Shown piece after piece: positions 1 through 64,000 of a DNA stretch of 64,000 bases; the stretch's first letter is position 1; each line of letters begins with the position of its first letter. This stretch comes from Chondrosia reniformis (Eukaryota > Porifera > Demospongiae > Chondrillida > Chondrillidae): positions 6,231,401 to 6,295,400 of the forward strand of contig OX359198.1 in the NCBI GenBank assembly GCA_947172415.1, read 5' to 3'. The notes under the pieces are model-generated. The model was given only the letters and a program-made list of their open reading frames with translations, searched no databases and had not been told where the DNA came from. The translations under genes and the position numbers were made by a program.

Positions 1-1756
1 TATTTCCGATGTCTGTTAGACTTCTAAATTCATCTGCACTCAGGGTAATCTCAATATCAGTCAAGGAAGGCGTGTAGGTAACATTTGACGGAATTAGCCT
101 ATATGTGGAGGCATTGGATACTGTAGAGGCAAAAGTTACAGATGTAAGGGTATCAATGTTTATTACTTCATCAAAAGATAAAAATACCGTGGACTCCTCT
201 ATGGTAAAACCAATAAGATTTGGTCCAGTTGTATCAGGTATAGTTTCATTGGCTTGGAAAATACCAGTCATGTTAAGGTTGACGTTAGTGTAATCCCTTA
301 CTGTTCCTTCTTGGAGTTGAAAGAAAGTGTTAGATAAATCAGTAGCAATGTTGAGGTTCCTCTTCAAAGTATCAAAATCTAAAGCAAAAAGCTGCAAGTA
401 GAGTTCAGTCTGGTCTGCTGATCTCCTATCATTGGCTGCTGGATTGGAACTCAAGGGGGTAGGTGTAGTCCCAGCACTATCACTGTATACAGTAACTTCA
501 GACAGTGTAAATGTACTCAACTGAACTGATTCATCAAATGTAAGATTTAGATATCCATAATTCATATCCAAAATGGAATAAATTACAATAGGTGGAGTCA
601 TATCTGGAACATGGTCTGCTGCTGGAAAGGCATCGGAGCTTGACTCTTCTAAAACATTAAACTCTCTGGTGTTTCTGAAAGTGGTTTCAGGGAAGGATAT
701 CCAGGTGGTGCCAACATCTGTAGCCAAGTTAACATTAGTTTTCAAAGCATTCAGGTCAGCTGAACTTAACTGTATATTAATAAAGGCTGTGTTTTCACCA
801 TTCACAGTTCCTCCAACAAGAGTGTAATAGCTGTCTGCTACTTGCATTGAACTGCTTTGGATGGTAATTTGATCATACAAGATGCTGTCAAGGAGGATTA
901 CCTTAGAAAAGTTAAGGTTTAGGACTCCTGTATTCATATCTAAGGTAAACTGTCTTAGTGATGGTCTGGTTACATCAGCTGTGAATAAATCAGGTTCTAC
1001 TCGAATAGCACTAGTGTTTAGGATGGGTTGGGCATAGTTTCCACTGGTATCTTGGATGGTAAAAGAATTCATGGTTAGGAAGGTGTTGCGATAGGATGTG
1101 GTTAAAGTTAATTGCATTTGTATTCCAAACAAATCATTTTCCAAAAGAGATATCTCAACTATTGTTCCATCAGTTGACATACTGATGCCACCAGTCAAAG
1201 AGTAATTAACTGATGCTTCTAAAATAGTTTCCAAGTCTTGAAATCCAATTCCAGAAGCATCCAAAGTTGAAGTAGAAACAGTTTCATCAAACGTAAGAAC
1301 AAGGAGACCTTCATTCATATTAAGCTGGTAGTCCAATAGAATTGGTCCAGTTACATCTTCCATGAACATGCTGGCATTTAAAGGTTGGTCCATAGAGACT
1401 CCTACTACAGGGTTTCCCAACAAATCGGAAACACTGTTCTCAGCAACACTAAGGAAAACAGTAGAAGCATTCACAGCAAAGCTCCTGTCCAGTTTCAAGA
1501 AATTAAGGTCATCAGTGAGAAGCTCAATAAAGATGGTTAAACCATCAGTAGATGAAGTTACTGAAGTAGCACTAAGAGGCAATTGAGAGGGTGCTGCAGT
1601 CATTGGCAAACTTAACAGAATGAAATCACTGAACACTATGGTAGATGTGTTTACTGTGTCATCAAAGGTGACATTTAGAAATCCATGGTTCATATCCAGG
1701 CTAAATGACAATGGGTTTGGACGAGTGTTGTCAGCAGTGTAATTTCTAACTCTGAT
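1..1756 (-). repeat. Higher-order unit copy 5, cut by window edge (5 modules)
   Basis: Approximate anchors: 1660, 1281, 905, 527 and 167. The one at 905 reads F-S-K-V instead of F-x-E-V. The frame is still open at position 1, in the I-T-L-S-A-D-E block of a module, so the array continues to the left. The next Cys-pair modules would be expected roughly 1.2 kb left of the edge. Confidence 0.7.
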
Positions 1757-4700
1757 AGCTTTACCATCAGTAACTGCCAACACATCCCTACTCAAAGTAT
1801 CATCTACGGCAGAGGCTCGTATGGTAACATAGGTGTCGCTGGCCATTGTTGCCAAACCAGGTAGCAGCTTCAGACCAAAATGGTCTTCAGGAGATAGTTG
1901 AACAGTAAGAGCATACCCATTAGGACTGCCAGTCCTACTACCCGAGGTGAGCCTGTAGACTGAACCTCCCTCTGAATTTTCTCCAGGTTGGAACTGCAGT
2001 GCCTCTGGCATCCAGGTACTCGAGTTCACAACATCATCAAAAGTTAGATTAAGCACTCCAGTATTGATGTCTAAATCAAAGAATATCAGTTGAGTGCGAA
2101 CAGTATCAGTTTCTCTCAGTGCAGAAGAAAGACAAGGAGATGCGTTAAGAGGGTTTATAGCTGCTGACACATCAAAAACTGTTCCTTCGTCAACTTCAAG
2201 GTAAGTGTTGTTAATTGTAACAGCAAGACCTGTGTCAGATTTTATGGTAATCAGGTCTTCAGATAACAGTTGTACAGTCACAGAAATTTGGCCACCACTG
2301 AGATCTCGGGGAATGAAGTTCCCACCAGTAAGACGGTGGTAGCTTCTACCACCCACACAATTTGATCTAACTACTATTCCTGTAAAGTTCAGTGACCCAA
2401 CATTTACAGGTTCATCAAAGGTGAGTTGTAGAGAGTCTGCCTCTAAATCAAGCAAGAACGATACCAGTTCTGGTCTTGTTGTATCCACAGTGTATATTCT
2501 CACCATTTCTGTCTGTCCAAGTATCCCATTAGGGTTCAGTGCAAGGTCATAAACACTATTGGTTCCAATACGAAGATAAGTATCATTTGTATTCGTGGCA
2601 AAAGTTGCTGATTTGATTGAATTTGCATCAGTATCAGTAAGGTTAATGATCACATTTACAGGATCCACTTCAATGATTTCTCCTCCAGTAAGATAGTAAT
2701 AGTCACTTTCATCAGCTGACAGGAGACTGGCTCTCTGGATAACAAATCCACTGGTACTAAAGGTACTAGTTGTGTCTACTGGTTCAGTAAACTGCAAAAT
2801 GAGTTGATTGGTGTTCATATCTAGATCAAAGTATACAAGCTCCGGATCCTCTTCATCAGGTGTGAAAACATTAACAATGATTCCTTGCATGGTTTCCTGA
2901 AATGAATTTCCTGAAATATCTTGGACTAGTCCAGATCTCAGAGTTATATAACAGTTGCCTCTGCTTGTGCAGATATCCATGTCATATTTCAGAGCTACTA
3001 AATCATCCATGGTAAGAGTGACTTCAAATCTAGTTAAACTCACTGCAGAAACTGTACCATTGGTGAGGTTGAGCATTGAGAGAGGCTCATCAAACAAGCT
3101 CTGCAGAGTGATATATTGTGGCTGGAAGGTAGCAATATTCACTGCCTCATTAAAGTCAATTGTCAGTACTCCTGTCTGGAGATTAATCTCTACAAAGCCA
3201 CTGATCATTGGCAAATCCGTGTCATTTACAACTTGACTGGCACTTTGTCTGTCAACTGAATCGATGGGAAATCCTGCCATATCTACTACAGCATTTGCAG
3301 GCAAAGAAAGAAAGCAGTCATTTGCCAAATCATTTGTGCAAAGATCAGTCAGATTTTTCAAACGGTTAAGTCCATCATCTGTGAAGATAACTCTTACCAT
3401 ACTGCTATGATCTTGTTGGATAAATGCATAGCTATCAGTCAATGCAAATGATGATGCAGAAGTGATGTTTGACCCGAAAAGTATTAGAGAAGACACACTG
3501 AATGCGGTCACATTGACAGTTTCATCAAAAGTCAAAGCAAGTACACCAGTGTTAAGATTTAAATCAAATGAGGAGAGTTGGGGCACTTGTTGATCGGCCG
3601 TGTATTCTGAAACTTGTAGGGCATCAGTACTTAGTCTGCTCTCAATTCTGTTACCAGACATGTCTGAGATTAAGTCCCCACTAAAGTAAATAAAAGTTGT
3701 TGACTCACTGATGGCCAAGTTTGGATCTCTTTTTATGGCGTTCAAATCATTGGGATTGAAAGTGAAGTTTAGTTCAATTCCGATAGATTCATCAGGTGAA
3801 CCTCCTGTTAATTTGTAACTGACCATGTCATTGTCAACAGTATTTTGGAGAGTGATCTCATCTGGCTGAAGTTGGGCTGAGTTGACTGTCTCTGAAAACA
3901 CTATTCGCATGGTTCCTGTATTCAAATCAAGAGCAAAACGTCTAACTTCTGGTCTAGTCAGATCTGGTCTCAAAAACTCAACAACAACCCCAGAAATGTT
4001 GTCATTTGGGTTTTGGTGGATGTCATATATGGCACCCTGTAGGAATCCTATGTATGTTGTAGGATCACTAACAGCAACAGTAGTGTCAGCTTTGATTGCA
4101 TTTAAGTCTGCATCACTTAGGGACAATTCCACAATTCTACTGTCTTGATCATTAGCTGTAACGTTACCATTGATTAAAAAGATCAAAGATCCTCCTGATG
4201 GACTTCCTGTGAAGAATGTTCTTGAAAAATCAAAGGAAGTGGCATTAACATCTTCCACAAAAGTTAGTACCACTTGACCTATGTTAAGATCAAAGATGAA
4301 TTGCTCCAGCAGTGGTGGAATCAAATCTACATTGTGCTGGCCTTCCCCTACCATAATGGCATTAGATGAATTGGTTTCTAGCAGCAGCTGTCCATTCATA
4401 TCTTGTATAGTACCAGCAGCAATTGAGATATATGTGGAATTGGGATATTTTCCAAGTGGGGCTTTAGATTGAATGTCAAGGAAGTCATCTTGGCTTGGTA
4501 TGATGGTAACTTCAGGAGAATTGGTTGTAGAAGCTAGAGAAACTGTCAGTTGACGATTTATGTCACCTTCTGAAAGAGATAGCTGCAAGGTTATACCATC
4601 TTGTACAATGGTGGAAGGACGAACTGTTTCTGAAAAACTCAAAATTAGAGAAACGGGCGGAAAGCCTTCAATTTGTTGAAACTGGAATGACACTAAAGTT

Positions 4701-7700
4701 GGTGGAATGGTGTCTTCTCTGAAGTTTCCAGGCAATCCATTGTTACTAGTTCTATTGTTTATGGATATTTTATTGATGTCCTGTACAAACATTCCATGTG
4801 ATATAAATGTGGATCCTGCACTAACAGCTAAGCTCTCATCTGCTTTTATAGCATCAGCATCTCCTCTCAAAAGCTGTATGTCAATGATGTGGTTGTTATC
4901 CACAGAAAAGTCTCCCCCATTGAGTTTGTGGAATGATGTTGAAGATAGCTGTCTATTTTGAATTACAATTCCAGTTGGGTCTAAAGTTGAAGCATCAATA
5001 GTTTCACTGAAGGTCAGAGTAAGTAGTTCTAAGCCCAGGTGCAAAGTGAAACTTCGCAGCTCTGGAGGAAGTGTATCGCTGAATACACTACTGGCTGGAA
5101 TGGCCATGGAGACAGGAATCTCACCAATATCATATCCAGCCATATCTTGCACAGCTCCTGCCAGTAAGACAAGGAATGTATTACTACTGTTGGTTCCAAA
5201 ATTTCTAAACCTTTTGATAGTGTTAATATCATCCACAGTCATTTCAATGGTAACTATGTTGTTATTTTCAGTTGTAGTGGTTGTGGCATTCATCAATGTC
5301 AGATTTTGCGCAGTGGCAGCATTTCTTTGGCTATACAGGATAAAACTGCTGGTCAGAATACTTGAAACATTGATAGTTTCATCAAATGTTAGCTGCAATT
5401 CGTTGCTTCCAAGATCAAGTGTAAAACTCATGAATTGAGGTGGTTCTGTATCTGGAGTACAACACGGAGTGTCTAGGGCAGCACTGATGGGAATTTCATT
5501 GACTCTTCCAGAGGCTAAATCCCTGATAGTATTAGAGCCTAGTGTTAGAAAGGTATCATTTTGACAGGTTGCAAGGCTAGGATCAGCCTTCAAATCATTT
5601 ACATCAAGGGAGGATAACTGGAGAATAATTGTATCCCCACTGTCACCCAGAGATTCAACCATTTGCAAAGGTCTTGTCACAAAGCCACTTCCTGGTGTCA
5701 AATCAGCTGCAGCCAAATTCTGGAAGGATATCTGTCCCACCATTAGAGTATCAATATCCACACTTTCTGAGAAAGACAACGTGAACACACCAGTGTTCAT
5801 GTCTAAACAAAAGTTTACAAGACTAGGTCTAGTGGTGTCAGGTTCGAATTCAGATGTTCTTATTGTTGTGGCAATGAGTGGATTATTCCTCATATCAAAA
5901 ACAGATCCATCAGATATAGTGAGATACGTATTATTGGTAGTTGTAGCAAGGTCTGTGCTCAGCTTGATTGCATTCAAGTCAGCAGTTGTAAGAGTAAGAG
6001 TGATTACATCACCTTCACCCGCTGGGTTTAGTGTGCCATTGGTAAGGTTATACATTTCTGTCACTTCAGTTGGGTTGGGTGAATTCTGAAGTCTAATATC
6101 AGAAATACGCAGTGTTGTTACATCCACTGTCTCTGAGAAGGATAAAGTGAGTGTTTCTGAATCAACTCTTAGGAAGAAGCTCTCCAATGTTGGTCTGGTG
6201 TCATCCGATGTGTAATTCCTTACAAGGAAACTATCTTCAGGAACAATTGATCTGATGGCATTTCTAAAGACATCTCTGATAAATTGTGCGGTGATAGAGA
6301 TGTAGGTATCGTTCCTTGAAGTGGCCAGACCTCTGAGAGCTTTAATGGCATTCAAATCTGTCACTGTCAGATTAATTATAAGTTCGTAATCATTTTGGCT
6401 ATCAGTTGATCCACCGCTGAGTGAATACATATTGAAGGTATCACTTGGGTCTTGGTTAGCTCTTAAGGTTACCTGGTTATAATCAATTATACTCACATCT
6501 ACCACATCATCAAAAGATAGCGAAAGCTGCCCTATATTCATGTCAAGGTCAAAGTGCACCAGCTCAGGACTTAGTGAATCAGTCTGGTAGGAGTCCACTA
6601 TATAGCCCGAAGAATCAAGGATCGGTGTTATTGGATTTCCTGCAGTGTCTTCAAAGGCTGCCTGAGTAAAAGAAATGTAGGTTTCTCCACTGCTACGAGC
6701 TAGACTACTCCGCAATTTTACATTTCTCAAATCATCAGAATTCAGTTCAATACTGATTGAAAGTTTCAAGGTGTCTTCATAAGTAGCTATACCACCTGGT
6801 GTCAGACTATAGCTCTCATCCAATCCACTATAACTAGATTGCATCTGAATAGCAGAGGCATTATAATTTGATAATTCCACTGGTTCATCAAAGGATAACT
6901 GTATTACACCTCTATTCATATCCAGCAAAAAGAAGGTTAACCGGGGATTGGTGGAGTCTCCAGTGTATAGACCTACTTGCTGTAAGCCATCTTGTAGCCT
7001 AGAGATATTGACTGGATTTTGATCTACTACCAAATCAACTGCCAGAGAGGATGTATAGTTAATGAAAGTAGTTGCAGCAGATGATGCTAGTCCAGTGGTT
7101 GCCTTTAAGTTTATCAGATCATCAGGATCCAGTGTAAAAATAAACACTTCCCCATTTTCAGTAGTTGAAGTGGAGAAATCAGTCAATGTGTACTGACTAC
7201 CACCTGAGATGTTGCTGGAGAATGTTATTACTACAGGGTCTACAGATCTAAAATTAACTGGCTCATCAAAAGATAAAGTGACCATGCCAGTGTTCATGTC
7301 CAGGTCATAATCTACCAATTGAGGCTCAGTTGTGTCTCCAGTAAAGGTTAATGCTCTCTCAGTGGTTCTACCATCAAAATTAGGGGGAACTGGAACAAGG
7401 TTATTACCTGCAATGTCGGTGATAAAGGTGGTAGCTAATCTTACCCAACAGAGTCCTCTGGATCTACAGATATCAGTTAGCTTCAGTGCATTCACGTCTC
7501 TTGTTAGAAGCTGAATAGTAATGACTGTACTATCATTTCCAAGTATTTCTCCACCAGTAAGTTGAACTCCTACATTGTCATCAACGGTAAAATGAAGATT
7601 AAGAGCAGTTGGATCAAATGTGGAGACCAGCACAGTTTCATCAAATTCAAGTGTCAGTTGACCAGTGTTGTAATCAAAATCCTGGAATAGTGCCAAATTA

Positions 7701-10700
7701 GGGGGTGTGGCATCAGTTATTAAGTTATTTACATTCTCAGACATGTTAGCCAGTATGCCAATACCTACTCTTCTACTGGTGTCTGAAAAGGTTCCTTCTG
7801 GGAAGTTAATAAAGCAGTTGGAGACCATTGTACAGACTCTCAGTCTCAGCAACTCATTTCTGTCAAAATCATCAAGTATAACAGTTACTTCAGCTGAATT
7901 GCTGGTTGGAAGACTAACATTTGATAGCATTAGTGAATTAGAACCAGTTCTAGTTCCACTTAGGACCATATCGTAAACCATTAAGGAAGACGTCAAAATG
8001 GTTTCATTGAAATGAAGGGTCACTTCACCAGTGTTTACATTCATGTCAAATGAATCCAGTTTCGGTCTATTGGTGTCTGGCGTTAGTCTTGTTACTCTTA
8101 CAGCTATATCAGAAGTGATAGGATCTAATTGGTTGGAAGCAGCATCAGTGATGAACATATTGGTAGAAATTAGTAGTGTTGTATTTCCGCTTACAGCTAC
8201 TTCGGTGTTTGCTTTCAAAGAATTCAAATCTTCATCTGATAATGTTAGACTTACTACTGTCAACATTGGCTGATCAACAGAATTGTCCATTGCATTTGAA
8301 TCACTCAAGCTCACACTAGATGCTGAAGTATCTCTTGAACTGATAAATGTAAGAGCTGTCAAAGTTAGTGTTGAAGTTCTAACATATTCAGTGAAAGTCA
8401 AGGTCAAACGTCCATTGTTCAGATCAAGATCAAAAGCACTAATAGAGGGGGGATGGGTGTCTGGAACATACTCTTGTGCAATGATGGCTGGCAGTACTAG
8501 CTCAATTCCATTGTTTGACATATCCCGAAGACCACCTTGAGTCACAGACAGATAGGTATTGGAAGATGATGTTGCAACTGTTGCATCACTTTTTATTTCA
8601 TTCAAATCTTCATCACTAAGTTCTACAACTACTTCTGTACTGTAACTTGGAACAGTCATGCTTGTTGTAAGTTCATGTCTGTTACCAGAAAACGCAGATG
8701 GTCTGATTTGGAAGGAGTTAGGCAAAAAGGTGCTTGAGTTTACAGTTTCATCAAAAGTAAGAATTAACTGTTCGTCTAACAAGTCAAGAGTGAAATTCTG
8801 CAGTATTGGTGGTGTCTGGTCTGGTCTCACTGGTTCCACTCTAAGTCCTGAAAATGACTGATCATTCATATTAGATGAGAGATCTGAAAGAGTATTAGCC
8901 AAAAGGTAGATAAATGTGTTCATGGGGCTGGTAGCAATAGATGTATTAGCTTTGTAGCTATTCTGTAGGTCTACAGTAAGTTGGAGAACTAAAGTGGCAT
9001 TGATACCTGATGGTACAGTACCCACTAGGGGCAATTGTACAGAGGGAGAATCAGCATTATTCTGAAGGATGATGTTAGCAAAGCTGATTAGAGTAGAGGC
9101 ATTTACAACTTCATTAAACATTAATGTCAGTTGACCATTGTTGAGATCGAGTGCTGCAGAGATCAGAATAGGTGCAAGGTTATCTTTTACATATACTCCA
9201 ACTGGTTCAGCATTTGTAGCAGGTATTGGGTCAGCACCTTGACCTTGAGCATCAAGGATTGAGAAGTTGGTTAGAGAGAGGAATGAATCGGCTGCACTTG
9301 TAGCAAGATCAAAGTTTGCTTGAAGAGCAAATAGATCTCCAGGGTCAAAATCTATAGTTAGCACTTCAGAATCAATAGCATCAAGTACTGTACCTCCGGT
9401 TAGTGTATAAGAGATGTTATCTGAAGAAGCAGAACTCTGTAACTTGAACTGATCAAACTGAATTGTGGATCGTACAACAGTTTCTGTGAAGGTCAATACA
9501 AGTTGTCCCAAAGCCATGTTCAAGGTGAAGTTTTGAAGCACAGGAACTTTTAAGTTAGCAATCAACCTGTTTGTTCTTAGTCCAGCTGTTATGAGAATAG
9601 GTTCAAGAGCATTTCCAGCAATATCCAACACAGTTCTGTTCACTGCGGTTAGGTAAGTAGATGTTTCATCTTGTGCCAAGGTGAGAACAGAAAATATACC
9701 ATTCAGGTCATCTTCTGAAAATGTTACAGTTAATATTGTACCATCTGTTGTTTCCTGAGGGTTGCCAACATCAAAGGTAAATAACTGCTCTGGAACTTGT
9801 GATGAATCAATCCTTGGCTGAAGAGTAATACCAGTAGTGTCAAAGCTGTCTACTTGAACTACTTCAGAGAATGTCAAGGTGATGATTCCTTCATTCAAAT
9901 CAAGGTTATATTCTAGGATTTCTGGAGAAGAGGTGTCTGGAGTGACAGTTTGAGCCTGCATTGCTGTGGCATTTTCAATGGCTGTTACGTTGAACCCAAC
10001 AAGATCTCTAACAGCTCCTTCACTTACAACAAGGAATGTTTCAGTGGAATACAAGCGATCTCGTTTGATGTTATTGAGCAGAGTAGAATTGAGCTGAACA
10101 TTTAATGTATACCCATCATCTGATTGGAGAACGCTATCAGCCAATAGTTGGTATCCAGGAGTTAGTGGGGCACTCTGTAAGAAAACCATATTGGGATCAA
10201 AAGTTTCTGAGTCTACAAAATCAGTAAAAGTGATGTTTAGATAACCTGTGTTCAAGTCCAAAAGGTAGGAGTCAACTGAAGGTGGAGTGATATCACCATA
10301 AAATTCTCCTGCCATTAAGGCACGTCCATTGGTGATTGCTGATACATCAAAGCCATTAATGTCTTTGATTGTGGAGGCTTCCATTGTCAAAAATGTAGTT
10401 GAAAGACTTTCAGCTACTCCTGCTGCTGATTTTAATCTCAATAGACATGACGGGTCAATGTAAATACGAATGACAAAAGAATCAGTATCATTTGTATAGG
10501 ATAAGCTGGTGAGAGTGATAATGCTTGGTTCAGTGGCAAGAGTTGCATTCTGAATGGAAATGGCAGTGGCATCTAATGTACCTCCCTGCACAACATCATC
10601 AAAAGTTAAACGAAGAGTTGATGTTTCAAGATTCAAGGAAAAGTTGGTAAGCCTTGCCCGTGCCATATCAGCAGTAAATGTGGATCTGGCTCCAAAAATG

Positions 10701-13700
10701 GGAAGAATGCTGTTACTAGCTGTATCAACAAATGTTCCTAGGGAGAATCCAATAAAGGTATCATTTTCAGAGTCACCCAGACCTTCCATGACCTTTAGAG
10801 CTAAAATATCTTCCTCCAGTAGTGAAATAGTGATGGTTGTGGATGCAGAATATGTAGAAGTCTCGATGACAGAGCCTCCACTCAGAGAATGGTTGTAGGC
10901 TGGTATTTCAGAAGAATTGGAGATGATGATATTACTTACTTGCACCAGGCTAGTAAGAACAGGCTCATTAAACTGGAAAGACACTTCATTACTATCCAGG
11001 TCTAAGCGGAAAGCCACCATCCTAGGAGGTAAGGTGTCAGGAACATACAATCTCACAGGCTCAGGGTTGGAAGTTGAAATTTCAGTAATGCCATTTGGTT
11101 GAATAGCAAAGTCTGTGATTGCATCAGAGGTCAAGCTAAGATAAGTGTTTTCACTCTGTGAAGCTAAACCTAGGACTGACTTCAGTTGATTCAAGGTGGG
11201 TTGAAGTATATAGATATAAATGATCATGTCTCCATTTGAACTATTGGTATATGCATCATTAGTCAATGGAAAGACTTCGTCTTCACTAGCATTGGCTCTG
11301 GGGAGTAATGAAATTCGGCCATATTGTATGGAATCTACCATCATTGGTTCCGAGAAGTTCAATGTGAGGAGACCCAAGTTCATATCCAAGTCAAAATTGT
11401 ACAATTCTGGTTGCTGCATGTCATATATCAGTTCAAAAGCGATTCTTCCAGGGAAAACTTCCTCCACAGGTTCAAGTGAATTTCCTGAAGTATCCTCCAC
11501 TGTGAAAGCAGAGGCTACGACATAGCAATGAGCCCTTCGATCACAAAGGTCTGGATCATTACGAATGGCAGTAAAGTCAGCTGGTGAAAGAGCCATTCTT
11601 AGTATGGTGCCATCAGAAATTAAGGGTATACCACCAGTCAGGTTGTAGCTACTAGTAAAAGCCTCTCTGACATAGAGGGACTGCAATCTTAAACCAACTG
11701 GATCAAATGTCCCAACAACAATTGTTTCTGAAAATTCAAGTTCAATTTCACCAGTTACTAAATTGATTCTGGTAAATCTGGTCAACATTGGACGTGTGTC
11801 ATCTCCTATAAATATGGAAACAGCTACATTTGTTCTTGGTACTACAGAGGAATTTGTTGTGTCTTCCACAAGCCTGTCTGTAAATGTCATCAAACAGGTG
11901 GTATTTGTGAGACAGATTCTTAGTCTTTTGAGATCATTGCTATCATTACTGCTGATTGCTACTATGACATTAGGTGTAGCCTGCTGTGTAGATGTGCTAG
12001 TGGTGAGAGTATAATCTGAGCCAAGGCCATTGCTGAGCAAGATATCAGAGATATTTAAGGAAGAAACATTTACTGTTTCATCAAAATGAAGGACTAATTT
12101 ACTGGCATTTGCATCATAGTCAAAAGTCAGAAGAATAGGACTTTCAAAATCCTTAATAAAGTTAGAAGCTTGTACATTTGTGATGGCCAGAATGTCGACT
12201 CCTGAAGCATCCACAAAGGCTCCCACTTGAAGTGTTAGGTATGTATCTACAATAGAGGTTGCTAAATCATCAATTGCTTTGATCTCATTTGCATCAAACT
12301 CAGTTAGACTTAATGTAAACTGAGTACTAAAGTTTGTGTTAGTTGAGCCTCCAGTTAGAATGTATTCACTTCCATTTGTATTTGTGAGAGTAATGAGACT
12401 AACTCTAGTGGCCTGAACATCGACAGTTTCATCAAAGGTGAAGCTAACTGTTTCTGCATTTAAGTTAAATGAGAAGTCATTGAGTGTCGGTGGACTACTG
12501 TCTGGAATGTACCTTTCTACCAAAGATGCAGCATTTACAGGTACATCTTCTACCAGGTTGTTACCAAGATCTGTCAACATACTAGTTGCAGCATCAATTG
12601 ATAGATAGGTGTTGGAATCACGGGAGGCAAGCATTGGAATGGCCTTGATCATGTTCAATTCATCAATGCTGATGCTCACTGCTACCTCACGAGTTGATAT
12701 CTGGGTTAGGACAGTACTGCTCTCCAAAGCCTCACTATACAATAAGCTGTTGGATGAGCTTTGAAGTATAAGACCAGCTGGGTCTAAAGTGGATCCATTA
12801 ACAGTTTCAGTAAAGGTCAAATTGAGCAAACCCTCATTCATATCAAGGATAAATGCCTCCAGAGTTGGTTGGACTAAGTCAGCAGTGAAATTGTCTGGAA
12901 GGAGAGGTGAAGACAAGGATGCTAGTCTTTGGTTACTGGTATCTACAGTTAGAGGAGTGAAAGATGTTGTGTCAACTTGCAAGTAGCATAATGACCTCTC
13001 CTGGCATAATGGAGCCCTGTTCCTTATCTGTTCCAAATCAAAGCTGCTTATGATCACATTAATGTCTACATTGTCTCCTACAGCTACTAATCCACCAGTA
13101 AGGGTTATGTCAGAGCTAGCATTAGACACATTTGAGAGTTGTAGAGTTATCAAAGTTAGACTTCCTGTAATTAATGCTCCATTAACTGTCTCAGAGAAAT
13201 GTAAAACCAGAATCAGTGGCTCCATCCCGTTATTCATTAACACATCAAAGCTGACAATTGATGGTGGAGTTACATCAGCTATGACTGTTGCTTGAACTCT
13301 AGGAGTTTGAACTATTGTGTTACTTGAAGTATCATTCACTGAGCTGTCTCCTAAGCTAAGGAATGTGGTGTCATCAGAAGTGAGTATGTTTGGATTGGCT
13401 TTCAGTGTGTTTATATCATCAAAATCAAACCTAACTCTTACAGTCTCACCATCTGATGCAGTTAGAGTTTCTCCGCCTGTGAGAGTAAAGTTGGTTGACG
13501 GATCAGTGTCACTAGAAAAGAATGTAAAACTAGTGAACACTAATGATGTTACATCTACCACTTCTTCAAATGTTAATGTGAATGAATTAGTATTCAGATC
13601 CACAGTCAATCCTAACAGTTCGGGAGGAGCAGAATCAGGAGTGTGATTGGAGGCTCTGATGGCATTGTTCATTTCGACAGTGATGACTGGATTACCAGCT

Positions 13701-16700
13701 GTGTCTCTGAAGGCATCAGAGGTAAAGGAAATGAATGTGTTATCTATTCTTGTAGCCAATGAAGGGTTAGCCTTGATTTGGCTGGTGACATCCACTGAAA
13801 AATCTATTGTGATTACTGGGCCATTCGTGGAACTGGTTGAGCTACCTCCTAGTGGAACAGAATTGGTTGCTCCTTCACCTCTACTTTGTATCAAAATACT
13901 GCTGAAAACAATATTTTGAGCATCAATAGTTTCATTAAAGGTCAAAGTAATACTTCTCTCATTGAGATCCAGTACAAACTGTAGCAGCAAGGGGGATTCT
14001 GTATCTGCAATATACATTTCAGCATACACTGGAGTAGCAGATGCCAACAGTGAATTATTACTGGTGTCTCTAATAAGATTAAATTGAGGTAAAATGGCAG
14101 TTGTGTTGGCAAGTGAAGCTAGCTCAGAGATGGCCTTGATGTTGTTCAAATTATCCTGTCCCATTCTGATCCTCAAGGTTGTCTCAGAGTGTGCTGTAAC
14201 CAAGACAGGGTCTTGTAGGGAATACATGTCATTTGAGGGACCAGTAAACAAAATTAGTGATGGCTGGAATGCATTAGAGTCTACAGCTTCGGTGAACGTG
14301 AGGACAACCACGCCAGAATTAAGATCAAATGTGAATGAGTCCAAAGCTGGTGGCACTGTGTCAGGAATGAAAGAGGAAACAATCATGGCTGAATTCAAAG
14401 ATATTGCATCAAAAGGATTGCCAGCGCCATCCTGAAGAAGGGCACTAGTGGCAGATAAAAAGGTGTTGTTCATTGTTTCTGCTATGCCTGGGGTACTACG
14501 CAGGTAGTCAATGTCTTCCGGTAGCAACTGAATAGTAACAGTCTGCAGAGAAGTTGAAGGTAGTACTGTAGCACCACCGAGCCTTCTCCTCAAGGAGGAT
14601 GGTTGGGCAAGGTCAGACACATTCTGGATTGAAATTTCAGTGGGATCAAATGTTGATTCATTGATATATTCATTAAACATAAGTTCCATCACACCAGTAG
14701 AAAGGTTAAAGGTGAAGGCACTCAATTCAGGTGACATGCTGTCATCAACATATTCCCCTGCCTGGATCCTTGAGATACTGTTAACACTTTGGCCTGCCAT
14801 ATCCTCTACAAAGGTACTTGTGAATGTAATAAAAGTACTGTTTAATGATGTCGCAATCCTATCCAGGGATTTCAGAGTGTTTAAATCAAATTCACCAATT
14901 GGAAGATTAATGATGTCATTTGCGGTAGCAACTGAACCGCTTCCAAGTGTATGTTGTTGCTCTTCTGGTGAAGATGAGATGCCTCCATAAAATGTGAGGG
15001 AGGCTGGCATGAGAGTGGACACACGTACAACTTCATCAAAGGTGAGAGTCAATATGCCATTATTCATGTTCAGGGTGTAATTAAGTAGAGATGGAGACGT
15101 AGAATCCAGTATATAAGTCTGAACTTGTAGTCTCTGACTCTCATTGACAGGATTATTGGCCACATCTGTGAATGCTCCAGAGTAAAGTTTGATGAATGTG
15201 GAATCAGAGTCAATAGCAAGATCAGATCTCAACTTGATCTGCTTCAGATCTTCAGGACTGATGTCTAGAACCAAAGAGGTTCTGGATAGTTGAGTTGTGG
15301 CATTAGCAAAGGCAGTCAAATTGAGCAAAGTACCTCCATTGATTCTAGATGACAGTTCAATCCTGGTAGCATCAATATTAGTCTCCAGCATCGGCTCTGA
15401 GAAACTCAGAGTGATCACACCTTCATTTAAGTTGAATGATGAAAATTGTACCACTGAAGGAGAAACCTGGTCACTTGTGAGAAACCTAACCATCAGTGCA
15501 TTGCCTGGCTCCCTTGGTATGACTAAGAGATCTGCACTGTCTTCAATCATGCCTTCTGTGAACAAAATAAATGTGTTATTAACAGTTGTCCCGAGATTCA
15601 AGTTGGCTTGTATAGCTTGCACGTCAGCATCAGCAAGCTTGACAGTTACAATCTCAAGCACATCCTCAGGGGAAAGGTTGTCAAACAATGTTAGGGTAAC
15701 TCCATCTGATACATTAGCATTAGCTGAGGGAACAAAGCTTACAGTGGTTGGGCTGAAGAAATTAGTTTTCACAACTTCATCAAAGTACAGAGTGAGAACT
15801 CCCTGATTTAGATCAATATCAAAGTGTGTGACATTGGGAGGTCTCATATCTCTAATAAAGGTGGTCGCAAGAAGGGCTCCAGTAGATTCAGTTATGTTCT
15901 GATTAAACACATCGGCAGCAAATCCGGCATCAAATTGTATATAGCACAGCAACACTCTTGAACATAATGTCAAGTCCTTCTTAATTTCTGTGATGGCATT
16001 TTCAGTGATTCTAAAGGTGTATGTTTCATTTACACTTGATATTAATGTTGAATTCTGCAAGTACACCATGTTTTCAACTAAACGAGCGAAGGGACCATCT
16101 TGTACAAAAAGAGCAGCATAATTAAATGTTGTAATGTCAAGGGGTTCATCAAAGGTTATAACTACAAGACCTTCATTTAAATCAATGACATTTACTTCAG
16201 TAAATTGAGGTGGGGTTGTATCTGAAGTAAAGGACACTACAGGAGCAGCATTGCTACTACCTCTTGCAAGATTTCCATAGCCGTACACATCCTGAACAAC
16301 ACCTGCTGATATTGTTAAGTAGCAAATTGAGCCGTCTCTACAGAGATTGACGCGCTTGATTTCATTCTGGAGAATATTTGGTAACTGAATCATCACAATT
16401 GCTTCAGGTCGAACTGCAGTGGTGTAAGAGGCTCCAGCCAAGTTGACAGCATTAGTTGATTCATTCTGTGAAGACTGCAATGTAAGTGAGGCTGCAGTGA
16501 AGGACAGAGTGTCAACCAGTTCGGAGAAGGACAGTACAAGAGTTCCACTGTTCATGTCAATGTCAAAGTTATTTAGCATCGGACCACTGACATCCGGAAA
16601 CACAAAATCAGCTGGGAAGGCCATGTTGGAAGTGATATTCACAACATTCATACCATCTACATCTTCAGCAGTGGAAGATGCTATTGTGATGAAAGTATTT

Positions 16701-19700
16701 TGCCTTACTGTACCAAATGTGTCTTCACCTTTGATGGCATTAAGGTCATCTGGCGTCAACTGTATTAACACAGTAGTTTCTGAGAATGAAGCTTCTTCAG
16801 AAGTGATTTCTCGTGTGATGGTTGTAAACATTGAGAAGGTCTCTTCATTTTGTAGAGTAAGTCCTGATATATTGAAACTACCTTCCTGAACTACTTCTGA
16901 AAAGTCTAGCCTGAGAACTCCGCTGTCCAAATCAAGTGTGAAACTTACAAGGCTTGGAGGATTGGACAGATCTGCTATTTCTGTTACTTGGAAAGCATTG
17001 CTTGCCAAGATTGGAGTAATAGATATACCAGCGAGATCATTAGCAAAAGCTTCGGGGTAGGATATGAAAGTATCATTTCCAGCATCATTTGTTATAATAC
17101 CATCCATCAACAAACTGGTATAGTCAGTGCTGTTAATGTTAATAGTCAGAACTGTTCCATCTAAACTTAAGTCATCAGTAGATATCTGAGTGTTGATGAG
17201 AGATCTAGATGAGCCACTATTATCTGCCGTGCTTTGGAATTGAAGTTGTCCAATATCTATAGAACCAAATTCCAGAGGCTCAGAAAACACTAGATTTATT
17301 CTTCTAAGTCCCTTACTGAGGATAAACTCCAAAAGCACAGGTGGTTCGGTGTCTGGTATCAGTTGGTTAACCTGAAAACCATACGTTTCTGCAGCAATAC
17401 CCAAATTGCTGAGGTCTCTCAAAGAATTTTCCCTTATTCTCAAGTATGTGTTGGATGGAAGTGTGGCAATATTGGGTACCCTCTCTTGGATGGCCTTAAA
17501 ATCAAGTGGTCCTAAGGCTACTCTAACTATGTTAGACGTCATCTGCCCAGTTAGATCAGAATTGGCCAACTGAATAGATATAGTACCATTGGCAGGTCTG
17601 TTCTCCAAGTAAAACCCATTCAGATCAACCGTATTTATGTCAACGTATTCAGAGAATGTTAGTGTAAAGCTGATATCTGAAAGGTTTAGTGTAAAGTACT
17701 CTAACACTGGTGGAGTCATATCAAGAATAGGGTCGATCTCTACAAGGAGGGCACTGTTTGATGGTATCTCATTAACTGGGTTACCTCCATCTGTAGGACT
17801 AGTATCCGTAGCTGCTTCTGGTCTGACGGACAAAAAGGTATTACTGGAATCTGTAGCCAGGTTGTTATTTGAGTCCAAAGCTGCTTTGTCAGCTAATGAG
17901 AGAGTTATATTGATAATGGAGGAATAGCCCATGGACACAGTGCCTCCATTGAGAGTGTAGGAGTTGGAAGGGTTCCTGACTGAAGATTGAATAGTCATTG
18001 CGGAAGTATTGATGGAGGTATCTCTGATGACTTCATCAAAGGTTAGAGATAAAGTGTTTATATTCAAATCCAATGTGAACATTACCAGTGTTGGGTTCAT
18101 CATATCAGCAATGTAGCCATCAGCAATCAGTCCAGCTGACTGAGGAAGCTCAATTATGGAATTCCCAGCAGTATCACTAGCTCCATTTGCTGCTACACTG
18201 AGATAGGTGGACTGTATTGAATTTGCTAACTGCATTATTGTGTTGACAGCATCCAAATCCTCCTTAGAGAAATCAATAATAACTTGATTGAAAGTAACTG
18301 TGGATACAGTAGCATCCATTAACTGGCGTCTCCGCAAAGGAACAAGAGATGAATTCATTTGAGGCTGAAGTGTATAGGCAGAGAAACTGACAGCATTTTG
18401 GCGAACAGTCTCAGTGAACGTCAACAGGATGCTGCCAGTATTCATATCCAAAGTGTATGATCTGATACGTGGAGGTGCTCTGTCACCCTCGAAATTGTCA
18501 ACTGGCATGGCTATTATGGGAGTGGCTGCATTATCCACTAAGTCTTTTATGTAGCTACTGTCAGTGAAGAGGAAGGTGTTGTTTGGGAAGGTTGCCAAAA
18601 CAGTTTGGTTCTTGATAGCATTAAGATCCTCCTCTGAGAGATAGATAGTAAGTATCTGTGCATCTGGAGATGTTTCAGTGCGGTCTGCAGTTGTCAGATC
18701 ATAGGAAACTGATTGTAAAGTATCTGAGGCTATTGTAAAAGATGGAAGTGACAATGCTGAAATGTTGATAGCTTCATTAAAGAACAATGTTATTGTTCCT
18801 CCTGTGATATTCATGTAGAACATCTGAAGCACCGGAGGGGCTCCATCAGGAATGTACTCTCTAGCTTGGTATGCCTTTCCATCAGTAATAGCCAGAACAT
18901 CTAATCCTTGCAAGTCGTCAATGGCATAAGCTTGCATTACAAGGTAAGTGTTACTAATACTTTTGGCAAGATTTGGTGTCAGTTTAATTCTGAGCAGGTC
19001 TTCTGGTGAGATATCAATGGTGATCTGGTATCCATTTGAACTGTTTGTAACTGTACTATCACTTAAACTCAATTGAGTAGAGGCTGTACTTCCATCTTGT
19101 AGCATAAATGCTTTAGGGTCAAAGGTTGACGTATTAACTACATCTGTGAATGTTAAATTAATGATGCCCATTTCTATGTCAAAGACAAAATAGTCAAGTT
19201 CTGGTCTTGTCTCATCGGCTATGACTGCACTAGCACTCTGATATTGCTCTGTATTGACTACTCCATTGATATCAGCAAATGAATTTTCATTCAAACGAAT
19301 AAAAGTATTGTTGGATGAGATTCCAAGATTGGCATTCAATTTAATGGCCTCAAAGTTTGGACGTGATAAACCAATTGTAATAGTTTCAGAAGCTACATCA
19401 GGTTCCATTATAGTACCATTGGTTAGCACTACCATGGCAACAGGTGAGGATGAGCCATCCGATTGGATGGAAATTTGGTTAAAGATAATAGCATTGGATT
19501 GGACAGGTTCATCAAAGGATAGAAGAGCTCTGTTCTCATTAAGATCCAAAGTAAAAGAAAGCAGAATCGGTCCAACTGTGTCATTCATGTGAATATCAGC
19601 CATTAGAGCATTTTCAGGTGGTATAGTTCTGACAGGATTAGGAGGCATGGCTACATCAGTTACAAGACTGCTGGTGATAGAAATGTAGGTGTTGTCTCTT

Positions 19701-22700
19701 GATGTAGCCAAACCTAAGAGTTTAAGTGAATTCAAGTCCTCAGAATTTAAACGGATTGTTAGGGTAGCAGATGGCAAAACTGTGAGTATTTGACCTCCAG
19801 ATAGAGTAATATGTGTTGTCTCGTTGAGAAAACCTTGAGTTTCTTGGATTGTTATAGCATCTAACTGCACACTGTCAATTTCCACAGGCTCTGTAAAATA
19901 GAAAATCATTTCTCCATCCCTTACATTCAGCTCAAATCTAGTCAACTGAGGTGGTTCATCATCAATAATAAATCTGGTAACTATTAGTCTTGGATTTCCC
20001 AGGAGTGCAGCTTCATTTGGATTACCAGCTATGTCAGTAATGGTACCTCCATTGATAGTCAAATAACAGTTACTCCTGATAGTACACAGTCCATCCGTTT
20101 CCTGAATTGCTTCAAAATCTGAGACATCCAATGTATAAGTAACTTCTATTCCACTGGATGAGGTAGCTGGGACTGCAGCAAGGGAGATATTAAGGGTTGG
20201 ACTTGAAAAGAATGAGTGGATTGTTATGCCTGAACTGTAGAAGGATGAAACATTCACTGGCTCACTAAAACGCAACACAATTTCTCCATTTACCGCATTA
20301 AATGTGTCAAATTCTTCCAAAGTTGGAGATGTGCTATCTATCATCCACTCATTAACCATAAAGGCAGGTCTGGCCTCAAGGGTCAGTCCAACAGTATCTC
20401 TGACTGCACCCATGCTAACAGACATAAAACAAGAAGAAATGCTCTGGCAAACAGGAGTGAGAACTAAGCTATTAAAGTCCTCTTGGTTTAAGGCAACAGT
20501 TAGAACATTGACAAATCCTGTTGGGGTGGGAGTATTATCAAGTTGGAAGGATGAAGTACCAGAGGAATCACTTAGTAAAGAAATCAAACTGAAGTTCATG
20601 GTTGAAGCATCTACACTTTCTGAAAATGTAAAAATTAGAGATGGCCCATCCAAATCTAAGGAAAATGCTTGAATACTAGGATTGATAGTGTCATTACCAA
20701 ACCGGCTGGTCGGCAAAGCCATAGAAGGAGGCACACGTTCAACCATGTTACCACTGGCATCTCTTAGAGACTCTGGGTTTACTGCAAGGTATGTTGTACT
20801 ATCACCATCAGCAAGTCCAGAAATGGCCTGTAAGGCATTCCTATCTACGTCTGTCAGTCCAAAAGACAGATTAGTGGCCATATCATAAGTGATAACATCA
20901 GTAGAATTAGTCAGTATGTAGGAGAGACTAGGAAAAAAATCTCTCATGTTCACAATTGTCATATGACGGACATCTAGTGTAGCTTGGTCAATGGGTTCAT
21001 TAAATGTCAGGGTTATCCTCATTGTCTCAAAGTCGATACTGAAGGAGAGGATCGTAGGAGATGACGTGTCTGGGACAAAGCTATCTGCAGTCTGTGTTAT
21101 CTCTAAAATTAAATTTCCTGCTACATCTGCAAGCCCTGATTCTGGAAGAACAATGAATGTTGTTGCATTGTTGATAGCCAAATATTCATTATATTTGATC
21201 ATTATCTCATCACTCTTGGCAATTGATAAAATGATAGTATTACCAGAGCAAGATTGAATGCTACTAGAGGCCAAAACCACATCACTGTTAAGTGGGCTGG
21301 TGGAGTCACTACTATTCTGGATTGTAAAATTGGTGACAGCAATGTTCATACACAATACATCTTCATTAAACACAAGTGTTATCATCAGCTGGTCCAAATC
21401 AAATACAAATTCCATCAAGACTGGTGGTATAAAATCAGCAACTGCTGTTGCCCTAAAGGCTGAAGATGCATTCACTGGTACAACAGATTGCATCGCCATA
21501 TCTTGTACAGTTGTTGAGGGAAAGCTAATGAAAGTGGAGTTAACTGTCTGAGCAAGAGGAGGCATTGCTCTGATGCTCAACAAGTCCTCGTTACTAAGCT
21601 CTATCCTGACGACAGCAGCATCACCTGTCACCACAGTACTAGATTGAAGTGAATAGGAGAAACCGGTACCATCTTGGCTACTTTGTAAGGTGACCTGATT
21701 GACATTGAATGTGTCCATCCGAATAGTTTCTGAAAACTCTAAAACTACAAAGATTTGAGGCTGCTGACTTGGCATGTCGAAATAGAAGTTTTCCAGACTT
21801 GGTGAGGTTAAATCTGGTCTGACTTCAGCTGCTTGAACAGGGCTGGTAATGGCCAGTAGTGTTATATTAGATGTATCAAATACTGCATTACTGCCAATCA
21901 CAAGATAGGTGTTCTGTGAAGTGACAGCTATATTTGGATTGGCTTTAAGATTGTTAGTATCAGCAGTTGAGAGTCTAATGGTTATTATGAAGCCTACTCT
22001 TGGTGATACTCTGGAACCCAGGGAGCCTAAGTTATAGCTCTCAGATGCAGTGGTATTGGATGCATACAAAGTCAGTTGATCAACATTAAGCAAATTTCCT
22101 TGAACAGTTTCGGTAAATGTAAGAATAATAGCATCTTCATCTAAATCTACAACAAATGCTCTCAGCTCAGGTTGTACAGCATCAGGGAAGAGAGTGTTTG
22201 CTCTAATAGCATCATTCTCAGGAATTGTAACAACAGGATTTCCCTGTAAATCCCTTACACCACCTTCCTGAACTGCAATGAATGAATTTGCTTCAGTTGT
22301 GATGAAACCTGAGTCTAATTTAATTTGGTTAATGTCCTCTGGTGAAAACTGGAACCGAACTATTGCACCGTGATCATCAAGAGCCATTCCTCCAGTTAAT
22401 CTCAATTGGTAAACTGCAGTGACATTGTTCGGTGTGTTCATTAGCAGGAAGGCATTAGGAATGAAACTGGAAGCATTGATGGTTTCATTAAAATAGAATG
22501 TCAAAACACCATCACCCAAGTCAACATCAAAGTCATCCAATGTAGGCGGATTTATGTCTCTAGTGTAGCGGTTAACAGAAACAGCTTCCCCATTCATAAG
22601 TCCCAAAATGCAACGATTATTTCTGTCACAAACAGCAGATGTGTCAAATCTCAAGTAGGTTGTGGCATTGTCAAAGGCAATAGCTTCATTTGCCTTGATC

Positions 22701-25700
22701 ATATTCAAATCATTAGGAGCAATGGAAATTTCTATAACACGATTATGATCAGTTGTGATAATAGTGCTGACATTAGAGAGAGCAATCTGATTGGCTGAAG
22801 TGACACCTCCTTGAACAATAAATCTTGTGACAGCTACAGAGGTAATGTCTAGTGTTTCTGTAAAATTGAGGGTTAATATGCCTGTGTTCATGTCAAGATT
22901 GAACAGCACTAACTCTGGTAGAGTTACATCTTCAAACAGTGAAGCTGAAATAAGTGCTCCATCCGATGGAAGGGCCACTAACTGATTCATATTCATGTCC
23001 AGCATGGCACCATAAAGAGTGGAGATGTAGGTATTGTTTTGAGCTGTTCCAAAATTGTCAAATCGCTTGATGTAGTTTAGATCATTTTCATTTAACATAA
23101 ACAACACCTCTACTGCTGGTTCACTAGAAACAGGTCTTCCACCAGTTAATGTTCTTGTAAGATCACTGCCATCCATGGTATTTTGCAGTGCAAGGGCTGA
23201 TGGGTTCAAGGATGTCACATTGACTGTTTCAGAGAATGTCAGACTAAGTAGACCTGTACTGACATTAAATGTGAACCTATCCAGGGTAGGCTCTGTTGTA
23301 TCAGGAGTAACATTAGCAGCAATGAGTGCATTTGTCTCCAGGATAGCAATTACATCCACACCATAAACTTCCTGAATTCCACTTGCATCAAGAGATAAGT
23401 AAGTATTGTTTAGAACAGTTCCAAGATTAGGAAGAGCCTTGATGGAATTTAAGCTAATATCTGAAAGATTGTAAGTGATGTAGTAGTCTTCAGGGCCTAC
23501 AGAATTTCCATTAGCTAATGTCACAGATTCATATCCAGGATTTGCACTTGAGGGAGTACTTTGTATTGTAAATCCACCTGGAGCAAGAGTTGTGTGGTCC
23601 ATGACATCATTAAAGGTTAAAAGTAGTACACCTTCATTCAGATCCAGTCTGTAAGACAGCAGCTGTGGCCTATTGACATCACTGATGTGGTTAACTACTT
23701 GTGTGGCCGAAGCAGGCTCTACAGGATTACCTGCTGTGTCTTGGAATGTGGAATTAGTCAGAGATATCCATGTGCTGACTTGAGATCTAGCTAAGCTGTT
23801 AGAAAGCTTTATACCTCTAATATCATCAGCAATCAGGGTGAAAGTGACCTGGGTACGTGCATTTCTGGTCATGATATTTGTACCTGAAGTGAGAGTATAA
23901 TCAAGAGGTCCACTGATGGATGATGCTTGGATGGTGATACCTGAAAAATCAATGTCCATTTCAAAAACTGGTTCAGAAAATTCCAGTGTCAAAGTTTTTG
24001 AAGTGAAATCAAACTCGACAAACCTTATCATAGTAGGATTGATAATGTCAGCTGTGAAAGCTGATGCCATAAGAACAGTAGAGACATTATTCCTGGGGAT
24101 CACAGGATTACCACTCGTATCAGATACAAACTGATTTGTGAATGAAATCCATGTGTTCTCCACACCTGTTGACAGATTAAGATTACTTTTAATGCTTCTG
24201 AGAACAGATGGTAAAATCCCAAAAGTAATCTCAGGCCCATTAACTGTTCCTGGGAGTCTTGTACCGTCTAAAAGGTAGACTGCAGTGTTGTTGTCTGGAG
24301 AATCCTGCAAGTATGCGTACTGGGCATCAAGGGAATCGGAACTGATGGTTTCACTGAACACAAGTGAGATGGTTCCCACATTTAGATCAAGACTAAAGCT
24401 GGTAAGGTTTGGTGATGTAGTATCAAATGTAAAGTTTTCAGGAGATTCAGAGAATACATTAGGGGGAAACCCAGTGTGGTTTACAATGGCCTCAACTGGT
24501 TGGTCAGCAATATCATTTACTAACTCTTCTGAAAATTTGACCCAACAGTTAGATCTTCCGGTACAGAGATTTTCATCAGCTTTTACGGAATTCAAGTCAT
24601 CCTCTGTCAACCTAATAGTTATTAGTTCACTGTTATCCATTGTGAGAATTGTACCATTGCTCAACTGAAATACTGAGTTTAGAGAAGAATCATCTCTGAA
24701 GTAATTCTGAAGAACAATCTCTTCCATTCTGAAAGATGTTACATTCACTGTCTCACTGAAGCTCAGAGCAAGAATTCCTTCATTAAGGTCAAACTGCACA
24801 AATGAATCAAGGCTGGGCCTCGTGGAGTCAGGAGTTAGGGAGTCTACTGAAATACCACCTGATGGAGGCTCTTCAATCACAGGGTTACCAAAAGTGTCAT
24901 TGACTGTTTGAGATGTGCTGGCAATGAAGCAGCTAGTGTTTGTTGAGCAAATCTTCAAACGCTTCAATTCATTCAAAGTGTTTTCAGTGATACTCAGATT
25001 CACTGTTGTGGAATACATGGTTGAGATAGTCATGCCTCGAAGCTGAACACTATCTGATGAATCTGAAGCTTCCAAGTATAAGGACACCCCAGATATATCA
25101 GCGGTCTCAGGATTAACAGTTTCATTAAAGGAAAGAACAAGTTCTCCGTTATCTAGATCTAGTGAGAATCCAGCAAGAGATGGGGGTACAGAATCATCAG
25201 TGAAATCGCGCACCATGACTGGAGTAGATTGAGGACTGATAGGATTATTGGAGGGATCTGTTATAAAAGACCCATCAATTGTCAGAAAACTGCTTCTATT
25301 ATTCTCAGCAAGTCCCTGAATTGCTTTGATTGCATTTTGATCATTGACCGACAATGAAATTAGAACTGCAACACGTCCCTCTCCAACAATCATGCCAGTA
25401 CTTTCAGCAGTGAGTCTGTAAGATGACGAACCAACTGAAGCACTACTGTACAGGGTAGCTGCTGAGATATTAATGGAATTGCTGTCAGACACTATTTCAT
25501 TAAAGTAGACTGTTAGTTCACCAGTATTCATATCAAGGTCAAAAGTATCCAGTTCAGGAAGAACATCATCAGGAATGAGCTCGGAGACAGGTACAGCATT
25601 TGGTTGTCTTATGGCTACTGATGGGTTATTAAACAAATCAGTTGTTGCTTCACTGAGAAGTATGAGTAAAGTTGTATTCCTTGAAGTGGCAATTGGTACT

Positions 25701-28700
25701 TTCTGTGCTAGCACTAGAAGGTCAGTTGAATCTAAAAGAATAGACACAACTTCACTTTCTGTACTGTTGACAAAACTGTTCATGCTCAGTCCAAAAAGTT
25801 GAGAATTGGCAGAATCTTGAGTATCTACCAACATTACTGCCGTCACATCAAACGTACCTTGATGCCTAACATATTCATCAAAAATAATCTCTAGTACTTT
25901 TGTACTGTAATCAAGGTTAAATTCCACAACATTAGGTCGACTAATATCAGGCAAAAAGGAACTTGGTGAAACAGATCCAGTAGTGCCAGCAATGGGAATG
26001 CCTGCCATATCTCTGACTGCATCCATACCAATCTCCAACTGCATGGCACCAGACTCAGCAACTACTAGCTTAATCTTGTTCAAATCTAAAAAAGTTAAGG
26101 TAATATCCAAGGTGGCAGAGTTGCTTCCATCTGGAGCACTGTTAGTCAATCTGAATGAATTGTTTCCACCTGTGAAACTGAACTGGGAACTGTTGAAAGT
26201 ATTAACATTTACGACTTCACTGAATGTTAGGTTTAGAACACCTTCATCCAAATCAAGGTTGTATGATTGAAGAGTTGGTGGCGTGGTATCAGGGGTAAAT
26301 TGGCGAACACGTGTACCAGATGAGGCTGGTATTTCAACAATATTTGAAATACTGGTATCTCTTACAGCTGAGCTCATGATGGCTATATAAGTGGTCTCGT
26401 TACTTATAGCCAGACCACTCAAGAGCTGTATCTGTGATAAATCATCTTCTGCCAGTTGGAGAACAATGTAGGAAAGGGGGTTGGTGCTTGTATTTCCATC
26501 AGAAAGTTGAACAAATTCTGTACCAGCCATTGCACTACTTTGAAGTTGCACACCAGAAATGTCTTCAATGACAACAGCTTCCGAAAATGCAAAGATTATC
26601 ACACCTGAATTTAGGTCAAGATCAAAGTAGTTTAGCCTGGGTGGTTCTATGTCTCTAACAAAGGAAGAGGTAGGAAGGGAATCCTCCGATGAAATATTCT
26701 GAACTGGATTGCCAAAGAAATCTGTGAAAGCAGGTCCACTGATGGACAGATAGGTATCCAGTGCACTTGTAGCTACTTCAGTATCAGACTTGAGAGCATT
26801 CAAGTCTTCATCAGACAGACTGATCTCATACAATCTAGCATTACCATTTCTTAAAATACTAGACCTGAGTGTATAGCTACCACCTGAGGCAGAGGTAGAA
26901 TTCCTAACTCCTTGGATCGTTATAAAGGAGGGATCAAAGGGGAGAGTGGTTCCTGGTTCACTCAATGTCAGTGTTAGCAATCCCATATTCATGTCCAAAC
27001 TGAAGGAATTGACTGAAGGACCAGTCTCATCAGGAATGATGTTAACTGGCAGAGTGAAATTAGCAGGAGCAGGGTTGTCTGATAAATCTCTTATGTAGCC
27101 TTGACTGGCATTAAAGCTTATGTTGCCTCCAGCAAAATCAGCTTCACTTAGAAGGACGAAACTGTCAATATCATCCATGAGTGGTATCAGTTCAACAGTT
27201 TGACCATCCGGCAATCTATTTGAAGTGCCTCCATTAAATGTGAAATTGTTGAGAGAAATTGACTGTGGAGTAAGTGAGGAAGCTAGTAGTAAATCGGTGA
27301 GTTGTAGAGACAGTATGCCTCTGTTTAAGTCTAGAGTAACACTCTCTAGCAGTGGTGGATCTTCATCTGGAATAAAAGTGCCAACTTGCAGAGCCTTTCC
27401 ATCAGTGACTGCTAGAACATCCAATCCAAATACATCATCAATAGCAAATGCTTGCATAGTTAGCCAGGTGTTACCTTGAGAAGTGGCAACTCTACGGTTG
27501 TCTCTCACAGCTAGCTGGTCATCTAGAGAGAGCTGCATTTCTATCGTGTAGCCATGGTTACTTGTAGTTGTAGAGTTGGTGGTAAGCTGGATGATTTCTC
27601 CTGCTCGTGCCCATCTACCTGATTGCAGTGCAAAGGCAGAGCCATCAAACGTTAAAGCATTAACAATATCAGAGAAACTCAAGATGATCTGACCAGCTTG
27701 AATATCAAAAGTAAAGCTGTCCAGACGAGGCCTACTATTGTCTGCTACGTACACGGCTACTCTTATTAAACCAGTGTCTGTGATACCGTTATTTGCAGTG
27801 TCCACTACCGAACCAGGGGAAATGGAAAGATAGGTTGTGTTTTCATTTGTGCCAAAGTCTGAGCTCAATTTGATATCAGGAATATCAGCTCTGGAAAGAT
27901 CAATAATGACCATATCACTAATACCCAAATCCAGATTTGCAACTGTTCCATTAGTCAAGCGGAATTGATTTCCAGTTCCAATAGCATCAGAATCAATGGC
28001 TATTCCTGAAACATTGAAGCTGGTAAGTAATACCGGCTCATCAAAGGTAAGAATTATTTGGTCATCGTTGATATCAAAAGTATACTCCAAAATGACTGGG
28101 GGAGAACTATCTGGGATATAGCTCCCAACTGCTTGTGCACCTGACATACTTATGCTTCCAAGTGGGTTGCCTGATGTATCTACAGCAATATTACCAGATG
28201 CAGCCATCAGAGACAGGTAAGTATTGCTGATGTTGGTGGCAAAAGAGAGAGATTTTAAGGTATCAAGATCGTTACGGGATAGGATTACTACAATATTAGA
28301 TGCAGTTTCTGTAGAGTTGAGCTCTGAGGTGGTCAGCTGATGGTACATATCCATATCTGAAAGGGAGACAGTCATATTAGCCTGAATGAAAATGGCCTGG
28401 AGGTTAAAATCTGAAGCCACAATAGGCTCATTAAATGTCAAATTCAGAACTCCCATATTCATATCTAATTCGAAGTCTTCTAACACTGGAGGTCTCATGT
28501 CTATGAAGAACCTTTCCGGTGCCAAGGCAACTTCTGTTCCCACATTGCCATTGCCACTCAAATCATTCACAAAACCTGTTTCTAGTCTGATATAGCAACT
28601 ACCTCTGGTGACACACAGCTCTGGTTGCTCTTGAATTCTAACAAGATCATCTGAAGATATTTCTATAAAGATAGTCTTATCACTAATGGTGGTGTTAGCA

Positions 28701-31700
28701 ACTGATGTGAACTGTACCATAGCTGTTGCATTATCATAAAAGTTTAAGAGCGAGAGGCGTGATGCGACTACTGTAGCATCCATCAATGGTTCATTAAACT
28801 CAAGTGAAATGTATTGAGTAAAAAAGTTGATGAACACAAATCTCACAAGTACAGGTCCTGCCCTGTCTTCCACAATAGCAACAGAAAAGGCATTATCTAC
28901 AGGTCTTCCAAACACAAACGTGTTGTTGTTGTCCATTACTAAGGTATCAGGAAAAGAAATGGCACAGTCTACAGACCCATCACACATTGGAAGTGACTTG
29001 ATGGTGTTGAGGTCATCTTCAAGTACGTTTATCTGCATGGATACTGAATCCACTGTTGTAATGAGCGCAGAAGCTTGTAGATTATATGAAAGCGATCCAG
29101 ATGTACCATTTTGGAAAGTAATAAGAGATACATTAAAACTTGAGTATTGAACTGCTTCCGAGAATGTCAGTGTTAAAATACCTGATGTTAGATCAAGACT
29201 AGCCCTAACAAGCATTGGACGGACAGTATCCACAGTGAGGATGTTGACAGGTTCAGCTTCCTTCCTCTGCACCTCTTCTACAAACAGATCAGCCATGTCT
29301 TGAATAAAACCAGATGTGAGAGAGAGATAGGTGTTACTGTAGTCCGTAGCCAGGTTTGCCAAAGCTCTGATATCAGAGAAGAAGGTTGTAATATTGTAGA
29401 AGACACAATCTAAAGCTTCATTTGGTAGGTAGCTGATCAAGGCAAGAGGATTAAGTTGAACAAAATGTTCTCCATCTAAATAGTTTCTTCTATCCTGAAA
29501 GTACAGTTCACGGCCATCTACTGATGATGTATTGACAGGCTCATTGAAGCATAGTTCAATGACACCGCTTGAGGCATTTAGGTTATAATATTGCAAGACT
29601 GGTCTTGTAGTATCTGGCAACACTATAGCTGCAACAGCATCCCCTGTGACTAGGTTCTCGGCACAGTTATTAGCTAGATCACATACTAGCATATTTGTAT
29701 GGGATAAGAAGGTGTTATCCATTGATGTTCCAAAGTCAGGGTTCCTCTTAATGTAGTTAAGATTCACTGGAGTGAGTAACACTTGCAGTGTTGAAGGTTG
29801 ACCAGAAATAACAGTAGCTGATGCATTGGTGATAGTCAGATTGTCAGCTGGTGTGCTCTGTGCATTCAATAGAGTGATTAGATCTGCCATTATCGTTTCA
29901 TTTCTCAAAACTTCACCATCAAAACTCAAACTCAATGTACCAGTGTCCAAATCAAAAACAACAGCTGTAAGTTCTGGAGGTTTCAAGTCGTCATCTCTAA
30001 ACTCCACTGGTACTCCTGTATCAGCACCAATGGAATTACCAGAAGTGTCTGATACTGCGTCTGCTCCTACATCAATGTACACAGGCAATATGCCATCTGG
30101 ACCTGCAGCCTCTCTGATTACAGAAAGAACAGCATTGCTGACATTAACTTGAATTGTGCTGGCATTGGTAGACTCATAAACTCCATCTAGCTGTACTATA
30201 CCATTAGTTCCATTTGATAGGGTGAATAGACCAAGGTTGAGCGTCTCAATGTTTATAGTTTCATCAAAATTAAGTGTGATCATCAAAGGCTCCTCAATCA
30301 AGACAAAGGTGAAGTTTACCAGAGTTGGTGCAGTCATATCAGTAATCACACTGCCTGCCACGGCATTAGCAAATGTGACTTCATTGATGGCCAGGTTGCT
30401 CAAGTCAAACACAGCATTGGCTTCAATTGAAACATAGGCAACAGCATCTGAGGTTACTAGCAGGGGTGAAGTTTTTAGCACATTAAGATCCTCAGGTGTG
30501 AGGGATACAGTAACTGAAGAAACAGAAGCTTCAGAAGGATCTATAGTAGTATCAGATAACATTCGGCTAACCCTTGGTGATGCGGAGTCATCATGGAGTG
30601 TAAAAGAGGTTACCTGCAAGGTCTCAGTTTGGATGCTCTCATCGAAACTTAGTACCAATTGACCGTTATCCAAATTAAGAGTAAAACTTCTCAATCTTGG
30701 AGCAACTGTGTCATTGAAGAAAGTATCTGCAATCTTTCCAGCATTTCTGGGTATTTCAGTTAGTGGATTACCGCTGGTATCATTAACAGTGGTGCTTTCT
30801 GCAGTGAGGTATGTATCACCCTGGGCTGTTCCAAAACCAATTCTTGATTTAATAAAATCAAGATCAACCTGGGGTACTATGAATTCAATTACTGGTCCCG
30901 TGGGAGAGGAAGTTGTGCCACTTGTGAGCCTTCTAGAACTGACAGGGAGGAGTGGGGAGCTCTGGAGTACCAGTCTTGTGGCATTGAATGTATCTGGATC
31001 CACAGTCTCGGAAAATGTAAGGGATAATAGGCCTGTACCCATATCAATTGAGAAAATCCTAAGTTCCGGTTCAGTTCGATCTGGGATATACTGTGATGGT
31101 GGTTCAGCTAAAGCAGGATTAATTGCATTTCCTGATACACCAGAAGTGTCTTCAAAGGTGTTAAAATTAATTGATAGAAATGTGTTACTTTGATCAGTTG
31201 CAAGATCACGATTAGCCTTGATATTATTCAGATTAGCATCTAAAACCATCACACGTATCAGGGCACCTGAGTCATCTAATAGTGAGCCACCATTTAGAGT
31301 TTCAGATACCCTATCAGCTGCAGTGGAGCTCTGAACAGTCAACCCAGAAGAATTAAAAGTATTACCCTGAATAGACTCTGAAAAGTTTAACGTAATAATG
31401 CCCTGATTCATGTCAAAGATGTAATTGAGCAAGATTGGAGGGGTCATATCAACTCTGAAATCAGTAGCCTGAAAGGCATTATCAGATGGACGAGGAGCTA
31501 CTCCATTACCAAAAACATCTTCAAAGGCAATCTCTGTGAAAGATAAGAATGTGTTATTTTCATTTGTTCCAAGACTGCCCATAGCTTTGATAGCATTAAT
31601 GTCATCGCGATTTAAAGTGATGGTAAGGACGGATGATGGATCTGATTCAGAGATGGTAAATCTTGAGAAAGAAAACACATTAGTGGTATCATTTGATGAA

Positions 31701-34700
31701 TTCTGAAGGTTCAGTTCATTGTAGTCAACTGTAAGTGGCTCAATGGCTTCAGAAAATGATAAAGTCAGTATGCCGGTACCAAGGTCAAACACAAACATTT
31801 CCAGTTCTGGTTGCGTATTGTCCCCTATAAACTCTCCAACTTGAAGGGCTCTTGATGATGTAACAGATATAAGTTCCAATCTGGCAACATCCTCTATGGC
31901 AGTGGCAGCCATCACAATGAAAGTGGTACTTGGACTGATCGCAAGCTCTCGTATTCCCTTGATTCCATCTAAATTCCCAGCGGTAAGGTTAAGATAGATG
32001 ATGTAGCCATCTTCCATTGATGTTGATCCTCCTGTCAAGCTATAAGTAAAGGTACTATCATTGTAAGCACTTTGAAAGCTAACGTCCCTTGGATCAAAGC
32101 TTGCAGCATCCATGACATCATCAAATGTCAATGCAATTTCCCCACTATCCATGTCAAGTGTAAAGTTAAGAAGCTTAGGTTGAGTGTCATCACCTCTATA
32201 AGACTGCAGTGGCAGAGCGGATGTAAAATCTATAGCTTCATTAAGGATGAGAGCTACATCTTGTATGGCACCAATGTCAATGAAAGAAAAGCTGTTTGAT
32301 ATGCTGGTTCCTAGGTCTCGAGCCAACTTTAACGCTTGGAGGTCTTCACTATTGAGGGTAATCCCCACTTCTAGTTTATTTGTGGTAATGTATACCAGGT
32401 TTCCTCCAGTAAGACGAAGCTGGGTTCCCGAGGACATGCCTGCTTGAAGATTAAATCCAGATGCATTAAATGTTTCATTTGCAACTGGTTCATCAAATAT
32501 AAATTGTAATAGCCCACCATCTACATCAAGCAGTGAAAATGTCTCCAACTGAGGAGGAGTTGTGTCATCTATGTAATCAAGAACAACTAAACCCATAGAA
32601 GAGTTGCGAGGAACCAGGTTATTTCCTGTTCCATCAGGATTAGCTAAGGCTGTATCTGTTACTAAGGAATCAGTATAGCTCAGAAAAGTGTCTGATACAG
32701 AAGTAGCAACTTGTCTCTCAGCTTTAAGAGAAATAAAATCAGTGGGATCAATTGTAAATTCCATCACTGTACTTGCTGCAGTTGATTCAATATCACCTCC
32801 AGATGGCAGATTTATAATTAATGTTCCAACTTCAGCTTCTTGAAATGAAAGTGAGGATGGTCTAAAAGTGGTGACGTCAACAGGCTCATCAAAGGTCAAT
32901 GTCATTCTTCCAGTATTCATATCAAGTGAGTAGCTTTGAAGTACGGGAGCTGTTAAGTCTTCACTGTGGTTCTGAGGTCGAAGGAGGTCTTGAAAAAATG
33001 GAAGAATATCTAGAGGTTCAATTGGATTACCAAACATGTCAACAAGAAACATTCCAGTCACTCTGAACCAACACTCAAAGTCATTGCGACATACATCGGC
33101 TCGCCTTTTAATGCTGAAAATGTCCTCTTGAGTCATTTCAAAAAAGAGATAATCAAAGTTGTCAGTATTCATTGAGGTGCCATCAGTAAGATCAATTATG
33201 AAAGCACTTGCATCAAAATCATTAGCTATTGAGGACTCATTAAAGCGAACTGATCCTATGTCTACAGTCTCACTGAAGCTTAGCACAACAAGACCTTCAT
33301 CTAAATCAAATCTGGTGAAAGTGATTAGTCTTGGCGAGGTGGTGTCATTTGTTATGTTATTCACAGGAAGAGCACCTATTAGTAAGTCAGATAGTCTTGG
33401 CTCAACATAATTACCAGCAATATCTGTTACAAGTGTGAATGGAAACTGAGCATAACAACCTGTGGTATCCCTACATATTAGTAGCCTTTTAAATTCATTC
33501 AAATCTCCATTGCTCATTTCTACATAAACATTTCGATATGGAAACAAATCAGAGGCATTTAAGTAAATATTTGCCTGCTGGATCCTTGTTACATTCCCAC
33601 TAGTGTCTCCACTGTTGTAGAAGTCAAAGAGTGTAACATTCAGGGAGTTTTCATAATCTACAGCTTCATCAAATGAAAGCACAATTATTCCTGAGTCCAG
33701 ATCAAAATCAAAAGTAGTCAACATTGGTCTTGTATTATCAAGGATGACATTGCTAGCAAGAAGAGGCATTGATGGTAATATTTCCTGAGCAGGGTTGCCA
33801 AAAAAGTCTCCAATGACGCCAACTTCAGATGGTGGCATACCAGACCTTGTTAGTGAGATGAAAGTGTTAGTACTGTTAAACCTTTCTATCTTGATTCTGT
33901 CGAGATCGTTTGGACCCAGCCTAACTCTAGCAATAATGTAGTCATCATCTGCTTCAAAATTATTACTTTCTTCAGTCAAAACTATCCCTTCTACTGATGG
34001 GGATTTTAAAAGTGTGGCATGGGACATCGAGAGACTGGATTCATCCACTACTTCATCAAAAGTCAACAAAAGCACGCCATCATCTAAATCTAACACAAAA
34101 TCCATGAGAATAGGACCAATTTCATCAGGAGTAAAATCCCTGACTGGTTGAGCTGTGCTACGAGGAATGGGAACCACTCTGTTATCAGCAATGTCATTCA
34201 CTAAACGATCAGTGAAGGATATGTAGGTGTCATTTCTGCTGGTTGAAATGTTGGAGTTAACTTTAAGGGCATTTCCATCATCAGTACTAAGTTGGATTTC
34301 TACTGTGTGGTTTTCAGGAGATGTTACAGAGCTATCCGTTAACTGATAAAAGTTACCAGTAGCATTTGTTGCATCTTGAAATATAATCAAGCTGACATCC
34401 AAAAACTCCACCTCCACAGCTTCTGAGAAATACATTGTGAGCATTCCAGTACCAAGATTAAGGTCAAATGCTTCCAAATATGGACCTGTTTCATCAACAA
34501 TTACTGTACCAGCCAAACCAGTATTCACACCTACAATATCATTACCGTCAGGTGGAGCCATGTCCGATACAGAACCATTAGAGTAAATTACAAAGGTGCT
34601 ATCACTAGAAGTGCCAAGGTCCCTCAAAATATTAATAGTTGCAAAATCATTCTTGCTCAATGAAATATTGAGAATTGGCTCATTATCTTCCATCAGTCCA

Positions 34701-37700
34701 GATTCAGGGAAACTAGTCCTGGCTGTAGCAAGGGAATTATTAGGATTGTTCAGCAGAGTAAACGAACTAAGCATGAGGCTTGAACCACGAATTGTTTCAC
34801 TAAAAGTTAAGATGAGATGACCAGAATCAAGGTCAAGTGTGAAAGCATTGAGCTCTGGTGGAGTGGTATCTGGTACAAAATCTCCTCCATCATTAAATGA
34901 TACCAAAGCATTTCCAGCCATGTCATCAATGTATCCCCTATTAAGTACCAGACGATTGGCTGCTTCGCTTGTGGCAAGATTTTCATCCTTCTTTATCTCA
35001 TTCAGGTCATCATTAGTTATGGTGATGTTTAAGAGTGTAGATGGACTCGCTGTGTATTCCCCTCCAGTGAGAATATAAAAGGTACCAACAGGAATAGGGA
35101 AAAAAGGATTTGCCAAACGTGTATCATTAATTTGAATAGTCAGTGGATCCACAGTTTCATCAAAATAGAGAAGGAGATTTCCACTATCAACATCAAGTTC
35201 AAATCTCATAAGATTAGGATCAGTACTATCAGGAGTAAAAGAGCTGGCTTTTCTGGCTGAGTCAGACATTATCTCTGCTGTAGGATTTCCACTAACATCC
35301 TCTACAAAGGTTGGTGCAAGTACAATATAAGTGTTACTTAAAGTGGCTGCTACATTTCTCAGAGCTTTTAGATTATTCAAATCAGTAGCATTGAGTTGTA
35401 ACTCAACAATGCTAGGATCATTTGCATCAGGGAAATTTACACTTGCAAATCCTTCGGATAAGGTATACATAAGGTCTATATCACTAGTATTTCTTCTCCC
35501 TTGAAAGGTAACTGCAGTAGCATCAAAAGTACTCTCCCTAAAAGCTTCAGTCATAGTTAAGGAAAGGGTACCAGTGTTTAAGTCAAAGTTAAATCTCTCA
35601 AGTTCTATTGGAACTGAATCATTGATAAAGTTACGAACCTTGAGGGCCATGGCATCAGAGATGGCTAAATTACTGTTTTCAAAGAAGTCTTCCACAGCAT
35701 CGGCATCAATAGACAGAAATGTATTGTTCTCACTGGTAGCCAAGTTCTCATTCTGTTTGATTATATTCAGGTCAGCCTTAGTCAACTCAATGGTAAGGAT
35801 AAACTTGTTGTCCCCAAGGAAACTGGTACCACCAGTTAATGGAACTCTGTTGGCTCCAGTACTGGCGGGAGCAGCATCTTGGATATAAAACCGGAAATAC
35901 ACAATACTATCAACGTCCACAAAATCATTAAAGGTGACATTGAGATACCCTCTTCCTAGATCAAAATCAAAATATTCCACTTCCGGAGGTAGATCATCAA
36001 CTGTAACAGATGTGGCCGAAATTGCCTTACCATCAGTGATGGCCAATACATCAACTCCTTCCAAGTCATCAATAGCAAAAGCTTGGATTGTGAGGTAGGC
36101 ATTTCCTGTATTTCTTGCCAAAGGTCTTCTCCTCTTGATCTCATAGAAGTCATCATTAGAGAGTTGAACTGTGATATTGTAACTATTATTTGTAGAACCT
36201 ATAAATGATGACTGAAGGGTGTAGTAGTTCATTTCTGGGTCACCAAACTGTCTTACAGCATTCTGTAGCCGAAAAGCAGTGGGTTCAAAATCTGAAATAT
36301 TCATCACATCATCAAAATAGAGATCTAGGGTACCATTCAAGTGGTTCACAGTGAACTGCAGGAGCTGTGGTCGTGTTGTATCATCAATAAAGACTACAGC
36401 AGAAGTACGGTTGATGTTATCTATTAGATTCCCAGACATATCAGCCAAGGCTCCCATTCTGACAGCAATAAAGGAGTTACTTACACCAGTACCTATTTGA
36501 TTATTCAGTTTAAGCATCTCTACATCATCACTGGTCAAAGCAATGGTTATACGTCTGCTTCCTATGCCATCTGTGAGTACACTACCACCACTGAGAGCTT
36601 GAGACTCACTTGGATCCATACCACGAGAGTAGAGGGTAAAGTATGTAAAGTTGGTGAAGGTAGATATTCTTACTGGCTCATTAAAGTTAAGAATCAAAAT
36701 GTCGTCATTTAGATCTATCTGAAAGTTTCTAAGCTCAGGTGGAGTTGTATCAGCTATGTAATTGTAGGCTTGTTCAGCTGAGGATATAGTCACAGGCAGA
36801 ATGGGTCTTGGTTCATGAGCTGTATCAGATACAAAATTGGACGTAAATGTCAAGAATGTATCATCGGTACCATTTGCAAGTCCATCAGTCAACTTCAGGT
36901 TGTCTAAATCATCAGAACTCAGGGCCAGTACAAGCTCAAGGTCCCGTTCACCACTTGCACTTCCACCAGTTAGGCTGACAGTCAGGGTTGTTCCATTCAC
37001 AAATGAAGGGGTAGATTGAAAAGCAGCTTGTGAAGGATCCATGGTACTTGCATCTACTGGCTCACTGAATGATAGACGGACCACGCCCATATTCAAATCT
37101 AAAGTATAGTTCTCTAAAACAGGTTCAGTCACATCAAGAGTAAAGTCAATAGCTAGCAGGGCATCTTCACTAAGCTTGCTAGTGCTAGGGTTACCACTGG
37201 TATCGGTAATACTTCCAGAGCGAATGGCAATGTAACATTGGTACCTTCTGGAACATACATAAGGTTCTATCTTGATGTTGTCCAAATCATACTTTGTCAA
37301 GTTTATTCGTAGAGTTGATGAGAATGCATTCTCAGCAACTCCTGATGTTAGGGTATAGGTACTTAGGGGAGAAGCTTCATTGAGGGTCTGGAATGTTAGT
37401 CCTGTAGCATTAAGTGAAGATCCATCCACTGGTTCATCAAATCGTAATTCAATGTAGCCATCCATAAGATTGAAGTGGAGGAAGCTTTGAAGCTGAGGAG
37501 ATCTTTGATCTGGAATAACAGTTACATCAAGATTACCCTGCTCATTAATTCTGCCAAAGCCATCTTGAAATATTCCAGCAGGATGGGAGACAAGGCAATC
37601 ACTGTTGTTTAGGAGGCAAAGTCCACTCACCTTCAGGTATTCCAGATCGTTGGAATTTACATTAATGCCGTGAACAGTAGATCTATCACTACCAAGACCA

Positions 37701-40700
37701 TTAGCTAGCGAATACGCTGGTTGGGTTGAACTAGTCAGGTTAAAGACATTCTGCATGGCTCCAGTTGTAATAGTGAACTCAGAAAATGTAATAACAATGG
37801 TTCCTCTGTCTAAATCCAATTGAAAGGTCTGAATGAATGGTGGTGTAGCATCAGAAGTGAAGTTGTCTGCTCTGATAGCTTCTATTGGTTGGATGAGCTG
37901 CACATAGTTGTTATTGAGATCTTGGATACCATTGTTAAAGATATATAAGTAAGTGGTAGAAATACTCTTTGCAGCAATAGAGGTGGCAATTTCACTGATA
38001 TCACCACCAAGATTTACTTCTTGCACTCTTGCATTAACAAACATAGTAGGCATAGAATTACGCAGTGTTATTGAATCGGGACTAGGCCCAGCCCTATCAG
38101 CAAGAAAAACACCAAGACCACTGTAGGTGAACCCATTTACTGGTTCATCAAATGTTAGAGTGAGAGTTGAAGTGTCTAAATCCAGTGTGAAATTCAAAAG
38201 ATTTGGCTGTGTGGTATCCATAGTAACACTCCCTGACAATGCAGCAGTATCACCGATCGGTTCAGCAGGATTACCAGCAGTATCTTCTATCCCTGCTTCA
38301 CCCAACACAAGATAGGTGTCACTACTAGAAGTACCTAAATTAGGATTTAGCTTTACATTATCCAAATCATCATCAATCAAGTTGATTCTTAACACATTGG
38401 TCATGTCTGTCAAGACCAGGTAACCGTTCTCACCCCTGAGTCTTCTCATTTCTGTTGCACCAGAGGCACTGCTAACAATCACTATAGCTGACACATTCAA
38501 TGTGGGAACATCAATGTCATCATCAAACGTGATCTCAATGGCACCTTCATTGAGATCCAGTAGAAATGCAATAACAGTTGGAGGTACTAAATCTGCAGTC
38601 ACATTTGTAGCTTGAATGGTGCCTAGCATGTTAGCAGGTAGCCCAACCATATCCATTGCTGAAGCAGCTTGGGCCGACAGGTATGTGGAGCTTGCAGTTA
38701 CTCCGATGGGTGGGTTAGCACGCAGCATCTCGTGCACCCCGGAGCTCAAAGTGATCTCAATAATTTCAGAATTGAGTGGGTTCACAATTCCATCAACCAT
38801 TACTGAATACCCACCTAGGTCATTAACATGCAACATTAAACTACCAACGTTTACTGAGGAGGCATTGACCGTTTCATCATAAATGATAGCAAGTATGATG
38901 GTTTTGTTGGGCCCATCAAGCAGTTCAAAGCTGGTAATCTCAGGTGGTGTCATGTCTTGGATAAAAGTGCCAACAGGAATAGCTTCGTCACTTGGAATGG
39001 TAGCAATATCATTACCATAAGCATCCTGGAGTGCATCAGACATTATGGAGAGAAAGGTGTCACTCTCTCCAGTTGCTAGAGAAGTCTCAGCTTTTAAGTT
39101 GTTCAGTGTGGTATTACTTAGCAGTATAAACACCTGAGAATTGAGTCCAGTCTGGTTAGTGACATCACTGCCTGTATCAAGAGTTACCTGTGCACCTGTG
39201 CCAGCACTTGAAGATTGAAGAGTTACAGAAGCAACATTGAGAACTGTAGTATTCACATCTTCTAAATAAATCAATGTCAGCAACCCAGTGTTCATGTCAA
39301 GGTTAAAGGTAGAAATACGTGGCCCAAACTGGTCTTCAAAAACTATCCCCTGTAATCCAGTGAAAATCATCCCTGATATACCATTACCATATTTATCATA
39401 CACTGCATTCATCTGCCAGATGAGGTATGTGTTAGTGTCATCTGTACCAATGGTATCATCTCCTCGAATCTGTCTGGAAAGTTCAGTAGTAAATGGAACT
39501 ACAATGACACATTCATCACCGGAACACAACTCCTCTATGGTGGAAGAGGCAGAAATATTGAGAGTCAGAGATGGATTGCTGGCTGCATTTTGGAGCTGGA
39601 ATAATGCAAGATTAATGGATGACGTGTTTAGTGGCTCATTAAAAGTGAACCTGAATGTGTCATCGCTAAGATTGAGTTCAAAGTCTGACAAAACTGGAGG
39701 GCTGTTATCAGGTACTACCTGACCAGGTATGGCTTCACCACTATCCATGTAAGAATTTCCAGTGGTGTCATCAATCAAACCATTTCCAGCAAACACAAAA
39801 GTGTTTTCCATTGTGGTTGCAAAGTTGTCCTCCAGTTTCAGGGAGATCACAGTTTCTGCAGTCAGTGTGGCCATTAGAATGTTAGGAAGGCCACGAGTTG
39901 GAACAGTACTTAGGGCAACAGTTTGTGAAATGTTTGAATTTAGTATAGCTTCTCTAAGTTCTAGCTGTGAAATCATGAAAGTACTTGCATCAACAGCATC
40001 ATCAAATGTTAAAGAAAGCTCTCCATTGTCAAGATCCAGAGTAAATGACTCAAAAATTGGGGCTGATGTATCTGGTGTATACCTAGAAGTTTGGTTCACT
40101 GAGTCTACAATTGCATTGCCTGATGTGTCATTGGCAGATCCGGATGAGATGAACAAGAAGCTGTTTGTTTGGCTTGTTGCTATGGAAGTATTGTCCTTGA
40201 TAGCAATGACATCATCTCTGAGTAGTGTCACTGTAAACACCTGGCGAAAAGATGATGGTAGAGACATTGCATTGCCACTAAGCATGACTCCATCAGGAGA
40301 TGATACACCACTTGACTGAATGGTGAAAACTGTGTAGTCAATGTTACCTATCGGTTCATTAAAGGTTACAGTCAACACTCCTGTGTTCATATCAAGATCA
40401 AAACTACTCAGTTCCGGTATCACACTATCCCTCATGTACTGAGGGCTATCAGCAGGATTGGTCCTTGTGATTGGTATAATGTCACGACTGTCATATCCAA
40501 GGTAGGCTTCTGCAGTCATGAAAATGAATGAAGAGTTCTCATTAGCAGCCAAACCATCAGTAAAGATTCTAGACTTGATTTGATTAAGGTCATTCAAGGA
40601 GAGTGTAATAACCTGTTGTACGGAATTAGTACTGGTAGAAGTACTATCGCCTGAAAGGATAAATTCACTGCTTCTTAAAGCATTATTAGCAAGCGATACT

Positions 40701-42814
40701 TTTGTTACATCTGCAGTTCCACCTTGAACTACGTCATCAAATGTAAGAGAAATCACACCAGTGTTCAGATCTAGTTCCCAGCTCTCCAACTGAGCTTGAG
40801 TAACATCAGGTGTGACAGCAGTGGCTTCAATGGTTTCATTTAAGCTGAGTGTGTTACTGGAGTCAAGGTACGCACCTAGCTCAGTTAAAATGTAGCTGTT
40901 TGAGGTGTTAGTACCAATGTTGTCATTTGTTTTCAGCTGATCAATGAAATTAGAGTCTGGACTTGGTACCAGCCTGATTGTATTATACAAACCTGTGGCA
41001 GGATCTATTGAAAAATCTACCAGAGATAAGGTAACACCTTCAAGATTACTCAATGAAAAAGAGGAGAGATTGACGGATGATGTATCAATTGGCTCTGAGA
41101 ATGTCATAATGAGCTCATTTGCATCCAAATCCAGAGTGAATTCTGATATCATGGGCGGTGTTGAATCACTGACAACGTCAGTTGCATTCGCAGTAGTACC
41201 AACAATGTCATTTGGAATGGGAAATACATCCTGTATGGAACCAGTGGTAAAACTCAGAAATGTATTGCCAAGAGAAGTACCAATATTCTCATCTTGCTTG
41301 ATCATATTTCCAACATTTGCAAGATTCAGAGTCAAAATGGTGCTGCTGTTGGTTAAGGAATCAACTGTTACACCTGCCAAAGATATTTGGGTTGTGCCAG
41401 AGAGATCACTCTGAAGAGTAAACTCATTGGGCAGGAATGATGTTTGATCAACTGGTTCATCAAATGTAATCATTAGCTGGTCTGTGTTTAGATTCAAGGT
41501 AAACCCCTCAATTATTGGACCTACTGAATCATCAGAAAAAGTTGCTAGCAGATGTTGACCAATTCGAGAGGCATTATAAGCAGTGGCACCTGATCCACCC
41601 AATCCAGTTAGCAGACCACTGGTGTAACTTGGTACACAGTTAGTTTCACTGTCACACAAACCTACAGTATCTTTAATCGCATTTAGATCAGTAGGGTCTA
41701 ATATAAAGGTCAGTGTTTCATTCAGGGCACCTATGATACAATTTGAACAAATTGTGTTCTGGAGCCGATAGGATATTACATCTCCATCAAAGTCTGACTG
41801 GAAAGTCAGCTGATCCAACATCACACTCATAGGATCTATGGCTTCATCAAAATCAATTTGTACTCGACCCGTATTCAAATCAAATAGAGGAAAACGTTCA
41901 ACTAGTGGAGAACCTGCAAGTCTTCGTGTACGCTTATGATGCATTTCTATAAAGCGCTTTGTCAATGGTAATTTTTGATAACTTGGTCGAGTTACAGCTA
42001 CCCAAACATCGCTAACAAATTCTTTAGATTGATAGACTATACCACTACCAGAATTAATAAAGACATAAGCAGAGCCTACAGTAGGATCTATGTCTGGGTC
42101 CTCTTGAATAGCCTTTTTATCATTGTCACCAAAGAGACAAGCGATTTCATTTCCATCCTGTATCGCATCTGAATCATCAAGCGCATGCCCAAAAACGTCC
42201 TTTTTAGCACTCACCTTAATCATGCTGCACTTTACATCCAGGTTGGGGTCTAGTTCTGTGAATGTCATTACTAGACTCCCTTGTTGAAGATCTAGACTCC
42301 ACTCAACTAGTGTAGGCTGAGACTCTAAATAGATATCATATGGAAACACCATATAAATAAATATTATTATAAGTTTTATATAAGCAATCCAAGAGTTTAA
42401 GGCCGTACATAGTTGTGATGTACATATGCGCTGCACAACTTCCCTATACATATTAGTACATTTATAATGATATTGAAATTATACAAATGAGATACTAAGA
42501 CCACACAAAGGTATAGGTTACCATGCCAACTGCGAAACAAATAAATATTTACAAAGGTGTACGTACATCAGTGTATTAAAAGGAGGTAAACCCTAACAAT
42601 TAGCAACACATACCTTTAGAAATATTGATATCGATACATATAGCATGTATGTACATACTTACACTGGTACAAAATATGAACAAAAATTTTAAAAACATTA
42701 GATTGAAAAGTTATTTACATACAACATGTATGCCCAGGTCTCACCTTGAGCATGAGAAACGACATTCAAAAACACCATTTGGATCAAGAGAAGTAATTTC
42801 AATTTCACCCCCAT
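1..42814 (-). CDS. Giant secreted tandem Ig-like repeat protein, left paralogue (3' end outside window)
   Basis: The coding parts are 42814-42745 (exon 1) and 42324-1 (exon 2), joined in phase 1: the G ending exon 1 plus AG opening exon 2 makes a Glu codon. In the window it encodes at least 14,131 residues. Exon 1 is a signal peptide. Exon 2 is one open frame, which I checked by keeping register at anchors near 42320, 36023, 35156, 27392, 21728, 18872, 10211, 1757 and 167. It holds about 114 modules of about 124 residues. Module blocks in order: D-T-T-x-P; F-x-L-D-L-N-x-G; L-T-F-[D/S/N]-E-[T/P]-V; I-x-L-Q-N; Y-x-L-T-G-G; D-L-N-x-I-K; a loop with N-T-Y-L or two Cys; and I-x-D-M-x-G-N. No transmembrane segment or enzyme domain is visible. 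By resemblance the modules are bacterial-type Ig-like folds. A secreted adhesion or matrix fibre is inferred. The copies differ too much for this to be a satellite artefact, and the frame is under clear selection. The C-terminus is missing. Confidence 0.9.
1757..10318 (-). repeat. Higher-order unit copy 4 (23 modules)
   Basis: The unit is bounded by landmark linkers at 10319 and 1757 (D-V-L-A-V-T-D-G-K-A), 8,562 bp apart. Approximate anchors: 10220, 9859, 9479, 9110, 8746, 8387, 8003, 7636, 7260, 6885, 6505, 6127, 5764, 5376, 5000, 4627, 4254, 3890, 3520, 3146, 2784, 2410, 2030. Cys-pair modules lie near 7825/7455 and 3335/2965. The module anchored at 5764 carries an unusual Cys-Cys in its C-terminal linker. 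Confidence 0.8.
10319..18871 (-). repeat. Higher-order unit copy 3 (23 modules)
   Basis: The unit is bounded by landmark linkers at 18872 and 10319 (variant D-V-S-A-I-T-N-G-R-A), 8,553 bp apart. Approximate anchors: 18770, 18405, 18030, 17645, 17277, 16890, 16520, 16145, 15775, 15393, 15031, 14665, 14285, 13930, 13558, 13185, 12804, 12427, 12074, 11721, 11344, 10964, 10590. Cys-pair modules lie near 16325/15950 and 11905/11540, with an extra pair near 12995. Confidence 0.8.
18872..27391 (-). repeat. Higher-order unit copy 2 (23 modules)
   Basis: The unit is bounded by landmark linkers at 27392 and 18872 (D-V-L-A-I-T-D-G-K-A), 8,520 bp apart. Approximate anchors: 27293, 26957, 26577, 26215, 25870, 25490, 25118, 24752, 24348, 23970, 23605, 23226, 22855, 22480, 22108, 21727, 21360, 20995, 20617, 20260, 19888, 19505, 19138. 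Cys-pair modules lie near 24935/24545 and 20435/20070, with an extra pair near 22615. The first two modules (27293, 26957) are degenerate at the F-x-E block. Confidence 0.8.
27392..36022 (-). repeat. Higher-order unit copy 1 (23 modules)
   Basis: The unit is bounded by the landmark linker at 36023 and its recurrence at 27392 (D-V-L-A-V-T-D-G-K-A), 8,631 bp apart. Approximate anchors: 35920, 35547, 35155, 34795, 34420, 34050, 33663, 33268, 32884, 32487, 32115, 31745, 31375, 31005, 30637, 30258, 29910, 29538, 29155, 28788, 28425, 28035, 27665. Neighbouring Cys-pair modules lie near 33460/33080 and 28975/28595. An additional Cys pair occurs near 29660. Confidence 0.8.
36023..42324 (-). repeat. 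Higher-order unit, N-terminal partial (17 modules)
   Basis: This segment runs from the first module to the first landmark linker (D-V-L-A-I-T-D-G-K-A, at 36023). Approximate module anchors: 42262, 41842, 41453, 41090, 40730, 40355, 40000, 39632, 39260, 38873, 38518, 38143, 37780, 37430, 37060, 36678, 36305. Cys-pair loops lie near 41645, 37605 and 37235, and an extra pair near 39515. The first module is divergent, with two cysteines at unusual places and an RTRR site at 41932-41921. Confidence 0.72.
41921..41935 (-). other. Possible furin-type cleavage site in the first module of the left protein
   Basis: Codons read K-R-T-R-R followed by L-A-G, at about residues 154-158 counting from the signal-peptide start. 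R-x-R-R is the furin consensus. Cleavage would remove the atypical first module as a propeptide of about 135 residues. The region just before it (K-R-F-I-E-M-H-H) is basic and unlike the repeat consensus. No protease evidence is possible from DNA. Confidence 0.4.
42325..42744 (-). other. Phase-1 intron between signal-peptide exon and giant exon (left gene)
   Basis: The donor is CAAG|GTGAGA (intron starts at 42744) and the acceptor is CTATTTAG|AGTCTC (intron ends at 42325). The length is 420 bp and the sequence is AT-rich. The phase fits exactly. An alternative is intron retention: an in-frame ATG at 42451-42449, after an upstream in-frame TAA, would give an N-terminus containing the hydrophobic stretch IAYIKLIIIFIYMVF. 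The spliced version is favoured by its typical signal peptide and Kozak start. Confidence 0.72.
42745..42814 (-). other. Signal-peptide coding exon of the left giant gene
   Basis: Read on the minus strand, the start codon at 42814-42812 sits in ACCATGG, a strong Kozak-like context. It encodes 23 residues beginning MGVKLKLLLLIQ and ending VVSHAQ: a positively charged start, a leucine-rich core and a small-residue cleavage region. The exon ends CAAG followed by GTGAGA, a good donor, and leaves one base for the next codon. Joining to 42324 restores the reading frame directly in front of the first repeat (S-Q-P-T-L-V). The C-terminal A-Q of the signal peptide matches that of the right gene, which supports common ancestry. 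Confidence 0.78.
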
Positions 42815-42820
42815 GGTGAA

Positions 42821-43105
42821 CTATAAACAGAAGTAGTACATATAATTAATTAATTACAAATGTTAAGGAGTACAATAGCAGATCATAATACTACTCTTGA
42901 TACTTTATGTAACACTATCAGTGGTGAAGCTAACAACTATTAAAGTGTCAGTACGTTCGTATATTCCTTGCTACCTTGGATCAAATAGCAAATTAATCTC
43001 TCGGTTGATTAGAATTCCAACCACAAGTGATTATGTTTAGTCCACTTGTCACTTGTTTGTCATGTATTGATGCGCACATGTATGGCTTCCTATTCATTCG
43101 CTTAC
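42821..43105 (-). other. Candidate 5' UTR intron of the left gene
   Basis: On the minus strand AGAG|GTAAGC (intron starts at 43105) is a strong donor, and a pyrimidine-rich TTCTGTTTATAG ends at 42821, six bases before the ATG. If used, it removes 285 bp and places a 5' UTR exon above 43105. The arrangement mirrors the right gene, whose acceptor also abuts its start codon. The acceptor could instead take a spliced leader. The stretch 42830-43100 holds no gene that I can see. Confidence 0.5.
43023..43056. repeat. CACTTGT cluster (one inverted, two direct copies)
   Basis: ACAAGTG lies at 43023-43029, and CACTTGT at 43043-43049 and again at 43050-43056. The first and second form 7-bp inverted arms separated by 13 bp. 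CACTTG resembles E-box and NK-type homeodomain sites, but short motifs like this occur by chance. It would lie inside the candidate 5' UTR intron of the left gene. Confidence 0.3.
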
Positions 43106-43120
43106 CTCTCTTTTGCTGTC

Positions 43121-43138
43121 AAAGGGCAAAAGCCCTTT
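43121..43138. repeat. Perfect 7-bp hairpin near the left gene's 5' leader
   Basis: AAAGGGC and GCCCTTT flank an AAAA loop. In a left-gene transcript it would form a small stem-loop about 15 nt above the proposed 5' UTR donor. It might affect splicing or translation, but no known element is recognised. Confidence 0.35.
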
Positions 43139-43257
43139 TATGTTGTATGTAGTAGAAACTTGAAAGAAAGTGTGAATAGCACTTGGCCTTTAATCTATTC
43201 AGTAAAGTAGTCTTTTGAAAGTAAGCAAGATAGCTGTCTTCGCCTCGTGATTGTTAA

Positions 43258-43273
43258 GCGGGAAACTGAAAAC
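43258..43273 (+). promoter_or_regulatory. Overlapping E2F-like and IRF/ISRE-like sites
   Basis: GCGGGAAA at 43258-43265 is the reverse complement of the classical E2F site TTTCCCGC. It overlaps GGAAACTGAAAAC, which fits the GAAANNGAAA core bound by interferon regulatory factors. Both families are widespread in animals. This is motif matching only, without conservation evidence. Confidence 0.33.
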
Positions 43274-43287
43274 GTCATGTATTTTCG

Positions 43288-43294
43288 ACCAATC
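43288..43294 (+). promoter_or_regulatory. CCAAT box
   Basis: ACCAATC is a good NF-Y core. It sits centrally in the CpG-rich core, between two E2F-like sites (43258-43265 and 43312-43319, TTCCCGCC). CCAAT boxes are common in bidirectional promoters, which suits its position between two divergent genes. Confidence 0.42.
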
Positions 43295-43333
43295 AAATTG
43301 TAAATTGTGCGTTCCCGCCGTCATTCCCAGGAA

Positions 43334-43347
43334 ATTGTCATGACAAT
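43334..43347. promoter_or_regulatory. 14-bp perfect palindrome
   Basis: ATTGTCATGACAAT is fully self-complementary. It lies just downstream of the CpG core and just before the TATA-like stretch. Inverted TGACA half-sites suggest a dimeric DNA-binding protein, possibly a TALE-homeodomain or bZIP type. The factor cannot be named from this alone. Confidence 0.38.
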
Positions 43348-43351
43348 CCCT

Positions 43352-43368
43352 TAAAAATATTTATATGT
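43352..43368 (+). promoter_or_regulatory. TATA-like AT stretch for the right gene
   Basis: An AT-only run containing TATTTATA lies about 170-185 bp before the proposed 5' UTR donor at 43537. If it acts as a TATA box, the right-gene transcript would start near 43390-43400 and have a leader exon of roughly 140 nt. AT-rich runs are common here, so support is weak. Confidence 0.28.
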
Positions 43369-43536
43369 TTGTCTTGCCATGGCAACATCTGTATTTGCAT
43401 ATAGTATACTGTACATTACGGAACTGAACCGCTAATCGATATTTCGTAAATCCTACCCTAGTAGGGTATTAGTATGTTTTTGGAATTTTAAAGCAGAATC
43501 GCTCATCACAGCCACAGATCTAAGAACCTCATAAAG

Positions 43537-43775
43537 GTTAGTAAAGACTACATCTTAAAATATAAGAGGTTTTGCAATTAGTCACTTATATGGGTTCTTA
43601 AATTGAGCTACATACCGGAAGCCATACTGGTTCCAAACCTTCTATTTGCGCATTTTCAAATTGACTGGCTGAAAGATTGTGTTGTAAATCATACAATAAT
43701 GATAACTGTATATATTTAAATATAGATGTATCTTAGGTATAGATTAATTCACTATTGTCTATTTTTTTCTGATAG
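43537..43775 (+). other. Candidate 5' UTR intron of the right gene
   Basis: The donor is ATAAAG|GTTAGT at 43537. The acceptor tract CTATTTTTTTCTGATAG ends at 43775, directly against the ATG at 43776. The length is 239 bp, AT-rich and without a recognisable gene. The in-frame codon before the ATG is TAG, so translation cannot start further upstream without splicing. A trans-spliced leader at the same acceptor is a possible alternative. Confidence 0.58.
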
Positions 43776-46700
43776 ATGAGATTGTGGTACTGGCTTCTTT
43801 TGATGTTGTTTACATCAAAGTGGACAGCTGTCTTGGCTCAGTCCGGAACAAGTGCTGATTTATCCTCTACTTTCAGTGTTCCTATCGCCTTTGCTGATCT
43901 GAATGCCATCAAGAGCTATCCTCTCTGCACCTCTACCTCTGACTGCTTCTTGGCCTATCTGCAAGGGATGATATCAGACTCTAGTGGCTACTTGATAGAT
44001 AGCAATCTCCAGGGCATAATGGTGCGGAACTTTAGTGCAGATGCTATGAGCCCTGAACTTGTTTCCGTTGAGTACTTTGATTGGGACAGTGGTCAGCTGC
44101 GGTTGGTATTGAATGAAGTGATTGATGTATCAACAGTTAATTTAGCTGCACTCTCCCTAAGGAATGACTTTTTCGGAGATGCTAGCATTCCAACTTATGA
44201 CATTCAAAATGGTACAGTGTTAACAAACGAGAGTTATTCTCTCTTTGTTGATCTAGAAATCTCAAAAGAAGACTTGGATACTCTGAAGATTGAAAATATA
44301 GTTTGCCTCCCGGGTACAGCCTGCTGGATTCGCTTTACAGAGGAATTGTTACAAGATGTTGCAGGAAATAGCATTTCACCTTTGTACCCAAATGTGACTT
44401 CTTCTAATACTGCGGCAAGAACACTACCCCTTCCTGACCTGACCCCTCCCGAGTTGGTAGCATACAGCATTGATATGGACAGAGGCTTAATATCACTGAC
44501 CTTTGATGAACCTGTAGACTTTGAGACCTTTGAAGGAGGCTTCATAACATTTAGTGATGACCAATTTGCATTGCAGAACCATTCACTGACTCCCCCTGGT
44601 GGAATATTGCTGACTATGCAAAGATCACTTGTGATTAACTTTACTATGCTCCTGGCAGACCTAAATGCTGTAAAGGCCATTGATGACTTCTTCACAACTA
44701 TTAACAATACATTTATCTCTTTTACAGAAGATCTGGTTGACGATGTTTTTGCTAATCCTGCAAACCTATTGGTCAGTGGAGTTAATGCAACAATGCCAGA
44801 CATGTTTATTGGTGATACCACTTCACCAATGGTATCCTCTTTCAATGAGATTGATCTTGACAACAATCGACTGTTAGTGATTTTCAATGAGCCAGTCAAT
44901 GTTAACTCACTCAACACATCACGGATTCTTCTTAGATCAGGCCCAGCCTCAGACTTCACAGCCTATGAATATCTTCTAACTGGTGGCACAGTCCAGTATA
45001 TGTCAGATTCAAAGCTTGGATTGTACATTAATCTAAATAGACCTGACATCAGAGAGGTTAAAACAAACACTATGCTATGTTCATCAGATAGTAATTGTTA
45101 CCTTCAGCTCCAAGAAGGCGCAGTGGAAGATGTAGAAGGAAATAACATTCAGGAGAGCTCAGCTTTTAAGGTTATCACTTTCAATACTGACACCAGAGCT
45201 CCAGAATTGGAGTCCTTTATTCTTGATTTGAATTCGAGTATTCTCTTTCTAACTTTTGATGATGTTGTTAGTGCAGTCACCCTTGACCCCACTGCACTCA
45301 CACTTCAGGCTAACATGTCTCTAACGTACTCCTACACTTTGTCCTCTGTCCTCCAGCCTACAATAGATGACTTTTCTTTGGCAATCCCACTGTTCTCCAC
45401 AGACAGTAACGCTATTAAGGCACTCCCAGAACTTGCTACAGAAATTAACAATACCTATATTTCACTAACAGCTAGTGCTATTCAGGATGTGTTTGGAGTC
45501 AATGTGATATCAATTCTCAGTAGAAATGCCATTCCTGCCACTTTAGTCATTCCTGATGACGTTAGACCAAACTTGCAGTCGGGACTCTTTGATCTGGATG
45601 AGGGGACGTTACACCTGTCCTTTGATGAAGTTGTGGCAGTCTCTACACTAGATGCCACACAGATAACCATTCAGAATTCTGATTATCCTCTTGCTTTGAT
45701 GTACTCATCCTATACACTGTCAGGAGGTGTCGTAGAAAGTGAATCTTTCCCAACTGATTTCAGCATTGAGGTGACCAGAGAGGATTTAAATGTCATTAAG
45801 CTAAATACAGACCTTGCTGCTTCCAATGTTGATGTATCTTTCATCTCCATGACCAATGCGAGTATAAGAGACACTAACAATAATTTTCTGAATGAGATTG
45901 ATGCTGAAATTCTTTTTGTAATTAATGATACATCTTCTCCAATTCTGCAATCATTTACGTTTGACTTAAATGAGGGGCTTCTCCTGTTGACATTTGATGA
46001 AACAGTAAATGGGTCTACCTTTAATCCATCATTACTGCAGTTTCAGGATGGTATAGATGGTTCTGTAGCCTTCCAACTCAATGAAGGAGAGTATTCTATA
46101 AATAATTCCGACATCATCTCTATTAAGCTTAGTATGAATGATCTTAACACTCTGAAACAGACCCTCAATTTGGCTACAGATGCAAGCAATACATACCTGT
46201 TCCTCTCCAACTTTACTGTATTGGACATGTCTAATGTCCCCTACACAAGAGAACAAGTTATTCCTGCTTCAGTTTTTTACCATGATCAAACTCCACCTGA
46301 GCTGGTCTCCCATAGCATAGACTTGAATACTGGTCTACTGAACCTGACATTTTCAGAAACTGTGGATGCAACTAGTCTGGATGTTACCATGATTACCCTA
46401 CTTGCTTTTGCTGAGGCTGCAGATAATGGATCTGATTATTTTCACATCCTGAGTCCACCACCAATGGGAGGATCAATTACTTCAGATTTCAATTCCACTC
46501 TGATAGTAATAGACATCGGTGACAATGACTTAAATGAAATCAAGAGGCTGTCAAATTTAGCCACCAATCAAAATGACACTTTTATTTCTATTACTACTGG
46601 AGCTATCCTGGACATGTCGGGCCTGAGTGTAGTCGAGATCAATATGACCTTCCCACAACCTGTAGCAACCTACATTCCTGACACCACAGCACCAACTTTG

Positions 46701-49700
46701 AATGCGTTTACCTTGGATATGAATCAAGGCATCTTAAACCTCAGCTTTTCAGAAACTGTCAATTCAAGTTCGCTGAATATAGCATTCTTGAGAATCTTGG
46801 AATCCCCAGATGGGATAACCGGAAGTTCCTATGGACTGCAGAGCAGTGAAGTCACTACTAATGATGCCACAACTGTCACCATACAGTTGAGTCCTGAAGA
46901 TTTGAATCTGATAAAGTTTTTATCTCCCCTGGCCACAACTATCAACACAACATACCTTGAGGTTTTCTCAAATGCTGTACTAGATATGAATAATCAAATG
47001 TATGTGCAATCTCCTTCAAATCTAAGAGTTGCATATTTCATGGAAGATGTCACCGAGCCGGTGATACGCTGCTTTAATTTGGACATGGATTCAAATACTC
47101 TCAGCCTAACATTCTCAGAAGCAGTCAATATATCTACCTTTAATGTGTCCTTTTTCACACTCACTGATGGGATAGGCACGGAGAGCCATCAAATTATGAG
47201 TGCCAATCTAACAGGACCTGTAATTACTAGCGGACACCCTCCAGAGCTCCAGCTAGCACTTTCAATGGAGGACACCAATAACATTAAACGCTTGCTGGGT
47301 CTTGCTGTTAGTAACGAGACTACTTTCTTACAAGTTGGTTCTAATGCTGTTTATGACTTTGCAACCACACCTAGAGGTTTGTCAGCTCTTCTTCCACAAA
47401 GAGTTAAAGTGTTTACTGGAGACACTACAGATCCATATTTATGGGATTTTGATTTAAATCTGTCTACTGAGGTAATCACTCTTCAGTTTGATGAAACTGT
47501 CAGTATATCTACATTTATGGTATCAGAAATCACATTACTGTCCACAAATGGATCTTATTATCAGTTGACTAACAGCATTCCAAACACTTTAACAGATGAA
47601 CCAGTTATAGAAGTTTTGTTGAGTTTTGATGACCTTCTTGCCATTAAATTGGATACAAACCTCTGCACAATGCCTCAGAACTGTTTCATATCACTGACCA
47701 ATTTGACAGTCAGTGACACAGCCAGTAATACAGTAGTGGAAATATCTGAAGACAGCCCGATGCCAATTCGTAACTTTACTGAGGATTTAGTCCCTCCATT
47801 CCTCAATGAATATACTTTAGATATGAATGCAGCCACCCTAACCCTAACCTTCTCAGAACCTGTCAATAGGAGCACCCTTGATGTTTCTCAGTTCCTGCTA
47901 ATGGCATTCCCTGGAACCAACGACACTGATCTCTTCGAGCAACTCACACCAGGAAGCCCACCAGAATATACAGCCACTTCAGATCCAAACGGATACATCA
48001 TTCAACTTGACCTTGGCACAGAAGACTTGTACAATTTACAGCTCAAACTGTCACTGGCAGTTAATGCAAGTTCTACATATCTTGCTATAGGAGATAATGC
48101 TGTACGGGATATGAATAATCAGGTCCTTGTTCCCATAAATGCTACAGAAGCTGTTCCTCTTTCAGAAGAAAGGTTTACTGGTGATAGTAGTGGTCCTGTT
48201 TTGCAGGAGTTCTTGCTTGATGTTGACAATGGTATTTTGTGGTTAACTTTTGATGAAATTGTATTTGTTAGTAGTCTGGATCCAACAGGTCTTGTCATTC
48301 AGTCATCTAACATTACCATAGGTAACTTTGTCAGCCTATCTCCATTGTCTCCTTACCAACAGGAAAATGATTACATCATATACATCAACTTAACAAAGCC
48401 TGATTTGGACATGTTAAAATTCTTTGAAGATTTGGGTGTTTCAGAAGCTGACACTTTCCTTAGTGTAACCAACAATGCCATAACAGACACCTCAGCAGCT
48501 AGAAATGGCATTGCTAATGTGGTAATCCAGGCAGAGACAGTGATACCTGATTTGACGCCACCTGAGATAACAGGGTTTTCCCTAAATATTGATATGGGCA
48601 TCTTGACAGTTTCTTTTGATGAACCAATTAATGCCAACTCTACTCGTTTTAGCCAAATTATGCTCCAGAATAGAAGAGCTAATGCAAGTTCATCATATAC
48701 ATTAACTGGGGGTGATGTATTGAGTGGAAATGGACTTCAAATATCCATTAACATATCAACTGTGGACTTAAACAGAATCAAACAGATTGAAGATTTGGCA
48801 GTCTCTGAAAATTCTACTTTTCTGGGAGTCACTGAAGGAACATTTACAGATATTGCTGGCAATGGGATCAACCAGATTCCAAATTCTGATGCTGTTCCAG
48901 TTTCAGTGTTAGCAGTTGACGAAACAGCTCCTGTTCTGATGGCTTTTAGCTTAAACATGAATGACAGCATTTTGGTACTCACTTTCTCAGAAGTTGTCAA
49001 TGTATCTAGTCTGAACATTTCAGCAATTAGTCTTCAGAACATGGCTGATTCTTCAGCAAGTACAGTGAGACTTTCAGGTGGCACCCTTCTTAGTACATCA
49101 AATGAGTTGACAGTGGAAATTGCACTGACTGATGACGATTTGAATGATATGAAATTGCAGAGGATCGGATTAGAAGTGTTGACAAGCTATATATCACTGG
49201 ACAGTGGAGTAGTACAGGACACAACTGGTATTCCATCGGTTCCAGTTGACGGACAAGCTGTAAGTCAACACGTTAGAGATGAAAGACAACCTACACTTTT
49301 GGCCTTTGACTTGGATCTAACCTCTGAGCAGCTAATCCTTTACTTTGATGAAACTGTTCTAGCCATAGATCTGGATATTTCAGCGATTACACTACAAGAT
49401 TTGTCTTTATCAGTTAATTATACCCTAACACCAGAGATTAGTCAACGTGTTGGAGGGGATGGTACTGACATTGTTATCAGATTAGGTCTAGAAGATCTGA
49501 ATGCAATCAAGCTCCTAATTAATCTGGCTGTCTCTGAAAACACTACCTATCTTAGTATATTAGATGGTGCCATTAGAGACATTAGCCAGAATGACCTTGC
49601 TGGATATGACACTGATGTTCCACTGCAAGTTTCCAACTTCACCGAGGACACAATATTCCCAATAATGGATGGCTTTGTGCTGGATCTTGACAGTGATAGG

Positions 49701-52700
49701 CTAATATTGAGCTTTTCAGAGTCTGTTAATGCTAGTAGTTTAAATATTACCGAGATTGCACTGCAGAACACAATGACCAATACCAGCAACACTACATTCA
49801 TCACTTTAACAGGAGTCGTTTTGTCCCACAATGGACCAAACCAAGAGATTCTTCTATCTAGGGAAACTTTAAATGCCATCAAAGTCACTACCACCCTTGG
49901 AACTGAAGTTTCCAACACGTATATATCCTTAACTTCTGACTCTATCACTGATATGAATGACAGACCAATTGTAGCTATTAATATTACTGAGGCAGATATG
50001 GCTTCAGCAGTAATTCCTGATGATGTACCTCCAGTGCTTGAAGGCTTCTCAATTGATCTTACAAGTGAAATCTTGGTGCTAACATTCAATGAGACTGTAT
50101 CTGCTGCCTCTTTGATGCTCTCCAGTGTCATCATACAGGACCACTTGAATAGTACTATAGAGTACCGGCTAATGGGCGGAGCTATGCAGTTGGAAGATTC
50201 TAATGTAATAGTAGTGTATCTCTCCACTGAAGATCTCAACATCATCAAGGAAATCTATCAATTAGCTACAAATGAAGATAATACCTTTTTAAGACTTCTG
50301 ATCAATGCTGTACTTGACATGAATGATGTTGGAATTCTTGGTATTGAAGATGGCGATGCTTTACCAGCAGATAGCTTTGTAGCTGACACCATTTCACCAG
50401 AACTGAACGAGTTTGGCCTAGACATGAATGAAGGAGTGTTAATGTTGACATTTAATGAACCAGTTAATGTTGATACATTTAATTTTTCTCTGTTGACACT
50501 GGCTAGCAGAGGAGAGATGATTACACTGACAACTGGTTTGCCCTCTGAGAGGAATTATACAGATGTGAATATTACGTTATCTCTGGACGATTTGAATGCC
50601 ATCAAAGAACTGCCTGGCTTAGCTGTTTCTCTTGAGACTACCCAGCTTATTATTGAAGAAGGTTTTGTGTCAGATATGAATGATAATGAGATCAATTCCC
50701 AAACACTTAATGCTACCTCATTTGAGCCTGACAACACTTCACCAACACTGGATGCTTTTACACTTGATTTGAACAGCAATCTGCTACACCTAACATTCTC
50801 AGAAACCATTCAGGCTAGTTCTTTCAATCCTCTAGCTGTGTTTCTTGCTAATGGCCGTCCAGGGGATAGTTCAGTGACGCTGACAGACAGTACAGTTAAC
50901 GAAACTCTATATTCCACTGCAATTACTGTAAGTTTATCTTTCACAGATGCAAATGAGATCAAAAGATTACCACTTGCAACATCTGAAAATGACACATATA
51001 TATGGATAACATCTGATGCATTTACTGATGCCAATAACAATTCAGTAATGGGAATACCTCCAAATGTAGCCCTGAATACCACTGACTACATTCCTGATGG
51101 TGTGAACCCAGGACTATTATCTTTCAACTATAATATCAGCAGTGGTGAGATTGAACTATATTTTGATGAAACAGTCAATGTTTCGACACTTATTGTGAGT
51201 GGCTTTACTGTACAGGCTGATTTCAACATCTCTAGTACTGCAGAATATGGCTACTTCACACTCACAAATGCCACAACCATCTCAACTGAAAATTACTTCA
51301 GAGTGATCTTATATACAGAGGAGGAAGATCTTAACATGATCAAGTCAGATTTGACCCTAGCTATCAGTAACGATACCACGTTCCTTTCAGCGCTGACAGA
51401 CTCTGTCCTGGATATGAACCAGAATGGGCTAGTAGGCATTAGCAACACTAATGCTCTTCCAGTTTCTGTGTATACGAGCGATTTTGTTGCTCCAGTCCTG
51501 AGAGAGTTCAATTTAGAATATGCTGAGGGAATTTTAGTGCTGGAATTGATCTTCTCTGAAACTGTTAATTCTTCTTTAATAAATCCTACATCTTTTGCAT
51601 TCACTAACTCAGGAAATTCTACACTAAATGAATCTGTATCATTTATACTGACAGGAGGAAACGTGTCTTCATCAGATCTCCCTATAATTACCATCAACAT
51701 AACTGCTGAGGATTTAGAATCCATTAGACAGTTGGATGCTTACAATCTTTTGACTTCAGAAGAAACTTCATTTCTTACAGTTTCCAGCTCTGGTGCTCGT
51801 GATGTCTTTGGCAACGAGGTTGTTGGAATTTCATCTTCATCAGCTCTTCCAATATCTCAATGGAATGCAGATCTCAGACCTCCAGTCCTTGTGAGCCAAT
51901 CATTTGATCTCAACCAAGGGATACTGTATTTGGAATTTGATGAACCAGTGGATGAAACTACAGTGAACGCTGACTACATTACCCTTCAGAGTGAATCTAG
52001 AGTTGCCTTTAATAACACTTTAGGATCATTTTACACTCTACTTGGAATGACAGGGGTAATAACATCTCTAGAAGGTCAGCAGCTAGCAATAACACTCACT
52101 GATAATGATCTTAATGCTATCAAGGAGTTGACTGATCTTGTTGTATCCAGTGAGTCCACTTTTGTATCATTCCAACGAGGTGTAGTAAAGGATTTGGCAG
52201 GTAATGAGGCAGTATACATACCAGCAGACTCAGCTATCAGTAATAGTAGATTTACTGGTGACTCCACTGGTCCATCATTACTGTCTTATACAATTAATAT
52301 GGAGACAGAGAGGCTAACATTGGTCTTCAATGAGACTATCAATAGTAGCTCAGTAGATGTGACAATGTTCATATTTCAGAATGCCAGAAACTTTGGTACA
52401 CTGGAGTATAGACTGACAGATAGCAGTGTTGTATCAAATGACTCCACTATACTTGTTATACAGTTTTCAGAGTCGGATATCAACTCGCTCAAAGCCATTG
52501 ATAACCTGGTAACCTCAGACAGTAATTCTTTCTTGGCAATTGATAGAGAAGCTTTAATGGATATGTCTGGGAATGAGTTGGTTGAAATTTTCCGAACCAA
52601 TGCCAGACCTTTGTCAGATTTTACCTCTGATTTTGTTCCTGATATCAAACGACCATATTTGGTGAATTTCACACTTGATCTCAACAATGGCTTCCTGCTG

Positions 52701-55700
52701 CTAACATTCAATGAAACTGTTAATGAAAATACCCTTGATACAACTGAAATTGTGTTATCCAATGGTCCTAATATTAGTGTAGAGATATTCCGTATCAGGG
52801 GAGCATTCAGTAACAACTACAATCAGCCAATTCAAAATGTGTCTTTCAGCTTATCTGATTTGAATAGGCTGAAGCAAGCAAGAGTATGTTCCTTTCCAGA
52901 GGAGTGCTACATTAGCTTTACTGCCGACCTGGTTATGGACATGTCAGGAAACCCAGTAGAACCAGTGGTTGGCCAGGTAGTTGGCACTTATATCTCTGAT
53001 GTGACTGGACCACAGATTGTGGAGTTTGTTGAACTTAACTTAGTCACCGAAACTGCTACTCTGCAATTCTCAGAAACACTAAATATAAACAGTCTCAACT
53101 TCTCAGATTTACGTCTTCAAACTCTCTTTGTTGAGCCTAGGAATACAGTGTATCTAACAGGAGGTACAGTGCCACAATCCAATCAGTCTCTACTTGAGGT
53201 TACACTAAGTCAAGAAGATGTGGATAATCTAAAGACTTCGCCAGATGTGTGCGATCACAGAGGAAATTGCTACGTACGATTCTCAGATAAATTTGTTAAT
53301 GACATGTATGGAAATCCTTCTGTTGAAGTCAGTGAAGATTTTCCTGGTTTTATAGTTAGTCGCTTCACACCAGACACAATAATGCCGACTCTAGTGGATT
53401 TTGACTTGAATTTGGAAGAAAGGTTTATTTTCTTGGAGTTTAGTGAACCGGTAGATGTATCTGAGATGGATCTTGCTCAGATATTTTTAGCAGGAGAGAG
53501 AAATAACACTTTTGATACAGTTTCTGTTTCTCTGTCTGATGCAATCAAGCCGGATCTTAACAGTAGATATGTCAACTTAACTCTTACTCAAAATCTTATC
53601 ATTTCACTAAAGTCTAGCATCAGCTTTAAGTCTGAAAATTCAACATATCTCTACCTTACATCTGCTGCAGTTACAGATCTGGCTTTCTTTGATAAAAATC
53701 CAATTGAAGATATCCCAGCAGAAATGGCACAGGCAGTTCGAGGTTATACAACAGACAACACTGGACCACTTCTTACAGCTTTCATACTAAATCTGGATGA
53801 AAATACTCTAACTCTGAATTTCAGTGAACCTGTTATTCCAGCATCATTAAATTTAACGGGTGTTACTCTTTATTCCCTTTCTGGCTCAAATCTGACTCTT
53901 TCAAATGGTCTCATTGTAGCTGCATATCCTAGACAGACTCACTTGGCCATTGGCTATACAAGTGTGGTTGTAGCTCTTACAGCTGAGGATGTAGTTGCCA
54001 TAGAAACCTCAGATGCATTGGGAAATTCTCAATTTGACACCTACATTGATGTAGAAGAAGGATCATTTACAGACACAAATGGAAATGAGAATGTGAACCA
54101 ATCTGGAGTAGCAGCTTATGGTTTTGTACAGGACACCTCTAAAGTGGAAATTACAGGCTTCAATTTGGACATGAATGAAGGACTTCTGTGCCTAACATTC
54201 AGCGATACTGTAGATCTTGCCACATTTTCTCCAGAGGGCATTACTATCCAGAATGCAGTATATTCAGAGTCAGATAGTATGGTGACCCTAACGGGTGGAA
54301 GTAGAATTATTGAACAAGATGGCTTCAAAGTGACCACTGAGCTTTCAGACCAAGACTTGAATAAGATTAAAGTGAATACTAATGTGGCTATCAGTAGAAA
54401 CGACACCTACTTGACAGCAAGAGCTGACACTATTGATGGTGTGTATGCAGGAGACCTAATAGCCATCACAAACAATCATGCCATTCTAGTAAGTGGTCTC
54501 ACTAGGGACAGAACACCACCAAGACTACTAAGTTTTATATTAAACTTGGATACTGGTTCAATTGTGGTGTCATTTTCTGAGGCAGTTGATGTAGAGACTA
54601 TTTCTCCTAGTGCCTTTAGATTACAGGCCAATGAGTCATCTGATTTCTACGTTGACCTGAGTTCTAACTCTACAGTCCAGTCTGGACCTGATTCAACTAC
54701 CCTTGAGATTGAACTAACACTGGATGATCTAAGCACACTGATGAAGTTAGATGGTCTTGCGGACTATGTGAACAATACCTATCTTTCAATTGCACCACAA
54801 GCTGTATCAGATTATTCTGGAAACTACTTAGAGGCAATATCAAATGACTCAGCCGTGTCTGCTGCACTGGTTATTCCTGATACATCTTCACCTATGCTTA
54901 TTGGCTACAGTTTAGATTTGAATGTAGGCTTTTTGACTCTTACCTTTAATGAAGTGATATTTGTTCCCACATTGGATGTGAGAGAAATGGGCTTGCAGCC
55001 TGTTAAAATATTTAGAACAGGACCAATGTTCTCACTTGATGGATCTTATTCCAACTCTACCAATGCCAGAGTCATTACAGTCCAGCTGTCAGGTGATGAC
55101 TTAAACACCATTAAGCAATTAGAAGGGTTGGCAACATCTATTAATGACACCTTCCTTACAATAACACCTCTAGCAGTTGAAGATATAGCTGGTAATTTGG
55201 TCAGTGAAATACCTGATGTATCAGCTCTGCAGGTTGCTCAGTATATACCTGATTCCAACAGACCAAGTTTGAGATACTTTAATTTGGACTTGACAAATGA
55301 TACTTTGATACTAGTCTTTAATGAGACTGTTGATGTAACCACATTTGATGCAACTCAAATAACACTCTACAATGAGGCAAGTGATTCTTCCTTCAATCTG
55401 GAGCTCTCTGGTGGATCCATTAGGCAATTGAACAGGGCAACGGTTCTCTTAGAACTGACCACTCCAGATTTAAATACCATCAAAGTTGCAGAAAACTTTG
55501 GGACCTCAACTGAGGACTTGTTTCTGTCCCTAACGGAATCAACAGTGTCAGATATCACTAATAATAGGGTTCTACCCGTAAACTTCACACAAGCAACAAA
55601 TTTTACTGAGGACCTTACACAACCCCAGCTGAACAGCTTTACATTTGATGTTACAATGGGATTGATCACTATGTTTTTCTCAGAAACAGTCAGATCTAAC

Positions 55701-58700
55701 ACCTTAAATGCTAGTAAAGTTATCCTTCAAAATGCAACAGGTGATTTTATTGAATTTCGCCTTACTAATGGTAGTGTTATCAGTAGCAATGGTGCAGTGT
55801 TGCAGTTGATGTTAACAGAAACAGACCTGAATGTTATTAAGGAACTTGAACAACTGGCAAGCCAAAGAGACAATACTTTCCTAAGAGTGGATCCTGCAGC
55901 AGTTGAAGATATGAATGGTAATGCATTGATAGGTATAGATAGTCCAAATGCTCTTTTGGCATCCTTCTATGTGTTTGATACTGAACCACCAGAACTTATA
56001 TCATTTCAGCTTAATCTCAACACCTCACAACTCACTGCGACCTTTTCAGAAACAGTAGATGCTTCAACTGTTATGTTCACAGAATGGACCCTTCAAAGTG
56101 ATGCTAATCTAACTGATCAATCATATTCTCTTCAAAGTGGTACCGTCTCTGATTTCGACTCCACCATCATTGTACTTAACCTCTCAAGACCGGATGCCAA
56201 TGAACTGAAGAGACTTGAACAGCTAGCTACTTCTGTAAATGATACATTTCTGTCACTTGGCTCACTGGCTATAAGAGACATGAATGGTAATCAGCTTGTT
56301 CCCATCCCAGCAGATTCAGCTAAAATGGCTGATGATGTTATTCTTGATGAAGTATCTCCGTTCTTATTAGGTTTTTCATTTGATGCAAATTTCGGTCTCC
56401 TTGTGCTTACCTTTGATGAAACGGTTAATGTCACTACATTTGATGTGACTGCCATAACCATACAAGGTGATGAGACTGCACTTGATAGTCACAGACTGAC
56501 TAATAGTGTAATAGTATCCTCCAATAATGACACAGTTGCCATTCAAATGACTAGATTCGACCAAAATGCTATTAAATCTTTGGGAGATGTTGGATTTTCT
56601 GAATTGGATACTTTTATAACACTGAATGAAAGTGCAGTTCTCGATATGTTTGGAAATCCCAGCATTGCAGTACTATATGGTGAGGCCTACATCGTTCAGG
56701 AGATGGGCTATACTCCGGACTACTCCAGCCCTATCTTGGAAGCCTTTGACCTGGACATGAATGGTGGATTGCTGACTCTGTATTTTGATGAAACTGTTGA
56801 TGCTTCTACACTGAGATTGAGACGTCTCATTATACACAACAATGGTACTAGCAATATAACATATCACAATCTCACAGGAGGGATTTCCACCTCTGAGAAT
56901 ATCCCAGTGGTGAGAGTCAACCTGAGCAATACTGACTTAGATGAACTCAAAATAAACACCCAGTTGGCAACATCTAGAATTGATACATTTCTTTCAATTG
57001 ACGACTTCACCATCCAAGATGTAGCCCTTAATCCTAACTTTGTTGAATCTGTTTCAAGACAAGTTCGAAATTACACATCTGACGTCACTGATCCAGAATT
57101 GATATCCTTTATAGTAAACATCAACACTTTCACATTGTCACTTTCTTTTAGTGAGCCCGTGGCTAGTGCCACTCTCAATGTTCAAGCACTGACACTGCAA
57201 GGTGTTTCAAATGTTACTGGTAATATTACTGATTATTTTACATTGACCAATGGCACTACTGGTAGTGAAAATGGTGAAAACATTGATATAGTACTTGTAG
57301 AAGAAGATGTCAATATTCTAAAGATGAATCCGTTTCTATTTGTCAGTCTGAATACTTCATTTATCAGCTTCACAGAAAATCTTATAGAAGATATGAATAA
57401 TAACAATATCACAGAAATACCTCTATCAATAGGCTTTTCCGCAGAACAGTTTATCAATGATACCACAAGTCCTATTCTAAGAAGTTACTCACTTGATATG
57501 AACACTGGAAGAATGGTTTTATCCTTTTCTGAAACTATTGATGCTTCTCTGATTAGAATCCCTGAAATTAGCTTTCAAAGATTTAGAAACATTTCAAATT
57601 TATTTTACAGGTACACTTTGAACTCATCTGAAGTCATCTCAGATGATTCTCCTGTAGTAACTATCCAGTTGTCAAGGCAGGATTTGAATGAAATGAAAAG
57701 ACGACTGATTGGAACCAGAGTTGGCAGAACATGGCTGATATTTGAGACAACTGCAATACAAGACACAAACAATCAACTGATACTACCTTTGGTTAATGAC
57801 ATTAATGCAACTAGGCCTCTCATTTTTGTTTATGACACATCTCCAGCTGAATTGGATTCATTTGATCTTGACTTGACAGAGGAAATACTAACAATACACT
57901 TTGATGAAACTGTTAATTCTATGACACTGAACACTACACAAATTACTTTATTAAATGAAAGGAATGGAAGCATCATCTACAATCTGACAGAATCAAGCTA
58001 TCCTTATGAAGAACTGACACCAGATGTGCAAGTTGTGTTGAGTAGGATGGATCTGAATGAAATCAAGAGGCTTCAGGAACTAGCTACCTACAGGAATGAC
58101 ACATATATTTCAGTGACAGAAATAACAGTGTATGATGTCTTTGGAAATAATCTGACAGCTATTACACCAGATGAGGCAATTCCGGTTAGCATGTATACAC
58201 CAGATTTAATGAGACCTTCCTTAGAATCTTTTGAGCTGAATCTGACTAACAATCTGCTAACACTACATTTTGATGAAACGGTGAATGCGTCATCCTTGAA
58301 TGCAGCTCAGATTACGCTTCAAAATGCACCAACCACTAGAAATCTTACCTTTGAAGCTTATACACTAACAGGTGGTAGTTCTAGGTATGGGGATGACCCT
58401 ACAATTATAGTTGAATTGTTGAATGACGATTTAAATGTTATCAAGCAGTTGTTGAATCTAACCATCAGTGCTGGAACCACTTTCATTTCAATTAGTAATG
58501 AGACGATAAGTGATATGAATGGCAATGCAGTCAATGAGATTTTAACAAATGATGCCAAACAAGTGATTGATTATTCAGGTGATCAAATAAGACCAAACCT
58601 AACCCACTTTGATTTGGACATTGATGCCTCCACTTTGACATTATATTTTTCAGAAACTGTGAATATCAGCAGTCTAAATTTTAGTCAAATAACCCTCCAA

Positions 58701-61700
58701 GACAGTAGCACAGCTTCCACCAATTACACACTCACAAGTGGCTTTTCTCTCAGTGAGAATGGCCCTATTATTATAGTCAACATCACCAAGGAAGATTTGG
58801 ATCTCATAAAGTTTGACTTTAATCTTGCCACTTCTCCTGAGAATGCTTTTATCACTTTTCCTTCTAACCTGATAACCGACGTGAGTGGAAATGAGGTTAT
58901 ACCAATCACTGATGGAAGTGCTTATAGGGTGGCCAACTACACTGAAGATACAACACCTCCTATTCTTGAATACTTTGACTTGGATATGAACACTGGAACA
59001 ATCACATTTTATTTCTCAGAAACTGTCAATTCTGATTCTCTTAACGTGCCGGCTATCACAATCCAGGCTGCAGAGTTTGTTGATGATGATGATCTTGACT
59101 ATTACTACACCCTGACAGCAGCTAATTGGACTAGCCTTAACTCAACTATGATCACACTCAACATTACAAGAGATTTATCCGGAGAACCAGATGACCTAAA
59201 TGAAATTAAAAGATTCATTCCTTTGGCGACCTCTGCTAATAACACCTACTTGTCTTATCCCAGTGATTTGATTGAAGACATGAATGACCTTCAAATTGTT
59301 CCCAGAGTGAACATTGACTCTGATGGTCAGCAGGTGAGAAACTACACAGCAGACACTACTCCTCCACAACTATACCAGTTTGATATAGATTTGAATACAG
59401 GTACAATAATTCTAACTTTTGACGAAGTAGTGAATAGATCTTCTTTGGATGAGACAAAAATTACTCTGATTTCAAGACCAACATACTACATTTATGAAAA
59501 TGTCAGAGTGAACCGCACCTTTATAGTAGATGGAGGATTTAGTTTTACAAGAGAAGTGATAATTCCAGTACGTACAAATAGCACATTCCCATTCCCACAA
59601 GTAACTCTGAGCAGCGCTGATGCTCCCGAGGGAGACTCACAGGTTCTCCGTATCATGATGAATTCAGTGGATTTAAATAGGTTGAAAAGCCAGGAGCTTT
59701 GTTCCAATGTTGGTCAAGCTAACGATTGTTACATTGGTTTCACCTCAGAGCTGGTCACAGATATGGAGTCAATTCCAATTGTTGAGCAAACTGTAGTTGA
59801 ACCTCAAATGGCTAGATTCTACTATCGCGACAGTAATCCACCATTCCTTGATCAGTTTGTACTCTTTGACCTAACCAACGAAGTGATGGAACTAAGTTTC
59901 AATGAATCCATTAATGTATCTACATTTGATCCATCACAAATTACACTAAGAAGCTGGGCTTTTAATGATACTGTAAGATTATATGTTGAGTATAGTCTGA
60001 CTGGAGGTAGCAATGTACGACAAACAAGTGACACCAACGTTCAGTTTACCTTTACAAAGGTAGACATAAATTCAATAAAGCAGATTGAAGGACTATGCTC
60101 CCAATCGCAGATTTGTTTTGTGAGATTTACACAGGATGTTATCAGAGACATGGCCACAAATTTGGCAGCTCCGTTAGATGAATCTAGAAGCATAGCTGAC
60201 GGTGGAGCATTTCAATCTGAACTACCTGCAGACTTTATCACTGACATGAAGAGCCCTGTTTTAGAATCATATACTCTTGATCTTGACAGTGGAGATATTG
60301 TTCTGACTTTCAATGAGACCATTCGAGTGATAGATTTCGATCCTACAGCAATTACATTTTATAATGATGCAGATAATGAGACTGAACAGTATGCAATAGT
60401 ACTTCCTGCAATGAGCGTAAACACTGATATTAATTGGATCTATATCAACTTTACTGTAAGAACAGAAGAACTGATCAGAATCAAATACTTTGAAAACTTG
60501 GCTACCTCCATTAACAACACCTTTTTGGAATCAGATATTAGTTTAATCGAAGACTTGAGTGATCAAGACGCTGCACTAATAGGTCCAGATAATAGACTAC
60601 AAGCTTCATATGTATTTCCTGATAGAACAATCCCACGCCTGGAATATTTTGACATCAACTTTTCAGATAAGACACTTGCACTATTTTCAGATGAACCAAT
60701 TTACCTGCCTTCAGTACAACCGGAATTTATCACACTGCAATCTGATGGTAACATTTATGATCCGACAACGACCTATATCACCCTTCGGGCCAACAGCACA
60801 GTGATGTATTTGGATGCAGATGGCAACTCAAAGAGAACTGTGGTTATTAAACTGCACGATGAAGACATTCATTTCATCCAGCTCCAAATGTTAAACAATT
60901 CCCTGGCCAACCGAGATTCCAACACATTCATATCATATGCAGAGGGGACATTCAGTGACATGAGTGGGAATCCAGTATTAGGACTACCAAACACAACTGC
61001 TGACAGAGTAAGAATTTTCACCCCTGACACTACACCAGTAGAACTGTTGTATTACACAATTGATATGGATCAAGGTACCATGAATCTCACATTTAATGAT
61101 GTTGTGTTGCCTGACAGTTTTGAACCCACTGCTTTCTTCTTTTCCAATGCAAGTGAAGGCCCTACCACCATGTATACACTGACAGTAGATACTACTGCTA
61201 TATCAGGGATAGACTACTGGTTGAATGTGAGGTTTTCTGATGATGATCTCAATGCAATAAAAGAGGATCTTGATTTGGCTACAAACATTAACAATACCTA
61301 TTTATCAACTGTTCCGGTATTCATTGCACAAGCACTGACAGATACAGCAGAGCAAGAACTAAGTCAGTTAGACTTTGTGTTACCTATTGAATACATACCA
61401 GACACTAGTAGTCCCAAACTGAGAGGTTTTACATTTGACCTCAACACTGGTCAACTGATGCTAAGTTTTAATGAAACTGTTAGTGCAGAAACCCTTGTTA
61501 CTGAAAACCTGATGATTGGTAACTCACGAAACTTCTCTGAAGCTTCCTATGTCATTACTTTGACCAATGCAACAGGTTCTGAGAGTGATTTCATCATCCT
61601 AACTGTAAACCTTACAGTTGAAGATTTGAATGAATTTAAACGTATACGTACCATAGCAACATCATATTCAAACACTTTCATAGCTTATGATAACACAACC

Positions 61701-64000
61701 CTTAGTGATCAGAATTCTAATCCTGTTATACCTGAAGAAGAATGGAACGCCTTTCCTGTCACTGAAATCGTAATGGACATAACAAGACCGAATTTAGTCT
61801 CATTTTCATTGAATCTAACCTCAGAACTGCTAATTCTGACTTTTGATGAGACTGTTGAAACAGATTCCTTCAGTGCAACCAACATCACATTGGCCTCCTC
61901 AGATGACATTTCTGCTACAACCTATCGTTTAAAGGGAGGAATTCATTCCAACAATGACTCTACTATAATTTACTTGCAAATGGATATAACTGATTTAAAT
62001 GAATTAAAGAGACTCACTGATTTGTCAGTCTCACAGAATACTACCTTTATTGTGGTAAACAGCCTGTTAATACAAGATATGAATGCCAATAATGTTATCC
62101 CTAATAGTCTGACTTCAGCCCTTCCTTCATCATCATTCTACCCAGACACCATTCCACCACAACTTGCTAACTTTAGTCTGGACTTGAATTCTGATGTGCT
62201 CTCCTTGACATTTGATGAAACTGTAGAAGCATCTTCCTTGAATGTAACATCCATCTCGCTAGTAAATGGAGGTGTTAACTGGACTTCTTTGTACCAGCTC
62301 ACGGGAGGAAATCAGACTTTGGAAAATTCAACTGTTGTTGAAATTACCTTGAACAAAGTGGATTCTGATTTCATTCGATTTTTGGACGATCTTGCTGTAA
62401 GTGCAGAGAGCACTTTCATTATCATAGAGAACTACACAGTGGAGGACATGAACGCAAATCCAGTTGTGACAACTGTTATGAGAGCAAGTAATTTCATTTC
62501 TGATTCCCAAAGTCCTTATCTTGTAGAATTTGATTTGGACATGAATGAAGGACTGCTGATAGTAAGCTTTTCAGAAACAGTAAATAATACATCACTCATG
62601 GTAACAGCCTTGACTTTACAAAATGTTGCTTCATTTGGTAATGAATCAGTAACTCTGACAGGAGGACGTTCTTTATATGATGACAACACCACAATTACAA
62701 TAGAATTAGACAGCGGTGACCTCAATGAGATTAAAAGACTAAGAAATTTGGCTACAGCCACTACTTCCACTTACCTCTCCCTGACATCAGCTGCAATAGA
62801 AGACATGGCTGACAATGCAGTGATCAGGGTTCAGATGTCCAATGCAACAATGGTTGACCAGTACACAAATGATACTAGTCCTCCAATCCTAGTAAACTAT
62901 GACTTTGACTTGGATGATGCATTGCTTTATCTGACCTTCTCTGAGACAGTTGACTCTGAAACTGTCAATGTGACCCAGTTCACCTTTCAATCTGGCAATG
63001 CCTCTTCTCTCTCTGATAACTCAACTGCCAATTTTACAGAATCTACTGTGTCGTACACACTAACAGAATCCTCTCGAGTTATAAGTAGTCCCAGTACAGT
63101 TATAGTGTTGAGGATTGGTAAGTTTGATTTGGACAATATTAAGAGATTTCCCGATCTTGCAGTCAGCAATGAATCTACTTACCTATCCATTACACCAATG
63201 GCAGTAGCAGACATGTTTGGAAATGAAGTTAGTCAGATTGATATGTATGCTCCTCATAGGGTAGCCATCTTTACACAAGACCAGACCAATCCATCATTAG
63301 AGGAATTCAGTCTCTTCATGAATGACTACTTGTTGTCTTTGACATTTTCAGAGACTGTTAATGTAAGTTCCTTAAATATTACTGGTATTACACTAGGGTT
63401 TGGAGTAATGGGACCAACTCACACATTGGAATCGCCTGAGACCTTTGCCCTGACTGATGATGATCCAGTTGTAAATATACTCCTATCACCAGATGATATG
63501 AATATAATAAAGAACATCTCCTGGGTAACTGATCTTTCAAATACCTATATCAGTTTGGAGAATTTCACAATCGAGGACATGGCAGGTCGGGAAATGGATG
63601 CAATCGCTAACCATCCAGTAGTCACTGCTACACCTGACACCTTTGGTCCAGTTTTAGAGAGCTTCACTGTAAATCTGTCCAATGAACTTCTTGTTCTTTA
63701 TTTTAATGAAACAGTTAATTCAACCTCTTTGGATGTTACAAGACTATATCTTATGAACAATAATAATGCTACTGATACAATGCCTATCAGCCTACGTGGC
63801 AGTACAATACTCTCACCAAATGGACCCATTCAAATCGTACTCCTTGGATTTGATGCACTAGAAATGATCAAGTTAGACCAAGAATTGGCTACTTCAGTTA
63901 ATGACACTTACTTGAGAATTGCCTCTTCAGCAGTTTATGATTTGACTGATAATGTGAATTTTGAGGAGGTGATCCAGGTAGAGAATTTCACTTCAGATTT
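43776..64000 (+). CDS. Giant secreted tandem Ig-like repeat protein, right paralogue (3' end outside window)
   Basis: The start at 43776 gives a signal peptide (begins MRLWYWLLLMLF, ends WTAVLAQ). One open frame of at least 6,741 codons follows. The register held at 44487, 46320, 49308, 52680, 55311, 58251, 61440 and 63963. The mature protein begins in the middle of a module: its first recognisable block is A-D-L-N-A-I-K, then a Cys-pair loop, then the closing I-S-D block. About 53 full modules follow. They share the left gene's blocks: D-T-T-x-P, L-D-x-N-x-G, L-T-F-[D/S/N]-E-[T/P]-V, Y-x-L-T-G-G, D-L-N-x-I-K, N-[D/N]-T-[Y/F]-L-S and D-M-x-G-N. N-x-S/T sequons are frequent. No enzyme, transmembrane or other domain is seen in the window. 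It is clearly a paralogue of the left gene; a secreted adhesion or matrix protein is inferred. Confidence 0.9.
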   Translation, partial: MRLWYWLLLMLFTSKWTAVLAQSGTSADLSSTFSVPIAFADLNAIKSYPLCTSTSDCFLAYLQGMISDSSGYLIDSNLQGIMVRNFSADAMSPELVSVEYFDWDSGQLRLVLNEVIDVSTVNLAALSLRNDFFGDASIPTYDIQNGTVLTNESYSLFVDLEISKEDLDTLKIENIVCLPGTACWIRFTEELLQDVAGNSISPLYPNVTSSNTAARTLPLPDLTPPELVAYSIDMDRGLISLTFDEPVDFETFEGGFITFSDDQFALQNHSLTPPGGILLTMQRSLVINFTMLLADLNAVKAIDDFFTTINNTFISFTEDLVDDVFANPANLLVSGVNATMPDMFIGDTTSPMVSSFNEIDLDNNRLLVIFNEPVNVNSLNTSRILLRSGPASDFTAYEYLLTGGTVQYMSDSKLGLYINLNRPDIREVKTNTMLCSSDSNCYLQLQEGAVEDVEGNNIQESSAFKVITFNTDTRAPELESFILDLNSSILFLTFDDVVSAVTLDPTALTLQANMSLTYSYTLSSVLQPTIDDFSLAIPLFSTDSNAIKALPELATEINNTYISLTASAIQDVFGVNVISILSRNAIPATLVIPDDVRPNLQSGLFDLDEGTLHLSFDEVVAVSTLDATQITIQNSDYPLALMYSSYTLSGGVVESESFPTDFSIEVTREDLNVIKLNTDLAASNVDVSFISMTNASIRDTNNNFLNEIDAEILFVINDTSSPILQSFTFDLNEGLLLLTFDETVNGSTFNPSLLQFQDGIDGSVAFQLNEGEYSINNSDIISIKLSMNDLNTLKQTLNLATDASNTYLFLSNFTVLDMSNVPYTREQVIPASVFYHDQTPPELVSHSIDLNTGLLNLTFSETVDATSLDVTMITLLAFAEAADNGSDYFHILSPPPMGGSITSDFNSTLIVIDIGDNDLNEIKRLSNLATNQNDTFISITTGAILDMSGLSVVEINMTFPQPVATYIPDTTAPTLNAFTLDMNQGILNLSFSETVNSSSLNIAFLRILESPDGITGSSYGLQSSEVTTNDATTVTIQLSPEDLNLIKFLSPLATTINTTYLEVFSNAVLDMNNQMYVQSPSNLRVAYFMEDVTEPVIRCFNLDMDSNTLSLTFSEAVNISTFNVSFFTLTDGIGTESHQIMSANLTGPVITSGHPPELQLALSMEDTNNIKRLLGLAVSNETTFLQVGSNAVYDFATTPRGLSALLPQRVKVFTGDTTDPYLWDFDLNLSTEVITLQFDETVSISTFMVSEITLLSTNGSYYQLTNSIPNTLTDEPVIEVLLSFDDLLAIKLDTNLCTMPQNCFISLTNLTVSDTASNTVVEISEDSPMPIRNFTEDLVPPFLNEYTLDMNAATLTLTFSEPVNRSTLDVSQFLLMAFPGTNDTDLFEQLTPGSPPEYTATSDPNGYIIQLDLGTEDLYNLQLKLSLAVNASSTYLAIGDNAVRDMNNQVLVPINATEAVPLSEERFTGDSSGPVLQEFLLDVDNGILWLTFDEIVFVSSLDPTGLVIQSSNITIGNFVSLSPLSPYQQENDYIIYINLTKPDLDMLKFFEDLGVSEADTFLSVTNNAITDTSAARNGIANVVIQAETVIPDLTPPEITGFSLNIDMGILTVSFDEPINANSTRFSQIMLQNRRANASSSYTLTGGDVLSGNGLQISINISTVDLNRIKQIEDLAVSENSTFLGVTEGTFTDIAGNGINQIPNSDAVPVSVLAVDETAPVLMAFSLNMNDSILVLTFSEVVNVSSLNISAISLQNMADSSASTVRLSGGTLLSTSNELTVEIALTDDDLNDMKLQRIGLEVLTSYISLDSGVVQDTTGIPSVPVDGQAVSQHVRDERQPTLLAFDLDLTSEQLILYFDETVLAIDLDISAITLQDLSLSVNYTLTPEISQRVGGDGTDIVIRLGLEDLNAIKLLINLAVSENTTYLSILDGAIRDISQNDLAGYDTDVPLQVSNFTEDTIFPIMDGFVLDLDSDRLILSFSESVNASSLNITEIALQNTMTNTSNTTFITLTGVVLSHNGPNQEILLSRETLNAIKVTTTLGTEVSNTYISLTSDSITDMNDRPIVAINITEADMASAVIPDDVPPVLEGFSIDLTSEILVLTFNETVSAASLMLSSVIIQDHLNSTIEYRLMGGAMQLEDSNVIVVYLSTEDLNIIKEIYQLATNEDNTFLRLLINAVLDMNDVGILGIEDGDALPADSFVADTISPELNEFGLDMNEGVLMLTFNEPVNVDTFNFSLLTLASRGEMITLTTGLPSERNYTDVNITLSLDDLNAIKELPGLAVSLETTQLIIEEGFVSDMNDNEINSQTLNATSFEPDNTSPTLDAFTLDLNSNLLHLTFSETIQASSFNPLAVFLANGRPGDSSVTLTDSTVNETLYSTAITVSLSFTDANEIKRLPLATSENDTYIWITSDAFTDANNNSVMGIPPNVALNTTDYIPDGVNPGLLSFNYNISSGEIELYFDETVNVSTLIVSGFTVQADFNISSTAEYGYFTLTNATTISTENYFRVILYTEEEDLNMIKSDLTLAISNDTTFLSALTDSVLDMNQNGLVGISNTNALPVSVYTSDFVAPVLREFNLEYAEGILVLELIFSETVNSSLINPTSFAFTNSGNSTLNESVSFILTGGNVSSSDLPIITINITAEDLESIRQLDAYNLLTSEETSFLTVSSSGARDVFGNEVVGISSSSALPISQWNADLRPPVLVSQSFDLNQGILYLEFDEPVDETTVNADYITLQSESRVAFNNTLGSFYTLLGMTGVITSLEGQQLAITLTDNDLNAIKELTDLVVSSESTFVSFQRGVVKDLAGNEAVYIPADSAISNSRFTGDSTGPSLLSYTINMETERLTLVFNETINSSSVDVTMFIFQNARNFGTLEYRLTDSSVVSNDSTILVIQFSESDINSLKAIDNLVTSDSNSFLAIDREALMDMSGNELVEIFRTNARPLSDFTSDFVPDIKRPYLVNFTLDLNNGFLLLTFNETVNENTLDTTEIVLSNGPNISVEIFRIRGAFSNNYNQPIQNVSFSLSDLNRLKQARVCSFPEECYISFTADLVMDMSGNPVEPVVGQVVGTYISDVTGPQIVEFVELNLVTETATLQFSETLNINSLNFSDLRLQTLFVEPRNTVYLTGGTVPQSNQSLLEVTLSQEDVDNLKTSPDVCDHRGNCYVRFSDKFVNDMYGNPSVEVSEDFPGFIVSRFTPDTIMPTLVDFDLNLEERFIFLEFSEPVDVSEMDLAQIFLAGERNNTFDTVSVSLSDAIKPDLNSRYVNLTLTQNLIISLKSSISFKSENSTYLYLTSAAVTDLAFFDKNPIEDIPAEMAQAVRGYTTDNTGPLLTAFILNLDENTLTLNFSEPVIPASLNLTGVTLYSLSGSNLTLSNGLIVAAYPRQTHLAIGYTSVVVALTAEDVVAIETSDALGNSQFDTYIDVEEGSFTDTNGNENVNQSGVAAYGFVQDTSKVEITGFNLDMNEGLLCLTFSDTVDLATFSPEGITIQNAVYSESDSMVTLTGGSRIIEQDGFKVTTELSDQDLNKIKVNTNVAISRNDTYLTARADTIDGVYAGDLIAITNNHAILVSGLTRDRTPPRLLSFILNLDTGSIVVSFSEAVDVETISPSAFRLQANESSDFYVDLSSNSTVQSGPDSTTLEIELTLDDLSTLMKLDGLADYVNNTYLSIAPQAVSDYSGNYLEAISNDSAVSAALVIPDTSSPMLIGYSLDLNVGFLTLTFNEVIFVPTLDVREMGLQPVKIFRTGPMFSLDGSYSNSTNARVITVQLSGDDLNTIKQLEGLATSINDTFLTITPLAVEDIAGNLVSEIPDVSALQVAQYIPDSNRPSLRYFNLDLTNDTLILVFNETVDVTTFDATQITLYNEASDSSFNLELSGGSIRQLNRATVLLELTTPDLNTIKVAENFGTSTEDLFLSLTESTVSDITNNRVLPVNFTQATNFTEDLTQPQLNSFTFDVTMGLITMFFSETVRSNTLNASKVILQNATGDFIEFRLTNGSVISSNGAVLQLMLTETDLNVIKELEQLASQRDNTFLRVDPAAVEDMNGNALIGIDSPNALLASFYVFDTEPPELISFQLNLNTSQLTATFSETVDASTVMFTEWTLQSDANLTDQSYSLQSGTVSDFDSTIIVLNLSRPDANELKRLEQLATSVNDTFLSLGSLAIRDMNGNQLVPIPADSAKMADDVILDEVSPFLLGFSFDANFGLLVLTFDETVNVTTFDVTAITIQGDETALDSHRLTNSVIVSSNNDTVAIQMTRFDQNAIKSLGDVGFSELDTFITLNESAVLDMFGNPSIAVLYGEAYIVQEMGYTPDYSSPILEAFDLDMNGGLLTLYFDETVDASTLRLRRLIIHNNGTSNITYHNLTGGISTSENIPVVRVNLSNTDLDELKINTQLATSRIDTFLSIDDFTIQDVALNPNFVESVSRQVRNYTSDVTDPELISFIVNINTFTLSLSFSEPVASATLNVQALTLQGVSNVTGNITDYFTLTNGTTGSENGENIDIVLVEEDVNILKMNPFLFVSLNTSFISFTENLIEDMNNNNITEIPLSIGFSAEQFINDTTSPILRSYSLDMNTGRMVLSFSETIDASLIRIPEISFQRFRNISNLFYRYTLNSSEVISDDSPVVTIQLSRQDLNEMKRRLIGTRVGRTWLIFETTAIQDTNNQLILPLVNDINATRPLIFVYDTSPAELDSFDLDLTEEILTIHFDETVNSMTLNTTQITLLNERNGSIIYNLTESSYPYEELTPDVQVVLSRMDLNEIKRLQELATYRNDTYISVTEITVYDVFGNNLTAITPDEAIPVSMYTPDLMRPSLESFELNLTNNLLTLHFDETVNASSLNAAQITLQNAPTTRNLTFEAYTLTGGSSRYGDDPTIIVELLNDDLNVIKQLLNLTISAGTTFISISNETISDMNGNAVNEILTNDAKQVIDYSGDQIRPNLTHFDLDIDASTLTLYFSETVNISSLNFSQITLQDSSTASTNYTLTSGFSLSENGPIIIVNITKEDLDLIKFDFNLATSPENAFITFPSNLITDVSGNEVIPITDGSAYRVANYTEDTTPPILEYFDLDMNTGTITFYFSETVNSDSLNVPAITIQAAEFVDDDDLDYYYTLTAANWTSLNSTMITLNITRDLSGEPDDLNEIKRFIPLATSANNTYLSYPSDLIEDMNDLQIVPRVNIDSDGQQVRNYTADTTPPQLYQFDIDLNTGTIILTFDEVVNRSSLDETKITLISRPTYYIYENVRVNRTFIVDGGFSFTREVIIPVRTNSTFPFPQVTLSSADAPEGDSQVLRIMMNSVDLNRLKSQELCSNVGQANDCYIGFTSELVTDMESIPIVEQTVVEPQMARFYYRDSNPPFLDQFVLFDLTNEVMELSFNESINVSTFDPSQITLRSWAFNDTVRLYVEYSLTGGSNVRQTSDTNVQFTFTKVDINSIKQIEGLCSQSQICFVRFTQDVIRDMATNLAAPLDESRSIADGGAFQSELPADFITDMKSPVLESYTLDLDSGDIVLTFNETIRVIDFDPTAITFYNDADNETEQYAIVLPAMSVNTDINWIYINFTVRTEELIRIKYFENLATSINNTFLESDISLIEDLSDQDAALIGPDNRLQASYVFPDRTIPRLEYFDINFSDKTLALFSDEPIYLPSVQPEFITLQSDGNIYDPTTTYITLRANSTVMYLDADGNSKRTVVIKLHDEDIHFIQLQMLNNSLANRDSNTFISYAEGTFSDMSGNPVLGLPNTTADRVRIFTPDTTPVELLYYTIDMDQGTMNLTFNDVVLPDSFEPTAFFFSNASEGPTTMYTLTVDTTAISGIDYWLNVRFSDDDLNAIKEDLDLATNINNTYLSTVPVFIAQALTDTAEQELSQLDFVLPIEYIPDTSSPKLRGFTFDLNTGQLMLSFNETVSAETLVTENLMIGNSRNFSEASYVITLTNATGSESDFIILTVNLTVEDLNEFKRIRTIATSYSNTFIAYDNTTLSDQNSNPVIPEEEWNAFPVTEIVMDITRPNLVSFSLNLTSELLILTFDETVETDSFSATNITLASSDDISATTYRLKGGIHSNNDSTIIYLQMDITDLNELKRLTDLSVSQNTTFIVVNSLLIQDMNANNVIPNSLTSALPSSSFYPDTIPPQLANFSLDLNSDVLSLTFDETVEASSLNVTSISLVNGGVNWTSLYQLTGGNQTLENSTVVEITLNKVDSDFIRFLDDLAVSAESTFIIIENYTVEDMNANPVVTTVMRASNFISDSQSPYLVEFDLDMNEGLLIVSFSETVNNTSLMVTALTLQNVASFGNESVTLTGGRSLYDDNTTITIELDSGDLNEIKRLRNLATATTSTYLSLTSAAIEDMADNAVIRVQMSNATMVDQYTNDTSPPILVNYDFDLDDALLYLTFSETVDSETVNVTQFTFQSGNASSLSDNSTANFTESTVSYTLTESSRVISSPSTVIVLRIGKFDLDNIKRFPDLAVSNESTYLSITPMAVADMFGNEVSQIDMYAPHRVAIFTQDQTNPSLEEFSLFMNDYLLSLTFSETVNVSSLNITGITLGFGVMGPTHTLESPETFALTDDDPVVNILLSPDDMNIIKNISWVTDLSNTYISLENFTIEDMAGREMDAIANHPVVTATPDTFGPVLESFTVNLSNELLVLYFNETVNSTSLDVTRLYLMNNNNATDTMPISLRGSTILSPNGPIQIVLLGFDALEMIKLDQELATSVNDTYLRIASSAVYDLTDNVNFEEVIQVENFTSD
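43860..64000 (+). repeat. Array of about 53 diverged Ig-like modules plus a half module (right gene)
   Basis: Approximate F-x-E anchors: 44101, 44500, 44880, 45253, 45619, 45989, 46349, 46744, 47110, 47489, 47849, 48247, 48612, 48981, 49342, 49709, 50081, 50449, 50791, 51160, 51550, 51938, 52323, 52705, 53065, 53440, 53817, 54195, 54570, 54943, 55313, 55675, 56040, 56410, 56780, 57145, 57520, 57897, 58265, 58647, 59007, 59417, 59900, 60305, 60680, 61090, 61460, 61838, 62210, 62567, 62935, 63345, 63700. Cys-pair loops occur near 43925, 44310, 45085, 47670, 52890, 53260, 59705 and 60100. Spacing averages about 375 bp. The 59417 module is enlarged to about 480 bp. Confidence 0.86.

Follow-up and report, generated by a model that had tools for sequence, protein, structure and literature searches.

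Does the long chain of Ig-like modules encoded on the left of this locus form a plain tandem array, or does it carry a higher-order repeat, and what could such an order be for? The original prediction, made from the letters alone, held that a linker recurs every 23 modules in the left protein and that this reflects a block amplified about five times and then diverged. We analyzed the stretch concerned, 64,000 nt of chromosome 10 of Chondrosia reniformis (the window), and followed its genes beyond the window's ends. The features discussed here are collected in Table 1.

The left gene is modeled as nine exons encoding 41,439 aa, with a signal peptide followed by 335 Ig-like modules; we infer from sequence that it is one transcript and that the predicted product is secreted. 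Exon 2 in full covers 66,689 nt (chr10 6273724-6207036). The donor of exon 1 joins the acceptor of exon 2 in phase, and the first ATG of the mechanically called open reading frame, at 42451, lies inside the proposed intron. All eight exon junctions are in phase, with acceptable splice sites at seven and a weak donor at the junction from exon 5 to exon 6. The weak donor would fit a situation in which several neighboring genes have been mistaken for one, sharing the period as tandem copies of each other. However, every module-start spacing after splicing falls within 105-150 aa, so that modules split by introns complete each other, and the 23-module register continues through the junctions; we consider this explanation very unlikely. 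The model ends with a stop in mid-module, and inspection by eye of the next 8 kb downstream revealed no C-terminal anchor. Modules were cut with an HMM trained on the same modules, and only matches above 5 bits were counted.

Across the 335 modules of the model, identity between modules 23 apart is 0.299 (z 19.5), with 0.264 at lag 22 and 0.2625 at lag 24. The signal recurs at multiples of 23 up to lag 253 (z 6.1-19.5) and weakens at lags 276 (z 3.7) and 299 (z 1.9), while 300 shuffles of module order gave no z above 4.51 at any lag. The predicted excess of lag 23 over its neighbors is also present among window modules 0-112 (lag 22: 0.2539, z -0.1; lag 23: 0.2894, z 11.3; lag 24: 0.2595, z 0.7). 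There, the anticipated off-diagonal lags 46 and 69 are raised as well (z 6.4 and 5.8), and lag 92 reaches only z 2.1. The five linker motifs lie exactly where they had been placed, TDGKA at 36023-36037, 27392-27406, 18872-18886 and 1757-1771 and TNGRA at 10319-10333, and are 23 modules apart every time, at the ends of modules 16, 39, 62, 85 and 108. The estimate of about five amplified blocks fits the window but not the whole gene model, which has 14 because the left gene extends far beyond the window. Order shuffles, neighboring lags and two sister genes rule out chance, composition or an alignment effect as the source of the period. A gap-free lag scan gave a weak hint of it only, and Tandem Repeats Finder reported a single 39-bp array in the window and nothing of 23-module order, because the copies are too diverged.

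The register is kept across introns over 14 blocks, and in these 322 modules none has been added or dropped. The best cyclic shift was zero in 79 of 82 sliding windows, the three exceptions beginning at module 316 or later. Similarly, 154 of 334 comparable modules ranked their own phase first of 23, where 14.5 were expected (module 334 at the end is partial and lacks a partner for comparison). The final 13 modules are out of register, with none of the 12 comparable ones ranking its own phase first. Block length is 2,847 +/- 15 aa, only modestly tighter than that of 23 random modules (sd 23.7), and module length varies with phase (ANOVA p 1e-11, Kruskal-Wallis p 6e-6).

The period has an inner structure, 23 = 12 + 11. 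Secondary peaks at lags 11 (z 5.5), 34 (z 4.4) and 35 (z 3.5) arise from this half-repeat within the block. Each half-block of 12 or 11 modules opens with a five-module cassette, in which two modules bearing a CX5C cysteine pair are followed by two further modules and an FDDV module. The pair, C79 and C85, occurs in 55 of the 56 modules at phases 0, 1, 12 and 13 (modules 0-321) and in two of 279 elsewhere, and the left gene has 180 Cys in all. Phases 0, 1, 3 and 4 resemble phases 12, 13, 15 and 16, respectively, and phases 2 and 14 are dissimilar, so the cassette is not uniformly kept. Spacer phases of the two half-blocks do not match, and half-to-half similarity is confined to the cassettes. 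The linker pattern is found in 12 of the 14 blocks of the gene model, at phase 16 only.

Table 1. Position, strand and particulars of the features in the window.
Feature	Position	Strand	Remarks
Left gene exon 1	42745..42814	-	signal peptide MGVKLKLLLLIQMVFLNVVSHAQ, judged by eye; donor CAAG|GTGAGA, phase 1
Left gene exon 2 (part)	1..42324	-	Ig-like module array; complete modules 0-112 in window
23-module block 0	33719..42304	-	modules 0-22
Cassette A, block 0 (phases 0-4)	40409..42304	-	module 0 weak N-terminal (7 bits), without C79/C85 pair
Cassette B, block 0 (phases 12-16)	35981..37831	-	cysteine-pair modules 12, 13; linker DVLAITDGKA ends 16
23-module block 1	25172..33718	-	modules 23-45
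Cassette A, block 1	31802..33718	-	
Cassette B, block 1	27344..29200	-	
23-module block 2	16574..25171	-	modules 46-68
Cassette A, block 2	23279..25171	-	
Cassette B, block 2	18824..20671	-	five modules folded with AlphaFold2, mean pLDDT 91.7
23-module block 3	8054..16573	-	modules 69-91
Cassette A, block 3	14723..16573	-	
Cassette B, block 3	10274..12130	-	linker variant TNGRA
23-module block 4 (21 of 23 modules)	203..8053	-	modules 92-112; blocks run on to block 13 outside window
Cassette A, block 4	6182..8053	-	
Cassette B, block 4	1709..3574	-	
Gap between left- and right-gene start codons	42815..43775	.	
Divergent giant gene (right)	43776..64000	+	signal peptide MRLWYWLLLMLFTSKWTAVLA (by eye), then same module family
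Right-gene cassette, modules 0-4	43842..45581	+	module 0 partial
Right-gene cassette, modules 24-28	52662..54533	+	
Right-gene cassette, modules 42-46	59373..61424	+	

The expectation that modules of equal phase would cluster in a tree was borne out in part. The tree covered 112 of 322 modules, from 8 of the 23 phases, with phases 8 and 20 included as spacer comparisons. Phases 13 and 16 each formed one group, and phases 1, 3, 4, 15 and 20 clustered with 3, 6, 4, 6 and 8 changes, respectively, against 13.4 after shuffling; phase 8, with 13 changes, did not. As the phases were picked once conservation scores were known and the cysteine columns were kept, clustering of the cassette phases is biased upward.

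The cassette recurs in the two sister genes. The right gene, a 15,998-aa open frame reaching chr10 6323169, has a higher-order repeat of period 18, and its cassette comes mostly every 18 modules. The cassettes at modules 0, 24, 42, 60, 78 and 96 are the top six matches with either cassette profile, and neither of two control profiles, built from phase 6 and phase 18, exceeds 2.7; with the phase-12 profile the cassette at module 42 also scores 2.7, no better than this control maximum. One half-module fragment (index 96) was left out of the period and profile comparisons. An SRCR/transmembrane tail was considered for this gene. The third gene of the family, at chr10 7.52-7.57 Mb, places the cassette irregularly and ends in TIG and Calx-beta domains (14,197 of its 15,845 aa were covered, plus the last 314).

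How far the period reflects history rather than function can be judged from the divergence between copies. Fourfold-degenerate third bases give 0.341 observed versus 0.33 expected; silent sites are saturated, and the amplification is therefore ancient. Together with the 29% identity between copies, this saturation rules out a recent duplication or an assembly artefact. Spacer modules alone retain the period, with z 8.7 at lag 23, z 0.4 at lag 22 and z -1.2 at lag 24. Part of the period is thus plain duplication history, for which no function is needed, and this spacer signal and the saturated silent sites support the prediction that a 23-module block was amplified and that its copies then diverged deeply. 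Conservation is nevertheless uneven, with z 31 at phase 16 and 16 at phase 13, compared with 0.7 at phase 6 and less than 1 at phase 21, and with eight phases below 3. This concentration in certain phases suggests selection on periodic positions in addition to amplification.

It is conceivable that duplication accounts for the period entirely: a 23-module DNA block would have been copied in tandem long ago and have drifted since, the period having no role in what would be a bulky glycocalyx or matrix polymer. The spacer signal fits such a history in that it is lower at lag 46 (z 2.5), and so does whole-module identity, which is slightly lower at the multiples from 46 to 253 (0.284-0.292) than at lag 23, as serial duplication gives. 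Nested doubling (46, 92) was not apparent by inspection of the block matrix. Yet spacer lags 69 and 92 still stand at z 5.1 and 4.7, the cassettes hold their conservation despite saturated silent sites, the module count did not change over 322 modules, and the neighboring gene keeps the cassette at a different period. On this evidence, drift from an old amplification seems a somewhat unlikely explanation.

Structure prediction assigns the module an S-layer SbsC/FMG1-like Ig fold. By secondary structure, both structure models are Ig-like, with two sheets and one short helix, arranged in tandem as in FMG1, and the S-layer-type Ig-like fold of Big_5 (PF13205) is shared. By profile score the sequence does not reach the Pfam threshold of this family: the opening 2150 aa of the frame in the window give 21.4 bits against a gathering cut-off of 23.6, the next 3000 aa give no match, and 8 of 89 window modules match at E <= 0.1 (best 5.9e-4). 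The alignments drew on a hand-picked selection, one on these 89 modules out of the 113 that are complete in the window and another on 57 of the five-module windows possible. Titin-type Ig and FnIII are absent from the 19 families matched at E <= 0.1 by the 89 modules. A PDB sequence search gave three weak partial matches (best E 0.07), and 22 NCBIfam families, each matched by a single one of the 89 modules (best E 2.7e-4), were taken as chance. A single consensus query, with 340 and 51 pattern matches, confirmed no prokaryotic or viral relatives, and the collections searched, whose only eukaryote genome is that of Chondrosia reniformis, held no relatives outside it. Within the accessible text of the open-access literature on giant proteins, longest exons, sponge aggregation factors and giant sponge genes, the module family was not recognized. 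The accessible PKZILLA literature yielded no protein size, and the available part of a sponge collagen review, where the words 'periodicity' and 'banding' are absent, gave no fibril period.

In Foldseek, the five-module model matches FMG1B best (9gos, E 9.3e-17); this entry is absent from the single-module match list, and with a chain over 3,000 residues it was left unaligned by VIA-align. This match raises the alternative of a mucin- or FMG1-like coat, a long, heavily N-glycosylated brush at the cell surface or within the mesohyl, where it would block or tune adhesion, with the cysteine-pair modules acting as stiffness joints and not as docking sites. FMG1B, from the Chlamydomonas ciliary coat, is itself described as a chain of 34 Ig-like beta chunk repeats (PMC12021028), and the left protein has an excess of N-glycosylation sequons (931 versus 617 expected) and is acidic (pI 4.05), with very few lysines (0.96%, beside 3.16% arginine). 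However, exact spacing is more than a brush requires, strong conservation is seen at phase 16 without a cysteine pair, and the available account of FMG1B places a disulfide in every repeat, against a pair in 57 of 335 modules here. We regard a coat of this kind as unlikely.

The best explanation, to which we give an even chance, is that the left gene encodes one giant secreted protein, a filament bearing nodes at even intervals that would work in the manner of titin's super-repeats. The period, register, cassettes and saturation are read from the sequence itself, and from them we infer an order of duplications in which a unit of about 11-12 modules with a cassette at its head would have doubled to 12 + 11 = 23 modules. 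This block would then have been amplified to 14 copies that diverged up to silent-site saturation, with later selection preserving the cassette residues and keeping each block at the same number of modules. Such selection would follow if, as we propose, the cassettes serve at even intervals as nodes for docking or stiffening along an extracellular filament. If the published value for titin, 11 domains per about 43 nm, is applied, nodes would stand about 43 and 47 nm apart, a block would measure about 90 nm, the full chain would reach about 1.3 micrometers, and the left protein could serve as a periodic scaffold or ruler, like the super-repeats of titin's C-zone. A bolder version, possible but doubtful, is that what would be the largest predicted animal protein among known records, with perhaps the longest animal exon, is an extracellular ruler in a muscle-less animal. 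Its titin-like 14 x [12 + 11] super-repeat would have evolved independently on an S-layer-like Ig fold, around a portable five-module node that sister genes space otherwise (18 in the neighbor), each setting another spacing in the sponge matrix or surface coat.

Ruler-type super-repeats are best known from muscle. If the filament reading is true, giant proteins can come under selection for even spacing outside muscle too, and one node type can be spaced differently among sister genes. The case would then be one of a secreted sponge protein whose 322 domains have stayed exactly in register even after the silent signal had disappeared, and it can be tested directly by comparing node spacing in nanometers with module count. 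It also carries a warning that low self-similarity conceals such order, as the Tandem Repeats Finder result illustrates.

Among known systems, the core proteins of sponge aggregation factors are likewise secreted and giant, and they are rich in Calx-beta. The likeness extends to the third gene with its TIG and Calx-beta end, while the left gene differs in its module family and higher-order period and has no Calx-beta in the parts scanned (5150 aa of fragments and the 89 modules). As far as its accessible description goes, FMG1B shares N-glycosylation, low sequence self-similarity and tandem Ig-like repeats of ~110 aa, each built of two sheets plus a short helix; it carries a TM anchor and has about ten times fewer modules, and that description mentions no higher-order period. 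By fold, the close known domains are bacterial Ig-like Big_5 and the S-layer SbsC Ig-like domains. Titin is a cytoplasmic protein, built from Ig and FnIII domains in muscle, whereas the left sponge protein consists of S-layer/FMG1-like modules behind a modeled signal peptide and has a period of 12 + 11. The C-zone super-repeat of titin, 11 domains in 11 copies of about 43 nm, is described in the available text as conserved at two positions (PMC10665226), and to that extent both are giant Ig-superfold chains with a long-period super-repeat and position-specific conservation. The parallel with titin's A-band is a functional analogy only, a shared way of working and not common descent.

The Ig-like modules of the left gene, the giant minus-strand gene of which exon 1 and part of exon 2 lie in the window, were delimited with a profile HMM built from the left protein itself, and identity was compared between modules n places apart (lag n). 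The five linkers of the original prediction lie exactly where it had placed them, with neighbours 23 modules apart. The lag test it proposed, applied to the window alone, gave a z of 11.3 at lag 23, compared with -0.1 at lag 22 and 0.7 at lag 24; lag 92 reached just z 2.1. In the giant exon, which holds 180 modules, identity averaged 0.283-0.295 at lags 23, 46, 69, 92, 115 and 138 (overall 0.2586), and the robust z exceeded 3 at no other lag.

Past the window, the left frame extends to an open frame of 22,295 aa. Exon 1 contains a signal peptide, recognized by eye, and joins the giant exon in phase. The spliced left gene model comprises 124,320 nt, 41,439 aa and 335 modules, with all module spacings at 105-150 aa and eight of eight junctions in phase. 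The exon 5/6 junction is unsure, because its donor is weak and about six residues are added. The predicted protein has a mass of 4.5 MDa and a pI of 4.05; for comparison, human titin has a length of ~35-38 thousand aa, and PKZILLA-1, from an alga, one of ~45 thousand. The stop of the model falls mid-module, AATAAA follows 149 nt further on, and no splice donor was noticed nearby; the model may be truncated or its final exon unrecognized. Lysine makes up 0.96% of the model, and N-glycosylation sequons are in excess (931 vs 617 expected); both properties may hide the protein from trypsin-based proteomics. A furin-like RTRR site lies between modules 0 and 1, and RX[KR]R patterns occur only three times in the whole protein.

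Coordinates and lengths of features in and around the giant genes
Feature	Position	Strand	Length or identity
RTRR site, left protein	window 41921-41932	-	
Left gene model, stop	chr10:6148100	-	
Left gene model, exons			70, 66689, 822, 19166, 243, 4479, 22016, 6866, 3969 nt
SRCR-domain frame and TM-like/KKKK/Pro/Tyr-rich-tail frame	chr10:6324110-6324938	+	
Pro/Tyr-rich tail copy	chr10:6334339-6334677	-	94%
Pro/Tyr-rich tail copy	chr10:6338704-6339048	-	89%
Third giant gene, open frame	chr10:7520058-7567592		15,845 aa

In the 335-module model, z was 6.1-19.5 at every multiple of 23 from lag 23 up to lag 253, 3.7 at lag 276 and 1.9 at lag 299. Shuffling the module order (n=300) gave a top z of 4.51 over all lags, a value exceeded elsewhere solely by lag 11 (z 5.5), followed by lags 34 (z 4.4) and 35 (z 3.5). 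The best match lay at a multiple of 23 for 105 of 334 modules and at 11 or 12 modulo 23 for 47. A module's own phase, its place (0-22) within the 23-module block, ranked first of 23 in 154 of 334 comparable modules, all within modules 0-321, and in none of the final 12. Shift 0 was best in 79 of 82 windows of 11 modules, and the three exceptions begin at module 316 or later; we therefore count 14 blocks of 23 without gain or loss of modules. Phase also affects module length, a trait outside the identity test (ANOVA p 1e-11, Kruskal-Wallis p 6e-6). The constancy of block length (2,847 +/- 15 aa) adds little, because sums of 23 random modules already have an sd of 23.7.

The block has an internal architecture. 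The cysteine pair C79+C85 occupies 55 of 56 places at phases 0, 1, 12 and 13 and 2 of 279 elsewhere (modules 78 and 146); these two aside, its spacing up to module 312 is 11,1,10,1. Phases 0, 1, 3 and 4 resemble phases 12, 13, 15 and 16, respectively, while phases 2 and 14, and the spacer phases across halves, show no resemblance. From the cysteine spacing and the likeness between halves, it follows that 23 = 12 + 11, each half being a five-module cassette (A, phases 0-4; B, phases 12-16) plus spacer. Conservation is by far highest at phase 16 (z 31; signatures FDDV, MRAD and VLAITDGKA) and falls below z 3 at phases 6, 7, 8, 10 and 19-22.

The divergent right gene has an open frame of 15,998 aa and, with one fragment dropped, 127 modules, across which there is no lag-23 signal. 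It has its own period of 18, with z of 5.3, 6.1, 3.1 and 2.7 at lags 18, 36, 54 and 72, and -0.5 and 1.1 at lags 90 and 108; its top lag value was reached in 0 of 2000 shuffles. Its phases 6-10 are collinear with left gene phases 12-16, ranking first among 414 offsets. Both cassette profiles place their top six matches at modules 0, 24, 42, 60, 78 and 96, a first step of 24 followed by steps of 18, and the weakest of these places scores 2.7, equal to the control maximum. About 1 kb 3' of the open frame lie the SRCR-domain and TM-like frames, which may either terminate the right gene or form an SRCR gene of their own; copies of the tail occur on the other strand. SRCR domains are abundant genome-wide: of 893 candidates, 150 were scored and every one of these exceeded the Pfam cut-off; many lie in clusters on chromosome 3.

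The family includes a third giant gene. Its open frame closes with TIG and Calx-beta domains, and the gene has cassette-like places at modules 0, 17, 55 and 85 and no significant period over the 114 modules covered (p 0.215). Among the matches listed for a consensus query of the genome (150 of 589 candidates scored), all fall in the left, right and third genes; weaker family matches may exist elsewhere.

The original prediction held that a block had been amplified about five times and then diverged. Amplification does explain the period, and silent sites are saturated, since fourfold third bases of same-phase pairs one block apart are shared at 0.341 (0.33 expected); the copies, however, number 14. 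Spacer-only modules gave z 8.7 at lag 23 and 2.5, 5.1 and 4.7 at lags 46, 69 and 92, and the blocks are therefore true copies, adjacent ones slightly closer. The expected clustering by phase was borne out in part in a 112-module tree, for which phases were picked after conservation by phase had been seen: phases 13 and 16 each form one group (SH-aLRT 93 and 90), whereas phase 8 is scattered. All phase labels together require 22 changes (79.4 when shuffled), and no branch reached the starred support level.

Amplification alone leaves unexplained the phase-specific conservation after silent saturation, the absence of module gain or loss, and the same cassette at a different spacing in the sister gene. 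We consider it an even bet that the left protein is a secreted periodic scaffold with the cassettes as nodes. Its expression and secretion, like its spacing and its partner, are inferred. What speaks most strongly against this reading is that the spacer signal is accounted for by plain history, and that the comparison covers one species. We favour a scaffold with nodes because of what amplification leaves unexplained and because of a parallel in titin. The titin C-zone has two conserved positions per 11-domain super-repeat of ~43 nm (PMC10665226), the same kind of signature as in the left protein, with conservation at certain super-repeat positions.
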